DNA from: Pseudeuparius sepicola
Lineage: Eukaryota > Arthropoda > Insecta > Coleoptera > Anthribidae
Assembly (NCBI GenBank): GCA_963920635.1
Contig: OY987298.1
Coordinates: forward strand, 1,302,001-1,366,000
Direction of reading: 5' to 3'
DNA: 64,000 bases
This document shows, piece by piece, positions 1 to 64,000 of this stretch. A program made the translations under genes and the position numbers. Positions within the stretch are counted from its first letter, which is position 1. Every line of letters begins with the position of its first letter. The notes beneath the pieces were generated by a model. The model worked only from the letters and a program-made list of their open reading frames with translations. It was not told where the DNA came from and ran no database searches.

Positions 1-2780
1 TATTTAGACTTCGGGCTTCTGCACTTTCTGCTGCAGCGTTGCCGGTGCACTTTAGGAATGCGCGGCGCGACCTCTGGTGACGACCAGTGGTACCCTAAAT
101 TATTATATATTGGCGCACCAAATTAATATATCGTGTTTTGATATATTTTTTTGCGTTTACTGTGATATATACTTTTGGGCGATGCGTAATATATAAATTT
201 GACTAAAAAAAGATTATTTACGCAAATTTCTATAAATATCATATAAAAAAATATATTTAGACTTCGGGCTTCTGCACTTTCTGCTGCAGCGTTGCCGGTG
301 CACTTTAGGAATGCGCGGCGCGACCTCTGGTGACGACCAGTGGTACCCTAAATTATTATATATTGGCGCACCAAATTAATATATCGTGTTTTGATATATT
401 TTTTGCGTTTACTGTAATATATACTTTTGGGCGATGCGTAATATATAAATTTGACTAAAAAAAGATTATTTACGCAAATTTCTATAAATATCATATAAAA
501 AAATATATTTAGACTTCGGGCTTCTGCACTTTCTGCTGCAGCGTTGCCGGTGCACTTTAGGAATGCGCGGCGCGACCTCTGGTGACGACCAGTGGTACCC
601 TAAATTATTATATATTGGCGCACCAAATTAATATATCGTGTTTTGATATATTTTTTTGCGTTTACTGTGATATATACTTTTGGGCGATGCGTAATATATA
701 AATTTGACTAAAAAAAGATTATTTACGCAAATTTCTATAAATATCATATAAAAAAATATATTTAGACTTCGGGCTTCTGCACTTTCTGCTGCAGCGTTGC
801 CGGTGCACTTTAGGAATGCGCGGCGCGACCTCTGGTGACGACCAGTGGTACCCTAAATTATTATATATTGGCGCACCAAATTAATATATCGTGTTTTGAT
901 ATATTTTTTTGCGTTTACTGTGATATATACTTTTGGGCGATGCGTAATATATAAATTTGACTAAAAAAAGATTATTTACGCAAATTTCTATAAATATCAT
1001 ATAAAAAAATATATTTAGACTTCGGGCTTCTGCACTTTCTGCTGCAGCGTTGCCGGTGCACTTTAGGGATGCGCGGCGCGACCTCTGGTGACGACCAGTG
1101 GTACCCTAAATTATTATATATTGGCGCACCAAATTAATATATCGTGTTTTGATATATTTTTTTGCGTTTACTGTGATATATACTTTTGGGCGATGCGTAA
1201 TATATAAATTTGACTAAAAAAAGATTATTTACGCAAATTTCTATAAATATCATATAAAAAAATATATTTAGACTTCGGGCTTCTGCACTTTCTGCTGCAG
1301 CGTTGCCGGTGCACTTTAGGAATGCGCGGCGCGACCTCTGGTGACGACCAGTGGTACCCTAAATTATTATATATTGGCGCACCAAATTAATATATCGTGT
1401 TTTGATATATTTTTTTGCGTTTACTGTGATATATACTTTTGGGCGATGCGTAATATATAAATTTGACTAAAAAAAGATTATTTACGCAAATTTCTATAAA
1501 TATCATATAAAAAAATATATTTAGACTTCGGGCTTCTGCACTTTCTGCTGCAGCGTTGCCGGTGCACTTTAGGAATGCGCGGCGCGACCTCTGGTGACGA
1601 CCAGTGGTACCCTAAATTATTATATATTGGCGCACCAAATTAATATATCGTGTTTTGATATATTTTTTGCGTTTACTGTAATATATACTTTTGGGCGATG
1701 CGTAATATATAAATTTGACTAAAAAAAGATTATTTACGCAAATTTCTATAAATATCATATAAAAAAATATATTTAGACTTCGGGCTTCTGCACTTTCTGC
1801 TGCAGCGTTGCCGGTGCACTTTAGGAATGCGCGGCGCGACCTCTGGTGACGACCAGTGGTACCCTAAATTATTATATATTGGCGCACCAAATTAATATAT
1901 CGTGTTTTGATATATTTTTTTGCGTTTACTGTGATATATACTTTTGGGCGATGCGTAATATATAAATTTGACTAAAAAAAGATTATTTACGCAAATTTCT
2001 ATAAATATCATATAAAAAAATATATTTAGACTTCGGGCTTCTGCACTTTCTGCTGCAGCGTTGCCGGTGCACTTTAGGAATGCGCGGCGCGACCTCTGGT
2101 GACGACCAGTGGTACCCTAAATTATTATATATTGGCGCACCAAATTAATATATCGTGTTTTGATATATTTTTTGCGTTTACTGTAATATATACTTTTGGG
2201 CGATGCGTAATATATAAATTTGACTAAAAAAAGATTATTTACGCAAATTTCTATAAATATCATATAAAAAAATATATTTAGACTTCGGGCTTCTGCACTT
2301 TCTGCTGCAGCGTTGCCGGTGCACTTTAGGAATGCGCGGCGCGACCTCTGGTGACGACCAGTGGTACCCTAAATTATTATATATTGGCGCACCAAATTAA
2401 TATATCGTGTTTTGATATATTTTTTGCGTTTACTGTAATATATACTTTTGGGCGATGCGTAATATATAAATTTGACTAAAAAAAGATTATTTACGCAAAT
2501 TTCTATAAATATCATATAAAAAAATATATTTAGACTTCGGGCTTCTGCACTTTCTGCTGCAGCGTTGCCGGTGCACTTTAGGAATGCGCGGCGCGACCTC
2601 TGGTGACGACCAGTGGTACCCTAAATTATTATATATTGGCGCACCAAATTAATATATCGTGTTTTGATATATTTTTTGCGTTTGCTGTAATATATACTCT
2701 TGGGCGATGCGTAATATATAAATTTGACTAAAAAAAGATTATTCACGCAAATTTCTATAAATATCATATTAAAAAAATAT
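1..2780. repeat. 252/253-bp satellite, 11 tandem copies
   Basis: Eleven head-to-tail units start at about 1, 254, 506, 759, 1012, 1265, 1518, 1770, 2023, 2275 and 2527. Each has a GC-richer core (ttcgggcttctgcactttc to gacgaccagtggtaccc) and an AT-rich half. Two variants differ at linked sites: type A has 7 T before gcgtttactg and then tgatat; type B has 6 T and then taatat. The order is A B A A A A B A B B B. The last unit is the most diverged and abuts unrelated sequence near 2780, so it is the array edge. The array continues off the left end of the window. No coding potential is seen. Confidence 0.97.
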
Positions 2781-3077
2781 ATTAGCGCGAGAAATTTATA
2801 TATTCAAAAATAATAATTTAGTCCGAAATGGCGCCTCATATTTCTGGAACATATTGGTAACTTATTCAGTGCCGAGATACATATTATATTTTTTTATCGA
2901 AAAAAAAAAAGTTTTATTAGGCCAAAAAATAACCATAAGGGTCCACCCGTCCATGAACCAACTGCGCGCGGCGTTGCTTGACTTTGACGATCGCTCTGCC
3001 TAGGTCAAGTATGACAAGCCGCGGCGCTTCCCAACAGTAACTCCAAACTGCTGCCTGTTGTGCAGCCTCAATGAAAA

Positions 3078-3398
3078 ATTAAAAGTAAAAAAATATTTTT
3101 AAAAAAAGCTTTTATTTAAATGCGCTAAAAAGAATAAAATAATCTTTTCTTTTAAAACTTTTACTATCAACTTATAACGTCATTCCACAATTTATATGAT
3201 ATAAAAGCTTGTCGCGAGACTTAAGTAGTGGTATTTACTTAGTTTGAAAACTTAAATCTCGCGACAAGCTTTTATATCATATAAATTGTGGAATGACGTT
3301 ATAAGTTGATAGTAAAAGTTTTAAAAGAAAAGATTATTTTATTCTTTTTAGCGCATTTAAATAAAAGCTTTTTTTAAAAATATTTTTTTACTTTTAAT
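3078..3398. repeat. Foldback element, about 141-bp inverted arms
   Basis: The arm 3078-3219 is the near-perfect reverse complement of 3258-3398, with about 38 bp of loop between. The inner arm ends carry tctcgcgacaagcttttat. The same design (cgcgacaagctt inside long arms, followed by a CCGCCATCTTG block) recurs at 12209-12484 and 14835-15222, so this is a dispersed family. No ORF is present, so it is non-autonomous. Confidence 0.9.
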
Positions 3399-3527
3399 TT
3401 ATTTTGTAATTTTTAGTTTGGCCAGGTGTCTGAGTCTATTCATCTCAGTTAACGCATCATTGTTGCAAGGTCGTTTGCCGGTTAGTTTAGAACAGTCTAG
3501 CTCTTCAATGAGGAGACCTTCTAATGA

Positions 3528-4015
3528 CCATCTTGGGTGTTCCGCCATGTTGGATTTAGAATGACGTCACACATATAATCATGCATTGTCATCCAAATTA
3601 AACGTGTGTACAAAATTTCAGCTCGATCGGTTGAAATTTAACTAGTCCGCCATCTTGAGTGTTCCGCCATGTTGGATTTAGAATGACGTCACACATATAA
3701 TCATGCATTGTCATCCAAATTAAACGTGTGTACAAAATTTCAGCTCGATCGGTTGAAATTTAACTAGTCCGCCATCTTGAGTGTTCCGCCATGTTGGATT
3801 TAGAATGACGTCACACATATAATCATGCATTGTCATCCAAATTAAACGTGTGTACAAAATTTCAGCTCGATCGGTTGAAATTTAACTAGTCCGCCATCTT
3901 GGGTGATCCGCCATGTTGGATTTAGAATGACGTCACACATATAATCATGCATTGTCATCCAAATTAAACGTGTGTACAAAATTTCAGCTCGATCGGTTGA
4001 AGATATCTGCTTCAA
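3528..4015 (+). repeat. Four tandem 122-bp units with CCGCCATCTTG and CCGCCATGTTGG
   Basis: Units begin at 3528, 3650, 3772 and 3894. Each contains CCATCTTGGG/AG, GCCATGTTGGATTT, TGACGTCA and TTTCAGCTCGATCGGTTGAA. The copies are almost identical, so amplification is recent. The block is the right part of the foldback element; diverged versions of the same module follow the foldback arms at 12600-12665 and 15285-15660. The CCATNTTG core resembles a YY1/Pho-type site, but that is only a resemblance. Confidence 0.9.
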
Positions 4016-4046
4016 AATTGAGTTGCAAGATTCCACCCGAACAAAT

Positions 4047-4075
4047 TACATACATACATACATACATACATACAT
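4047..4075 (+). repeat. (TACA)n microsatellite
   Basis: About seven TACA repeats directly follow the 122-bp units. A shorter acatacatac occurs at the same place in the related element near 15710, so the microsatellite is part of the element's right end. Confidence 0.9.
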
Positions 4076-4389
4076 TGCAAGTTAAATAAAAGCTTTTAAA
4101 AACCCACTAAAATATTTCTACTGAAAGATTGTACCGCTATATAGGTAACAATTTGGGTTTTGAATATTTCCGCGTCTGACGTCAAATCCTACTTATTGAA
4201 AAAATCGTACAACAATGGGCTACTTCAGTGCCGATTTCTGAGCTTTTAATGATCATTTTGAGTCACATCACTGCCGATTGAAGAAATAATTATTTATTTC
4301 TGAACTTTTAATGTTGATTGCCAGACTCTATTGAAAAAAAGGATATTTTTTCTCTATTCTTCTACATTGTATATTTTTTTATTTTCTAG

Positions 4390-4550
4390 CACGCAATTCT
4401 GACCCCCCACCGAAATATGAAGACATAATCAAAGATGCTGGAACTGGTGATATTACAATAAGGGGACATCCCATCACAGGACCAACGTCTCAGCCAACCC
4501 AAAGATCATCTAGTCCTCCTCCATATACAATATCTATGTCAGCAGTTTAG
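4390..4550 (+). CDS. Terminal exon of a PPxY-tail protein gene, 5' part outside the window
   Basis: A pyrimidine-rich tract ending in ttttctag at 4389 is a good splice acceptor. From it an open frame runs in phase 1 (the first two bases, CA, complete a codon) for 52 residues to TAG at 4548-4550. The peptide opens RNSDPPPKYEDIIKDAG and ends SSSPPPYTISMSAV, giving two PPxY motifs (PPKY and PPPY), the ligand type for WW domains such as those of Nedd4-family ubiquitin ligases. The tail is polar, with no membrane segment. The minus-strand locus ending at 6618 has the same design (phase-1 acceptor starting CA, two PPxY motifs, short polar tail), so I infer a convergent paralogue. No upstream exon is visible left of here; the satellite array intervenes. 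Exon call fairly sure; partner exons unknown. Confidence 0.75.
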
Positions 4551-4762
4551 AAATAGAGGAAATAAGAAAAAATATTTGCCTGTATACCTTTAGAAATGAA
4601 AAAGGCACATCAAGCAGCTTTGCAACAATAATGGCCGTTACCTTTTAGTATTTTTAGAGAAAACGTAGAAATATGTATAAGTTATTACGTAATAATTATT
4701 GTTACATACCTAAAGTTGTACTGTCTTTATTTTTGTACCTTATCTTATCAGTAATAATTATT

Positions 4763-4768
4763 AATAAA
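4763..4768 (+). terminator. Candidate poly(A) signal AATAAA
   Basis: First AATAAA on the plus strand after the stop at 4550, about 215 bp downstream. Weak evidence, because AATAAA is common in this AT-rich sequence. Confidence 0.3.
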
Positions 4769-4969
4769 TATTACAGGGTGTCTCACTTAATAATTGTTAC
4801 AGTCAGTAACTTTTTTGGCCGAGGAGGTATGACTATTTTAGGTACTTCGAATTAGACTTTAAACACACTATGGAATAGATTGTGAATAATATTCTTCATA
4901 ATAAAAAATATTAATCAGTGAGAAATATTTAAGAAATAAGAGGCAGAATGCAGCGATAATAAAAAAAAG

Positions 4970-6115
4970 TTAGGGCTTTGCCAAAACCTTCTCAAGCTTA
5001 CAAGCCCTGTGCAAACATGTGGCAACGCCGCAGCGGGACGTTTCAATGGGTCTATGCAGTATAGAGCAGTCTGCACTTTGTCTTAGTTCATCTTTTCTAA
5101 TGAACGTTCAACCCTCTTTTTAATTACAATTAGATACATTTGTGAACTTTGTTTCAATAATTGGGTACCTAAATAAGTAGGTACATTTAACAGACAATAA
5201 AAGCAGTAAGAAGTAACAAAATATACACAGAAGTATAAGTATTTATAATAAGTACGATTCCTCATGTGGATAAGTACATTTTGGACAAATAATTATGGTG
5301 AATTTGGGCAAATAGAGGGGACTAAATTTTGTTGTAATTCGAATATTTGTGAGAATTTTTCGCAAAGTGCACGATCAGGCAAATGATCTATTTTCTCTTA
5401 TGGTTAAATTTTCATAAAAATACAAACAACAAGCGAACAGAGAACAGCATGTTGTGAAGGAGAGTAATCTCTTCTGATTAAAATAACAGTTAGGGTCAAT
5501 TTCATAATGCATTTAACTAAATTATCTTTTGACTTTAACATTAGGTAAAGAAACTTTTGCAACAATACTAAACATATGGTTGGATTGTTAGAAAACTCCT
5601 TTAATTTTAAAGGGTACTTTAGTTTGTCTATGCAGTTGGCCCGTAATCATTTTATTCTTACATTTTCGTCCTTTGGGAAGCCCAAAACGAATACAAGGTG
5701 ACCGATTGCCGTCAAGCAAAGAAAATCTATTAGCTACTTCCAGTTATCATTACGATTCTTACAGCCAGGTACATAACTATTAGTTCTAGCTTCTCTCGAC
5801 GGTTCTAGGCATCTTGAAGCTTGAAATTGTAAAGGAACGAGTCTTCACTTCGAACTTATAGAGAAATGTTTCATTTCTTCACAAACAAAACAAATTTATA
5901 AAAAAGCTGTCGCCAGCACTTCGGGCTGTCTGTTTCCACCCAGTGACACACTGCCTCGTCGTAGCACTACCCGCACTACAAAAATTAATTCGGGTAAATT
6001 TCTTGTAAAATCAACTGACAGGGAGTGACAGGCCACGCCGCGCAGACCCGCAAGCCGTGTTGCCAGCTTTCTCAAATTCAGGGCTTTCCTAGAGTCGGCT
6101 GTGGCTTTGCTTGGG
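4970..6115 (+). repeat. About 1.1-kb dispersed repeat, copy 1
   Basis: Shares acaagccctgtgcaaacatg, the run through acgttcaaccctctttttaa and the block around tgacagggagtgacaggcca with 39355-40345 in the same orientation. Its 5560-6115 part matches 11040-11640 inverted. No ORF of interest is present. The left end (cttctcaagcttacaagccc) and right end (gagtcggctgtggctttgct) are the limits of recognisable similarity. Class unknown. Confidence 0.75.
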
Positions 6116-6295
6116 GCTCGAAACAGGGACCTACGACCTACTAGTCGGGTGTTCTCACACTGCGCTAAGTAATTGCTTATCGATTTTGGTCTATTAGGCC
6201 ACTTTTATTTAACACCAGCTAAATATTGATATTAATTTTCTTTCGGGTTGAATAAAATAATCGACAGCTTCTACCTTAGTTAAAATAATGAGATT

Positions 6296-6301
6296 TTTAT
6301 T
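6296..6301 (-). terminator. Candidate poly(A) signal for the minus-strand PPxY gene
   Basis: AATAAA on the minus strand, about 320 bp past the stop at 6618. Another lies near 6204. Choice between them is not possible from sequence alone. Confidence 0.3.
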
Positions 6302-6617
6302 TACACATTCAACAAACTATTTACACTCATCCTCTTATATACAACCTTATAGGTACAAAATGTATAACATATCCATGGCACTTCTACATAAATATTATGT
6401 AAAAATCATAAATAACTCTTACAACCCCGTCTTATCACACGATTTACATTTTAAAATGTTGCGTTTGGCTTATAACTATCTCGTTCATGCTCGGTAATAA
6501 AATAAATATTGCTTTTTCGGACAACTTTCAGGATAATAGCTGCCGGAAAATTACAAGAAAATACTGATTCAGTTCTCGAAAAGCACCGATTTGTTCCTAA
6601 TAAAATTATTTAAACGA

Positions 6618-6793
6618 TTAAGAGCGTCCTGACACGTCGATCGTTATGGTTGTCGAACTGGGAGTTGTGACGGTGGTTGTTGTTGTGGTTGTTGTTGTGG
6701 TTGAATTTGTTGCCTCGTTGCTTGCGCTGCTGCCTTGTTGTTCGACCGAAGCTGCCATCGCTATCCTCATTGCTTCATCGTAGGACGGAGGAG
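6618..6793 (-). CDS. Shared terminal exon, PPSYDEA plus Thr/Ser-rich tail
   Basis: Read on the minus strand, a ttgttatag acceptor precedes 6793. The exon enters in phase 1 (CT completes an Ala codon with the G that ends exon 10719-10856) and encodes 57 residues to TAA at 6618-6620. It begins PPSYDEAMRIAMAAS, a PPxY motif with the acidic follow-on common in Nedd4-type WW ligands. It continues with a Gln/Ser/Asn segment, ten consecutive Thr codons and ends TITIDVSGRS. There is no membrane segment, so this is the cytosolic tail. Phase and order fit the next exon upstream exactly, and no second copy of this exon was seen on the strand, so I infer that all first exons of the locus share it. The Thr run is coded by mixed ACA/ACC and may vary in length between individuals. 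Confidence 0.85.
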
Positions 6794-7189
6794 CTATAAC
6801 AAAATTGGTCAGTCAGTATCGTTGAAAATAGTAGATTATGTCAGAGGTTGACTGCCGAGATTGAATTGACAAGTAGATGGAGGAGTGTATAGAGAGAAAC
6901 TGGCAGCCAAACTTGAGTAAGTGAAATAGTAAATAAATCAGCTGATTGCGGCAAAAACCACATAACACAAAATAGGTAAAACATCAAACTGTTTGTGCTA
7001 ACTTCTATTTTTTTGTATAAAACGGCGTTGAGTTTTTTTAGTTGGTGTTTGGTTTAATATTTTTATCAGAGAGAAAATGTAATTTAGCTATGTGGCTATA
7101 TTCTCTCTGTTGTAGTTGTTGTAGGTTGTAGATTACAAAAGAAAGAATAGATAGCTTCACAAAACGTCAAGAATTTTACAGAAATGTAT

Positions 7190-8530
7190 CTAAATATTGA
7201 AACACTTACGAATTAAAATACAAAATAGGTATATGTTAAATATCAGAGAGCATATAGAGTTTCTTAAGTTTAGTTTACTTACAAAGCTTCACAAAGCTAT
7301 TTATTCTGTTACCAAACGGAGCGGAAAGAATAAGAATAGTGGGGTTTCTTTTCGTTCGTATTATCTTATTATTAAATATGTAAAGTTTTAAAAATCTTTG
7401 CAGTTTTCCAAGAGATAAGGTGATATTAGAGACAAGTGGATTGCAGCAATAAAAAGGAAAAATTTTGTACTGTCTGCAAGTATTTACTTGCGTTTGTAGT
7501 CAACAATTTATTGAGAGCAATTTCATAGAGAATTTTGGGCAGCGCAAACTTAAAAAGTATGTAATTACTAGTTTTTTATATTTTCCAAGTCATGATAGAA
7601 ACTCTATCAAGGGAAAAACTGGCAAAATATTGTGCTAATGAACCTAGCTCTTCGTAGTCAAAGATGGAAATTGAGGTTCTGGTAACTTTAATAAGCTATT
7701 TATTTGTAATTGTTTTTGTTAAACATTAAAAATTATATAAAAATATGTAAAAGCTACCTGTCTTAGATGTTTTTCCTACTAAATTGAATTTTAAAATTAA
7801 TAAATCAGTTAAGATACCTTTATTTTAAAATAAACTTTTATTTTGGAATTTGTATTTTATTTGTCTCCATTTACTTCCAGGTACATAAAATTTCTAAGTA
7901 AATTTTTTTTTATTATACTTCTTTGAAAACACCTTATTTTCATCTGTTTTATCAATAATGAAAGATGGGGTTTTTCGGGCTAGCGCACGGAAACAGCGCA
8001 TGGAAAAACTTTCCGTGCGCTGAATAAAAATACCGAATATACCTATGGCTTTAAAATAGAAATATACAGCAAAGTAAACTAAACTTAAGAAACTCTCTCT
8101 GCTCTCTGATATTTAACATATACCTATTTTGTATTTTAATTCGTAAGTGTTTCAATATTTAGATACATTTCTGTAATATTCTTGACGTTTTATTCACCTT
8201 ATATGACAATAACTAATTTACAACAAAGCACCTTTGATATAATTTGAGAGTAACCATGGAAAAGCATCATACATACCAAACACTATATTGTCTGCATTGT
8301 TTAGTTTTTGTCAATTAAATTTATTATAATATGGCGATAAAATGTTTTAAGTTTCCGTTTTCATAGAAGTATAATAAAAAATATCGTTCATTACTCGTCC
8401 AGAAATAGATTTTTCCGTGCTTGCATGACTTCCCGTGTTCGGCTGCGCCTCACACGGGAATTTGTCACGCGCGCACGGAAAAATCTTTATTTCCAGACTC
8501 GTAATGAAATATACTATTTTAATTAATTCA
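7190..8530. repeat. Intronic repeat with cgcacggaa hairpins
   Basis: Lies in the intron between the two shared exons. 7197-7285 is inverted at 8080-8190 (gtaagtgtttcaatatttag side). 7975-8025 and 8405-8490 contain inverted pairs built on cgcacggaaa and tttttccgtgc. The 7870-8530 part recurs inverted at 48545-49135. Class unknown; no coding potential supported. Confidence 0.7.
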
Positions 8531-9099
8531 CTACTTTTTTCTGTGCAATTTTTACATAATTGTGATTGAAAACATCGAATTGAACTAGGAAAAAATTCTC
8601 ATTCCTACAAACAAGTCCCGTATGACGGAATACAGATCATACAATAAAGAGAATTACGGAACATGCCCATTAAATTCGCACATTAATATGCAACATCCCT
8701 TTATAACATCCTTTGCCTGAATCAGCTGACACGTTCATTACGCGTCCTTGTCTTACTTATTGCCATTTGAAACCTATCTCTCTCTAGAGTTGGCTGCCCC
8801 AAACAACAATGAAAATCACACCTGTGCGACTTCCATACCATAGTACTTATCAATTCGATGACTGCCGACAACTGGTCGAAGCACAAAAAAGACCTACGAG
8901 TACTCCGAGTAACATATACTATTTTATCTTCAAGCGCATGAAATACCAAGAATCAAGTCAAATCGAGAAACTACTAATTATTTTAGTCTCAAGGTCAGAT
9001 ATTAGTGAGTTTATGAAAATAATCTTTAGAGTGGCCATAGTCGTAAAACCGATAAAGACACGTGCTTAGACAAGGAAAGTGAGAGAACACCGCGCTTGC

Positions 9100-9281
9100 C
9101 TACCCTGCCGTGTATAGATTTTGTTACGTCGTATTGAACGGCGGCCATTTTATATGTGGCAGACAAAGCGAGTACGTTGTGAGTTAATTTCGTGAATTTG
9201 TGAATAAAGTAACAGTAATTAAGGGGAAAATATACTCTTACGATGGTGTCAAAAGCAAGAGCCCAGGATTTCGTTTCGCAG
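9100..9281 (+). promoter_or_regulatory. Possible plus-strand promoter and tiny first exon
   Basis: A locally GC-richer stretch with aacggcggccatttt (YY1-like GCCATTTT) is followed by an ATG at 9243. It encodes MVSKARAQDFVSQ and then meets a good donor (GCAG then GTAAAT) at 9282, giving a 39-base, phase-0 coding stub. No partner exon was found downstream on the plus strand. It could be the start of an unrelated gene, a transposon promoter or chance. Confidence 0.22.
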
Positions 9282-9842
9282 GTAAATATTCGAAAGAAGC
9301 CCTAAAACTTTATTTTTCTCAATATAACTTCTTCAAATTCCTTCTACCTTTTAGTATGATAAAGTGCATTGTTTTGTTTGTAAATAGGGCCAATATAATT
9401 ATTTTTTTAATATCGTTTTTATTGAAAATGTCTTAATTATTGATTATGATAGTTTCATAAAATATGGGCTGGTTTCCATGGGCGTGCATTATTTATTTTA
9501 TTTTGATTGATTCGAAATCTCCGCAAATAAATATGTTTCAGCACTTGACACTAGCTTCACATTTGGGAAATTATCTGCAAATAAATACCAATATTTCAAA
9601 TTACATGTAAGTCGAAATTAACTACCTTTTCATTTTTAACATTTTCATTTATTTATTCGTAGGTTCAAATCCCAGGCCATGCATTTTCTTTTTTTTTTAA
9701 TTATCAACAAAAATATAGATTTTATTAATAATATTGAAAAAAAAGCGAAGTTTACCATCATCCATAATCCATACATACTATTAATATTGATTTTACGAAG
9801 GAAAGTAATTGTTGGTCAGCTTGTTCAGGGTCTCAACAATAT

Positions 9843-10665
9843 AGACCGGGAGATAGTGACAGATTTTTGGACGTGATTTTACTGGCAAAGGGCATTATGT
9901 AGCACATATTCTCACAATAAGGTATGAATCAGAGTGTCATCCTGGGTTCTTCATGTGAAAAACTGAGTTTTCATTCCTTTGAAAAATATGCGTTTTGATA
10001 TGATTTTAGTCAGGCTGCCACGTGTTTTATAATGAACTTCAAAATAGAAAATTCTTCGGAAAACGAGAGGCATACCGTTAGGGTGGGTCCAAAGGGCTAT
10101 TATTGCCACGTGATCTTGTATTTTAATAATTAATTTTTCCACGTTTCTGAATAGGCTGCCAATGAGAAGTATGCAAGTTCTTGTTATGAAAATGCTGAAA
10201 AGAGGATGGCATACCTATTGCGCATGTCCAAGTACTGTTTAAATTTAATGTTATTTAATCATTTAAACGAGTTATTCGATGTAAAGTGTACTTGGACATG
10301 TGCAAACGGTATGCCATCTTTTCTTCAGCAGTTTCATAATAAGAACTTGCATACTTCTCATTGGCAGCCTGTTCAGAAACGTGGAAAAATTACTTATTAT
10401 AATACAAATTCACGTGGCGGTATGCCTATAATTTTATGAGGAATTTTCTATTTTGAACTTCATTATAAAACACATGGCAGCCTGACTAAAATCATATCAA
10501 AACGCATATTTTTCGAATAATTGAAAACTCAGTTTTTCACATGAAGAACCCAGGATGGCACTCTGATTCATACCTTATTATTGTGAGAATATACGCAACA
10601 TAATGCCCTATGAAAGGCATACTGAGTAAAATCACGTCCAAAAATCTGTCACTATCTCCCGGTCT
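9843..10665. mobile_element. Palindromic MITE in the shared-exon intron
   Basis: Left end gaccgggagatagtgacaga is inverted at the right end near 10640-10665, and the two halves are reverse complements almost throughout (gaaaaactgag, ggcagcct, gtatgcc blocks). A half copy lies at 18334-18862. The right end is only about 54 bp from the donor of exon 10719-10856. No transposase is encoded. Confidence 0.85.
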
Positions 10666-10718
10666 AATAGAAAAAATGAAATGTTTCAAAAATGTTAATA
10701 AAATAAAGCGATGTTTAC

Positions 10719-10856
10719 CATCACTATCGTTGTAGCCGGGTGGCTTATTCAAGTCAGCCATGGTGAGGTGGTGTATGGACAGACGACCATCATGGGTTGG
10801 CCATTGCTCGTCCTGTTCGAGTCTTCCACTAATCGTGAAAACGTCATCGCCTTGTG
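10719..10856 (-). CDS. Shared internal exon, acidic segment with PPGY
   Basis: On the minus strand a ttttttgttatag acceptor ends at 10857 and a GTAAAC donor starts at 10718. The 138-base exon is open in one frame throughout: 2 bases, 45 codons, 1 base. It starts QGDDVFTISGRLEQ and ends MADLNKPPGYNDSD, giving a PPxY motif (PPGY) and net negative charge. The incoming phase (CA) matches every first exon of the locus, which each leave one base: T, A, G or C gives Ser, Thr, Ala or Pro. The outgoing G joins CT of the last exon to give Ala and then PPSYDEA. Thus all nine first exons can splice here without breaking the frame. The role (presenting PPxY to WW-domain ligases) is inferred from the motifs, not shown. 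Confidence 0.85.
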
Positions 10857-11039
10857 CTATAACAAAAAAAAGTACATTAATAATTTTTCTATATGGACAA
10901 AAAGGAAAGGTATAGTTGTTTTCATCAAGGCGGCCGTTATAATTTAAACTAAATATTTTTTTTTTCGATTTTTTCTATAGATTTCGTAAGTGGCCATGGA
11001 CAGCAACTTTAGTTTTCGCACCCACCACCAAGGTTAGTT

Positions 11040-11640
11040 TATAGGAAGGTTAGGACCACAGCCGATTCTAGGAAAGTCCTGAAGTTGAGAAAGCTTTGTG
11101 TAGTGCGGGTAGTGCTATCGTCGCCAGATTGCTACGACGAGGCAGTGTGCCTCTGGGTGGAAACAGACAGCCCTAAGTGCTGGCGACAGCTTATTTATAA
11201 ATTTGTTTTGTTTGTGAAAAAATTAAACATTTCTTTAAAAGTTTGAAGTGCAGAATCGTTCCTTTACAATTTTCAAGCCTCAAGATGCCTAGAACCGCCG
11301 AGGGAAGCTAGAACTTAGTTATATACCTGGCTGTAAGTCAAATCGTAATAATAACTTGAAGTAGCTAGGTTTTCTTTGCTTGACGGCAAGCGGTCAACTT
11401 GTAGGTATTCGTTTTGGGCTTTCCAAAGGACGAAAACTTAAGAATAAAATGATTAAGGGCCAATTGCATAGACAAACTAAAGTACCCTCTACAATTAAAG
11501 GAGCTTTCTAACAATCCAACCACTGTTTAGTATTGTTGCAAAAGTTTCTTTACCTAATGTTAAAGTCAAAAGATAATTTAGTTGAATGCATTATCAAATT
11601 GACCCTAACTGCCGTTTCAATCAATACTAACTTTTTCTGC
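11040..11640 (-). repeat. Partial inverted copy of the 1.1-kb dispersed repeat
   Basis: Reverse-complement match to 5560-6115 and 39780-40345 (gaggcagtgtgcctctgggt, gacaaactaaagtacc, gaccctaactgcc). Together with copy 1 it flanks the two shared exons in inverted orientation. Confidence 0.75.
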
Positions 11641-12208
11641 ATACGTGTATGATCATTTTTTAGATCCAACGAAATGCATTTTACATGTAAAATAAGACCC
11701 AAGCCAAAAATTGATTACTAGGATTTATTTGTGTAAGGTCCAGATATATTTTGGGTATACCAATGCCTTACACCTTACACACTAAAGTTTATTTAGAAAT
11801 ATCGCAGGGTAATTATGTAATGACGTCATTGGTCGGACACTGATGTCATTTTGCCTATGAAAATTATGTTGAATGGGCTGTAGTTCAGTCTTCACTTCAC
11901 CCACTTGGTTGGAGCTTGGCCAAAAGTAGATATTTTTACAAAAATATCAACTTTTGTTCCGCATTTAGAAACGGCTATTAACAATGAATTAAGTGTCTAA
12001 ATTTGTCTGCATTTTTTAAAAATAAATTTAAAATCGGTTGGTAGGTAAGCCGGTATACGCTATGCGATAATATATTTTGGATGGTATGGTTTTTATTTAG
12101 TTTTTCAAGTAGTTTTATCGAACGAAATTAGTACAATAGGAAATATTTTAATTTTTCTCACCCTTCCAACACTACAAAAACTACTACTACTACTAAAACT
12201 ACACTACT

Positions 12209-12665
12209 AAAACGAATAAAATAAGTTTAGGTTTTCGTTAAGATAATAATTACGACAAGTTTTTGCAAATTGAAAAGCTTGTCGCGCCAAATGTTGATGA
12301 AAGTAGGTACCTACCAATTAATTTTATTGGACAGTGATTGGCTGATAAGCAAGTACCTACCTATTTGCCAAAGTATGCATTTTTTCTTTACAATTCGCGC
12401 GACAAGCTTTTCAATTTGCAAAAACTTGTCGCAATTTAGAATCGAATTATCTTAACGAAAACCTAAACTTATTTTATTCGTTTTAGTACATGACTTAAAC
12501 CCCTAAACAAAAGCTTGTTTTTAAAAAGGTTTTTATTATTTTCAATTTTATTTTGTGCTTTTTAGTACCTATTTGATTGCCATGTCAGGAGAGTGGTAAA
12601 GAAATTTAATCCGCCATCTTGGGGTGGCCGCCATATTGGATTTCGTATGAAGTCATTCACCTTAT
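12209..12665 (+). repeat. Foldback element copy 2
   Basis: Arms 12209-12290 and 12395-12484 pair (aacgaataaaataagttta outward, cgcgacaagcttttcaattt inward). They are followed by ttttgtgctttttagtacct and ccgccatcttggggtggccg, as in 14835-15720. It ends soon after gaagtcattcacctt, so only one CCATCTTG unit is kept. Confidence 0.85.
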
Positions 12666-13564
12666 TTTTTTCGAAGTGTTAAAATTTCAAAAACAAATCG
12701 ATTTTTTTATGTTCCAAACAAATAGAAATATTGAAATGAATTATTATATAAAATATGACCAGGTAGATAATATCAGCATTATGTGTTAATTTCGTCATTT
12801 CCATGCAACCAGTGGCGGAAGCATCGAATTTTGTATTATGTTAATTCAACGAAAAATATGATATGGATATGAATGAAACTGACTCATACACAATTAAAAA
12901 TCGACCAATAGTATTTTATATTTGCTCTAAATTTAACTACCTAACTCGAAATATGAAAACTTACTATACTTTATACTTCTATCATACCGTAATAAGGACC
13001 AAATTGTTAGTTTACAGATAAATTTTATTGTTGTTGTCAGAAAAATTATCAATTTCATTAAATTTAGGTACCATAAATATTTGTGCTTCTTGTGAGAAAT
13101 GTAAAAATTACAACAGTTTAGATAAAATTACTACGGATAGCACTGGCATTTTTTTAAAATTTCTCAATTGTATGTAGTATTCAGTGCGTATCACTTTAAT
13201 TTGAAACAATAATTAATAATTTTTTAACGGATTGACCTGAATTTTAAATTAAAAATCAGATCAAGTATGTATTTAACAGTGTCAAACAAGCCGTGTAAAT
13301 AAATTTCAAAAAATATGTTTAATTTAATTTCTACTTATTAGGTATTCTTTTTAATTAAGTAAGTAAATTGCAGTAAATTACTTTAATTTGGAGCATGAAG
13401 TAACAAAAAAAATCTGTTTGGGCGAAAATGTTTTTTCTTTGTTTTAGAATTATTAATATGTTGGGTGAATCAGATGCCAATTCAATCTCCAAAAGAAGAC
13501 ACTATAGTTGAGTATTAGTATTAGTAGGCCATGAAATGGTTTATTTTTTATTTGAAAAGAATTA

Positions 13565-14168
13565 AAAAATTGATTGGTATCCACGTATCCAGGGTCCTCT
13601 TTATTGAAAATACTTTCTAAAATTTAATATTTCTTATGTTTTTTAATAGGCATAAGTTAAAATTGCAGAAAAAAAAATGAAAAAAAAACACCAAGAAAAA
13701 AATCGATTTTTTTCGATTTTTGTATTTTTAATGCGAACGCCCTGTCTAAGGCAGGGCCATGAAATCGTGGGAATTGATGGCTTATGTGAACCCTAATCAA
13801 ACTGCAAAGAAATAATTTTAAAATATCTCTCGGTGTTTGTACAAAGTACTCCGAAAACACGTATTTTTGCTATGTTTGAATCTATTTTGTGAACGCCCTG
13901 TATAAGTTATGACCGTGAAACTTGGTATGTGGGGTTTTCAGGTATGCGACTGTGCTATTCATTTTTTTCCTAAAAAAATGCCTAATGTACTTTTGCAGTT
14001 TTTGGGGGTATAATTTTGATCGTAGTAGGTCATGTAAAAGACGAATCTGAAAAAAATTAGTGTCAAAATGTAGATCTTTCGGAGCACTATATTTAAAAAA
14101 AAAGATTTTGAAAATCGGTCAACCCGTAAAAAAATAATAATTTGTCTCTACTTGAAGTGAAACACTGT
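13565..14168 (+). repeat. Right part of a TA-flanked MITE
   Basis: Matches the right two thirds of the full element at 40507-41445 (tccacgtatccagg, gccctgtctaaggcagg, ggtcaacccgtaaaaaa, ending aagtgaaacactg then TA). The left TIR is missing. It lies about 80 bp from the donor of exon 14247-14346. Confidence 0.8.
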
Positions 14169-14246
14169 ATATAGTAGGTAGATATTGTTCTACATGTTTG
14201 ATTTGACAACAAAAATCAGCATGTTTTCTTTTAATTTTGTACTCAC

Positions 14247-14346
14247 ATTTGGCTATCTTGGGTATTCGATCCTTCACATACATGCAATACAAAAATAATA
14301 AAGAAAGTATAACGATAACAAGCACTAGAGTTACAACCGGTGACAT
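14247..14346 (-). CDS. Variable first exon 1: single-pass TM plus short basic tail
   Basis: Encodes 33 residues plus one base, then GTGAGT donor (AAAT then GTGAGT). Residues 4-22 (VVTLVLVIVILSLLFLYCM) form one hydrophobic helix and the tail YVKDRIPKIAK is basic. By the positive-inside rule the N-terminus is outside and the tail is cytosolic. The leftover T joins CA of exon 10719-10856 to give Ser and the shared PPxY tail, about 137 residues in all. The ATG at 14346 is chosen because it directly precedes the helix. The frame is open further upstream but has no other ATG before the GATA site at 14438. No relative is recognised by name. Confidence 0.8.
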
Positions 14347-14437
14347 TCTCAACGTTTTCGCGGTTACTTTTCGTTTGCTGTATTTTCGTCCCCGCCAGTG
14401 CGAAAATGTTGGCCGCACCGTTGTTTTTTCAAAACAT

Positions 14438-14443
14438 GATAAG
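14438..14443 (-). promoter_or_regulatory. GATA site upstream of variable exon 1
   Basis: CTTATC on the transcribed sense strand (tgataagg on plus), 92 bp 5' of the ATG at 14346. Confidence 0.5.
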
Positions 14444-14834
14444 GATGCGTGATTACCTTATTTTCGGAACTCTCCTAATGACGTTGTTTTTTCGGTGTTT
14501 TAACATCTTCCGTTGACGTAGTTTTTTTGAGAATTTAAGAGGATGCAAAAAACTATGTCCAATCAAAAGAAACTTCCACGGACAATCGCACACTAGCGAA
14601 AATGGTCCAGGAAATGACAATCTTTCTGCACCCAGTAAGACCTTCCTACCATTTATTTTCAAAATTCAAATCCCAGCCGGCTACTATTTCAAGTAGTGTG
14701 CCATGTAATCCCCTCAAAACAGTTGAATGGTCAACAAGACCTGGTGTGCAAAGATTCTATTCAAAAATGTAAGTACAGGATATTTTTCTCTGGACAATGT
14801 GTCTACTTTATAATAAAATATACAATCTGAAATT

Positions 14835-15720
14835 TAATAAAATTGAAAATAAAAAAACCTTTTTAAAAACAAACTTTTATTTAAGCCATGTATTAAAACG
14901 AATAAAATAAGTTTAGGTTTTCGTTAGATAATTCAATTCCAAATTGCGACAAGTTTTTGCGAATTGAAAAGCTTGCCGCGCGAAATATTGATGAAAGTAA
15001 GTACCAATTAATTTTATTTGACAGTGATTGGTTGATAAGCAAGTATGTAACCTATTCGCCAAAGTATGCATTTTTTCTTTACAATTCGCGCGACAAGCTT
15101 TGCAAGAACTTGTCGCAATTTGGAATTGAATTATCTTAACGAAAACCTAAACTTATTTTATTCGTACTTGTACATGGCTTAAATAAAAGCTTGTTTTTAA
15201 AAAGGTTTTTATTTTAAATTTTATTTTGTGCTTTTTAGTACCTATTTGATTCCCATGTCAGGAGGGTGGTAAAGAAATTTAGTCCGCCATATTGGGGGCG
15301 GCCGCCATATTGGATTTCCTAATGAAGTCATTCACCTTATTGTTTTCTACCCGTCGAGCGCTTTCATTTGATTACCATGTCGGATATCAAATAGGTAATC
15401 CGCCATCTTGGAGCTGCGGCCATATTGAATTTAGTGTGATGTCACTAACTTTTTCGTTTTCTACTCTTCGAGCCCTTTTATTTGATACCCTTATTACGGT
15501 GGTTGACAAAAAATACATCATCCGCCATCTTGGAGCGGCGGCCATATTGAAAGTATTACAATATTGAGTATTGCCATTGAATAAGGAATTCGTTAATCAA
15601 TGGTATTGCGCATATTGTATTGTCACCGGAACTAAAGGTGTATGCAAAATTTCAGCTCAACCGGATGTCAGGATGTGGTTCTAATTCAGCTTGCAAGATT
15701 CGAACCACACATACATACTA
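14835..15720 (+). repeat. Foldback element copy 3 with three CCGCCATCTTG units
   Basis: Arms of about 180 bp (14835-15010 and 15085-15222) enclose gacagtgattggttgataag. To the right are three diverged units of about 120 bp beginning near 15283, 15401 and 15520 (ccgccat-attggg/cttgga, gcggccatattg). Then follow tttcagctcaaccgga, a tgcaagattcgaacc block and acatacatac. Same architecture as 3078-4100 and 12209-12665. Confidence 0.85.
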
Positions 15721-15949
15721 ACATTGATTAAGGTCCTTATTCAATGATACCAAAGATATAGGTTGTATATATCTTTGATGATACTAATAGAAGCTTGTAA
15801 AAATAAATCAAAGGAGGACATTTACCTGAATGCAAATTTTATAAAAAAAAACTAAAATATTGTTTGTAGACACAAGGGGAATGGCTGAATGACTCTTTTA
15901 CTTGATATTTTATAAAATTGAATTTATTTTACATTATTTAGAAACATTG

Positions 15950-16205
15950 TTTCAAAAATCCAAGGCAAACTTAACCAGCATAAAATTCGAAAAAAGTCGG
16001 AAATTTCATATGATGTAGAGAAAAACATAAAACATCCACTGTATATTTCTTCTTGCAATTTCGTCCATCAATACTTTGGGTAGTTCTGTTAATTCTTCAA
16101 CCATTTTGAAATAATTCCATGGCATACTTGAGTCGCCAGGTGCCTTTATAGTAGAACATAACGCTGTGGTATCAGATTTTAAATAAAAAATCGCTAAATG
16201 GACCA
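15950..16205 (-). repeat. Fragment of the agcgttaatcagga MITE family
   Basis: Inverted match to the centre of the element at 21811-22579 (catggaattatttcaaaa, gaagaattaacag, aatcgctaaatgg). Related fragments lie at 14690-14800, 34715-35445 and 58320-58860. Two GATAAG sites lie at 16231-16250 just beyond it, with MFGDFDTWS before the repeat boundary; a lost first exon here is possible but unsupported. Confidence 0.65.
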
Positions 16206-16478
16206 AGTATCAAAATCGCCAAACATCTGTGTGATAAGACTGGATAAGACAATCAAATAAAAACAACTAATTTTGGACCCAAGTTTTTCAACTCCGATAA
16301 AAATAAGCTGCTGTTCGTTTGTTGACTTACTATAATTTATTCACTACCGAATGTACACATCCCGTACCTCTATCTATTTTTAAACAGAAATAATTAGAAA
16401 GCAAAACACACCCGAAATATTATTGCGACGCTGCTTTTTGTAGACCCATGCCGAAAACAAAACTCCGTTTTTACTCAC

Positions 16479-16602
16479 TAAAAATTCCTTTTGTGGCCCT
16501 TAGATATCCGAGGTACTTCTCCCTCACTTTGATGCGCCACTGGATGAACAGATAAAGCAAGAACACCAACACCAAAATCACTATGAAAACTTCCACCTGC
16601 AT
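16479..16602 (-). CDS. Variable first exon 2: single-pass TM plus basic tail
   Basis: Encodes 41 residues plus one base (A), then GTGAGT donor. Residues 4-20 (EVFIVILVLVFLLYLFI) form the membrane helix. The tail runs QWRIKVREKYLGYLRATKG and F, and carries eight Lys/Arg. Only MQV precedes the helix, so there is no cleavable signal peptide; this is a signal-anchor of Nout/Cin type. The leftover A plus CA of the shared exon gives Thr. The exon lies 2.2 kb upstream of variable exon 1 with unrelated flanks. A gtt microsatellite (aacaacaac on sense) precedes the ATG. Confidence 0.87.
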
Positions 16603-16742
16603 TGTTTGTTGTTGTTGTTGTTATTAAACGATTATTATTAGCTATTGCGTATTTGGTCGCGTGCGCAGTTAGTACCTATGTGGTCTTCCATGCGGACAGT
16701 TACTCAATGAGATCTCCGAGCGTAAATTGTTTGTTTTTAACC

Positions 16743-16748
16743 GATAAG
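16743..16748 (-). promoter_or_regulatory. GATA site upstream of variable exon 2
   Basis: CTTATC on the sense strand (ccgataaggagg on plus), 141 bp 5' of the ATG at 16602. Confidence 0.5.
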
Positions 16749-16859
16749 GAGGAAATAACGTGTTTTTGCTTCAAAATTAATTCGAATTTTAATGTAACAA
16801 AAGTTTTTACAGTTGTTTGGATATTGTCTGTCCGGAAAGTAGTGTTGTGTAATCAATAG

Positions 16860-17690
16860 GATTTCTTTATTTGCGTTATTTGAATCTGCAAAAACACAAT
16901 CAGTTTTCGTATAATGATTTGTAAATAAAAGAGGTAAACAAAGTGAATAAAATTTTCAAAGAATTTGGTACCTACTCATCTTCAAGCTACATTCAGAAAA
17001 TTGGCAAGTAGTCAAGTCAAGTTTTAATAAAAGAAATCGTTATTTTTTGCGTTAACCTGTATATTTCTTTTGTTCTTTAGAATTCATAAAACAAAACGTA
17101 TGTATTGTATAATAATAAGTAGGTACCTACCTAGATAGAAACCAATTTGGGCTGTTAAATGTTTCAACTCTTTAATTCTTATTAACCTTGTGACTCCAGT
17201 TTGTGATATTATAGTGTTAATTTGTATGCAGAAATACAGAGGTCGTCATAAAAGTAGGTGGTATGTAAATTTTCCCTTAGATATGGTAGATATAAAACTT
17301 TATGTATTTGTTCGTTTTTAATTTTCAGATATTAAATTCATGATCAATTTCAAAAAAATTCCAATAATATAATATTTAATATGGACTATTTTCTATTTTA
17401 TTCACAATTAAATACAGGGTGGTTCACTTTTAAAAAAAAAAAAATTACAAGAAGTAATAGTAATATTAATATTTGTAATAAAGCAAGTTACAGTTTCAAT
17501 TGTTTTCAATCCAAATGCAAATTTGGTACAGAACGATCGGCCATACCGTTGGCCATAAAAATTTATATCTATACTATGAACAGAAATAATATTTAGTCGA
17601 TACTTTCTTGAAAAAAGATGTTATCCTTCGTATTTGAAGGAATCAATTTAGGAACTGCTCTTCCTGCAATATTTTTTATATAAATATTTT
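16860..17690. other. Spacer between variable exons 2 and 3
   Basis: AT-rich with no recognisable gene. The only repeat hints are short attataatatttaa-type runs and an acagggtggttcactttt fragment near 17414, a MITE end without a partner. Confidence 0.5.
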
Positions 17691-17692
17691 AC

Positions 17693-17792
17693 CTTGGTTA
17701 GTCTTATCTCTTCCTGAAGAACACACTGAATAAAAAGCATAAAGAGCGATGTACAATCCAACACTTAAGATACAAATAGTCAAAGGATCCAT
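17693..17792 (-). CDS. Variable first exon 3: single-pass TM, short tail
   Basis: Encodes 33 residues plus one base (G), then GTAAAA, a weaker donor than its siblings. Residues 4-24 (LTICILSVGLYIALYAFYSVC) span the membrane; the tail SSGRDKTNQ is short and polar. The leftover G plus CA gives Ala at the junction with exon 10719-10856. Same length as variable exon 1, although the sequence is not alike. A CTTATC site lies 120-125 bp upstream. Confidence 0.8.
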
Positions 17793-17911
17793 TTGGAATA
17801 TATCGCACTGAGACCTGAGACAGAGAGATTCTAGCATTCAAGACTAAATCTGTGTCGAATGATATTACTTTTTTCATGGCAGGTAGATATATAGGATAAA
17901 ACATAAGATAT

Positions 17912-17917
17912 CTTATC
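17912..17917 (+). promoter_or_regulatory. GATA palindrome upstream of variable exon 3
   Basis: ataagatatcttatc at about 17903-17917 offers GATA cores on both strands, 120 bp 5' of the ATG at 17792. Confidence 0.5.
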
Positions 17918-18333
17918 ACATCCGGCTTCTATTTTCTGTGGCCCAGTCTAAAAAATAAGCTGGAGTGGATCTGGACGATTTAGTTTGTGACAAATAGGTT
18001 GTAGTATCTTGTATCACATTTGCGTATCTACATAAGGAAATGTGGAAGGTCAAAGTAATCCTTTGTGTAAATATCCATGGTTTTGATTAGGGAATCCATA
18101 AAAGGATTTCGCAGTGGATTCTATTTTTAGAATGTTTCATTAGATCAGAAGAGGCGAAAGAGAAATTACAGTTTTGGACTAAGTGTCATTTTGTAAAAAA
18201 ATTAGGCTCTTTTTTCCTATACATATTCTTCTTTAAGACGTCACTGATTTGCTGAAATAACCTCAATATCTGCTTAATTATTCAGTGTGTACCTATAATT
18301 TATCAATCCAACTACAAGAATTATAAATATTTC

Positions 18334-18862
18334 TCCTTGCAAGTTCTTATTATGAAAATGCTGAAAAAAGGATGGCATACCTTTCGAGCATGTCCAAGTA
18401 CACTTTACATCGAATAACTCGTTTACATGATTAAATAACATTCAATTTAAACAGTACTTGGACATGCGCGAAAGGTATGCCATCCTTTTTTCAGCATTTT
18501 CAGAATAAGAACTTGCACACTTCTCATTGGCAGCCTGTTCAGAGACGTGGAAAAATTAATTATTAAAATACAAGATCACGTGGCAATAATAGCCCTTTGG
18601 ACCCACCCTAACGGTATGCCTACGGTTTTCCGAGGAATTTTCTATTTGAACTTCATTATAAAACACATGGCAGCCTGTATAAAATCATATCAAAACGCAT
18701 ATTTTTCGAATAATTGAAAACTCAGTTTTTCACATGAAGAACCCAGGATGACTCTCTGGTTCATACCTTATTATTGTGAGAATATGTGCCACATAATGCC
18801 CTTTGCAAGGCATACTGAGTAAAATCACGTCCAAAAATCTGTCACTATCTCCCGGTCTATTA
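18334..18862. repeat. Half copy of the 9843-10665 MITE
   Basis: Matches 10130-10665 (gatggcatacctt, ggtatgccatccttt inner hairpin, then cagcctgttcagag to actatctcccggtcta). The other half is missing. Confidence 0.8.
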
Positions 18863-18869
18863 ACTAGCC

Positions 18870-19725
18870 ATATATAAATTTAATTACCATGCTTAAAAGT
18901 TAAAGTCCATTTGACAGCTGTCATCTAGGTTGAGCTTTCGGTTCTGAATATGCTTTTTGTGCTAATAGATATTTAACGATTAATGTGTTAATTTCTAGTC
19001 CTATATTAAATTTGGTAATGTGAAGATGTTATCGGGTTATCAGTTTTAGCAGCGTAACTAGGATGTAACTAAGCGAGTCTCATCGCTGAAATCATCACCT
19101 GACTGATTAATATTTCAAAAAGCATGTCATTTCATTGGTTCATATCGGCAGGCATTGAATTCTCATTGTAAGATAACCTTGTACAAAATTTCTCAGCTGT
19201 AAATGAATCGACGATCACAGAAATAAATTTTAGGCTAACCGAGCGGCTACATGTTACACTATGAATTAAATCAATGACGCCAGAGGTTTCTTTAAATGGA
19301 GTTTTAACAAGAAAAACGCCGAAACTTAAAGCGAAACAGAAAATTTGAAAGCTACTTTACTGGTCTGACAAAAAAACTATATGGCCGTCCGTCCCTGCTT
19401 TTAAACGCAAGTGGATATTATTTAATCTATTTCAGACTTGTTTGTGGGTTGTCTGGAAAATTTTTGATAACGTACATAGAGATACCGATTAGGTACTATT
19501 AAAGGTAAGTACATACCTTCATATAACATAATATCATTATTATTTGATTTGCACTTGTTGAAAATCCGTTATAAACTCATATATAACTCAGTTATTTTCT
19601 ATTTAAATTTGCTAGACTAACAATAATTATTATTATATTCACAGGTAAAACTACATTTTTAGAAAGTAATAAGGATTACAGGGTATTCTGTTGTAAATGT
19701 CAAAAAAGCGTAGGTACGTCATTGC
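18870..19725. other. Spacer without recognisable gene
   Basis: No TM-type exon, no long frame and no clear repeat. An acceptor-like ctatttcag at 19435 and a gtaagt at 19504 bracket a 70-base stretch, but all three frames contain stops. Confidence 0.5.
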
Positions 19726-19814
19726 CTACGGTCGCGAGGCAACGATAATAAAGACAGGCCATGGCGCTAACGCATAATCGCGTAGTCACGTGACCAACTT
19801 AGTCCTATACCCCG

Positions 19815-20431
19815 ATTACTGTAAGAAGTCCCGATTTTGTCAGATTCTCCACAAACTCCCTAGGAGTTTTCTGTTAACCATGGGTATAACATTGGTATAT
19901 GTGTCTCAACCAGTTAATAACGTCACTCATTGATTTATAATGGGAAAAGTTACCCAAGTGATACGAAAAAAAGAACATAATAAAATAAAAACCCTATTGT
20001 AATCACGATTATACCGCTATAAATAAAAATAACTATGACTACAACTCATTTTAATAATAATTTCAAACGTCATGGAAACACTTTTCATTTTGGTATTTTG
20101 GTAAAATCAGCTGCTTTTGGCAGCGTCAATGTGCGGACTCAGGTAAATTTAGCTTTGGTGTGTCAAAGTGACAGTGAAGGTTTTCCAGATCGTTCAAACT
20201 GGTTCAAACATTCGGCAGTGAAAATATTCGAGGGTTTTCTACGTTTCGTGAGTTTTACCGTTATCTGTGTTGTTCTGGTTCTTGTTACTTTTCGTGTTGT
20301 TAGTGCAAATGGGCTCGTTACTGACCTGAACTTATGACCCGGTTGCATTTTTTGCTGCATTGATGCCAACTTAGGATATCGAAATTACCAATTGACAGTC
20401 CCGGTAAGGACTTCTTAAACTAATTTGACTA
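19815..20431 (+). mobile_element. Nested 0.6-kb insertion in the THAP element
   Basis: Absent from the second THAP element, where tcctatataatgaaaggcat is continuous. Its ends are roughly inverted (gtaagaagtcccg near 19830 and cccggtaaggacttctt near 20400), with CTATA on both sides as a possible target duplication. It contains a 100-residue plus-strand frame (20035-20337) with a hydrophobic stretch. I see no reason to call that frame a gene. Confidence 0.65.
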
Positions 20432-20558
20432 TATATAATAAAAGGCATTTTTGGAGATAAGTAGAGAAAACAAATTTCGTAACAATTTGGCGAGTTTTCT
20501 TTCATCTATTGTATTATTGGTAATGTGCATCCTTCTCTAATTGTTTTTTTTTTAATTT

Positions 20559-20855
20559 TCAACCTGCCTCAGCTGTTTTGGACTGCACTCAAATATTTTG
20601 GCACATTCTCAAAAATTGTTGGGACAGCACCTTCCTTTAGCTTAGGTGATATTCTCTACAGGTATTTTCCTCCCACAACACATTTGTCCACTTTAATTGT
20701 TTCACTTTCTTGAAAATGTGTTAGCCACACATACTTAAGGTTTTTTTAGAAATTAAATCTCAGTTGGAATTTGACGAATCCATTTTTGGCGCAAATTTTC
20801 ATCCCGAGGCAAAGCAAATGTTGTTATGGTGACATTTTCTTCCTGGCTTTTGTAA
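20559..20855 (-). pseudogene. THAP zinc-finger domain relic
   Basis: Reading the minus strand, the peptide order matches a THAP domain: TTFALPRDENLRQKWIRQIP (helix side), then VC..THF (third Cys and His ligands), then the AVPTIF-type box (here degraded; VPTIFENVPKYLSAVPF in the sister copy). At least one stop after IPTEI and a one-base shift near the Cys-His pair break the frame. The first CxxC pair is not clear. THAP domains bind DNA in transposases and in genes domesticated from them. Not functional as it stands. Confidence 0.7.
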
Positions 20856-20856
20856 T

Positions 20857-21069
20857 ATGTATAAATATAATATAAACAGATGCAATATTTGTTATTTAGG
20901 ATATTTTTTACGAAACAAAAATGAAAACTCGCCTCAGTATACTGTAAATATTTACGAGGCCCCAGTTGATCGGCAGCGTGAAAGGCCGAATAGGAACCGT
21001 ATCAGGGCGTGGGTCGACAACGAAAATCCTCGAGTACGTTACAACACTGATTTATTTCGCACAAGGTGA
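20857..21069 (+). CDS. 70-residue ORF conserved in both THAP elements
   Basis: MYKYNINRCNI... to ...YNTDLFRTR, then TGA. The sister copy at 54783-54995 (minus) has the same length and frame with about four substitutions. The C-terminal half is Arg/Asn-rich (RQRERPNRNRIRAW). It runs divergently from the THAP relic. Shared length may show constraint or simply recent duplication. No family recognised; it could be the end of a captured exon or of an LTR-like segment. Confidence 0.35.
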   Translation: MYKYNINRCNICYLGYFLRNKNENSPQYTVNIYEAPVDRQRERPNRNRIRAWVDNENPRVRYNTDLFRTR

Positions 21070-21810
21070 TTGGTGAATACAAAATACACAAACCCGAACG
21101 TGGTCAACGGGAACGGCTTCCAGCCACCCGGACCGTCTGAACTCGCGGATCTCCCGTAAGCAGTTTACCCGACTGTGTCTCAGGCTCCACTGTCCATTCC
21201 GGGGGGAAAATTCCCCTTACAGCGCTCACGCGTCGGCGCGAGCGGCACCAATACTCCTGGACGGCACGGCTCCCACCCAGAGGCCATAATAACTCCTGGG
21301 CGGTTCCCCTCCGCCAGGACACACGCGCACTAGACACAAACTTGTTTCTAAAATATAAACTAAGACGTTTAAAAACACTTTAAACATTTGAAACTTCTCA
21401 AAACCAAGCTGCCGCTTTTCAGATTAAGATGGTCACGTGATTTTTGTGCGCCATAGCCTGTCTTTATCGTAGGCCTCGCGACGGTCGCTTTAAGTTTTAA
21501 GATATTAGAAAGAAACAAAAAGGAAAAAACTGTCAAAGTCAAAAAAACATGTCAAGATGACTTAAAAATGCTGACAAAAATATTGTAATAATTTTTTAAG
21601 GCATTAGGAGAGTGTCTTTGCAAGATATTTAAAATTAAAGAAAAAATCAATTAAAAATACTCTTAATCTTAAATATGAAGAGAGCATATTGTTCATTGCA
21701 AAACTTTTAATTAACTTGACGTAACTAATCAAAACTGAAGTGGCTCATATTTAATTGTTGATTTGATTGCAGATTGCACCATGACAATGCACATTTTTCC
21801 CATCAACATA

Positions 21811-22579
21811 CAGGGTGTCTACTTTTAAGTGTATACAAATCGATAAAAAATATATTTTGTGAGATATTTTCAAAAACCTTTTTTTGTTCGAAAGGTCTTC
21901 AAAAAACGCTTCTTTTGATGTTTTTACTTTTGTCAAAATGCAAATCCAGGGACAGCTACGATTTTTTTTATACCCCGATTTTCACAAAACCAATTAGCAA
22001 TATTTTTATTTAAAATCTGACACAACAGCGTTAATCAGGACACCCCAAACCCCCATATACTAAATTTGAACAAAAAATGTAGAGGGTGTTCGGTTCTACA
22101 CCGTGTTAAAGTTGAGCAAAATAGGGACTTCAAAGGCACCTGGCGAGTCAAGCGTGCCATGGAATTATTTCAAAACAGTGGAAGAATTAACAGGACCACC
22201 CAAAGTGTTGATGGAAGAAATTGCAAGAAGAAATATATAGGATGTTTTTCTCTACAGCGTCTCAAATTTCCGATTTTTTTCGAATTTTATGCTGGTCAAG
22301 TTTGCCTTGGATTATTGTTAAAATTTAGTATATGGGGGTTTTGGGGTGTCCTGATTATCGCTGTTGTGTCACATTTTAAATAAAAAAATCGCTAAATGGT
22401 TTTTGTGAAAATCGGGGTATAAAAAAAATCGTAGCCGTCCCTGGATTTGCATTTTGACAAAAGTAAAAACTTGAAAAGAAGCGTTTTTTTGAAGACCTTT
22501 CGAACAAAAAAGGTTTTTGAAAATATCTCACAAAATACGTATTTTATCGATTTGTATACACTTAAAAGTAGACACCCTG
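21811..22579. mobile_element. Palindromic MITE, TA target duplication
   Basis: Starts TA-CAGGGTGTCTAC and ends GTAGACACCCTG-TA. The arms (cttttaagtgtatacaaatc, gaaaggtcttcaaaaaa, aatccagggacgg-type block) are near-perfect reverse complements for over 200 bp. The centre holds gccatggaattatttcaaaa, shared with scattered fragments. TA duplication fits the Tc1/mariner superfamily. No transposase. Confidence 0.9.
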
Positions 22580-22944
22580 TAAATACCACTTTTGTCACAG
22601 TGCTCGAAAGCCCTATTTTATCTGAACATTTTTTTATTAAACCTATTTTTTAAATTTTCTTCCAAAAAAAGTTATTCTTCAAAACCACTTTAAAATATTA
22701 ATTTTTGTTGACCGCTGTATAAACTCCTGGCCAAATTTAAATATTTACAATAAAAACACCAAATAAAACTAAGTTCAATTAAAATGATAATGAACACCTA
22801 CAAATTAGTCAAACATGACCTTAATTTGTCTTAATGTTTCAGTTTTTGCTGAAAATGCATAAATAAGCTAGCATAAATAAAATTAAAAAAAAAAGAAAAA
22901 AATCAGCAAAACAGAATAAATAAATGATCTGGGTCACCACTAAT

Positions 22945-23037
22945 ACCGTGTAGGCCCTCCTCTACTTCTTATAACTGCATTCATGCGTCGAGGCATGCTT
23001 GATATCAAATGTTCATACTTCTCCACACCAAAACTTT
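22945..23037 (-). pseudogene. Tc1-type transposase C-terminal relic
   Basis: The minus strand reads KYEHLISSMPRRMNAVIRSR then GGPTRY and a stop. This is the typical last segment of Tc1-family transposases (SMPRR..AVI...G..TRY). Nothing upstream of it is recognisable; the sequence runs straight into Penelope-type DNA at 23040. Confidence 0.65.
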
Positions 23038-23054
23038 GTTTTTTGCACTCGACG

Positions 23055-23090
23055 CGCGTTTCGCTAACCATGTTAGCATCATCAGGAGAT
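23055..23090 (-). ncRNA. Hammerhead-ribozyme-like core (Penelope-associated type)
   Basis: Minus strand: CTGATGA (23079-23085), six-base stem II GCTAAC/GTTAGC around ATG, then GAAA (23059-23062) and CGCGCG. This is the CUGANGA...GAAA core with a perfect stem II. A second, inverted copy at about 23139-23170 has decayed (gtgacc, caaaa). Penelope-like elements are known to carry hammerhead motifs. Stems I and III and the cleavage triplet cannot be assigned with certainty. A cgttgactgaag...cacccaacg block (23187-23221) also occurs in the Penelope element at 59485-59520. Confidence 0.5.
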
Positions 23091-23717
23091 GATTAAGTCT
23101 AATCTTAATCATCTAATCATATAATTTTAATCATCTCCTGATGATGCTAACATGGTGACCAAAACGCGCTTCGACGTTTTTAGGAGTCCCGAAGCGTTGA
23201 CTGAAGAGTGATCACCCAACGAAAAAATGTCTCTTCGCTCACTTCTGTTTAACTGAAAGAGATTTTGAGAATAAAAAACCAAATTCATATTTTTAAAGAT
23301 GTTTTACACATTGAAAATAAAAGAAATTGAAGGCTGCCTGTGGTTTACGATCATTTTATGGCCCTGAAACATCATCTGTGCTATCAATTCATTTCGAATA
23401 CACTTTTAATTTTATAAATGGAAAACAAATATACTGATAACACTCCAAAAAGAACCCCTTAAAGTTATTTGTTCTTATTTAGACTCAAAACCAAGTAGGT
23501 ACCTACAGATAATAACTTCTCTTGATTATACACTCATACAATATAGTAAAAATCTACCAAGTGATATCTACTTAGATTTTGTACAGGGTGTCCCATTTTG
23601 GGTGTTTTTCTCAAAAATCTCGGTTATTATTAAAGCTAGAGGGTTGCGGTTTTCACGTCACTGTACTACTTTTTTGAGAGGAATTTGGTGGACCAATCAC
23701 CTGGCTACAACTTATAT

Positions 23718-25068
23718 ATATCGACAAATTTAATCAACTATTTTTATAGATTTTTTTCACATATGAACCAAAGTTATATATTTTTTAAATAGTAACCATA
23801 GTTCATATCTCAAAAATTATTAACGCCACCAAAAAAACTAATTATTCCATTCGATTCCACGCCAAAAAATCTATAAAAATAGTTGATTAAATTTGTCGAT
23901 ATACAGTGCCCGCCAAAAAGTCTGCACCATATGGGAAAATTTTTTAATAAATAACTTACGGAAAATTTGTTTGCGGCATCAGGTTTTGCTTGCTCTAGAA
24001 CCAAAATTGACATAATCAAATGTTGGGACGTAGTCTCTTTTATATGTCAAATTTGACATTAATGAAAAAAATGTCCGAAAAATGGGCTTATTTAAAAGAA
24101 TTTCGAAAAAAGTCATAAGAAAAATATGTTTCTTTCACAATTTTATACCCCTATGCAAAATTTCAAGAGCCTACTACGATTTTCATATTTTGCCCTTTGT
24201 TGGATATTATTGGACATAATATTTTAAATTTTCTAGATATTTCTGATCAGATCAGCATGACAGAAATATTTGTGTGTTTTTACAACCATTTACTATAGGA
24301 AGAAGTTTGTAAATCGAATTTATGTGTTTATCTGTAATAATGAGATCAGTTTTGCACCAAGCGTGCTTCTTCAACAAGCCCTCATTTTAATTTTTTTGCA
24401 AAAAAAAAAGAAAAAGAAGGATACTTAGACCGTAAACTAAGTATTATGCAGTATCTATTCAGTCAATGAGTGTTTTAAATTACATAGGATCGACTTTTAT
24501 GGATTAACAAATACGGAAAAGGGCAACAAAGGGCAAAATATAAAAATCGTAGTAGGCTCTTGAAATTTTGCATAGGGGTATAAAATTCCGAAGGAAACAT
24601 ATTTTTCTTATGACTTTTTTCGAAATTCGGTTAAATAAGCCCATTTTTGGGAATTTTTTTTCATGAATGTCAAATTTGACATATAAAAAAGACTACGTCC
24701 CAACATTTGATTATGTCAATTTTGGTTCTAGAGCAAGCACAACCTGATGCCGCAAACAAATTTTCCGTAAGTTATTTATTAAAAAATTTTCCCATATGGT
24801 GCAGACTTTTTGGCGGGCACTGTATATCGACAAATTTAATCAACTATTTTTATAGATTTTTTGGCGTAGAATCAAATGGAATAATTAGTTTTTTTGGTGG
24901 CGTTAATAATTTTTGAGATATGAACTATGGTTACCATTTAAAAAATATATAACTTTGGTTCATATGTGAAAAACTATTAACGCTCCAAAAAAGTAATTAT
25001 TCCATTCGATTCTACCCCAAAAAAATCTATAAAAATAGTTGATTAAATTTGTCGATATATATAAGTTG
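23718..25068. mobile_element. Pair of short palindromic MITEs flanking a Tc1-type MITE
   Basis: 23718-23903 and 24823-25068 are each small palindromes (cgacaaatttaatcaac to gttgattaaatttgtcg, with ctataaaaatagttg inside). A related copy lies at 44050-44205. Between them sits the 919-bp element at 23904-24822. Confidence 0.8.
23904..24822. mobile_element. Tc1/mariner-type MITE, CAGTGCCCGCC ends
   Basis: TA-CAGTGCCCGCCAAAAAGTC and its exact inverse GACTTTTTGGCGGGCACTG-TA. The arms are alike for about 200 bp (ccgtaagttatttattaa, caacatttgattatgtcaat). The CAGTG start and TA duplication are typical of Tc1. The matching short frames at 23810-24019 and 24707-24916 are just the two arms read from either side, not genes. 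Confidence 0.9.
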
Positions 25069-25923
25069 TAGCCAGGAGAGAGGTTTCAAAAAAATCGAAA
25101 ATTTCAGTCCTGCGCCAATGCGCGTAAACTATAAAACTTATCTAAAATCTGATTGGTCCACCAAATTCCTCTCAAAAAAGTAGTACAGTGACGTGAAAAC
25201 CGCAACCCTCTAGCTTTAATAATAACCGAGATTTTTGAGAAAAACACCCAAAAACACCCTGTGGGGACACCCTGTACAATATGGCTGGGTACTAAAGTCT
25301 ATCCAAGTTACAGCGGCAGTAGATATAAACAAAGTCATATGACCGCATTGCGATCGATTACCAGGGTCTGACTAATATGAGATTTCCAGTGGCTTGTAAT
25401 TCTGAACTAATTCTTTTAGAAGTTCTAAAAATTGTGTTTCAACCTTTCGAGGATCTTTATAAATTTCCTTAAATTAAGTAGCAAAATAAATTTACAGAAT
25501 ATACTGCTCGCGATCCGATCTAAATTATGCAGGAAACTCGACAGAGGGAAGGGCCGGCCCGCATTTGCATATGTTACCGACAAAAAAAAGCGCTCGGCTT
25601 GCCGAACACCTCTGCATAAGTTATAGACGTATTTATTCGTTTTCGTCTGTAACATAGAATAATAGCGTAACCCACATAGGAGACAAGTATAGATAACTGG
25701 GTTTGATGGCGGGAAGAAGTTTATAGTAAAGTTAAGATTGTTAAGAGGTAGGAAAACAGGTCATAAATATTTTTTTTTGGATATCGGGTCATTTTTATTT
25801 TTTTATTGTAAAATAAATATACCTAGACTCTAACATAATGATACGCAGGTATTCATCATTTTTTTCTTTTGTTATCACCCAATCCTATATTTTTGTCCAC
25901 ACATACACTTAAGTCATGAGGTG

Positions 25924-26390
25924 TCTGACACCATATTCGAATTCCTCTGAAAATTCTAGACAAGCTTAGTTTTTGAACCATCATTATCTTTAAAATTACC
26001 GAGAAACACCTTTTTAACGACGCCCTGTAGGTATATTAAGTCTGACGTCATATTAGGATTCCTAGGAAAATTCTACACAATTTTAATTTTTGAATATTAA
26101 GTTTATTTTTAAAATTACCCAGAAACACTTTTTAACAACGCTCTGTACATTAAGTCTGACACCATATTCGAATTCTCCTGAAAATTCTAGACAAGCTTAG
26201 TTTTTGAACCATAAGTTTATCTTTAAAATTACCGAGAAACACCTTTTTAACGATGCCCCTGTAGGTATATTAAGTCTGACGTCATATTAGAATTCCTCGA
26301 AAAATTCTACACAGGTTTAATTATTTTTGAACCATCAATAATTTACCTTGAAAATTACCGAGAAACTTTTCGTAGCTGAAAAACGTGAAT
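25924..26390 (+). repeat. Four tandem 114-120-bp units, alternating types
   Basis: Units start at 25924, 26041, 26155 and 26275 with tctgac(acc/gtc)atatt, then gaattc, aaattctacaca/agacaagc, gaaccat and aaaattaccgagaaac. Units 1 and 3 share acaccatattcg; units 2 and 4 share acgtcatattag, i.e. a two-unit higher-order repeat. Confidence 0.85.
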
Positions 26391-26616
26391 GAAATATGAC
26401 GTCATGCTCGGGTCTTTAATATAGTATGTCGGTCCAGACTTATCTATTTAAATCTACCACAAAATATCTGGTCAACTTTATTTTTTGCAAAATCTGTCTC
26501 CTGTATCTACTGTCTTTCTGACATATTCTTAGGCCAGTGTTGACACTGTTGACGTTATGCATTAGCGTATTCTAACCTATAAATTTTAAATGAAATAAAG
26601 ATATGAAAATACTTAC

Positions 26617-26709
26617 TTCAACCTCGAATATATTCTTTATATTTGTTTTAAATTTGTTATCGTCGTCACTAATGTATTCAAAATCTTCAGGGAGATTATC
26701 CAAGCTCAT
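26617..26709 (-). CDS. Exon-like acidic N-terminus inside the 25291-27087 element
   Basis: ATG at 26709 encodes MSLDNLPEDFEYISDDDN and 13 further residues to a strong GTAAGT donor. It leaves phase 0, lacks a membrane helix and has no GATA site, so it does not belong to the variable exon set. It lies between the inverted ends of the element and is more likely the first exon of that element's lost transposase (an acidic N-terminus is common there). No partner exon is seen. Confidence 0.35.
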
Positions 26710-27152
26710 TTTTTATTTTTTAAATATCTTAACTAACGACTAGGTAGGTATGATTAGTAATTATGTTACACAGGAAAACGGAAAACGAATAAATACATCT
26801 GAAGTTATAAAGAGGTGTTCGGAAATCAAGGGCCGAGCGCATGCTCTTGGCGGTATATTATGTTACAGGCGAAAACGAATAAATACGTCTGTAACTTATG
26901 CAGAGATGTTCGGCAAGCCGAGGGCTTTTTCTTGTCGGTAACATATGAAAATGCGGCCGGCCCTGGCCCTGCATTCTGCTCACCGCGTAAACACTTGACA
27001 TTTTATGACGGCCAGTCCAATAAGAGAATAGGTCACGTGGTGGCCAATGTTTTGATCCACTGCCTCTGTAACTTGGATAGACTTTAGGTCAACGCCTTAA
27101 TAACGTTTCACCTGTCAAAAATATGCCAAAAAAGGTACCTAACCTCACTTAC

Positions 27153-27303
27153 TGTTAATCCTCCTCGCTCTCCTCCCCGCCATGTTCCTAGCCTTCTTAT
27201 TGGCCAAGCATCCGGCATATATGACGCAACACGACACAACTATGCAGAAAGCCACGCTGGCGAGACCGGCAAAGATCAGAGAAGTGGGCGCCGCGTGGTT
27301 CAT
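27153..27303 (-). CDS. Variable first exon 4: Cys-rich TM plus Arg-rich tail
   Basis: Encodes 50 residues plus one base (A), then GTAAGT. MNHAAPT precedes helix 8-30 (SLIFAGLASVAFCIVVSCCVIY), which holds three Cys. The tail CLANKKARNMAGRRARRIN is strongly basic, fixing it in the cytosol. The A plus CA of the shared exon gives Thr. The exon is GC-rich compared with its surroundings. A 1.8-kb transposon sits 60 bp past the donor, and a GATA site lies 80 bp upstream. If spliced to 10719-10856 the intron is about 16.3 kb. Confidence 0.87.
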
Positions 27304-27380
27304 TGTTTTGCGCATTTGTTTTGATTGTCTTTTGTTCGGCCGAAGAACGTCAAGGCCTGCCGAGCCAAAACGGGCGGTAT

Positions 27381-27386
27381 CTTATC
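27381..27386 (+). promoter_or_regulatory. GATA site upstream of variable exon 4
   Basis: gtatcttatctgaatg: the sense strand reads AGATAAGATA, the opposite orientation to most of the set, 78 bp 5' of the ATG at 27303. Confidence 0.5.
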
Positions 27387-27625
27387 TGAATGCTGGATGG
27401 ACAATGTGTTTGTTGCCTTTCCGAGAGATGTTTTTCGATAAAATTTTGAGGGTAAGTGGCTAAAAATAGCTCGGAACAAGAGCTGATTAGATTAAGAATT
27501 TTGATGGGATGTTGCAAAATTTAATTCGACGAAAAAGGTGGAAAAATCCCGCGAATCGCTCCAAATAGCCTACTTATGATATTCTTATTTTAGTCCAATA
27601 CTTATACCTATGCGTGGATAGTGAT

Positions 27626-27670
27626 TTACACTTTCAACCGTACGCCTATGGCGTACGGTTGAAAGTGTAA
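27626..27670. repeat. Perfect 21-bp hairpin
   Basis: ttacactttcaaccgtacgc, then c, TAT as loop, then the exact complement to 27670. No T-run follows. Function unknown. Confidence 0.9.
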
Positions 27671-27739
27671 TTTTAGACTGTTCTAAAACTTTTATTTAGG
27701 AGTTTATTTAGGTACTATACAATATCATTGAATAGTACA

Positions 27740-28905
27740 AAATTACAAAATTTCAAAAGTCTAGGCCTACTTTGATTTTTAGCTTTTTCACCCATTTTTT
27801 CTTAGAAATGTTGTCCTTTCTGAAGCTTTCACGTCAAAATATTATTAAGGAAACTTGATCATCGTGAAAAAATAAAATTTTGAAGTGAAAGCTCCAGAAG
27901 AAGAAACTTTTCTAAGAAAAAAGTGAAATATAAATCTAAAAATCAAAGTAGGCTTACCCTTTTAAAATTTTGTGCATCTTTTCAGTTTTATTCTGCGACA
28001 CTTCAACAGGTGATAGAAAACCAAAAAATAACCGCACTTTCTTCTATAAACTATGCCATTTTAAGGCCATATAAAAAAAAGTTACAGGGTGTTAATGTTT
28101 TAAGAAATATATGGACTTTATTGAATATTTACCAAACTAGTTGAGATATTTAAGTCATATTTGGTACACGTTATAACGGCATGGGTTAGCATAAAACCTG
28201 TTAATATCAAACACCTTGAACAACCAATGGCGTAGAAGTGGGTATTTAGTATAATTATTATTCTTAGAAAAAAAAATGAACCACCTTGTGTAGCAATAAA
28301 ATGTATTCAATTTCTTACGTAAATTTTAATTTTAAACAAAAATGTCCTCTTGGTAATTTTTCGTATGTGTCATGGTTTCATGGCAAATTTGATTTTTTGT
28401 ATTATTTCGGGGTATTTCTGAAAATTTATCTAATAAATTTGCTCCATAAGTAACACTTAAAGTAGAAATAGTGTGTTTTCTACTAACTTTTTTCGATAAA
28501 CTTACCTATTATGGGCTATACTTTTGAAGATACAGGGTCTAAAACATTTAAGGAAGATAGAATTAATGTTACGCTCTGTATATTGAAAAGTAAAAACTTG
28601 AATGGGTAAGTTTAATGGGAAAAGTTACTGTATTTAAAGTAAGAGACACATTTTTCTACTTTGAGTCTTACTTATGGAGCTAATTTGTGTGAAATAATAC
28701 GAAAAAAATCAAATTTGCTATGAAACCATGAGACATATGAAAAAAATGCTAAGAGAACGTTTTTGTTTACAACTAAAATTTACATAAGAAATTAAACATT
28801 TTATTGCTATACAAGGTGGTTCATTTTTTCTAAAAACTAATTACAAATTACCCACTTCTACGCCACTGGTTGTTCAAGGTGTTTGATATTAACAGGTTTT
28901 ATAGT
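27740..28905. repeat. Two partial MITEs
   Basis: 27740-27965 is a palindrome on aaagtctaggcctactttga, related to 31440-31800 and 51080-51300. 27985-28905 is a copy of the element at 36004-37170 lacking its right TIR (ttctgcgacacttcaacagg at the left; tgttcaaggtgtttgatatt inverted near 28875). Confidence 0.75.
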
Positions 28906-28982
28906 TTATAGGAAACTTTTTGTTCAAAATGACTTTTTCTATCTGTCATATTAGTTGGCACCATTATTTAGAAACACCCTGT

Positions 28983-31190
28983 AAAAATTTAGGCCGACAA
29001 GCTAGATTAGTTAGATTATTTTTATACAATTATGTAGACTCTTTAGGTAAAATTTAGCTATTAGAAGAATTATAATTGGTATTGTTAGTGTTTTGTAAAG
29101 TTTTTCCCATAAAAAGATAACAAAAGTGTTTATTAAAAATATTCTCTTCTTGATTAATCCAACACATTTCTAAAAAACACCTCTTATTAAAATATCTTTC
29201 TGATGCAAAAACCCATTGAATGTCCTGTCTGATAAATATGCTGAGATAATGCGCTAATATCAGGTCTTAGTCGCATGGCAGTTTTATGTGAAGAAATTCG
29301 TGCCAAGCTGGACACAAAATAATAATAATAAATTCGTCTTTATTTATATATCACACATATATACATGAATAATGTATAATGTATACATATATGCAGATAA
29401 ACAGATATACATCTATTTATTTCTTATTCGCAAAGAGGGGCGCTTCAGTGGCGAAGTTTAGCATCGCTATTCTACCACACTGAGCCGACACGAACGATGT
29501 TTATTATGTTATTATGTAGGAAAAGAAAAGAAAGGAGGAATACATTGCAAGGTGATATTAAAAGGTAAGTTGAATAATTGAAAAGGGAAGAAAAACAATG
29601 AAAATGAAAATTAGGAAGTTAAAAGATCAGTCCTAACCTGATTCTTAAACTTGTTCAATGAGTAATTTCGGTACGCTGCGGGGAGACTATTGTACAGTGT
29701 AACTGCAATATAAGTGAATGAACATTTGAACTTTGATGAACTATGGTGAGGAATGGTGAGATGATGCGTATTTCTAATATTTATGCGGTGGATTGCATTG
29801 CGTGTAAATAACTTCTCTCTTAAGTATTCCGGTTTGCAAAGAAGCATTAACTTATGCGTAAAAACTAGATAGTGGTACTTGACAAGCCTATCCAATTTGA
29901 GCCATTTCAACTGACAGAAAGCAGCAGAGACGTGGTCGAATTTGCGTAGCCCACAGACAAATCTAATACAACTATTTTGAGCTACTTGTAGCCGATTTTT
30001 GGTACGTGCATGCAGGCATGGAAAGAAAAGAATATCACAGTAGCTGAATACGGATAAAACCAACGCTTCACACAGCTTTTTTCGTAAACTATGGTTAAGA
30101 ATATGTCTATTTAAATACAGGGATCTCAGTCTAGTAAATACCCTCTGTGTTAAAGAATTTGCGTGTTTCAAAAATCTAAGTTTCTCGTCAATAACAACAC
30201 CCAAGATCTTAGCACTGTCAGTAAATTGCAAAACCTGATTGCCTATGCTAATAACAAAACGAGACTTGACATATTCTCTGATGTGGTTACCGCAAAATAG
30301 GGTAAGACTTGATTTAGATGGGTTTATTTCTAGATTATGGTCTAGCGAGAACATGTAGAGATCGTTTAGATCGCTACCAAGATCGGTGACCCCCTGCTGG
30401 ACTGAATCGGCATTAAAAGAATAAACTACCTGGGTGTCATCCGCGAACGACTGGATTCTGGAATGTTGAACACATGAAGGCAGATCGGCGGTGTATATCA
30501 GAAACAGTAGTGGCCCTAGGACAGAGCCTTGTGGCACTCCGGATGTAATTATTTGGGAATCCGATTTGCATTGTTCCAGCTGGACAAATTGGGACCTATT
30601 TATTAAATAGTTAGAAAAGAATTCAACAGCCGTAGAATCAAAGCCGAAATACTTCAGTTTAGTTAGCAAAAGGTGGTGATTAATTTTGTCGAAAGCTTTA
30701 GAGTAGTCGATGGATACCAAGGCAACTGCCATTTTATTATCAAGGTCCCGAAAAATATTATCCGTGAGGTTTAGTAAGGCCGAGGTGGTGCTGAAATTTT
30801 TCCGAAAGCCAGATTGACAATTCGGAAGTACTCCACTTGACTCTACATAATTTAGAATTTGAGTTTGCACAACCTTTTCAATTATTTTGGACAGCAGGGG
30901 TGGGAGACTAATGGGTCTTAACTCAGAAAATACCGTTGGATGAGTTGTTTTAGGTATAGGAACAACTATGGCTTGCTTCCATAAGTCGGGAAAGTACCCT
31001 TGCTCTCAAAACACTAACAATAACAATTATATATAATTCTTCTAATACCTAAATTTTACCTACAGAACCAAATTGTATAAAAATGCAATTATACCTTTTT
31101 TTTATTTTATGTTATCCTGACATGTCAGTCATGCAATAATTTTTAATGAAATGTCACAGTAATCTAACATGTCCGCCTAAATTTTCTAAC
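28983..31190. repeat. Palindromic repeat split by a LINE
   Basis: 28983-29096 (taggccgacaag, atttttatacaattatg, ttgttagtgttttg) is inverted at 31006-31190 (aaaacactaacaataac, ttgtataaaaatgcaa, atgtccgcctaaatt). The LINE copy starts exactly at the inverted ttttg boundary near 31005, so it inserted into, or recombined at, this palindrome. Confidence 0.7.
29319..31005 (-). pseudogene. 5'-truncated non-LTR retrotransposon reverse transcriptase (Jockey/CR1-like)
   Basis: An uninterrupted frame runs from 31005 to the stop near 29611, about 465 codons. It starts within the fingers region: FPDLWKQAIVVPIPK and ELRPISLPPLLSKIIEK are RT motifs 0-2. Next come SIDYSKAFDKINH (motif A), GVPQGSVLGPLLF (motif B) and SFADDTQVV (the FADD catalytic motif C), then LGVVIDEKLRF and the Cys-containing C-terminal region. 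The upstream ORF1, endonuclease and RT start are missing, a TGA abuts the 5' break, and no own promoter remains, so it is a dead-on-arrival copy. The intact frame means it is young. The 3' UTR ends in (TTA)n at 29319-29331 (minus). Confidence 0.88.
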
Positions 31191-31201
31191 AACAATATAT
31201 A

Positions 31202-32017
31202 CAGTGGGTCCCCAGATGGGGTAAGTACCGCACTCTTGTAAAGTTTCTTATATTTGATTTTTAGAGAAAAAGTCATTTTTGAAAAAAAGTCTGCTTGTTC
31301 TTAAAATAAGATTGGCATGGAAAAAGTTAACATTACATATACTGGGTGACCAGAATATTGAAAAAAAAACTTTAATTAGCATAAGAGTAAACTGCCTCTA
31401 TTTGAAAAAGTACTGAAAAGTTATAAAGAAAATTTGTTCAGCGTGGTAAGCTACATAGGTGTACAAAATTTCAAAGCGTTAGGCCAACTTTGATTTTTTT
31501 GATTCTTGTTTTTCTTTGATTAAGTGGTTTTCTGTAAATAGTATAACAAAACTGTATTAACAAAAGTTGAAAAAATTTTGAAAATCCTGGCCTACTTTGA
31601 GTTTCCCCCAATATTTTCCAAAATAAAAAGTAGGCCTAGAATTATTGCTAAATTTTGTCATCATGTGCAGTTTTCCATTCTGGGTAACTTTTGTTAATTC
31701 AGTTTTGTCATTACTATTTTCCGAAAACCATTTAATCGAAGAAAAACAGGAAAAAAAAAATCAAAGTATGCCTAACGCTTTGTATACCTAAGTAACTTAC
31801 CGCGCTGAACAAATTTTATTTATAACTTTTTTCACTATCTCTACAAATAGAGGCAGTTTACTATTATGCTAATTAACGTTTTTTTAATTTAATTTTTAAA
31901 GTTAATTTCCATGCCAAGAACAAGCAGACTTTTTTTTTATCAAGATTTAATTTTTTCTCGAAAAATGAAATATGAGAAACTTTACAAGAGTGCGGTACTC
32001 CATCTGGGGACACACTG
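31202..32017. mobile_element. Palindromic MITE, TA-CAGTGGGTCCCCAGATGG ends
   Basis: The left end CAGTGGGTCCCCAGATGGGG is inverted as ccatctggggacacactg at the right, with TA on both sides. The arms also share gtaccgcactcttgtaaagt and actctatttgtagag-type blocks. No coding sequence. Confidence 0.9.
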
Positions 32018-32116
32018 TATATGTACTAATAACTCCCTTTCTATGTAACTTCAGAAATTTTGTAAAAATTTAATATTGTTAAATTTATATTTATAATTCC
32101 CAAAGGCCCATATGTA

Positions 32117-33925
32117 ATAGTTATTTATGTACCAAGGCACTGAAGTTCAACTTTTTATGACTCATGTGGAGTTTAGTTGCTGAGGCCTCTGGCCGAGGCA
32201 AATAAACCACATGAGTCATAAAAAGAACTTCAGTGCCGAGGTACATATTATATTTTTCTTGAAATCGGAAAAAAAAAGTTTTATTAGGCAAGAAAATAAT
32301 AATAAGGGATCACCCGTCCACGAACCGACTACGCGCGGCGTTGCTTGACTTTACCGATCGTTCTACCTAGGACAACTATAATGATGTACGGCACCTTCTG
32401 CTGCTTCTTGTGCAGCCTACACAACAAATCTATTGATTTTCAAATTTACTAAAATATGTATACTGAAGGATTGCGCTTCTATAGGAAACAATTTCGCAAT
32501 GTGTACGAAAAGTTAAATGGGCCATTATCGGCCGGGTTTTGAATATTTGGTCACATTTGACGGGCGATTTCGCCGCGTCTGACGTTTGATGTTTACATCT
32601 CGCCAAGGCCTACTTATTGAAAAAATCGTACAATAATGGGCTACATTATTGTACGATTTCTGTGCTTTTAATGACGATTTTGGGACATTTTAATGCCGAT
32701 TTCAAGAAATAGTTATTTATGTACCAAGGCACTGAAGTTCAACTTTTTATGACTCATGTGGAGTTTAGTTGCTGAGGCCTCTGGCCGAGGCAAATAAACC
32801 ACATGAATCATAAAAAGAACTTCAGTGCCGAGGTACATATTATATTTTTCTTGAAATCGGAAAAAAAATGTTTTATTAGGCAAGAAAATAATAATAAGGG
32901 ATCACCCGTCCACGAACCGACTACGCGAGGCGTTGCTTGACTTTACCGATCGCTCTACCTAGGACAAGTATAATGATGTACGGCACCTTCTGACAGAAAA
33001 ACCAAACTGCTGCTTCTTGTGCAGCCTACACAACAAATCTATTGATTTTCAAATTTACTAAAATATGTATACTGAAGGATTGCGCTTCTATAGGAAACAA
33101 TTTCGCAATGTGTACGAAAAGTTAAATGAGCCTTTATCGGCCGGGTTTTGAATATTTGGTCACTTTTGACGGGCGATTTCGCCGCGTCTGACGTTTGATG
33201 TTTACATCTCGCCAAGGCCTACTTATTGAAAAAATCGTACAATAATGGGCTACATTATTGTACGATTTCTGTGCTTTTAATGACGATTTTGGGACATTTT
33301 AATGCCGATTTCAAGAAATAGTTATTTATGTACCAAGGCACTGAAGTTCAACTTTTTATGACTCATGTGGAGTTTAGTTGCTGAGGCCTCTGGCCGAGGC
33401 AAATAAACCACATGAGTCATAAAAAGAACTTCAGTGCCGAGGTACATATTATATTTTTCTTGAAATCGGAAAAAAAAATGTTTTATTAGGCAAGAAAATA
33501 ATAATAAGGGATCACCCGTCCACGAACCGACTACGCGCGGCGTTGCTTGACTTTACCGATCGCTCTACCTAGGACAAGTATAATGATGTACGGCACCTTC
33601 TGACAGAAAAACCAAACTGCTGCTTCTTGTGCAGCCTACACAACAAATCTATTGATTTTCAAATTTACTAAAATATGTATACTGAAGGATTGCGCTTCTA
33701 TAGGAAACAATTTCGCAATGTGTACGAAAAGTTAAATGAGCCTTTATCGGCCGGGTTTTGAATATTTGGTCACTTTTGACGGGCGATTTCTCCCCGTCTG
33801 ACGTTTGATGTTTACATCTCGCCAAGGCCTACTTATTGAAAAAATCGTACAATAATGGGCTACATTATTGTACGATTTCTGTGCTTTTAATGACGATTTT
33901 GGGACATTTTAATGCCGATTTCATG
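32117..33925 (+). repeat. Three tandem about 600-bp units, each opening with a large hairpin
   Basis: Units begin at 32117, 32709 and 33318 (atagttatttatgtaccaag). Each starts with an inverted repeat: gtaccaaggcactgaagttc and tatgactcatgtgg pair with ccacatgagtcata and gaacttcagtgccgaggtac around a loop agtttagttgctgaggcct. Unit 1 lacks 18 bp (tgacagaaaaaccaaactg region) present in units 2 and 3. Single or split copies lie at 38180-38725 and 2845-4310. Confidence 0.92.
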
Positions 33926-33929
33926 AAAA

Positions 33930-34628
33930 AAATATTATCTGAAAATTTCCACTTACTTTCTAGAAAATTCATGATAACTAAGTAGAAATTTCTACCTACT
34001 AACTAGAAATTTCTACATAGTAAATACAAATTTATTCATAGCAACTATAAATTTCTACATAGTAACTAGACTAGATGTCATTGTAACTAAAGCATTCCGG
34101 AGCATAATTTGTATAGTAATTCCTTCTACAGAGTCTGCAAGTTCTCAAAATTCGTTTTAAACTTCCCTAACTTAAAACAATGGCAGCCCAAGTCAACAGA
34201 AACGATCTAATCTCTTTCTGAGATAAATCGAGATTAAAATAAAACTTAATAGCTGCTCTTAATGGCATTTCTAATATTTAATTCCACTAACGACGCATCT
34301 GTTCAATCAGAAACCGAACCCTTAAAAAATTCAAAATCATTTTCTACGTACTAAAAAAATCTACATAATAAACTACAAATTTCCAGATACTAACGAGAAA
34401 TTTCTAGATACCAGCTAGAAATTTCCAGATACTAACAAGAAATCTCTAATTATTAACTATAGAAATGTTTCGTTAGTATATGAAAATTTCTAGTTAGTAT
34501 CTGGAAATTTCTAGTTTCTATGTAGAAATTTCTAGTTACTATGTAGAAATTTCTAGTTACTAGGTAGAAATTTCTACTTGGTTATCATGAATTTTCTAGA
34601 AAGTAAGTGAAAACTTTCAGATAATATT
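33930..34628. mobile_element. Palindromic MITE built from aaatttctag repeats
   Basis: Ends tatctgaaaatttccactta and its approximate inverse aagtgaaaactttcagata. Both arms contain series of about 18-20-bp steps of (t)agaaatttctag joined to ttactatg/ttagtatc; agaaatttct is itself a palindrome. The centre (34090-34370) is unique. Confidence 0.85.
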
Positions 34629-34714
34629 TACATGCTATGGCCTTTTCGGGCTTTCGTATAATGTTTTCAGTGACTGATGAAGTAATAAAATTTTTTGTTC
34701 AAATTTAGTACCTA

Positions 34715-35445
34715 CAGGGTGTTTCATCTTAAGTGCGAACACCCCCGTAAAATTTGTATTCTCCATCCGATTTTAGCCGCGTTTGTGTATCATCTTAGAC
34801 AGTGACTATTGATAAAGGTCCAACAATTTGAATTGTTTTTATTTGTTGGTTGGATGATATAAAGAAATAAATTGCTTTTGTATTTATTAATATTTATTCA
34901 ATGATTCCAGAGCACTCCTGATCAATATAAAGTTTAATAAAAATTCAGCATTTTGACATCGCCCAGAGAAAAAGACCCTGTACATTTTTTATTGAATCTT
35001 TGCACACCCTTTGAGTAGTCCTGTTGATCATTCATCTGTTTTGACGGGATTCCATGGCATCTCCAGATGCCTTTAAAATTCCTATTTTGCTCAATTTTGA
35101 CACCCTGCAGAATGGAACTCCCTATATATATATTTTGTTCAAATTTGGTATACGGGAGGGAGTTTTAGGTTGTTCTGATTAACGCTGTGGTGTGATTTTA
35201 AATAAAAAAATCGCTAAATGGCTTTCGTCATTTTGTACTAGAAAAAAATTTGTAGTAGGCCTTAAAAATTGACATTAAAACCTGAAATTTTGCACCAACG
35301 TAGAGTTTTTTGTGGCCTATTTTTAGAAAAAAAACGCGGCTAAAATCGGATGGAGAATACAAATTTTACGGGGTTGTTCGCACTTAAGATGCTTTTCGGG
35401 TGTCGTGATTAATGCTCAGATTTTAAATAAAATAATCGCTAAATA
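34715..35445. mobile_element. Palindromic MITE, cagggtgtttcatcttaagt end
   Basis: The left arm cttaagtgcgaacacccccg and ctccatccgattttagccgc is inverted at 35335-35392. The right tip has decayed (gatgcttttcgggtgtcg). The centre belongs to the agcgttaatcagga family (aatcgctaaatggc). Confidence 0.85.
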
Positions 35446-36003
35446 TTTTCAAATCTTAAACTAAATTGCTTAACTTTTACGAAATGTAATAAAAATATAT
35501 TACTGTGTTGACCTAAAAACTATTTTAAAAATAAGGAAATATGCACTACAAGATACCGATAGTATTATTAAGCAGAATTTTCTGACCTTTTAAACTGTTT
35601 AATCCATTTAAAATATTATTGACAATTTATTAGTCATATAGTATTGGAAATGATATTCTTATTGCACAAACATTATCATTCTTATAAAGATACCAGCTGT
35701 TGAGGTTATTATGTTTACTATTTTATTTGCCCAATATCGAAGCAAATACAAGCAGCTATTTGTAATATAACATTAATAATGAATATAATAATAAAAAAGT
35801 TCATGTTTGCCTCCCTATACAGGGTGATTTTCTTTGATGATCAGTATGGAGATCTCAGAAACTAGCCGAGATAGAAGGAAGGTTAAAAGGCAGTTTTGTA
35901 GGTCCAATTTAAAAGCGCCTTGTGGATTTTTGAAAAAAGTCATGGCTTAATATATATTTTCAAAAAACAAAATCACAAAAAAAAACTCATCCTATATAAC
36001 ATA

Positions 36004-37170
36004 CAAGGTGATTCAGTTTTATTCTGCGACACTTCAACAGGAGATATAAAAACAAAAAATAACCGCACTTTCTTCTATAAACTATATCATTTTAAGGTCT
36101 TATAAAAAAGTTACAGGGTGCTAAAGTTGTAAGAAATATGTGGAATTTATTGAATATTTACCAAACTAGTTGAGATATTTAAGTCATATTTGGGGCATGT
36201 TATAGCGGCATGGGTTAGCATAAAACCTGTTAATATCAAACACCTTGAGCAACCAGTGGCGTAGAAGTGGGTAATTACTATAATTGTTTTTAGAAAAAAA
36301 AATGAACCACCTTGTATACCAATAAAATGTATTCAATTTCTTATGTAATTTTTAATTGTAAACTAAAACGTTCTCTTAGCATTTTTTCCTATGTGTCATG
36401 GTTTCATAGCAAATTTGATTTTTTCGTATTTTTTCGAGGTATTTCTGAAAAATTAACTTAACAATATTCGCTCCATAAGTAAGACTAAAAATAGAAAGAA
36501 TATGTTTCTTATTTTAAATACAGTAACTTTTCCCAATAAACTTACCCATTCAAGGTTTTAGTTTTCAAGATAACATTAATCTTCCTTAAATGTTTTAGAC
36601 CCTGTATTTTCAAAAGTATAGCCTCAAACATGTAATTTTATTGGAAAAAGGTACTTTATTTAAAGTAGCAAACACATTATTTCTACTTTACGTGTTACTT
36701 ATGGAGCAAATTTTTTAAATAATTTTTCAGAAATACCCCGAAATAATACAACAAATCAAATTTGCCTTGAAATTATGACACGCGAAAAAATAACAAGAGG
36801 ACATTTTTGTTTAAAATTAAAATTTACATAATAAATTTAATACATTTTATTGCTATACAAGGTGGTTCTTTTTTTCTTCTAAAAACAATTATGCTATAAT
36901 TACCCGCTTCTACGCCACTGGTTGTTCAAGGTGTTTGATATTGACAGGTTTTATGCTAACCCATGCCGTTATAACGTGTACCAATAATGACTTAAATAAC
37001 TCAACTAGTTTGGTAAATATTCAATAAAGTCCACATATTTCTTACAACTTTAACACCCTGTAACTTTTTTTATAAGACCTTGAAATGACATAGTTTATAC
37101 AAGAAAGTGCGGTTATTTTTTGTTTTCTATCACCTGTTGAAGTGTCGCAGAATAAAACTGAATCACCCTG
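36004..37170. mobile_element. Palindromic MITE, full copy, CAAGGTGATTCAG ends
   Basis: TA-CAAGGTGATTCAGTTTTATT at the left and aataaaactgaatcaccctg-TA at the right. The arms share acttcaacaggtgatag, aaagttacagggtg, tggcgtagaagtgggt. The region of 28000-28900 is a truncated copy. Confidence 0.9.
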
Positions 37171-37384
37171 TATAATTCTTTTAGTACATTTTTTATACAA
37201 TAATTTAAATAGAATAATTTTGAAAATTAAACACTCCTAAAGATATTTTATAGTCAATCAAATAAATGTTATGAAAGATGCTGTGTCAAAAAATTGAAAA
37301 TCGTTTATTTTGAAAACTTTTTTATTTTCAGTACCTATTCTTAAACTTATCATTAAAACTTATGGGACATTTGGTGCTAAAATA

Positions 37385-37871
37385 CAGTGACCGGCAGAAA
37401 GTTGGACACAAATGGAAAACTTTTTTATTATTAATTTCTCAGAAAATTTTATTCACGATAAAAGTTGGTGCATTATTTCAAACTCAAAACGCACATATCA
37501 AAATTTAAATATCTCTTTTTGGGTACGAGGTAGATTCAAAAATGTCAAAATAGCTCAAGAGTAAAGTACCCTTATTTTTTAAAATACGGTAAAAAGTTAC
37601 TTACAAAAGTTGTTTGGAATCAAAGGTGAATGTTAGATTTAAAGTCACAGCCACCTAGTCAAAAAAAGGAATTTAACTTTTTTTGTATTTTTTTCGACCA
37701 CCCTGTGAATTACAAAAAAAAACAAAATACCGCAAGCGCAACTTATCATCGGATAACACATGAATTTGCTACTAAACTAATTTTGTTCGATTAGCAGCTA
37801 GAAATTTAAATTGATCGAAATGATAGTTAAAAAATTAAAAAATTTTGTGTCCAACTTTCTGCCGGTCATTG
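37385..37871. mobile_element. Tc1-type MITE, 487 bp
   Basis: TA-CAGTGACCGGCAGAAAGTTGG with inverse ccaactttctgccggtcattg-TA. CAGTG ends and TA duplication fit Tc1. No ORF. Confidence 0.88.
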
Positions 37872-38179
37872 TACAATATTCCAAATTGTAACTAAGAATA
37901 AATTTCCGAAAAAAATAAAATAAGTCGGTATATAGATTTTTTCGGCTCTTTTTTTATTCAAATTTTCTTTAATCTGTCGTAAAGGAAGATAGTTGGCAAA
38001 TATATTTGACAAAAATAATTTGGCACCAGTGCCTCAGAGGCAGGGGTCAACCATAATATTTTTTAATAAAAAAATGGTACACCACTGGAAAAGGAATATT
38101 TTTTGCCTTTACTAAATTTTCCATTCAATTCTAAGAAAAAACTATCCTCGTCTTTTTTCGAAAAAATGTACCATTTTTT

Positions 38180-38725
38180 TAAATAGTTATTTATGTACCA
38201 AGGCACTGAAGTTCGACTGGTTTATTTGCCTCGGCCAGAGGCCTCGGTAACTAAATTCCACATGAGTCATAAAAAGAAATTCAGTGCCGAGGTACATATT
38301 ATATTTTTTTTAAATCGGAAAAAAAATGTTTTATTAGGCAAGAAAATAATCATACGGGATCACCCGTCCATGAACCGACTACGCGCGGCGTTGCTTGACT
38401 TTGACGATCGTTCTACCTAGGTCACGTATGACAAGACACGGCGCCTTCGAACAGACAAACCAAACTGCTGCTTGTTGTGCAGCCTCCATAACAAATCAAT
38501 TGATATTCAAACCTACTAAAATATTTATACCTACTGAAAGATTGCGCTCCTATAGGTAACAATTTCGCAATGTGTACGAAAAGTTAAATGGGCCTTTATT
38601 GACCGGGTTTTGAATATTTTGTCACCTTTGGCGGGCGATGGCTCCGCGTCTGACGTTTGATGTTTACATCTCGCCAAAGCCTACTTATTGAAAAAATCGT
38701 ACAATAATGGGCCACTTCAATAAGT
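38180..38725 (+). repeat. 600-bp hairpin-repeat family, single copy with flipped hairpin loop
   Basis: Same flanks as the units at 32117-33925, but between ggcactgaagttc and ccacatgagtcata the loop reads ggtttatttgcctcggccag, which is the reverse complement of the loop in the tandem units. Most of the left arm is gone. The rest of the unit (gggatcacccgtcca to aaaaaatcgtacaataatgg) is collinear. Confidence 0.85.
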
Positions 38726-38816
38726 GTTCGTAGTCTTTCATCTATTACGCTCTATGTATATTAATATTTATGCCATGTTTTGAAATGTTGTTCTAAAATA
38801 TTAAGCAGGTACTCAC

Positions 38817-38964
38817 GATCATTTATGCCTCTAGAACTCCCGTTTAAAGTACCATTTAACATCCTCTCCCTCAACTTGCTTTGCTTTTGAAAGTACATGT
38901 ACAAAATAAATAGCATTGCCAGCACAGTCAAGAACATGAAGTATCCGTCCACGACCAGAGACAT
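38817..38964 (-). CDS. Variable first exon 5: single-pass TM plus basic/Asn-Gly tail
   Basis: Encodes 49 residues plus one base (C), then GTGAGT. MSLVVDG leads into helix 8-25 (YFMFLTVLAMLFILYMYF). The tail starts QKQSKLRERM (basic) and ends LNGTLNGSSRGIND. The NGT and NGS sequons are on the predicted cytosolic side, so they are probably not glycosylated. The C plus CA of the shared exon gives Pro. The frame stays open upstream of the ATG (to near 39018) but that part is outside the expected first exon. GATA site 126 bp upstream. Confidence 0.85.
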
Positions 38965-39089
38965 TATTTTTTCAAATAGAACGAACATCCAGAACACAAA
39001 CCAGCGAATACCGCGCAACGACTAATTACTTGGAATAATTATTGTCAACAAAATGTTAAATATATTGCCGTTGTCCTCGTCAGGCATTA

Positions 39090-39095
39090 GATAAG
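39090..39095 (-). promoter_or_regulatory. GATA site upstream of variable exon 5
   Basis: cattagataagtagg on plus, CTTATCTAATG on sense, 126 bp 5' of the ATG at 38964. A second GATAAG lies at about 39252. Confidence 0.5.
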
Positions 39096-39354
39096 TAGGT
39101 ACTGTTGTTTACTCAGGCTCGGCTCAACTGTTATATTGCTGGGTACACAAAATGATAGGGCAGTTAAGAGACAGTATAATGCTTGCGACAATAAAATAAT
39201 CGCAGCAATTGCAACAGGGTGTCTCAAAAATAATATGGACAGTTCGTCAGAGATAAGTTAGAGTTACAAAATAGAGGCGAGCTCCCAAACCGTTCACAGT
39301 ACCATCTCTATAATGGTATAACTGAACTCCCTAACCTAGACCACCACCTTCTCA

Positions 39355-40345
39355 GCTTTACAAGCCCTGTGCAAACATGTGGCAACGCCGCAGCGGGACG
39401 GTTCAACTCAACGGGTCTATGCAGTCTAGAGCAGCACTTTGGCTTAGTTTATCTTTTCTAATAAATGTTCAACCCTCTTTTTAATTATAATTAGATACAT
39501 TTTTGAACTTTGTTTTAATAATTGGGTACCTAAGTAAGTAGGTGGATTTGTTTAACAGACAATAAAAGCAGTAACAAGTAACTAAATACATACACATAAT
39601 ATAAGTAATAATAAGTACAATTCCTGGTGTGGACAAATAATTTGGGCAAATAGAGGGAACTACATTTTGTTGTAAGCCGAATTTTTGTGAGAATTTTTCC
39701 CAAAGTTTTCCCTTATGGTTAAATTTTCATAAAAATACAAACAACAAGCGAACAGAGAACTGCATGTTGTGAAGGAGAATAATATCTCTTGTGCTTGAAA
39801 TGGCAGTTAGGGTCAATTTCATAATACATTCAACTAAAATTATATTTTGACTTTAAAATTAGGTAAAGAAACCTTTGCAACAATATTAAACAATGTTTGG
39901 ATTGTTAGAAAGCTCCTTTAATTTTAAAGGGTACTTTAGTTTGTCTATGCAATTGGCCCGTAATCATTTCATTCTTAAATTTTCGTCCTTTAGAAAGCCC
40001 AAAATGAATACAAGTCTACCTACCGCCTGCCGTCAAGCAAAGAAAACCTAAGTTACTTTAAGTTATTATTACGATTTGACTTACAGCCAGGTATATACAT
40101 AACTAAGTTCGATCATCCCTCGGCGATTCTAGGCATCTTGAGGCTTGAAATTGTAAAGGAACGATTCTTCACTTATAACTTTTAGAAAAATGTTTCAGTT
40201 TCCACCCAGAGACACACTGCCTCGTCGTAGCAATCTGGCGACGATAGCACTACCCGCACTACACAAATTAATTCTGGTAAATTTCTTGTAAAATCAACTG
40301 ACAGGGAGTGACAGGCCACGCCGCGCCAGCTTTCTCAAATTCAGG
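39355..40345 (+). repeat. About 1.1-kb dispersed repeat, copy 2
   Basis: Same order as 4970-6115, with small deletions. See that entry for shared blocks. Confidence 0.8.
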
Positions 40346-40506
40346 GCTTCTAGACCAATAGTGCTAGTAAAGGCTTCTCACCGCCTTTGACGTCACTGAT
40401 TTGAAAACACCACCATATGTCGCAAATACAGGCGGATGAACTTTAGAGTGTTTTGAGTTCAATGTAATTTGTTTACTCATCATCCTCTATGACATTTTTT
40501 CATATA

Positions 40507-41445
40507 CAGTGTGTTTCACTTCAAGTCGAGACAATTCATTATTTTTTTACGGGTTGACCGATTTTCAAAAACTTTTTTTTTAAATATAGTGCTCCGAAAG
40601 ATCTATATTTTGACACTAATTTTTTTCAGATTCGTCTTTTACATGACCTACTACGATCAAAATTATACCCCCAAAAACTGCAAAAGTACATTAGGCATTT
40701 TTTAGGAAAAAAAATGAATAGCACAGTCGTATTGGCCATATCCGAAAACCCCACATACCAAGTGTCACGGTCATAACTTATACAGGGCGTTCACAAAATA
40801 GCTTCAAACATAGCAAAAATACGGTTTTTCGGAGTACTCTGTACAAACACCGAGATATATTTTAAAATTATTTCTTTGCAGTTTTATTAGGGCTCACATA
40901 AGCTATCAATTCCCACGATTTCATGGGCCTGCCTTAGACAGGGCGTTCGCATTAAAAATACAAAAATCGAAAAAATCGATTTTTCTCTTGGTGTTTTTTT
41001 TTACATTTTTTTTCTACAATTTTAACTTATGCCTATTAACAAACATAAACAATATTAAATTTTAGAAAGTATTTTCAATAAAGGGCACCCTGGATACGTG
41101 GATACCAATCAATTTTTAAATTTTTTCAAATAAAAAATAATAAAAAATAATAAAAAAACTTATACCCTGTATAAGTTATGACCGTGAAACTTGGTATATA
41201 GGGTTTTCGGGTATGGCCAATACGACTGTGCTATTCATTTTTTTCCTAGAAAAATGCCTAATGTACTTTTGCAGTTTTTGGGGGTATAATTTTGATCGTA
41301 GTAGGTCATGGAAAAGACGAATCTGAAAAAAATTAGTGTCAAAATGTAGATCTTTCGGAGCACTATATTTTAAAAAAAAAGTTTTTGAAAATCGGTCAAC
41401 CCGTAAAAAAATAATGAATTTCTCGACTTGAAGTGAAACACACTG
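40507..41445. mobile_element. Palindromic MITE, CAGTGTGTTTCACTTCAAG ends
   Basis: TA-CAGTGTGTTTCACTTCAAGTC and its inverse cttgaagtgaaacacactg-TA. The arms share gggttgaccgattttcaaaa and gatcaaaattataccccc; the inner part has gccctgtctaaggcagg-type inverted sequence. 13565-14168 is a truncated copy. Confidence 0.9.
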
Positions 41446-41449
41446 TATA

Positions 41450-42075
41450 TGTATATGTATACCCGCAAAGGTTTCATTTTCGGAAAAATTTACATTAAAA
41501 GTGCAAATTTTGAAGTTTCAAGGTCGAATATTTTCCAAACGCTTGGAATAAATATATTACATGTATATACATAATTGAAATTGTGACAATTGTGACAATG
41601 ACAATGCTTTGACTTCTACAACTTTTATATGAAACTTTTTTGCTAACCTCAAAAATACATACCTACCTATAGAAAATAAGGGCGTGTAAAAATATAAGTG
41701 ATCATATGGTACATAATAAGGTATATTATACAATAATAATTATTACATTAGTTCTTTTTATGATAATTAATAATTGAAAACCAACAAAAGTCTTGAGTCT
41801 TGGACCCATGTCGTACTTTCAATTTTCAATTAAAATAATTTCCATGCTGCTATTATGCTATCTATTGATAGATGAATATCTATGATTCAACAATGATTTC
41901 GCAATTTTGTTTTAATTGATTTGTTTTATCACTAGATATGGTAGCGCAGACTACATTTACAAAACTAAAAAGCGGTTTCAGAGATTTGATTTAATCTAGG
42001 TTGGTATCAGTGGCAACAATAAACTGCGGACACGTAAGCAATAAGATCACATGGTCGCGTCAGATTTTCAAAAAT
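41450..42075. other. Spacer 3' of variable exon 6
   Basis: AT-rich intronic DNA; no gene or repeat recognised. Confidence 0.5.
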
Positions 42076-42083
42076 TTACTTAC

Positions 42084-42255
42084 ATTGGTCGACGAATTCA
42101 ACTAATCTCTGCCTGGTTTCCACGCTATTTCCATTACTTATAAATCTTGCTTTACACCTGCTCCATCCCGATGGCCGGCAAAAGCTTATCACAAACAACA
42201 GGAGCAACAGGAAGAACACGGCATACCCAATAATCATCCCGTCCACTGAGTTCAT
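42084..42255 (-). CDS. Variable first exon 6: single-pass TM plus long tail ending EFVDQ
   Basis: Encodes 57 residues plus one base (T), then GTAAGT: the longest of the set. MNSVDG precedes helix 7-26 (MIIGYAVFFLLLLLFVISF). The tail is CRPSGWSRCKARFISNGNSV then ETRQRLVEFVDQ, basic next to the membrane. The T plus CA gives Ser. The last residues, EFVD, are shared with variable exon 9 (IEFVDY), the clearest sequence link between two members. Full product with the shared exons would be about 161 residues. GATA site 119 bp upstream. Confidence 0.87.
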
Positions 42256-42373
42256 TGTTAAAAGTAGGTTAGGTATATCTTTCCGAATAAATATTTGCAA
42301 AAGTTTTTACTTTTCTCTGCCCACCCGAGACACTTTACAGTATGTTTAAACGTTAGAACGTACAGAATGGCAA

Positions 42374-42379
42374 GATAAG
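42374..42379 (-). promoter_or_regulatory. GATA site upstream of variable exon 6
   Basis: ggcaagataagg on plus, CCTTATCTTGCC on sense, 119 bp 5' of the ATG at 42255. Confidence 0.5.
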
Positions 42380-42864
42380 GTAAAAAAATTTAGGATCGTA
42401 TTATCATTATCGCTGATAAATATGATTTTGTTCTTGTTGTACTTAGGTAATATTGGGCAATCGGTAGTTTTATCGATAGCTATTGGGTAATTTAAGTGCG
42501 GATATTTTTATTGTTTTCAGGTGTCATGGTGTGATGTCAGAGAATCACGCTAGATGGCGCCAGTAGCTAATAATTAAAGTTCGGATTTATAAAGGCAAGA
42601 ATGTCAAAAAAGGCGCCTAATAAAGGCAGGCATTTAATATTTGTTATACAGGGTGTCCCATTTTGGGTGTTTTTGGGTGTTTTTCTCAAAAATCTCGGTT
42701 ATTATTAAAGCTAGAGGGTTGCGGTTTTCACGTCACTGCACTACTTTTTTGAGAGGAATTTGGTGGACCAATCAGATCTTAGATAAGTTTTATAGTTTCC
42801 GCGCATTGGCGCAGGACTCAAATTTTCGATTTTTTGGAAACCTCTCTCCTGGCTACAACTTATA

Positions 42865-44035
42865 CAGGGTGTAACTAAACTGATGGTCAAAAATAAAGCC
42901 ACGTATTCTTGGAGTCAAAAAAGGGCACTTCTTCATATATTTTTTTCTCCTACGGGCCATAGTTTTTTTTTAGACAGAGCGTAGAAGTTTGGAGAAAAAT
43001 ACACATATTTCTTAGTATTTCTAGAAGTATACGAGATATTTTCTTCAAATTTGACGTGTCACATGAGCAGATGAGCCGTCAAACTTAAGGTCGACATGAA
43101 GCTTCTGAGGCTCCCAGTTGCGGAGATACAGGGTTTTAGTAAAATTAATTAGTTCAGAAAAATATGAATACCCTGTATAATCGCATTTTTTAAAATTTGT
43201 TTTGAGTGGTGAATAGAAAAAGCATCTCTTAGTATTTTTTCATATTCGCAGCCGTTTCTTAATTATTTTTAAAGAACGGCAACGCTAAATCTAGCAATCT
43301 ATGGATGTCAATTAAACTTTATTTAACAAAATACAAAAGCAAAAACGATAATAAAAGAAACGTATTGCTATTAGAAAATTAAATTATTAAATGTTCAAAA
43401 TGGCCGCCGTCTCTTTCAATACACGCAACTACGCGTTTCCGCATGTTTATTATTGCCATTGGCAAGTCCATAGCAAAAATCAGTCAGTTCTTCAAATGAA
43501 ATTGAAACTAAAGGGCAAAGTTGGCAGCCAAATGATTCAACTAATGCCATGTTTAATTGACATCCACAGATTGTTAGATTTATTCTTAAAATGACTTGTT
43601 TATTGCAGCATTGCCGTTCTTTGAAAATAATTAAAAAACGGCTGAGAATATGAAAAAATAATAAGAGATACTTTTTGTTAACCATTGTATTTACCATTCA
43701 AAACAAATTTAAAAAATGCGAATATACAGGATATTCATATTTTTCTGAACTAATTAATTTTAATAACGCCCTGTATCTCCGCAACTGGGGGCCTCACAAG
43801 CTTCATATTAACCTTAAATTTGACAACTCATCCGCTCATGCGACACGCCAAGTTAGAAGAAAGTATCTCATATACTTCTAGAGATACTAAGAAATATGTG
43901 TATTTTTCTCTAAATTTCTACGCTCTGTATAAAAAAACTATGGCCCGTAGAAAAAAAAATATATGAAGAAGTGCCCTTATTTTGACTCCAAGAATACGTG
44001 GTTTCATTTTTGAACATCAGTTCAGTTACACCCTG
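42865..44035. mobile_element. Nested TIR element with transposase tail
   Basis: TA-CAGGGTGTAACTAAACTGATG and inverse catcagttcagttacaccctg. The arms pair for about 300 bp (attcttggagtcaaaa, gtatctccgcaactgg). The centre keeps part of a transposase (43379-43475). Confidence 0.88.
43379..43475 (-). pseudogene. IS630/Tc1/mariner transposase C-terminal relic
   Basis: The minus strand reads INMRKRVVACIERDGGHFEH and LII, then TAA at 43379-43381. R-x-R...CI...GGHFEHL is the usual end of mariner-like DDE transposases in insects. A DLPMA block lies just upstream; further upstream is not recognisable. This ties the palindromic MITE to the mariner superfamily. Confidence 0.65.
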
Positions 44036-44299
44036 ACCACCCTGTATATGTATATCGACAAATTTAATCACCTATTTTTATAGATTTTTTGGCGTAGAAT
44101 CGAATGGAATAATTAGTTTTTTGGTAGCGTTAATAATTTTTGAGATATGAACCAAAGTTATATATTTTTTTTAATGGAAACCATAGTTCATATCTCAAAA
44201 ACTGATTGGTCCACCAAATTCCTCTCAAAAAAGTAGTACAGTGACGTGAAAACCGCAAGAGAAAAACACCCAAAAACACCCAAAATGGGACACCCTGTA

Positions 44300-45170
44300 C
44301 AATTAACAATTATAAAGAAATCAAAGTTATATTTTTATATACAGAAAAACTGCGCTCTACATCCAAGTAATTAGTAATTTTTTTATAGGACATTATGTAA
44401 GTACCTAATTTTTTTTTAAAGAGTTTGTCCAATTGGATCCTTAGGTTTTTTGATATTTACCTTCAATTCTTCTATTAAATCTTCCGAACTTTTTGTTTTT
44501 AAATTGTAAGGCACTTAACCAACTAAACTATTTTATAATTGGCATTAATATGTATCGTAAATTTTGATTTATTTTCCCATTAAGTTTTAAAACTTTCTTA
44601 AATCTACGAGAGTGAAAGTCACATTTTCAAGGGCTTTTGGTGCATTTAGATATCTACCGGTAAAATTTTCGTAAATGCCAATTATTTATTATTTGCCTGC
44701 CTATAGATACAACTGAATTCGAATGAATAAAACCATAAAATTTACTAATTTTAAGGTGGTTACGTTTAATCATGTAAAATTGTTAGGTATAACACTCTCC
44801 ATACAGTCCAAATCAAAACTATTTTTACCCTGGAAGACTGTGTAGGAACAAAATCTCTTTTGATGGCCTTTAACCCACTTTTTAACCGCCTTTGTAGTTT
44901 CCCTTGCAGTTGAGAACGGAAGACGTCCACGGCATGATTTAAATAAGTCCGAAACCCGAACTGTAGACAAAACCTAAAACCTATAAACTAAAATTGAATT
45001 TTAATCGCTTTATTCTGAATCACTGCTGTCTTATCACCATATTAATAAAACTCCACGTCCTATATTACTAAAAAACACAGTCCAACATACAATAAATACA
45101 ACAAACGTTCTTTGAAACAGGAAAATCGCCAGACAAGTAGACATAAACAAATACGAATAACTACCTCCCT
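44300..45170. other. Spacer; weak exon-like frame at 44768-44950 (-)
   Basis: Mostly AT-rich. On the minus strand tttgtctacag (44952) precedes a stretch open in two frames, to a weak GTAAAA near 44830. One frame gives RVSDLFKSCRGRLPFSTARE..., which I do not recognise. It is not hydrophobic and has no ATG, so it is not a variable first exon. Confidence 0.3.
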
Positions 45171-45174
45171 CGAG

Positions 45175-45208
45175 GCCTACGATAAAGACAGGCCATGACC
45201 AGTGGCGC
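45175..45208 (-). repeat. THAP-element terminal fragment
   Basis: cgaggcctacgataaagaca and ggccatg match the ends of the THAP elements. The fragment ends where the 45209-45414 element is inserted. Confidence 0.7.
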
Positions 45209-45414
45209 AACTAATCTTTCATTAAATGTCAACTACTAATGTGCCGGGCTGCAGCCCCCCCCCCTAGCTCGTACCAACCAAGCGAAAAGGCGCTAAACAA
45301 TATTAGATGAAAACAAGACCGAATGATTTGTATTCAAATTTACGATATTGAGGATATCGGATATCGGATATCGGTGGTACACATTAGTAGTTGACATTTA
45401 ATGAAAGATTAGTT
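45209..45414. mobile_element. 206-bp TIR element with GGATATC repeats
   Basis: aactaatctttcattaaatg and tcaactactaatgtg at the left are exactly inverted at 45380-45414. The interior has a C9 run and tandem ggatatc (45350-45375). Likely a small MITE. Confidence 0.85.
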
Positions 45415-45593
45415 GTCTGGCCGGCAATCGGCACAGAACAGAAACACAAGTCACAGGTACAAGCGCTTCTAGCCGCAGGCCCTAAAACCTAACCAAACCT
45501 GCGTCGAACTTGAAACTAATTTGACCTGAATTATATGCGCCTGGCCTTCTGTTTACTACTACTGTCCTTCATATACGGCAGGGCCGTAGATAA

Positions 45594-45607
45594 GGGGGGG
45601 GGGGGTG
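45594..45607 (+). repeat. Poly-G run
   Basis: About 13-14 consecutive G, unusual in this AT-rich region. A poly-C run lies at 45256-45265. Length may be affected by sequencing or assembly. Confidence 0.8.
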
Positions 45608-46741
45608 AGTGTTCAAACCCTTCCCATTGAGAAAAAAAGATGAGGAAACATATCATGGTGATGTAACTTTACAATTTTCTACGCCTCAATTAAATTGTTT
45701 GTCCTTAAAATTTCGCATGCGGCGCATTTTAATAAGCACCTCATTTCAATTCCTGCTTTTAAAAATCAATAATCATTATGAATTCACAAGGAATAAATTT
45801 CTATAGGAAGATACCTACCTATCTATATATTCTACATTTGGCCCTTTGAGGGGACATGTTAATTTATAATAGGATGTGGCAATAAATTTATAGGCACTAA
45901 CTTATATTTTTACTTCCAAAAATTTCTTAAAAAGACTTAGGTTATGTGTAAATAATAATTGAAACCATTTTGAACATTTAATGTAAATGAACTTCTAACT
46001 AATTTTTAATAACTAATCATATTGTTGTTGTTATAATAAATATGACAGTAGTAAAAATAATAAATGTTTCATAATTTCCACGAGATTTTTAATTAAGTTG
46101 AATGCAGTTGAATGGCTTTAACATTCAGCCTACTCGCTTGTCAGTTTTATTATCATGGCTGACTTGATTTGTCATAAATTTGGTTTTATTGTTTGGCCTA
46201 CTCAGATCGAACATCAGACACCGACCATGAGACCATGTATCTAGTTTGATGGAGCTTCTCTGATAAATATCTCGGAAACGGTTGGAGATAAATAGGTCAA
46301 ATTATATACCGTTGGATTCAGAATTAAAAAAGGAATCCTGTGTTGGTTAAGAGAAATGTGTAAGTTGTAAAATAGAGAAAACCACTTTCATTTCCGCTAT
46401 AACCGGAAGTTATATTAAAAAACTGAATATTCGGGAATACTACTTAAAGGTTCTCTAATGGATGTGTAGGTAAAAAAATATTTTTTTATTTTGCAAAAAA
46501 TGTTTTTTCGCTATACAGGTATGTGCTACGGTCACAGTGGACTGAAGTTCAGCTTTTTATGACAAATGACATTATACATTTTATACTGAGCGTGTCTGTC
46601 CAGCGTGACTACCGGGTTCTCGCTACGTGCTGCTTTTCCTGCAGTCTACATAATATAGAATATCTTCGATATTGTTGTGTGAAAATAGGGCTCACTTTTT
46701 TCCTTTTCCTGCAAACAAGGTTCGTTACGAGCTTTTCCTAC

Positions 46742-46901
46742 CTGCTGGCGTACTTGCTGCAAGACTGTCCGGTTGCCGAGACTTGTTTCTAAAACACTTA
46801 TTCGCAAAAATCACATTTATCCAACACAGCAAGCATGTCACCAAGAACAACACCACTAAAACCGTTAAAATGCCCAATGGCAAAATCATGAGGACGTCCA
46901 T
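46742..46901 (-). CDS. Variable first exon 7: TM plus polar tail
   Basis: Encodes 53 residues plus one base (G), then GTAGGA donor, the least standard of the set together with exon 3. MDVL leads directly into helix 5-30 (MILPLGILTVLVVLFLVTCL then LCWINVIF). The tail is ANKCFRNKSRQPDSLAASTP with a final A. The frame would read through the donor to a stop only ten bases later, so the splice is needed for a longer product. The G plus CA gives Ala. Its promoter region shares gtataaagataagat with variable exon 8, so these two are probably recent sisters. Confidence 0.82.
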
Positions 46902-46961
46902 TTTGCTCTAGATTTAACACTGGATATTGCAGCCATAATGTTCGTCACAAAAACGTATAAA

Positions 46962-46967
46962 GATAAG
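46962..46967 (-). promoter_or_regulatory. GATA site upstream of variable exon 7
   Basis: gtataaagataagattcata on plus; the 15 bases gtataaagataagat are identical to those at variable exon 8. 61 bp 5' of the ATG at 46901. Confidence 0.6.
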
Positions 46968-47284
46968 ATTCATAAAAGATTTAGCTGGATTTCTCAACAT
47001 AACCGTTTTCGATTGTGTTACTTTTATTGTTCGACCGAAATAAAAAAAATGGTATTCGTTGCTGTTTAGAAGTGACCCAAAACGTCAAAATACAAAGCGT
47101 GGCCTCAAACTTGTAAAATAATTGCCAACAATTGACAACAAAAGCACGGAGAAAATATACACATTAGTAGTTATTTACCTAAGTAATATTCTTGGTATGT
47201 CTACATTTTTCGACAAATAATATGGCAAATTTGGGAAAAAACATGTCATATCATATCTCGAAAATGACAGCTATCATGATAATC

Positions 47285-48200
47285 CCGATACACTGCTTAA
47301 ACCTAGACCGACACTATATTAAAGACCCGAGCATGGCGTCATATTTCATTGTTGTTTACGGACTGGGGTGGCGCCACTCGACGAAAAAAATGGCGGCTTA
47401 TTATAGGTGATAGGGGGGTATTCTGTAGTTATTGGTATGTCGGTTACTGACGTTTAAAATGTCCCAAATTTTAAATATCCAGATTTATTACGATTTGCCT
47501 TCTTTTTACGGTAACGAATTGTCTTTGCGTCCAGTATTTAGCAGTTTTATCCTATTAACACAGCTTTTTATAGGTTAGATTTGTTTGTGATAACATGAGA
47601 TTTCCATGCACATGAAGAAAATGGTATGCACACTGCACAGACCATTAGGTGAATTTCAGATGAATAAACACTATTTTGGAATTATGGGATGATCTGATCA
47701 ACCAGCTGAAGAAGCAAAAATTCGAGATATTATATTGGAAGAGTATTTTATAACGTATGCAAGAATGAAAATAGAAAATTTTGTTTATAGCTCGAAAGCG
47801 AACCAATAGTCCTCCATATAAAGAAGAAACTGAAAAATCTAATGAGTTTTATGCTTACTTATACACTACAACTAGCCATGGACTTCATTTCAACCAAAAG
47901 GTACCAAATACTCTTGCTTGCTTTTTAGACTCGCTTTTCTTAGAAAATGTGTGGAAATATGCCATGTGAACTTGTCAAATTAGAGGGACATAACAAACAA
48001 ATATTTTATTTTATTTTGGATATTAAATTCGTTGTAACAGACATATTTGCATGTTTTTATTTTATAAAAGATTCTGCGACAATGGTGTTTTAACATTAAA
48101 CCACCGTGTAAATTTGTTTCGTCGTGTGGCGCCAGTGGCGATCGCTCGAACTAGCGCTATGCACAGATCTTTAATATAGTGTTGGTCCAGCTTACGTTTT
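47285..48200. repeat. Repeat with inverted ends around gatctttaatatagtg
   Basis: cgacactatattaaagaccc and gagcatgg at 47310-47340 is inverted at 48165-48195 (gatctttaatatagtgttgg). A related motif (gctcgggtctttaatatagt) is at 26407. The interior is AT-rich with no supported gene. Confidence 0.6.
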
Positions 48201-48544
48201 AAATCAAATAATTAACTGTGTTCGTTTTTGTGGGCCTTTCGAATTGGCACTAAGAGGACACAATGAGGCAGAGGCTTCCGAAAATAAGGGCATATTTCCA
48301 GAATTGGCGAACTTTAGTGCGAATATACTTTAATAACATTTACTCAAACGTTTATGACAACATTGACAACCAAGGTGTACTTTTAAAATTGTGTCTCAGT
48401 TTGTGTTATTTCTCTGGTTATTTTATTCAAAAACAAATTGGTTCAATTCAAAAACTCGTTTAAATCTAACTTTAACAGTCTACATTTTGTGTCTGATGTT
48501 CATTTTTTCTGAGACGTCAGATGCCCATGGAAATAAATAATGCT

Positions 48545-49135
48545 ACTGGAATAGTATATTTCATTAAGAGTCTGGAAATAAAGATTTTTCCGTGCGCGCG
48601 TGACAAATTCACGCAAGCACGGAAAAATCTATTTCTGGACGTGTAATGAACGATATTTTTTATTATACTTCTTTGAAAACGGAAACTTAAAACATTTTAT
48701 CGGCATATTATAATAAATTTAATTGACAAAAAATAAACAATGCAGACAATATAATAGTGTTTGGTATGTACCTATGATGCGTTTCCATGGTTACTTTCAA
48801 ATTATTTTAAAGGTGCTTTGTTGTAAATTAGTTATTGTCAGATAAGGTGAATAAAACGTCAAAAATATTACAGAAATGTATCTAAATATTGAAACACTTA
48901 CGAATTAAAATACAAAATAGGTATATGTTAAATGTCAGAGAGTATATAGAGTTTCTTAAATTTAGTTTACTTTGCTGTATATTTCTATTTTAAAGCCATA
49001 TATTCGGTATTTTTATTCAGCGCACGGAAAATTTTTCCATGCGCTGTTTCCGTGCGCTAGCCCGAAAAACCCCATCTTTCATTATTGCTAAAACAGATGA
49101 AAATAAGGTGTTTTCAAAGAAGTATAATAAAAAGT
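48545..49135 (-). repeat. Inverted copy of the 7870-8530 repeat
   Basis: Reverse complement of the intronic repeat: tagatttttccgtgc arms, gaaacacttacgaattaaaa, cagcgcacggaaaatttttc. The frame at 49039-49509 starts in this repeat and is not a gene. Confidence 0.8.
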
Positions 49136-49872
49136 TTTTTCCTGTAGGTGTTAGTTACGGGCGGTGTGAACTTAGCAGCCAATTTTCTGGCAGCCCAAAA
49201 TTTCTTGGTTTATTTTTTATTAATATTTCTTCATTTTCCAGTTTAATCTGCTTAAAAGGTTTTATCGTAAGTAATATCATAACGGCATCTAATTATTCCG
49301 AAAAAAATCGAAAAGACACGTTGCTAAGTAATATTTTAACAAGAAGCATGAGTGCTTGTGGCAACAAAAATCCGAGTCGAAGACGAGGATTTTTGCACCT
49401 GCACGAATGCATTTTGTTAAAAAAATATTACTTAGCATTGTGTTTTTTTGGATTTTTTTCACAGGAAAAATTAGATGCCCGAATGGTATTTGACAAGACT
49501 ATTTCATGAGTAACAGATTATTCTGCATACACATAGCTTACAAAACATACTTACTACCTATTATACAACAGCTGTCAAGTTTTGCCGCGGGTAAACTCGA
49601 AAAAACTGCTGACAGGTGCTGTCATACAGGTTTTTCATCTAGAAACCATTTGTAATTCAAAATTGCGATTTTGTGATTGGTGAAAATTAAGACGAGGGAA
49701 ATAGTCAGAATAAATCTATAGAAATAAGGAAGGGCGAGAAAATGCCAGAAAATCGGCTGCTAACTTCACACCGGTTTAGTTAGGCGCATTGATTTTTAAA
49801 ATGTCTTCTGGTATTTGGCGCCACCCGTTGAACCACTCATGAGCCGCCACAAAAAAAAATTTGCGAACTTAC

Positions 49873-50020
49873 CTTGCGTAGTATCTGAATATTTTTTCCT
49901 ACAGGAGGTGAACATAATGCCGCAACACTGGACCCAATCTAACCAGTACACCAAACACAATAACGAAACAAATACGACAAAAAACGACACACCGAACGAG
50001 AAATACGAGAAGAGGTACAT
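49873..50020 (-). CDS. Variable first exon 8: aromatic TM plus Cys-rich stub
   Basis: Encodes 49 residues plus one base (G), then GTAAGT. Helix about 7-29 (YFSFGVSFFVVFVSLLCLVY region) is rich in Phe/Tyr. WLDWVQCCGIMFTSCRKKYS follows, with four Cys near the membrane that could be palmitoylated (inference), and ends DTTQ. The G plus CA gives Ala. The GATA-site block is almost the same as that of variable exon 7 although the peptides differ. Confidence 0.87.
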
Positions 50021-50117
50021 TTCATAAAAAAAATATGATACGGTAAGATAGTATAAGTATTCACTGTGTTGCTTTGTGTTATATGCTACATGGGTAAATG
50101 CATAATACAGGTATAAA

Positions 50118-50123
50118 GATAAG
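50118..50123 (-). promoter_or_regulatory. GATA site upstream of variable exon 8
   Basis: ggtataaagataagatataa on plus, 98 bp 5' of the ATG at 50020. Shares 15 contiguous bases with the exon 7 site. Confidence 0.6.
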
Positions 50124-50184
50124 ATATAAAAGGATTTCTGTGGATTTGTTAATACACTGTAAAATTATTGTCAGAGGTACAAAA

Positions 50185-50650
50185 TGGCAACAACATATCT
50201 TTGAGTCAACGAGTTCATGTAGACAAGTATGAAAAATATTCAAAGTTCTCGGCAAGCTTTTATAGAAGGGTTGTCAAGAGGTGGAAAAGGTCGCAGGTTA
50301 ATAATAACACACATTGGAAGCGAAGATATGGATTTCTAGATGGCGGTTTATTAGACTTTCAATACAATTCTACCAAAGATTACCACTAGAAAATGACGGC
50401 CGATGTATTTGAAGAATATTTTCGGCAAATGGTAGAACGGATACCAAATAATTCCATACTTGTAATGGTAAATGGATAATGCAAGTTATCATTCTAGACT
50501 AGTGGAGAAGCTTCCAGCGAGTTCTTGTAGAAGGGGAATATTATTGAATGGCTGAAGGAAGGGCCAAAAAAGAACTTTTAAAAATAGCCAGGCAGCATAG
50601 GTCAGTATTTAAGAAATATGTACTTAGTTCACGAAATTTCAAGGATAATA
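50185..50650 (+). pseudogene. DDE transposase relic (Tc1/mariner-like)
   Basis: Reading frames in order give HWKRRYGFLDGGLLDFQYN, KMTADVFEEYFRQMVERIP, NNSILVMVNG and then, after a stop, a YHSR.VEKLPASSCRRG-type stretch and IIEWLKEGPKKELLKIARQH. The order (ADVFEEYF, then the VMxNx-YHS box that carries the second Asp in active copies, then WLK) is that of insect DDE_3 transposases. The Asp position reads Val-Asn-Gly here and several stops and shifts are present, so it is dead. The N-terminal half is missing. Confidence 0.65.
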
Positions 50651-51039
50651 AATGAATAAACTTTTTATTTTCCTTACCCGACCCTCAACCCAAACAAACC
50701 ATTTTGCAAGTGACTAAAATTACCCTGATTAGACAATTATTATGATTATTTCCCTCATACTGCTTGCATCCGATAAGGTAGCTCCTTCCATAAAAATCCA
50801 ACCAATGATATGCCTCTGCTAGCGATAATTTGCACTAGTGCAATTACCGGTAATTGCATTTGTGCAAATTATCACTTCATTGCTTAGCAACCGCGAATCT
50901 GTTGGACGTACCCACTTCTTAAAGTTTGTGTGTTTTACCCTGTTCTAAATTATGCAGCTTATAAATTATGTTGCGGTATTATTAAGCATTATATCAATGA
51001 ATTTATATAACTAATAACATTAAAATGTTATTAAGAAAA

Positions 51040-51745
51040 CTTGTTCACAATGAAAAACTGGATAGGCGTGAAAGAATTTCAAAAGCCTAGGTATACTTTG
51101 ATTTTTTCTGCTAAAAAATTTAAAACGCATAAAAATCAAAGTAGACCTAGGCTTTTGAAATTCTTTCACACCTATCCAGTTTTTCATTGTGAACAAGTTT
51201 TCTTAATAACATTTTAATGTGAAAGCTACCCAAAGTGCACTTTTCTGAAGAAAAGTGGGAAAAAAATACCAAAAAATCAAGGTAGGCCTAGACTTTCGAA
51301 AGCAAACCTACTCAGTTCTTCATTCTGAACAAGTTTCCTTAATAACATTTTGTCGTAAAACCTACAGAAAAGGCACTTTACTGATTTGAAAAATTAGTTT
51401 TTTCAAAATTCCCAAGGCATACGTGATTTTTCGAAAGTAAAATTATGTCACAAATTAGTTTAAAACCAAGCAGGGCTGATCCCCAGAAGCTCAAATTTCA
51501 ACTCGACATTTTTTTGCCATTTACACCTGACGTGAACTCTATCCGTGGACACACTGTATAAGTTGTATCCAGGAGGGATGTTTCCAGAAAATCGAAAATT
51601 GCAGTCCTGCGCCAATGCGCGGAAACTATAAAACTTATCTAAAATCTGATTGGTCCACCAAATTCCTCTCAAAAAAGTACTATAGTGACGTGAAAACCGC
51701 AACCCTCTTGCTTTAATAATAACCGAGATTTTTGAGAAAAACACC
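51040..51745. repeat. Partial palindromic MITEs
   Basis: 51055-51210 is an inverted pair (gaattcaaaagcctaggta and its complement) followed by diverged repeats of the same arm to 51420. 51540-51745 is one arm of the 23584-25274 family (gcgccaatgcgcggaaacta, attggtccaccaaattcctc). Confidence 0.8.
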
Positions 51746-52344
51746 CAAAATTACTGTTATATCAAATTATATCGATACAATGAATGTGTATGGGGCATTT
51801 AAAGTCACCTCAATACATTTTTCGTATGGGAGACGTGTAAAATTTTGAAAATCTCCGTCTACTGTTAATGTGATTCAGTAATTCAGCCAAAACGTGGTCT
51901 GCTTAATAAAGGCGTTTTCATCCAATCCCTTTTCTTCTTAACTTTTAAGGCACATGATAGCACATGATAGCATACACTTTTCTTTTATTCGGCGCTATTT
52001 TGTAACTACAACTGTCAACACACTTTTGCAAATATTACATAACAGTTCTGCTATAGCAGTATAAGCCTCCCCCACCGAACAGTTGAACTGTGATTGCAGT
52101 TGATTGCTATGCGAAACTGCCGCTTAAAGCATGTATGCTGTTGTTCTCTGTGTCACGTTCAATGCATTTATCCTTGTGGATTGCCATAATAACCCGTGAG
52201 GTCCATTTAAAATACGGCCAGGCGGCCGCGGATAGGAATGAATTATTACTAGACATTAGTAATCTTGACTCCATTAGTAATAATTGGGGAGATTTTGCAT
52301 GATAATATAATTGCATTTTTTTTAAATAATATATTATTAAAAAT

Positions 52345-52570
52345 ACTGAAAATACATCTTGAATCTCTGTTCGCTAAGCACATTTTGGAGACTGGACATA
52401 ATGCAGATATTAATAGTAACTATAAAGTTTTACACATAGAACGATTTAGTAAGCGATTGGACAGTTGGGAGGCTTTGGAGATTTTTAAATATTATAGAGA
52501 AAATAATGTAGAAATTCTTAATGTACAGATTGAAAATGACAGTTCACTGTTTGGGATTCTTTTTGATTAA
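52345..52570 (+). pseudogene. Penelope-like element C-terminal remnant
   Basis: Peptide FAKHILETGHNADINSNYKV then LHIERFSKRLDSWEALEIFK and ILNVQIENDSSLFGILFD, then TAA. The H-x-x-E-T-G-H block followed by KVLHIE..RLDSWEALEI is the end of the GIY-YIG endonuclease domain in Penelope-like elements. RT and most of GIY-YIG are gone. The downstream 52570-53460 is probably its 3' region, as a hammerhead-like motif lies at 53367. Confidence 0.7.
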
Positions 52571-53366
52571 CACAGTACTCTATGTTTGTGACAGTGTAAT
52601 TCAGTGTTTACCACATAGAGGGCGACACTGTCTCACTTTCGCAATGTTTCATACTTTGATTGATGGAGGGCGCTTCCATTTGTTTTTGACTTCGACTTGA
52701 CATATGTAGGGAATGGCCGAATGGCCAATTTACGTCTTTTAAATTGTTAATAATAATTTTTGTCATTATCGCCCTTATTCTTAGTCATCGGTGAGTTGTT
52801 TGTTTTTCTACATTTCCCTTTGATTCAATATATTGGTTTTTCAGTTTACTTCACTTAGTATTTTTGGTTTATATAGTATAATAATAGAAGAAAAAGCTAC
52901 ATAATTAAACAAAGTTTTTTGACCATGATATTCAGATGTAATAAGAATTCAGTTGTTTGAAATTTAACTTATTGTATTCACAGCTTTGTTCTGAAGGTGA
53001 GTACAATGTTTTTCTTTCTAATTAATCTTATTTTTTCCCCTATAATTTCAAATAATTCTTAATATAACCTTACTTTATGACAGGTTGAGAAATAGTACAT
53101 TGGCCCATGTGTAATGCTCTAGAGTTTTAAATTCCTGTTGAATAAAACGAATGGATGTGCAGCCTCCGATATGTAATGTTTGACAAATCTCTAGCTAGTG
53201 CTTATTATCTATGTAAGTATGTTATTGTTTGCCTTAATTGTTGGTATTTAGCAGAAATATTTTTGGATATTTTTTAATTGTAATAATTTTATTTAATGTT
53301 TTTTAAAGTGTTTGACTTTGTCACTTGGGACTGTACTGATCCCTACCATCCCTCTTTTTTAGTGGT

Positions 53367-53404
53367 CTGAAGATGCAAGCAACTTTGTAGCTTGCGAAAC
53401 CGGT
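53367..53404 (+). ncRNA. Hammerhead-ribozyme-like core
   Basis: CTGAAGA, then stem II GCAAGC/GCTTGC with loop aactttgta, then GAAA and CCGG. Matches CUGANGA...GAAA with a perfect six-base stem. It is about 800 bp downstream of a Penelope C-terminus, the known genomic company of such motifs. Stem I/III pairing not settled. Confidence 0.5.
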
Positions 53405-53947
53405 AACCAGAAAAGAACAAATAAAATAGATTTTTAGGTTATACAGACTATTTTATTGCTTTTGCTCTACTTACATCAGTATTTTTGAATCTACTACCTA
53501 TAATGGATGCCTTCCCAAACAATTTAATATATTATTAAACGTTGAAAAAAAAAATGAAATAAATTTGGTGGGTCATTGACTAAATGACCTTATGGAGATG
53601 CCGTGCCTGGGTAGTCTCTTGAATTTATAATGAGAGCAGCATGCTATCAATTCATTTCGAATACACTATAATTTAGCAGCTATGACTTTTAAAATAGAGT
53701 CATTAGTATTGTGTTTTAAGCAGTTAAAACATATTATTAAAAAGAATAATCTGTGTATACTCTAAATACCTCAATAAAACCTTTATTAAATGACAAGATA
53801 ATCCTCATTTAACTGAAATTTTCCACTTTTTTCAATTAAATCTCGATAAATGCCTCGTGTAAGCGTTGCCACATGTTTTTTCTGATATTAACGAAAACTG
53901 TTGTTTAAATTGTTTTCGGGTAATATACATTTTTACGATTTACTCAC

Positions 53948-54113
53948 AATAATCGACAAACTCGATTCTACTCCTCGTTCTCCTATTTCTGTTTCTTCTC
54001 GTTCTAGTAGACTTCCTCTTATATCTTCCATTGCACGTCACTCTAAGTGCGTACGCCAAAACTATCAAAGCAAACGTAACCACGCCCAACCATATCAAGA
54101 GGTCCACAATCAT
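53948..54113 (-). CDS. Variable first exon 9: TM plus very basic tail ending IEFVDY
   Basis: Encodes 55 residues plus one base (T), then GTGAGT. Only MIVD precedes helix 5-23 (LLIWLGVVTFALIVLAYAL). The tail holds RYKRKSTRTRRNRNRRTRSR, the strongest cytosolic anchor of the set, and ends IEFVDY, like variable exon 6. The T plus CA gives Ser. Other ATGs occur upstream in the 5' leader, so initiation at 54113 is inferred from the helix position. A partial duplicate of this exon's 3' end and donor sits at 55813-55845. Confidence 0.87.
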
Positions 54114-54241
54114 TTTTTTTTATTTTTATCGCGGGTATACTGTCTCGAAGGTATTTTATTGTTCTGAACTTTCTATTAGCAAGAATTACTGGCTGCATGA
54201 TGCCCCGACTAGGTATATTGCTAAAGGTTATTATAGAACCT

Positions 54242-54247
54242 GATAAG
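54242..54247 (-). promoter_or_regulatory. GATA site upstream of variable exon 9
   Basis: cctgataagataaat on plus, TTATCTTATCAGG on sense (two overlapping cores), 129 bp 5' of the ATG. Confidence 0.55.
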
Positions 54248-54782
54248 ATAAATATATGTTGTATACAGGATGGCAGTCTGCAAGGCCTACTATAAAGACA
54301 GGCCCTGGCGCACAAAAATCACGTGACCATCTTAGTCCGAGGTTACATGTCATTTGTCACATAACTGAAAGCGGCAGCTTGGGTTTTGAGAAGTTTTCAA
54401 TGTTTAAAAGTGTTTTTAAACGTCTTAGTTTATATTTTAGAAACAAGTTTGTGTCTAGTGCGCGTGTGTCCTGGCGGAGGGGAACCGCCCAGGTGTTATT
54501 ATGGTCTCTGGGTGTCTGGGTGGGAGTCGTGCCGTCCAAGAGTATTGGTTCCGCTCGCACCGACGCGTGAGCGCTGTAAAGGGGAATTCTCCCCCGAAGC
54601 ACAGAATAGGGAACCCGGAATGGACTATTATGGACATGGGACAGTATTAGTATTGGACAGTGGAGCCTGAGACACAGAGGGGTGAACTGCTTACGGGAGA
54701 TCCGCGAGTTCAGACGGTCCGGGTGGCTGGAAGCCGTTCCCGTTGACCACGTTCGGGTTTGTGTATTTATTGTATTCACCAT

Positions 54783-54995
54783 TCACCTTGTGCGAAATAA
54801 ATCAGTGTTGTAACGTACTCGAGGATTTTCGTTGTCGACCCACGCCCTGATACGGTTCCTATTCGGCCTTTCACGCTGCCGATCAACTGGGACCTCGTCA
54901 ATATTTACAGTATACTGAGGCGAGTTTTCATTTTTGTTTCGTAAAAAATATCCTAAATACCAAATATTGCATCTGTTTATATTATATTTATACAT
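54783..54995 (-). CDS. 70-residue ORF of THAP element, copy 2
   Basis: Same frame and length as 20857-21069, ending YNTDLFRTR, with W for C at residue 12 and D/V changes near residues 33-36. Function unknown. Confidence 0.35.
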   Translation of the reverse strand: MYKYNINRCNIWYLGYFLRNKNENSPQYTVNIDEVPVDRQRERPNRNRIRAWVDNENPRVRYNTDLFRTR

Positions 54996-54997
54996 AT

Positions 54998-55310
54998 TAC
55001 AAAAGCCAGGAAGAAAATGTCACCATAACAACATTTGCTTTGCCTCGGGATGAAAATTTGCGCCAAAAATGGATTCGTCAAATTCCAACTGAGATTTAAT
55101 TTCTAAAAAAACCTTAAGTATGTGTGGCTAACACATTTTCAAGAAAGTGAAACAATTAAAGTGGACAAATGTGTTGTGGGAGGAAAATACCTATAGAGAA
55201 TATCACCTAAGCTAAAGGAAGGTGATGTCCCAACAATTTTTGAGAATGTGCCAAAATATTTGAGTGCAGTGCCGTTTAACTCTCAGTCTAAAACAGCTGA
55301 GGCAGGCTGA
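54998..55310 (+). pseudogene. THAP zinc-finger domain relic, copy 2
   Basis: Clearer than copy 1. TTFALPRDENLRQKWIRQIP is followed, after a stop and a shift, by THFQESETIKVDKCVVGGKY (His ligand region), a stop, and LKEGDVPTIFENVPKYLSAV (the AVPTIF box that closes THAP domains) to TGA at 55308. Frame breaks are at about the same sites as in copy 1, so the gene died before the two copies separated. Confidence 0.7.
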
Positions 55311-55514
55311 AAATTTTGAAAAAACAATTAGAGAAAGCTTGGATGCACAAAACCAATAATGTAACAGATGAAAGAAAACTGGCCAAATTGTTACGAAATT
55401 TGTTTTTTCTACTTATCTCCAAAAATGCCTTTCATTATATAGGACTTGGTCACGTGACTACGCGATTATGCGTTAGCGCCGTGGCCTGTCTTTATCGTTG
55501 GCCTCGGCAGTCTT

Positions 55515-55660
55515 GGAATTTTCTATTAATAATAATAATAATATGCCTTTATTGGGTAAAATCAAGAAGTAATATATAAATATTTTACACATTAGGGCGA
55601 AGTTCAGTTGGAAGGGCTAAAAAATAGCCTCCGTCTGCTCTACCACTTAAACCCTATTAT
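55515..55660 (-). repeat. 3' end of a non-LTR retrotransposon
   Basis: (ATT)n at 55528-55545 (minus) preceded by aataaaggcat and a block with agagcagacggaggc, like the 3' UTR/(TTA)n tail at 29319-29460. Only the 3' end is present. Confidence 0.55.
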
Positions 55661-55812
55661 TACATGATGGATAAAAAAAATTGATTTGGAAATACCTAGT
55701 GATTCCATTGCGAGCTGTTATATATTTTTTTGTTCTAAACATTTTTGGATAGGAATCAGATTACTACAATAAGAATCGATCAAATAAAATTTGTTAGGGT
55801 AATATAGGTACA

Positions 55813-55845
55813 TTATTACGATTTACTCACAATAATCGACAAGCT
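55813..55845 (-). pseudogene. Destroyed duplicate of variable exon 9
   Basis: attacgatttactcacaata and atcgacaa repeat the donor and last codons of variable exon 9 (53934-53960). On the other side of a Penelope insertion, 57060-57097 (gtggtatacaggttggcagt) matches the sequence just upstream of exon 9's GATA site (54255-54280). So a tandem copy of the exon and promoter existed. Its coding part and GATA site have been replaced by retroelement DNA. Confidence 0.65.
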
Positions 55846-55848
55846 TAT

Positions 55849-57058
55849 TGTATAGCATATTAATTATAGGTAATTTTAAATTTTAATTTTTAACTTTTGA
55901 GTAGTAATTTTGTTAGGGATAGAAGAAATCAAATTAGAATAAATTACGCTTAGATTATTTACGTCGGTATGAAAATTTATTGAATTAGGATCAGAATTAA
56001 TAAAAATAGATTCTTTTGAGTCTTTTTTGATAATTTTGTTCAAGATTAAGGACTAATGGTTTAGTTCAATCGAAATTATGATTGGTTAAACTATGGTGAT
56101 TTGATAAAGCTGTATGATTATTATTATGATTACAATCTCTTTTATGATCATTCATAGGATTTCTTAAATAATTTTTAGTTTGTCCAACATATGTACCTGA
56201 ATAACGTAAACAATGAACTTTATAAACTAAATTAGAAAAATTGGTGATAGGAGTTTTATCTTAGACTTTATTAAATAGAAATGAAGTTGTTTTGAGATAG
56301 GAAGGAATAATTTGTATGGTATTATTAGATAAAATCTTGGAAAGTTTTTGAAAAAGTCCGGGAACAAATGGAATATTATAACGATGAATTAAAGTATTGT
56401 CATTATTATCGTCAACAGATAATAATAATAATCATAATTTAGATTTAACTAAACCATTAGTCCTTGATCTCGAACAAAATTATCAAAAAAGACTCATAAA
56501 AGAATCTATTTTTATTAATTCTGATCCTAATTCAATAAATTTTCGTACCGACGTAAATAATCTAAGCGTAATTTATTCTAATTTGATTTCTTCTATCCCT
56601 AACAAAATTACTACTCAAAATTAAAAATTAAAATTTAAAATTACCTATAATTAATATGCTATACAATATATATATATATACCTAATTAGAATTTTTGAAT
56701 TTTTCATAGCTCTGTTCGACTTAATATATTGTCCCCTCTTATTTTTCACACCTTTTACCTTTTTTATTATTGTATAACAACTTGTGTAACAACTTTTTCC
56801 CCGCATATACAATTAATTTACCCTATTTTTACAATCATAGTAATATTTTTTCTAACTTTGGTAAGTTCTGATTCAAATTTAGTCTTAAGTGATCAAATTG
56901 TAACCATATTATTTCATTTTGTAGCCTGATGAAGCATATATATTATGCGAAAGCTTGCATAAGTTGGATTTTTAATTAGTTATCTGCGAGTCTATACGAG
57001 TGTCCATAACCGAAAAACCCTCCTTGTTATATCTGTTACTATATTGGACAAATAAAGA
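55849..57058. mobile_element. Penelope-like element in inverted tail-to-tail form
   Basis: On the minus strand, 56250-56030 reads a GIY-YIG core with NLVYKVHCLRYSGTYVGQTK and NHNNNHTALSNHH. The C-terminus that follows (to about 55880) has stops. The same C-terminus is repeated on the plus strand at 56397-56624 (TKPLVLDLEQNYQKRL to NKITTQN), making 55849-56060 and 56430-56670 an inverted repeat. The right part ends with a hammerhead-like motif. No RT is left. Confidence 0.75.
56926..56960 (+). ncRNA. Hammerhead-ribozyme-like core in a Penelope-like element
   Basis: CTGATGA (56926-56932), A, stem II GCATA/TATGC with loop tatat, GAAA (56949-56952), then gcttgcataag. Good fit to CUGANGA...GAAA, in the 3' part of the element at 55849-57058. 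Confidence 0.55.
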
Positions 57059-57159
57059 CAATATATATTTATATGTGGTATACAGGTTGGCAGTCTGAGA
57101 ATGACGTCACCTCATATCGAGATGACGTATGAAATATATTGAGATATCGACTTGGAATT

Positions 57160-57285
57160 TACTATTATATGATGGATCAAAAAAATTGATTTGGAAATAC
57201 CTAGTGATTTTTTTGTTCTAAACATTTCTGGATAGGAACCAGATTACTACAATAAGAATCGATTAGATAAAATTTGTTGATGGAG
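57160..57285 (+). repeat. Tandem-duplication partner of 55660-55800
   Basis: tgatttggaaatacctagtg, aggaa(c/t)cagattactacaa and aagaatcgat(t/c)a match 55670-55800 in order and orientation. With the exon 9 duplicate, this shows a tandem duplication unit around 53.9-57.3 kb. Confidence 0.75.
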
Positions 57286-57289
57286 TTGT

Positions 57290-58310
57290 TCTTGACTTAT
57301 TGGGCTTGACCCACAGAACAACTAACTTGACTTATTACAGAGGAATAATTAATATAGAGGACAAACTGTACATCATTTGAATCAGTTTCATCGCCACACA
57401 ATCTAACATAACCTATTGGACCAACAAAATTGCCTAGATAATGTGTTTTAATCCTTGGAATTCTTTTAATAAAACACTTTAGCTCTCGATAATTATGTGA
57501 GAGAGTGATATGCGTTATCAGGAACGAAAATAATTATTTTTTGGTGTTGCATAATTCAAAGTTCAAACCAAAGTACCTGGTACATTATATTTTATTTATT
57601 AAATATTTTTAAAAGCCTTTTTAAAAAATAATTTTAATTAAATTGATTACAAAAAAATAATTCAATTAAAATTTGCCATATTACATCTTTATTTCTGGAG
57701 ATAATTGCCTGAACATTTTTTTGTTTGGAAGGCCTTCAAAAAGCGGTTCTTTTGACTTTCTTGCCATTTTCAAAATGTAAATTCAGGGTCGGCTACGATT
57801 TTTTTACTCCGCCAATTTTTACGAAAACCACTACACTGATTCAAACTAAATGCAAGTGGCGCGTAAACATTTACACGATGGAAGCACGTGTACAATTCTG
57901 AGGGCTAATACTAGGCAGGGCCACTTTAAGGACGATCTATATGAATTTTATAATATAAAATATTAAAATAATATGCCCCAGTATAAAGAACTTTAAAAAC
58001 AAACTTTTATGACACACCTAGTCATTCACTTGCCTGCAAATTTCTACTATTAACACAAATCGTAGCTCCAACAATTAATAAACAGCGAAAGAATTATATC
58101 GGAAAAAATAAAGGTCCACTTGCAACTCAATACACCTCTGTAAGAAACACCGACTCGCTGCACTCGCCTGCCGGGTCAGATTTTATTGCCGGCTGGCTAA
58201 TAGCAAGCCGACCACGTGCGTATCACGCTCTAGCCATGCAACAACTTGTGTTTATGTTTCACTTGCGTTTAGTTTGAATAGAGTATTAGGTAAGTATTAG
58301 CAAAATATGA
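57290..58310. other. Spacer
   Basis: No gene. 57690-57840 is a fragment of the 21811-22579 MITE arm (aaggccttcaaaaagcggtt, gggtcggctacgattttttt). The rest is not recognised. Confidence 0.5.
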
Positions 58311-58319
58311 ACTTTAAAG

Positions 58320-58860
58320 TTTGAAGGCATCTGGCGAGTCAAGTATGCCATAGAATTGCCTCAAAACAGTTGAATCGTCAACTGCTGTTGATCAAAGTGT
58401 TGGTGTGCAAAAATATAATACAAAATATAAACAAGGTATCTTTCTCTGTGCCATCTCAAAGTACTGAATTTTTGGGGTCAAAAATAGAGCACTAACTAAA
58501 AAAATACAGAAATCTGCCAGTCAGTAAGTCTATAGGTGGCCGGTGTGCCACACAATGCAGAAAATGTATCATCTTAGGCAGTGACTTTGTTGAGAGAGGT
58601 CCAATAATTTAAATTGTTTTTTATTTGTTGTTTGCATTTTGTAAAAAAAATACTTTTGCGTTTACTAAAATTTTTTCAATGATTCCAGAGCACTCTCGAT
58701 CGGTACAAAGTTTCATAAACATTCAGAATTTTGAGATGGCCCAGATTTTAAATAAAAAATCCCTAAATGGTTTTCGTGAAAATCGGGGGTATAAAAAAAT
58801 CGTAGCTGGCCCTGGAAGTAGGGATTATCTTTAAAAATAAAGATGTTATGGATTTGTACA
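58320..58860. repeat. Fragment of the agcgttaatcagga MITE family
   Basis: atctggcgagtcaagtatgc, gattccagagcactctcgat and aatcgggggtataaaaaaat blocks match 34860-35250 and 21811-22579. Confidence 0.65.
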
Positions 58861-59183
58861 TGTTTGAAAGTAGAAACCATTAGAATGATGAAAGAATAGG
58901 CCTCACTTTGGAAAGTATAATGCTGGGTCCCCTTATTTTAAAGAGTCCCTGGTGTAAATAGAGATCCAGATAAAAACTGTCTCTGAAATAGTCACAATCA
59001 TTATTATAAACAGAAAACTAGCTTGTGCACGTATCGCATCTTAGTGGGTGATTCAGCAAATTTCTGACTTTTTTTAAACAATGGACCTGTATTTTTGTAC
59101 AGGGCGATTCAAACAGATAAAATTGATGCCAAAATATATATTTTACATCTTAAACAACTATAACTATTAAAATAGGTACATAC

Positions 59184-59268
59184 GTGATCTCCTAGGCAAT
59201 CTCCATCTCTTACTCCTGTTATTCTCCTCTCTTTTAGCCATATGAGCAAAATATATCGAAGGCAACAT
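59184..59268 (-). pseudogene. Possible degraded variable first exon
   Basis: ATG at 59268 encodes MLPSIYFAHMAKREENNRSK and eight more residues (basic tail) to a GTATGT donor with phase 1, as in the nine clear exons. There is no proper membrane helix in this frame. The neighbouring frame holds LRYILLIWLKERR, so a frame-shifting loss is possible. The only GATA-like site upstream is a weak CGATAAAG near 59310. Could be chance. Confidence 0.25.
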
Positions 59269-59479
59269 TTCCGAAAATATTTTTCCTCAAACAAATGTCA
59301 CAATATCTTTATCGAAACTAAGCACACAGATTTGACTTAGGTATTTAAACCTATAATATATGAGTAGATAGGGGCCCAATAATTTAATTATAATAAGTTG
59401 AGTACCCAAAGGATTCTATTTTAAAAGATAGCTGGCAGATATGAAACCAAATAAAACTTATCTACGTATTATTTGTAAT

Positions 59480-61300
59480 AGACTCATAGCGTTGACTGAA
59501 GGAAATCTTCACCCAACGCTCATAGGTTTTTTTTCTAAAATTTATTTGTGGCGCAAACAGATCCATTTAATTTTTAATTGGGTTTTTCGCCACCAAACTG
59601 ATTGAAAGACAACTTTTCAAGTTGCCTCGAAAATTCATAAATTATTAACACTGAACGAACGAAACTTTAAACGTGTAACTCAAAAAATAACTTCAACAAA
59701 TTTGTTTTCTGAGCTTTCGGAGGATAAATCTTCCTCCTTTCTCAAAGATCATGTCACGTCAAAGTGAAGTGACAGATTAATAAATTTCAGGTTAAAATGT
59801 CATGACAACAGAAACAATAGCCTAGCCACCTGCCTGATATTGTACCCTGTGTTTTATCTAATTATCTATACTAACTTCTCTTTGAATAAGTGGCAATAAT
59901 ATTTTACTGAATTCCACTGAACATTCAGCAACACAGTTGCCCGTATTTCCTAGAATAAATGCAGATTCTTTAATTTTTCGTCTATTTCCTACTTCTTCTT
60001 TTAGAATTGGTTTGGAACTATCCCACAATATCCTATGATTGTTATTAAAGGAATGTTCACATATTTTTGACTTCGAAATTTGATTTTGCCTGATATAATT
60101 TTTATGTTCTTTTAAACGAACGTTAAATGGCCTACAAGTCTCCCCAACATAGAACTTTCCACATTCACAAGGAATTTTATAAATGCAATTTTTTGAACTT
60201 TGTAACTCATTAAATGGTTTTGTTTTAACTAGCATCGATCTTAATGTATTTTTGGTTTTAAATACTGTTCTTACATTAAAACGATTGCCTATACGTTTTA
60301 ACTTATCTGACAGTCGAGGAATATAAGGAATTATTAAATTTACTGGTCGGTCCACCAGATTTATTTCTCTAATTCTATTAGCATTGTTATTTTGTTGGCA
60401 ATCCTGAAAAACTTGCTCAACAAATTCAATAGGATAACTATTCTTCTCAAGAACATGTTTTATATGTTTAATTTCTTCCTCAAATTTTGTGTTATTAGAA
60501 CAAATCGTTCTAGCCCTGTCATACAAACTTTTAATTACTCCTTTTTTAACACTAATATGATGATTGGAGTTGAAATGGAGATATCTATTAGTATGTGTTG
60601 GTTTTCTATAGACACTAGTTTCTATATTATCTGATTTCAGTATAGAAACATCTAAGAAAGGTAATTCATTATTATTCTCAATTTCTAAGGTAAACTTAAT
60701 AGAAGGTTCTTGAGAGTTTATAAAATTTAATAATGAATTTAACTCATCTACTCCATGTTCCCATATAACAAATATGTCATCTACATATCTCCACCAAACA
60801 TTAGGTTGGTGAACATATCTAGTCAATTCATTTTGTTCAAAATCTTCCATGAATAAATTGCTTATAAATGGTGATAAAGGAGACCCCATAGCCATTCCAA
60901 ATTCCTGCTGGTAAAATTCATTTCCTAGTTGAAAATAAGTGGTTTTAACACATAGTGTTGTTAGTTCTAATATTGCATCTATATTCAAATTTGTCCTGTC
61001 TACTAAAGTCTGATCACTTTCTAACTTTCTGCGTAAAATATTCAATGATTTGTCAACAGGGACATTTGTAAAAAGACTAACCACATCAAAACTAGCTAAT
61101 ATATAATTATCCGGAAATTGATGTTCCCTAATTTTTTCTAGAAAATGATTACTGTTTCTGATAAATGAATTTGAGTTTCCTACTAAGTTTCGTTCGTTCA
61201 GTGTTAATAATTTATGAATTTTCGAGGCAACTTGAAAAGTTGTCTTTCAATCAGTTTGGTGGCGAAAAACCCAATTAAAAATTAAATAGGTTCATAGGTT
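59480..61300 (-). mobile_element. Penelope-like retroelement, 5'-truncated, flanked by inverted repeats
   Basis: Inverted repeats 59565-59671 and 61185-61287 (ttaatttttaattgggtttt, ttgaaaagttgtctttcaat, gaacgaacgaaactt) flank an RT/GIY-YIG frame. tcataggttttt occurs directly at both outer edges (59520, 61292), a possible target duplication. The left flank has gcgttgactgaaggaaatct, also found near the ribozyme-like motif at 23187. Inverted partial copies are typical of Penelope insertions. Confidence 0.8.
59858..61196 (-). CDS. Penelope-like RT plus GIY-YIG endonuclease, N-terminus missing
   Basis: About 445 codons are open from the inverted-repeat edge at 61196 to the stop at 59858. The first ATG-like site is not a true start; the frame enters inside RT (PDNYILASFDVVSLFTNVPV, motif A). 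Then come FGMAMGSPLSPFISNLFMED (motif B), WWRYVDDIFVIW (catalytic YVDD) and ELPFLDVSIL. The C-terminal GIY-YIG nuclease shows CIYKIPCECGKFYVGETCRP, RLKEH and an EHSFNNNH block. The order RT then GIY-YIG is diagnostic of Penelope-like elements. The RT fingers are missing, so it cannot work alone, but the uninterrupted frame means a recent insertion. Confidence 0.9.
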
Positions 61301-61799
61301 TTTAAAAATTAGGAGAGACACGAATGTAAATTTAATTAGGTATGATAATAACCTTACTTAGATAAGAAATAATATAAATAGTTATCGCTAATATTTTTAA
61401 TGTGGTAGGTACCAATAATAAAATTCAAATTTGAACTGTTGCAGGGACGGTCGGGCAGTCGGGTAAATGCCCGAAGGACCGGTCGCAATCCGGCCCTTTC
61501 TTCCCTTCCTAATATGTTCCAAGGGGCATATTCTGCTTTGGCTTCTGCATATCCGTACATTTGCTTATTTCTCAAGTTAAATGTGAATGGTCGTTTTTGA
61601 CATAAGATTAAGTATATAAAAATAGATTAAGGAATACAGTGTGTCACTCTAGAAATCTATGAAGAACCGAGTAAAATTTATCATTATATATTTTTTTTAG
61701 ATTCACCTAAAAATTTAAGGAAGATATTTCGCAGACACTACTATTTCGACTGGGTGATTATTCCATGGCTAACTATTATATCATATTAGGCATTCTTTT

Positions 61800-62055
61800 A
61801 AGAATAAAATGGATGGTGGCTATAGCTCAAAGCCTTTTGTACAAAATATCAGTACTCTAAGTTATACAAGGCGTTCACAAAGTGGGGCCAAAATTAAAAA
61901 AAAAAAAAGATTTTCCAGAGCACCTACCCTGTATAAACCACATAGCACAGGTTGGTGATCTTTTTTGCAAGTCTAGCTGAACTTTGTATAACTTAAAGTA
62001 CTGATATTTTGTACAAAAATTCGATGACACCGTCCATTTTATTCTTAAGGACGGA
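61800..62055. repeat. Imperfect palindromic repeat
   Basis: 61800-61875 (gaataaaatggatggtg, ttttgtacaaaatatcagta, cttaagtt-type block, caaggcgttcac) is inverted at 61980-62050 (aacttaaagtactgatattt, caccgtccattttattctta). Confidence 0.7.
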
Positions 62056-62059
62056 AATA

Positions 62060-64000
62060 AATCACCTCGCGACGACCTTCATTTGACCGTGTTCCTAACT
62101 AGGATAAATGTTGCTAAAACAGAAATTGTTTACTGGAGTGCAAAAATTCCGCAAGTGTCTGTAAGATGGCGCTGGAGTTGGAGAGCGGCCATTGGTACAG
62201 AGCGAGAATAAAAAGTAATGTTTCGCCTTGCTAAAATAAGTTTCCGTTCCTTATAAGTTGTTTTGTTGCCCGGCAAGGTCGTTGGTCGGAACCAGGGGTC
62301 TAGGGGGAGGCAGGCGGACCGACCCCCTTTTTTATACAAATAACAGCACATCGCTCCCATCCTGGCGTATTTTGGCATTGAAACTGTGAATTGTTAAACA
62401 CAAAATAATAATATGAATATTTACGCTCCTTTATTTTTCTATATTTTGTCATAGTTATTAAGAATATTGTTGAGTAAAATATTAAGTAAGAGGACTACCT
62501 ACCGGCTGTCAAATCTACTGTCATGACATAATAATTCTCCCTCAAAACCGCATGAATGATCACAATACTTACCCTAATTGATAAACCGAAAAAAAATTAC
62601 GTTGTATAGCTAGTGATATAAAATAGTTTTTACGAAGTAATGACTTTTTAAAATTTTAAGAAATTTTATAAATAGGAAATAGGCGCTTATGTAACATTAA
62701 AATAGAAACGACTTTTTCAAGTTAAACGTTTTGAAATTGTAACAAATAAGCCAATTTTTAGGGATTGTATTTTCTAAATATAATTTTTGACAGATAGCGA
62801 AAGTCACGTGACCACGTTTGAGTCGGTTATTTTTCCTTGTTTTTAATCGAAAGGTAACCCCAAAGTTAACTGCATATGTTTATTATTATTATTTTATTAT
62901 TATTATTATCCGTTAATAAAAAAAAAAGTTTAAATTAATAAAAAGATACATTTTGCACCATCTTCATTTTTTCCAAAAAGGTTTTTTGGTTATAACTTTT
63001 GTTTGACGTTCGATTGTTTTTTTCCAAACGACATTACATTCTTTGGAAAAAACTGCAACAAACTGGTTTTTAAATCATTAATTTGCCTCAAAAAATACAG
63101 AAGATGTTCTTTCGCATCAATATATCGTTTTCTTTTTTCATTTTTTATTTTCGAGATATGTATTTATCTTAATTATTGCGTTACCTAAAATGTGTGTTTG
63201 AATGTAGTGTTAATGCAAACGAAGAAACACCTTATGTACACATAAAAGAGCATGTTTCCTTTCATTGAAAAAACTAAACATAATTTTGCAGAACTTTTAA
63301 GCCAGCAATACACTATACCTACAGAAAACGTGCCGAATCACATTCTTTAACTAAAGATATGCCTTTAACAGTAAAAAACACAGTAGACATTCAAGTGACC
63401 TTGAAAACGTCGTCTTCCTACAAGTGAAAACGTGCGTTTTACATTACACCTCATAATATGCTTCAACTTTTATGTGATTTTCGTTTTTGAGATATTTATA
63501 ATAGCTGCATTTATTAAAATGGAACACCCGGTATAGAGAATTTTCGACATACCTATACATATAGAGACATAGACATGAATCCTCCCCTAATGTCAGTTTA
63601 TATGCTAACGATTGTGTTTTCCTCACGAAAAATACATATCGGCGACATAACTATAAGAACAACAGTACCCAACCCACACGTATAAATAATGCAAAGTCAA
63701 CTAAAGCAGTTTTTAGTGCCGCCGTGTACCTTTCAAGCTAAAAATCAATGAACCATTGCTAAAAAGAGAGGGGTTAAAATCACAGATGGGAGTCTTTGAG
63801 CTACGAGGGTCTCCCGAATATACCTCTTGAAGTTTTATATTATTTTAATATTAAAAATTCGCAATTCATAGTATATAATAATATGGAAGTAATACAAAAA
63901 CATAAAAAAGTAATCAGAAAGCTTAGTTGATTAAATATTATATCGCCAAAACGTAAAATTGATCATATGAACATAATATATGTAATTATTAAACTGGACC
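62060..64000. other. AT-rich region without recognised gene
   Basis: A TTA/TAT microsatellite lies at 62880-62910. A strong-looking minus-strand donor (agg then gtaagt) at about 62570 has no ATG-headed open frame before it. A Pro/Arg-rich minus frame at 62130-62378 is in a GC-richer island but is not recognised. Nothing else can be supported. Confidence 0.4.

What the first reader, a model, noticed from the sequence alone, without database searches (positions are those of the whole stretch)
6618..54113. A variable-first-exon locus: nine different membrane anchors spliced to one PPxY tail
Seen: nine minus-strand exons, each ATG, a short N-terminus, one hydrophobic helix, a cytosolic stub and a GT donor, with lengths of 100, 124, 100, 151, 148, 172, 160, 148 and 166 bases. 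Every length is 3n+1, so all nine end in phase 1; for independent exons this has a chance of about (1/3)^8. Only one matching acceptor pair was found on the strand (10719-10856 and 6618-6793), and it continues in frame to PPGY, PPSYDEA and a stop. The peptides are almost unrelated in sequence while the architecture is constant. Established: PPxY motifs bind WW domains (Nedd4-family E3 ligases, among others); clustered variable first exons on a constant region are known from protocadherins and UGT1. Inference: one gene makes at least nine small type-III membrane adaptors that bring the same ligase-recruiting tail to different membrane partners. I know of no described locus with this design.
Basis: partly seen in the sequence, partly recalled or inferred. 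Interest (0 to 1): 0.95.

Follow-up and report, generated by a model that had tools for sequence, protein, structure and literature searches.

The report
Beetle gene with nine interchangeable anchors
A single beetle gene appears to make many small membrane proteins by joining one of at least nine different membrane-anchor exons to one shared tail of the kind that recruits protein-tagging enzymes, and the same layout is annotated but unexplained in other beetles.

Summary
All nine minus-strand exons are at the stated coordinates. An unbiased scan finds 24 GTRAGT donors on that strand; 7 follow a short ATG-plus-helix frame and all 7 are phase 1 (about 0.03 expected per phase). First, each of the nine ATGs has a GATA-type site (CTTATC/GATAAG) 66-146 bp upstream: p 1.8e-10, against a best of 2.5e-8 in 4,000 random sets. 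So each exon probably has its own promoter under one regulator. Second, profile searches listed 128 homologues; every named one is a beetle (24 species), many of them 'uncharacterized protein isoform X..' entries. In 14 of 15 species with several, one identical tail carries different helix-bearing N-termini. Four of nine window exons match first exons of other beetles better than any of 1,800 decoys; five have no clear match. The locus is therefore a real, conserved variable-first-exon gene. Its constant motif (D-x-PP-x-Y-x-E) resembles Commissureless and other Nedd4-type adaptors, but Pfam's Comm cut-off is not met. Ligase recruitment and cargo choice by the helices are inference. My literature searches found no description.

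The parts
53948..54113 (-). variable first exon 1 (MIVDLLIWLG...RIEFVDY), phase 1 donor
   Evidence: HMM of weevil/leaf-beetle first exons 42.2 bits, 0 of 1800 decoys
49873..50020 (-). variable first exon 2 (MYLFSYFSFG...), phase 1 donor
   Evidence: no clear ortholog
46742..46901 (-). variable first exon 3 (MDVLMILPLG...), phase 1 donor
   Evidence: no clear ortholog
42084..42255 (-). variable first exon 4 (MNSVDGMIIG...VEFVDQ), phase 1 donor; ends like exon 1 (EFVD), perhaps a diverged duplicate
   Evidence: 11.7 bits to the exon-1 group, 4 of 1800 decoys as good
38817..38964 (-). variable first exon 5 (MSLVVDGYFM...), phase 1 donor
   Evidence: 35.1 bits, 0 of 1800 decoys
27153..27303 (-). 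variable first exon 6 (MNHAAPTSLI...), phase 1 donor
   Evidence: 30.2 bits to weevil-type first exons, 0 of 1800 decoys
17693..17792 (-). variable first exon 7 (MDPLTICILS...), phase 1 donor
   Evidence: 7.9 bits to a darkling-beetle group, 9 of 1800 decoys as good
16479..16602 (-). variable first exon 8 (MQVEVFIVIL...), phase 1 donor
   Evidence: 48.8 bits, 0 of 1800 decoys
14247..14346 (-). variable first exon 9 (MSPVVTLVLV...), phase 1 donor
   Evidence: no clear ortholog
10719..10856 (-). first constant exon (138 nt, phase 1 in and out, so skippable in frame): ...DDVFTISGRL..., LSIHHL, NKPPGY
6618..6793 (-). last constant exon: PPSYDEAM, Thr-rich end, stop
54242..54247 (-). GATA-type site of first exon 1 (-134)
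50118..50123 (-). GATA-type site of first exon 2 (-103)
46962..46967 (-). GATA-type site of first exon 3 (-66)
42374..42379 (-). GATA-type site of first exon 4 (-124)
39090..39095 (-). GATA-type site of first exon 5 (-131)
27381..27386 (-). GATA-type site of first exon 6 (-83; GATAAG orientation)
17912..17917 (-). GATA-type site of first exon 7 (-125; GATAAG orientation)
16743..16748 (-). GATA-type site of first exon 8 (-146)
14438..14443 (-). GATA-type site of first exon 9 (-97)

Best explanation
This is a beetle variable-first-exon gene. Each of at least nine promoters starts a transcript whose variable part is a first exon coding a short outer end, one membrane helix and a basic inner stub. 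Each first exon is spliced in phase 1 to the same two constant exons. Every promoter carries a GATA-type site, so the set is probably switched on together in one GATA-controlled tissue; midgut is my guess. The constant tail ends in an extended PY motif (D-x-PP-S/T-Y-D/E-E) that most likely docks a Nedd4-family WW ligase. The exchangeable helices most likely select different membrane cargo, or different compartments, for ubiquitin-dependent sorting. Shown: layout in sequence, phase, relatives in beetles, upstream element. Inferred: separate promoters, ligase binding, cargo choice, tissue.
For: Phase and donor scan. Spliced frame. GATA-type site within 150 bp at 9 of 9 ATGs, at 0 of 9 in the 150 bp after the donors. 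128 homologous proteins; one tail per species in 14 of 15 named species with two or more helix-bearing N-termini; 123 of 128 N-termini have a helix. Junction residue A/S/T/P in 86 of 86, as a phase-1 join to an exon beginning with C requires. 7 of 38 first-exon clusters hold two or more beetle families besides the window. Four window exons match such clusters with 0 of 1,800 decoys as good. 36 reciprocal-best first-exon pairs in seven species pairs, means 0.45-0.82 identity, against 0.27-0.30 for other pairs. More positive charge inside than outside in 9 of 9. D, PP, Y and E of the second PY motif invariant in 81 aligned homologues. AlphaFold: one helix, confident to about residue 30, then a low-confidence linker and a helix starting at the Tyr of the second PPSY. 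P0071, P0082, P0113, P0115 and P0116 come from contigs of at most 1.1-3.3 kb that hold anchor and tail in one frame, which fits spliced RNA.
Against: No reads were available, and NCBI isoforms are predictions. Five window exons (14247, 17693, 42084, 46742, 49873) lack a clear ortholog, and 16 of 38 clusters are single proteins. By my acceptor matrix only 5 of 9 exons lack an upstream AG scoring as well as the true acceptor 6793; 17693, 27153, 49873 and 53948 have one within 100 nt, so a cassette mode is not excluded. In Diabrotica virgifera and undecimpunctata the tail is 99% identical, yet only 3 of 6 listed anchors pair (lists are clustered and capped). Gonioctena has three different tails. 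Two of nine exons also contain the GATA word inside, and the site was checked in this one genome only. For Commissureless, PMC5578492 says that the Nedd4 contact matters at the neuromuscular junction but not for Robo control at the midline, where the same GLPSYDEAL motif is still essential (passages), so such a motif may act without Nedd4. No WW binding was tested.
Confidence: 0.62

Rival explanations
1. The layout is real, but the anchors are interchangeable in function: the variety serves expression (nine promoters), not cargo choice. Helices drift, and only 'one helix and a basic stub' is kept.
For: Within the window the peptides share almost no sequence. Five of nine have no clear ortholog. 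Most clusters are confined to one family, which suggests birth and loss.
Against: Some clusters keep specific residues across families, e.g. the DQIGF...RKY group in 12 species of three families. Between close species first exons are conserved, e.g. Tribolium castaneum/madens mean 0.82 over 7 pairs beside 0.93 for the tail.
Confidence: 0.22
2. The helix exons are cassettes chosen by mutually exclusive splicing after a common untranslated first exon, not separate promoters.
For: Four exons (17693, 27153, 49873, 53948) have an AG within 100 nt upstream of the ATG that scores better than the true acceptor 6793 (98.6, 98.6, 90.1 and 89.8 against 82.0 percentile). One Tribolium model (P0087) strings three anchors in a row.
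Against: The other five have none. A GATA-type site lies close upstream of all nine.
Confidence: 0.14
3. It is a true Commissureless orthologue that has gained variable first exons.
For: Short single-pass protein with a PY motif before an extended PSYDEA motif, as described for Comm (PMC5578492 passages). Weak Comm hits: 2 of 9 window variants with trimmed tails, 13.8 and 14.3 bits, and 6 of 81 homologues, best E 0.0041.
Against: In the window below Pfam's cut-off of 27 bits. More homologues match other membrane models (TMEM52 31, MLANA 24, UL42 23, WBP-1 18, TMEM51 11, RCR 10 of 81).
Confidence: 0.15
4. Independent neighbouring genes whose first exons only look alike, or chance open frames picked by the reader.
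For: Open frames with hydrophobic stretches occur by chance in AT-rich DNA; loose donors give four such frames outside the nine.
Against: 7 of 7 GTRAGT helix frames on the minus strand in one phase; isoform sets under one gene number in other beetles; GATA-type site at 9 of 9.
Confidence: 0.02

Closest known systems
Clustered protocadherins and UGT1A (variable first exons on constant exons; recalled)
   Same: Many promoters, each with its own first exon, joined to one constant 3' part; shared elements at the promoters.
   Different: There the variable exon codes an extracellular or enzyme domain; here it codes the membrane helix itself, and the constant part is only a short PY tail.
Commissureless (Drosophila; PMC5578492, passages)
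   Same: Small single-pass protein; PY motif followed by an extended PSYDEA motif; low conservation outside the motifs.
   Different: Pfam Comm cut-off not met in the window; here one gene makes many anchors on one tail.
PMEPA1/TMEPAI isoforms (PMC7565192, passages)
   Same: PY-motif membrane adaptor whose isoforms differ at the N-terminus over a shared cytoplasmic part.
   Different: Four of five PMEPA1 isoforms share the same membrane helix (isoform c has a truncated one); here the helix differs in every exon.
PRRG4, Ndfip, WBP1L, TMEM127, yeast Rcr1 (PRRG4 and Rcr1 from PMC5578492 passages; Ndfip from PMC8045725 passages; WBP1L and TMEM127 titles and abstract starts only)
   Same: Membrane proteins linked to Nedd4/Rsp5-type ligases.
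   Different: Separate genes, one anchor each, as far as I know (recalled).

Membership tests
Variable-first-exon gene | Several first exons with own ATG and donor, same phase, one shared acceptor | tested here: met
Variable-first-exon gene | Each first exon has its own promoter | tested here: inconclusive
   GATA-type site within 150 bp of 9 of 9 ATGs, but 4 of 9 also have an upstream AG as good as a true acceptor, and no transcript 5' ends were available
Variable-first-exon gene | Transcripts join each first exon to the constant exons | not testable with these tools
   No reads of this species; annotated isoforms in other beetles agree
Commissureless family (Pfam PF15957) | Score above the curated cut-off | tested here: not met
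   Best 14.3 bits against 27 in the window; 6 of 81 homologues at E below 1, best 0.0041 (which lists no bit scores for them)
Commissureless family (Pfam PF15957) | Extended PSYDEA motif preceded by another PY motif | tested here: met
   PPGY then PPSYDEAM in the window; the first motif is lost in Tribolium
Commissureless family (Pfam PF15957) | Cys near the inner end of the helix | tested here: inconclusive
   Cys in or after the helix in 7 of 9; none in 16479 and 38817
Commissureless family (Pfam PF15957) | Removes Robo receptors from the cell surface | not testable with these tools
   needs experiment
Nedd4-type PY membrane adaptor | Cytosolic PPxY behind a membrane helix | tested here: met
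   sequence and charge pattern, homologues, model of one homologue; topology itself is predicted
Nedd4-type PY membrane adaptor | Binds a WW domain and drives ubiquitination of a cargo | not testable with these tools
   needs experiment
PMEPA1 family | Isoforms keep one membrane helix | tested here: not met
   Helix differs in every exon

The most novel reading that the evidence does not exclude
Beetles carry one gene that works as a kit of ubiquitin-ligase adaptors: a GATA-controlled array of promoters, each putting a different membrane helix on one shared Nedd4-docking tail. The helices are exchangeable cargo readers, so one locus sets the surface fate of many different membrane proteins in one tissue.
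Probability: 0.42. Interest if true: 0.88.

Novelty: new variant of a known kind. Interest (0 to 1): 0.78.

Why it matters
Variable first exons are known for outer or enzyme domains, and PY adaptors are known as separate genes (both recalled). Putting the choice into the membrane helix, with one shared ligase-type tail, would be a new way to build adaptor diversity. It would also give a ready set of natural helix variants for the open question of how adaptors such as Commissureless recognise cargo at the membrane. Tribolium castaneum, an RNAi model (recalled), has the gene (LOC664363), so it can be tested there.

Tried and rejected
Single-sequence protein search with one joined variant: 33 candidates, none at E 0.001 or better; a profile of all nine was needed. 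Tail and profile scans of viral contigs found no relative. PDB sequences: two weak hits, E 0.11, taken as chance. Rfam at gathering scores: none. Initiator (TCAGT) and TATA-type words: found upstream of few of the nine ATGs. A bare '9 of 9 share a 6-mer' is not enough by itself: some 6-mer reaches 9 of 9 in 46 of 1000 random 150-bp sets; the rarity-weighted test is the valid one. Exon order compared by eye with a Tribolium composite model (P0087) and a weevil composite (P0041) looked roughly collinear, but the matches were too weak to claim it. Chance frames, private second exons and a plain Comm orthologue were considered and ranked low. Searches for prior description: (one search listed 15 of 2,717 papers).
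Full report
What was checked. The nine exons, the two shared exons and the joined frames are present as described. The minus strand has 24 such donors and 7 hits, all phase 1. The plus strand has 29 donors and 1 hit, phase 0. First-order resamples of the minus strand give 0.01-0.03 per phase, never more than 1 in 100 trials. A looser donor matrix adds the two exons with weaker donors, 17693 and 46742, and also four weak helix frames elsewhere, two per strand. Ten of the eleven exons contain no repeated 20-mer (53948: 7%), although 29% of the window lies in repeated 20-mers.

A shared upstream element. Reading the upstream sequences I noticed CTTATC or its complement GATAAG before each ATG. Counted over 2,078 six-mers it is the top word: 9 of 9 exons within 150 bp, at -66 to -146, with 38 copies in 64 kb; p 1.8e-10 for this word. 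Because the motif was seen before it was tested, I compared it with the best word (of those with 10 or more copies) in 2,000 random ATG sets (best 1.0e-6) and 2,000 random segment sets (best 2.5e-8). None of the nine has it in the 150 bp after the donor; two exons contain it inside; in 1,000 random sets of nine ATGs it occurs at most at 4 of 9. Starting from the motif instead, a scan for motif, ATG 40-260 bp on and a donor returns all nine exons; no frame outside these exons in that list, on either strand, has a helix score above 1.5. The word is the core of GATA-factor sites (recalled). In Drosophila dGATAe regulates many midgut genes (PMC5843246, abstract and passages), which is the basis of my midgut guess; it is not shown here.

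Relatives. One joined variant found nothing at E 0.001. A profile of all nine found 86 proteins with E from 2.4e-21 to 8.1e-8. A wider profile found 201 with E up to 10, of which 120 were listed. The two lists hold 128 different proteins. All that carry a species name are beetles, 24 species, of the families Chrysomelidae, Cerambycidae, Tenebrionidae and Curculionidae (one species of each looked up; the rest recalled). The 81 unlisted hits were not seen, so relatives outside beetles are not excluded. Many are numbered isoforms (up to X14) of one gene, e.g. LOC664363 in Tribolium castaneum, called 'uncharacterized'; others are 'hypothetical' or 'unnamed', and two Zophobas isoforms bear enzyme-like names that look like annotation noise. 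Of 15 named species with two or more helix-bearing N-termini, 14 have one tail each; Gonioctena, with three tails, is the exception. The Tenebrio count includes two proteins assigned by tail alone. 123 of 128 N-termini contain a helix. The residue at the junction is A, S, T or P in 86 of 86, as a phase-1 join to an exon starting with C requires. In the later 42, 39 fit as scored and the three Sitophilus rows fit once my cut is moved one residue. P0082/P0113 and P0115/P0116, whose longest contigs are 1.3-3.3 kb, hold anchor and tail in one frame, which suggests spliced RNA (inference).

Age of the anchors. N-termini were clustered by alignment scores against block shuffles at hand-set thresholds. 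Of 38 clusters, 7 hold two or more beetle families besides the window and 16 are single proteins. The widest has 12 species of three families. Of 18 group models built without the window exons, some gave 48.8 (exon 16479), 42.2 (53948), 35.1 (38817) and 30.2 bits (27153), each with 0 of 1,800 decoys as good. 16479 and 38817 also match each other's groups, so these two are related. 42084 (11.7 bits to the 53948 group, 4 of 1,800) may be a diverged duplicate of 53948, sharing EFVD at the junction. 17693 is doubtful (9 of 1,800), and 14247, 46742 and 49873 have no clear match. In seven species pairs that I chose, 36 reciprocal-best anchor pairs average 0.45-0.82 identity per species pair, against 0.27-0.30 for other pairs; the tail is 0.55-0.99 identical. 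Many listed anchors have no partner (e.g. 3 of 6 pair between the two Diabrotica species, 6 of 13 and 9 between two weevils); the lists are clustered at 90% identity and capped, so absence there is weak evidence. The anchors look constrained but turn over faster than the tail.

How it probably works. Transcription from one of the promoters gives a first exon that is joined forward to 10856, skipping the others. Five of nine exons have no upstream AG as good as the true acceptor 6793; four do, so skipping is not proven by sequence. Charges predict outside N-terminus and inside tail in all nine, by a small margin in some. The model of a Leptinotarsa isoform (P0001, mean pLDDT 65.6) shows one helix that is confident to about residue 30, a low-confidence linker and a helix that begins at the Tyr of the second PPSY. 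Invariant columns in 81 homologues are I-S, H, N-K and D, PP, Y, E of the second PY motif. The second PY motif is therefore the constant one, and a stretch around DIYNIS and LSIDHI of unknown role is also kept. The motif with its acidic extension resembles the GLPSYDEAL of Commissureless, through which (or through PPCY) Nedd4 binds; the same paper says that Nedd4 is not needed for Comm's midline function although the motif is (PMC5578492, passages). I take Nedd4-family recruitment as most likely, and the helices as the part that decides what is brought to it.

Filing. The layout meets the sequence criteria of a variable-first-exon gene. It works like a PY membrane adaptor, but it is not filed as Commissureless: Pfam Comm reaches at most 14.3 of 27 bits in the window, and in the homologues other membrane models match more members. 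PMEPA1 is the nearest isoform-rich PY adaptor that I found, but four of its five isoforms share one helix (PMC7565192, passages). Searches for a description of this gene or design found none (one search showed 15 of 2,717); most subscription papers are outside that library.

Limits. No reads, no other beetle DNA, and the window's own genome could not be searched. The species of the window is unknown; that it is a beetle follows from the homologues. The number of first exons may be higher, since the locus may extend beyond the window's upstream end.

Noticed in passing
window 4390-4550 (+): A terminal exon on the opposite strand with a strong-looking acceptor (TTTTTTTATTTTCTAG|CACGC), phase-1 entry starting with CA, coding RNSDPPPKYEDIIKDA...SSSPPPYTISMSAV and stop: a second PY tail, tail-to-tail with this gene and weakly similar to it (local score 45 against shuffles of about 29 for the window tail and 23 for a weevil tail). 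No Pfam hit. Possibly a sister gene; no helix frame was found on the plus strand before it in the window.
   Followed up: partly
window 10719-10856: The first constant exon is 138 nt, phase 1 on both sides, so it could be skipped in frame, giving anchors with only the PPSY motif.
   Followed up: no
window 1-2783 and 3528-4001: Satellite-like arrays: 11 copies of a 253-bp unit, 99% matching, and 3.9 copies of a 122-bp unit.
   Followed up: no
window 29611-31005 (-) and 59858-61246 (-): Two reverse-transcriptase frames (Pfam RVT_1, 102.7 and 41.1 bits): a LINE-like one and one that I read as Penelope-like (both recalled, not tested further).
   Followed up: partly
P0004, P0008, P0016, P0127 (Gonioctena quinquepunctata): Three different tails in one species (P0004 and P0008 share one), so the locus may be duplicated there.
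   Followed up: no
P0030 (Diabrotica virgifera isoform X1): A 29-residue insert between anchor and tail compared with P0013, as if an extra cassette exon existed.
   Followed up: no
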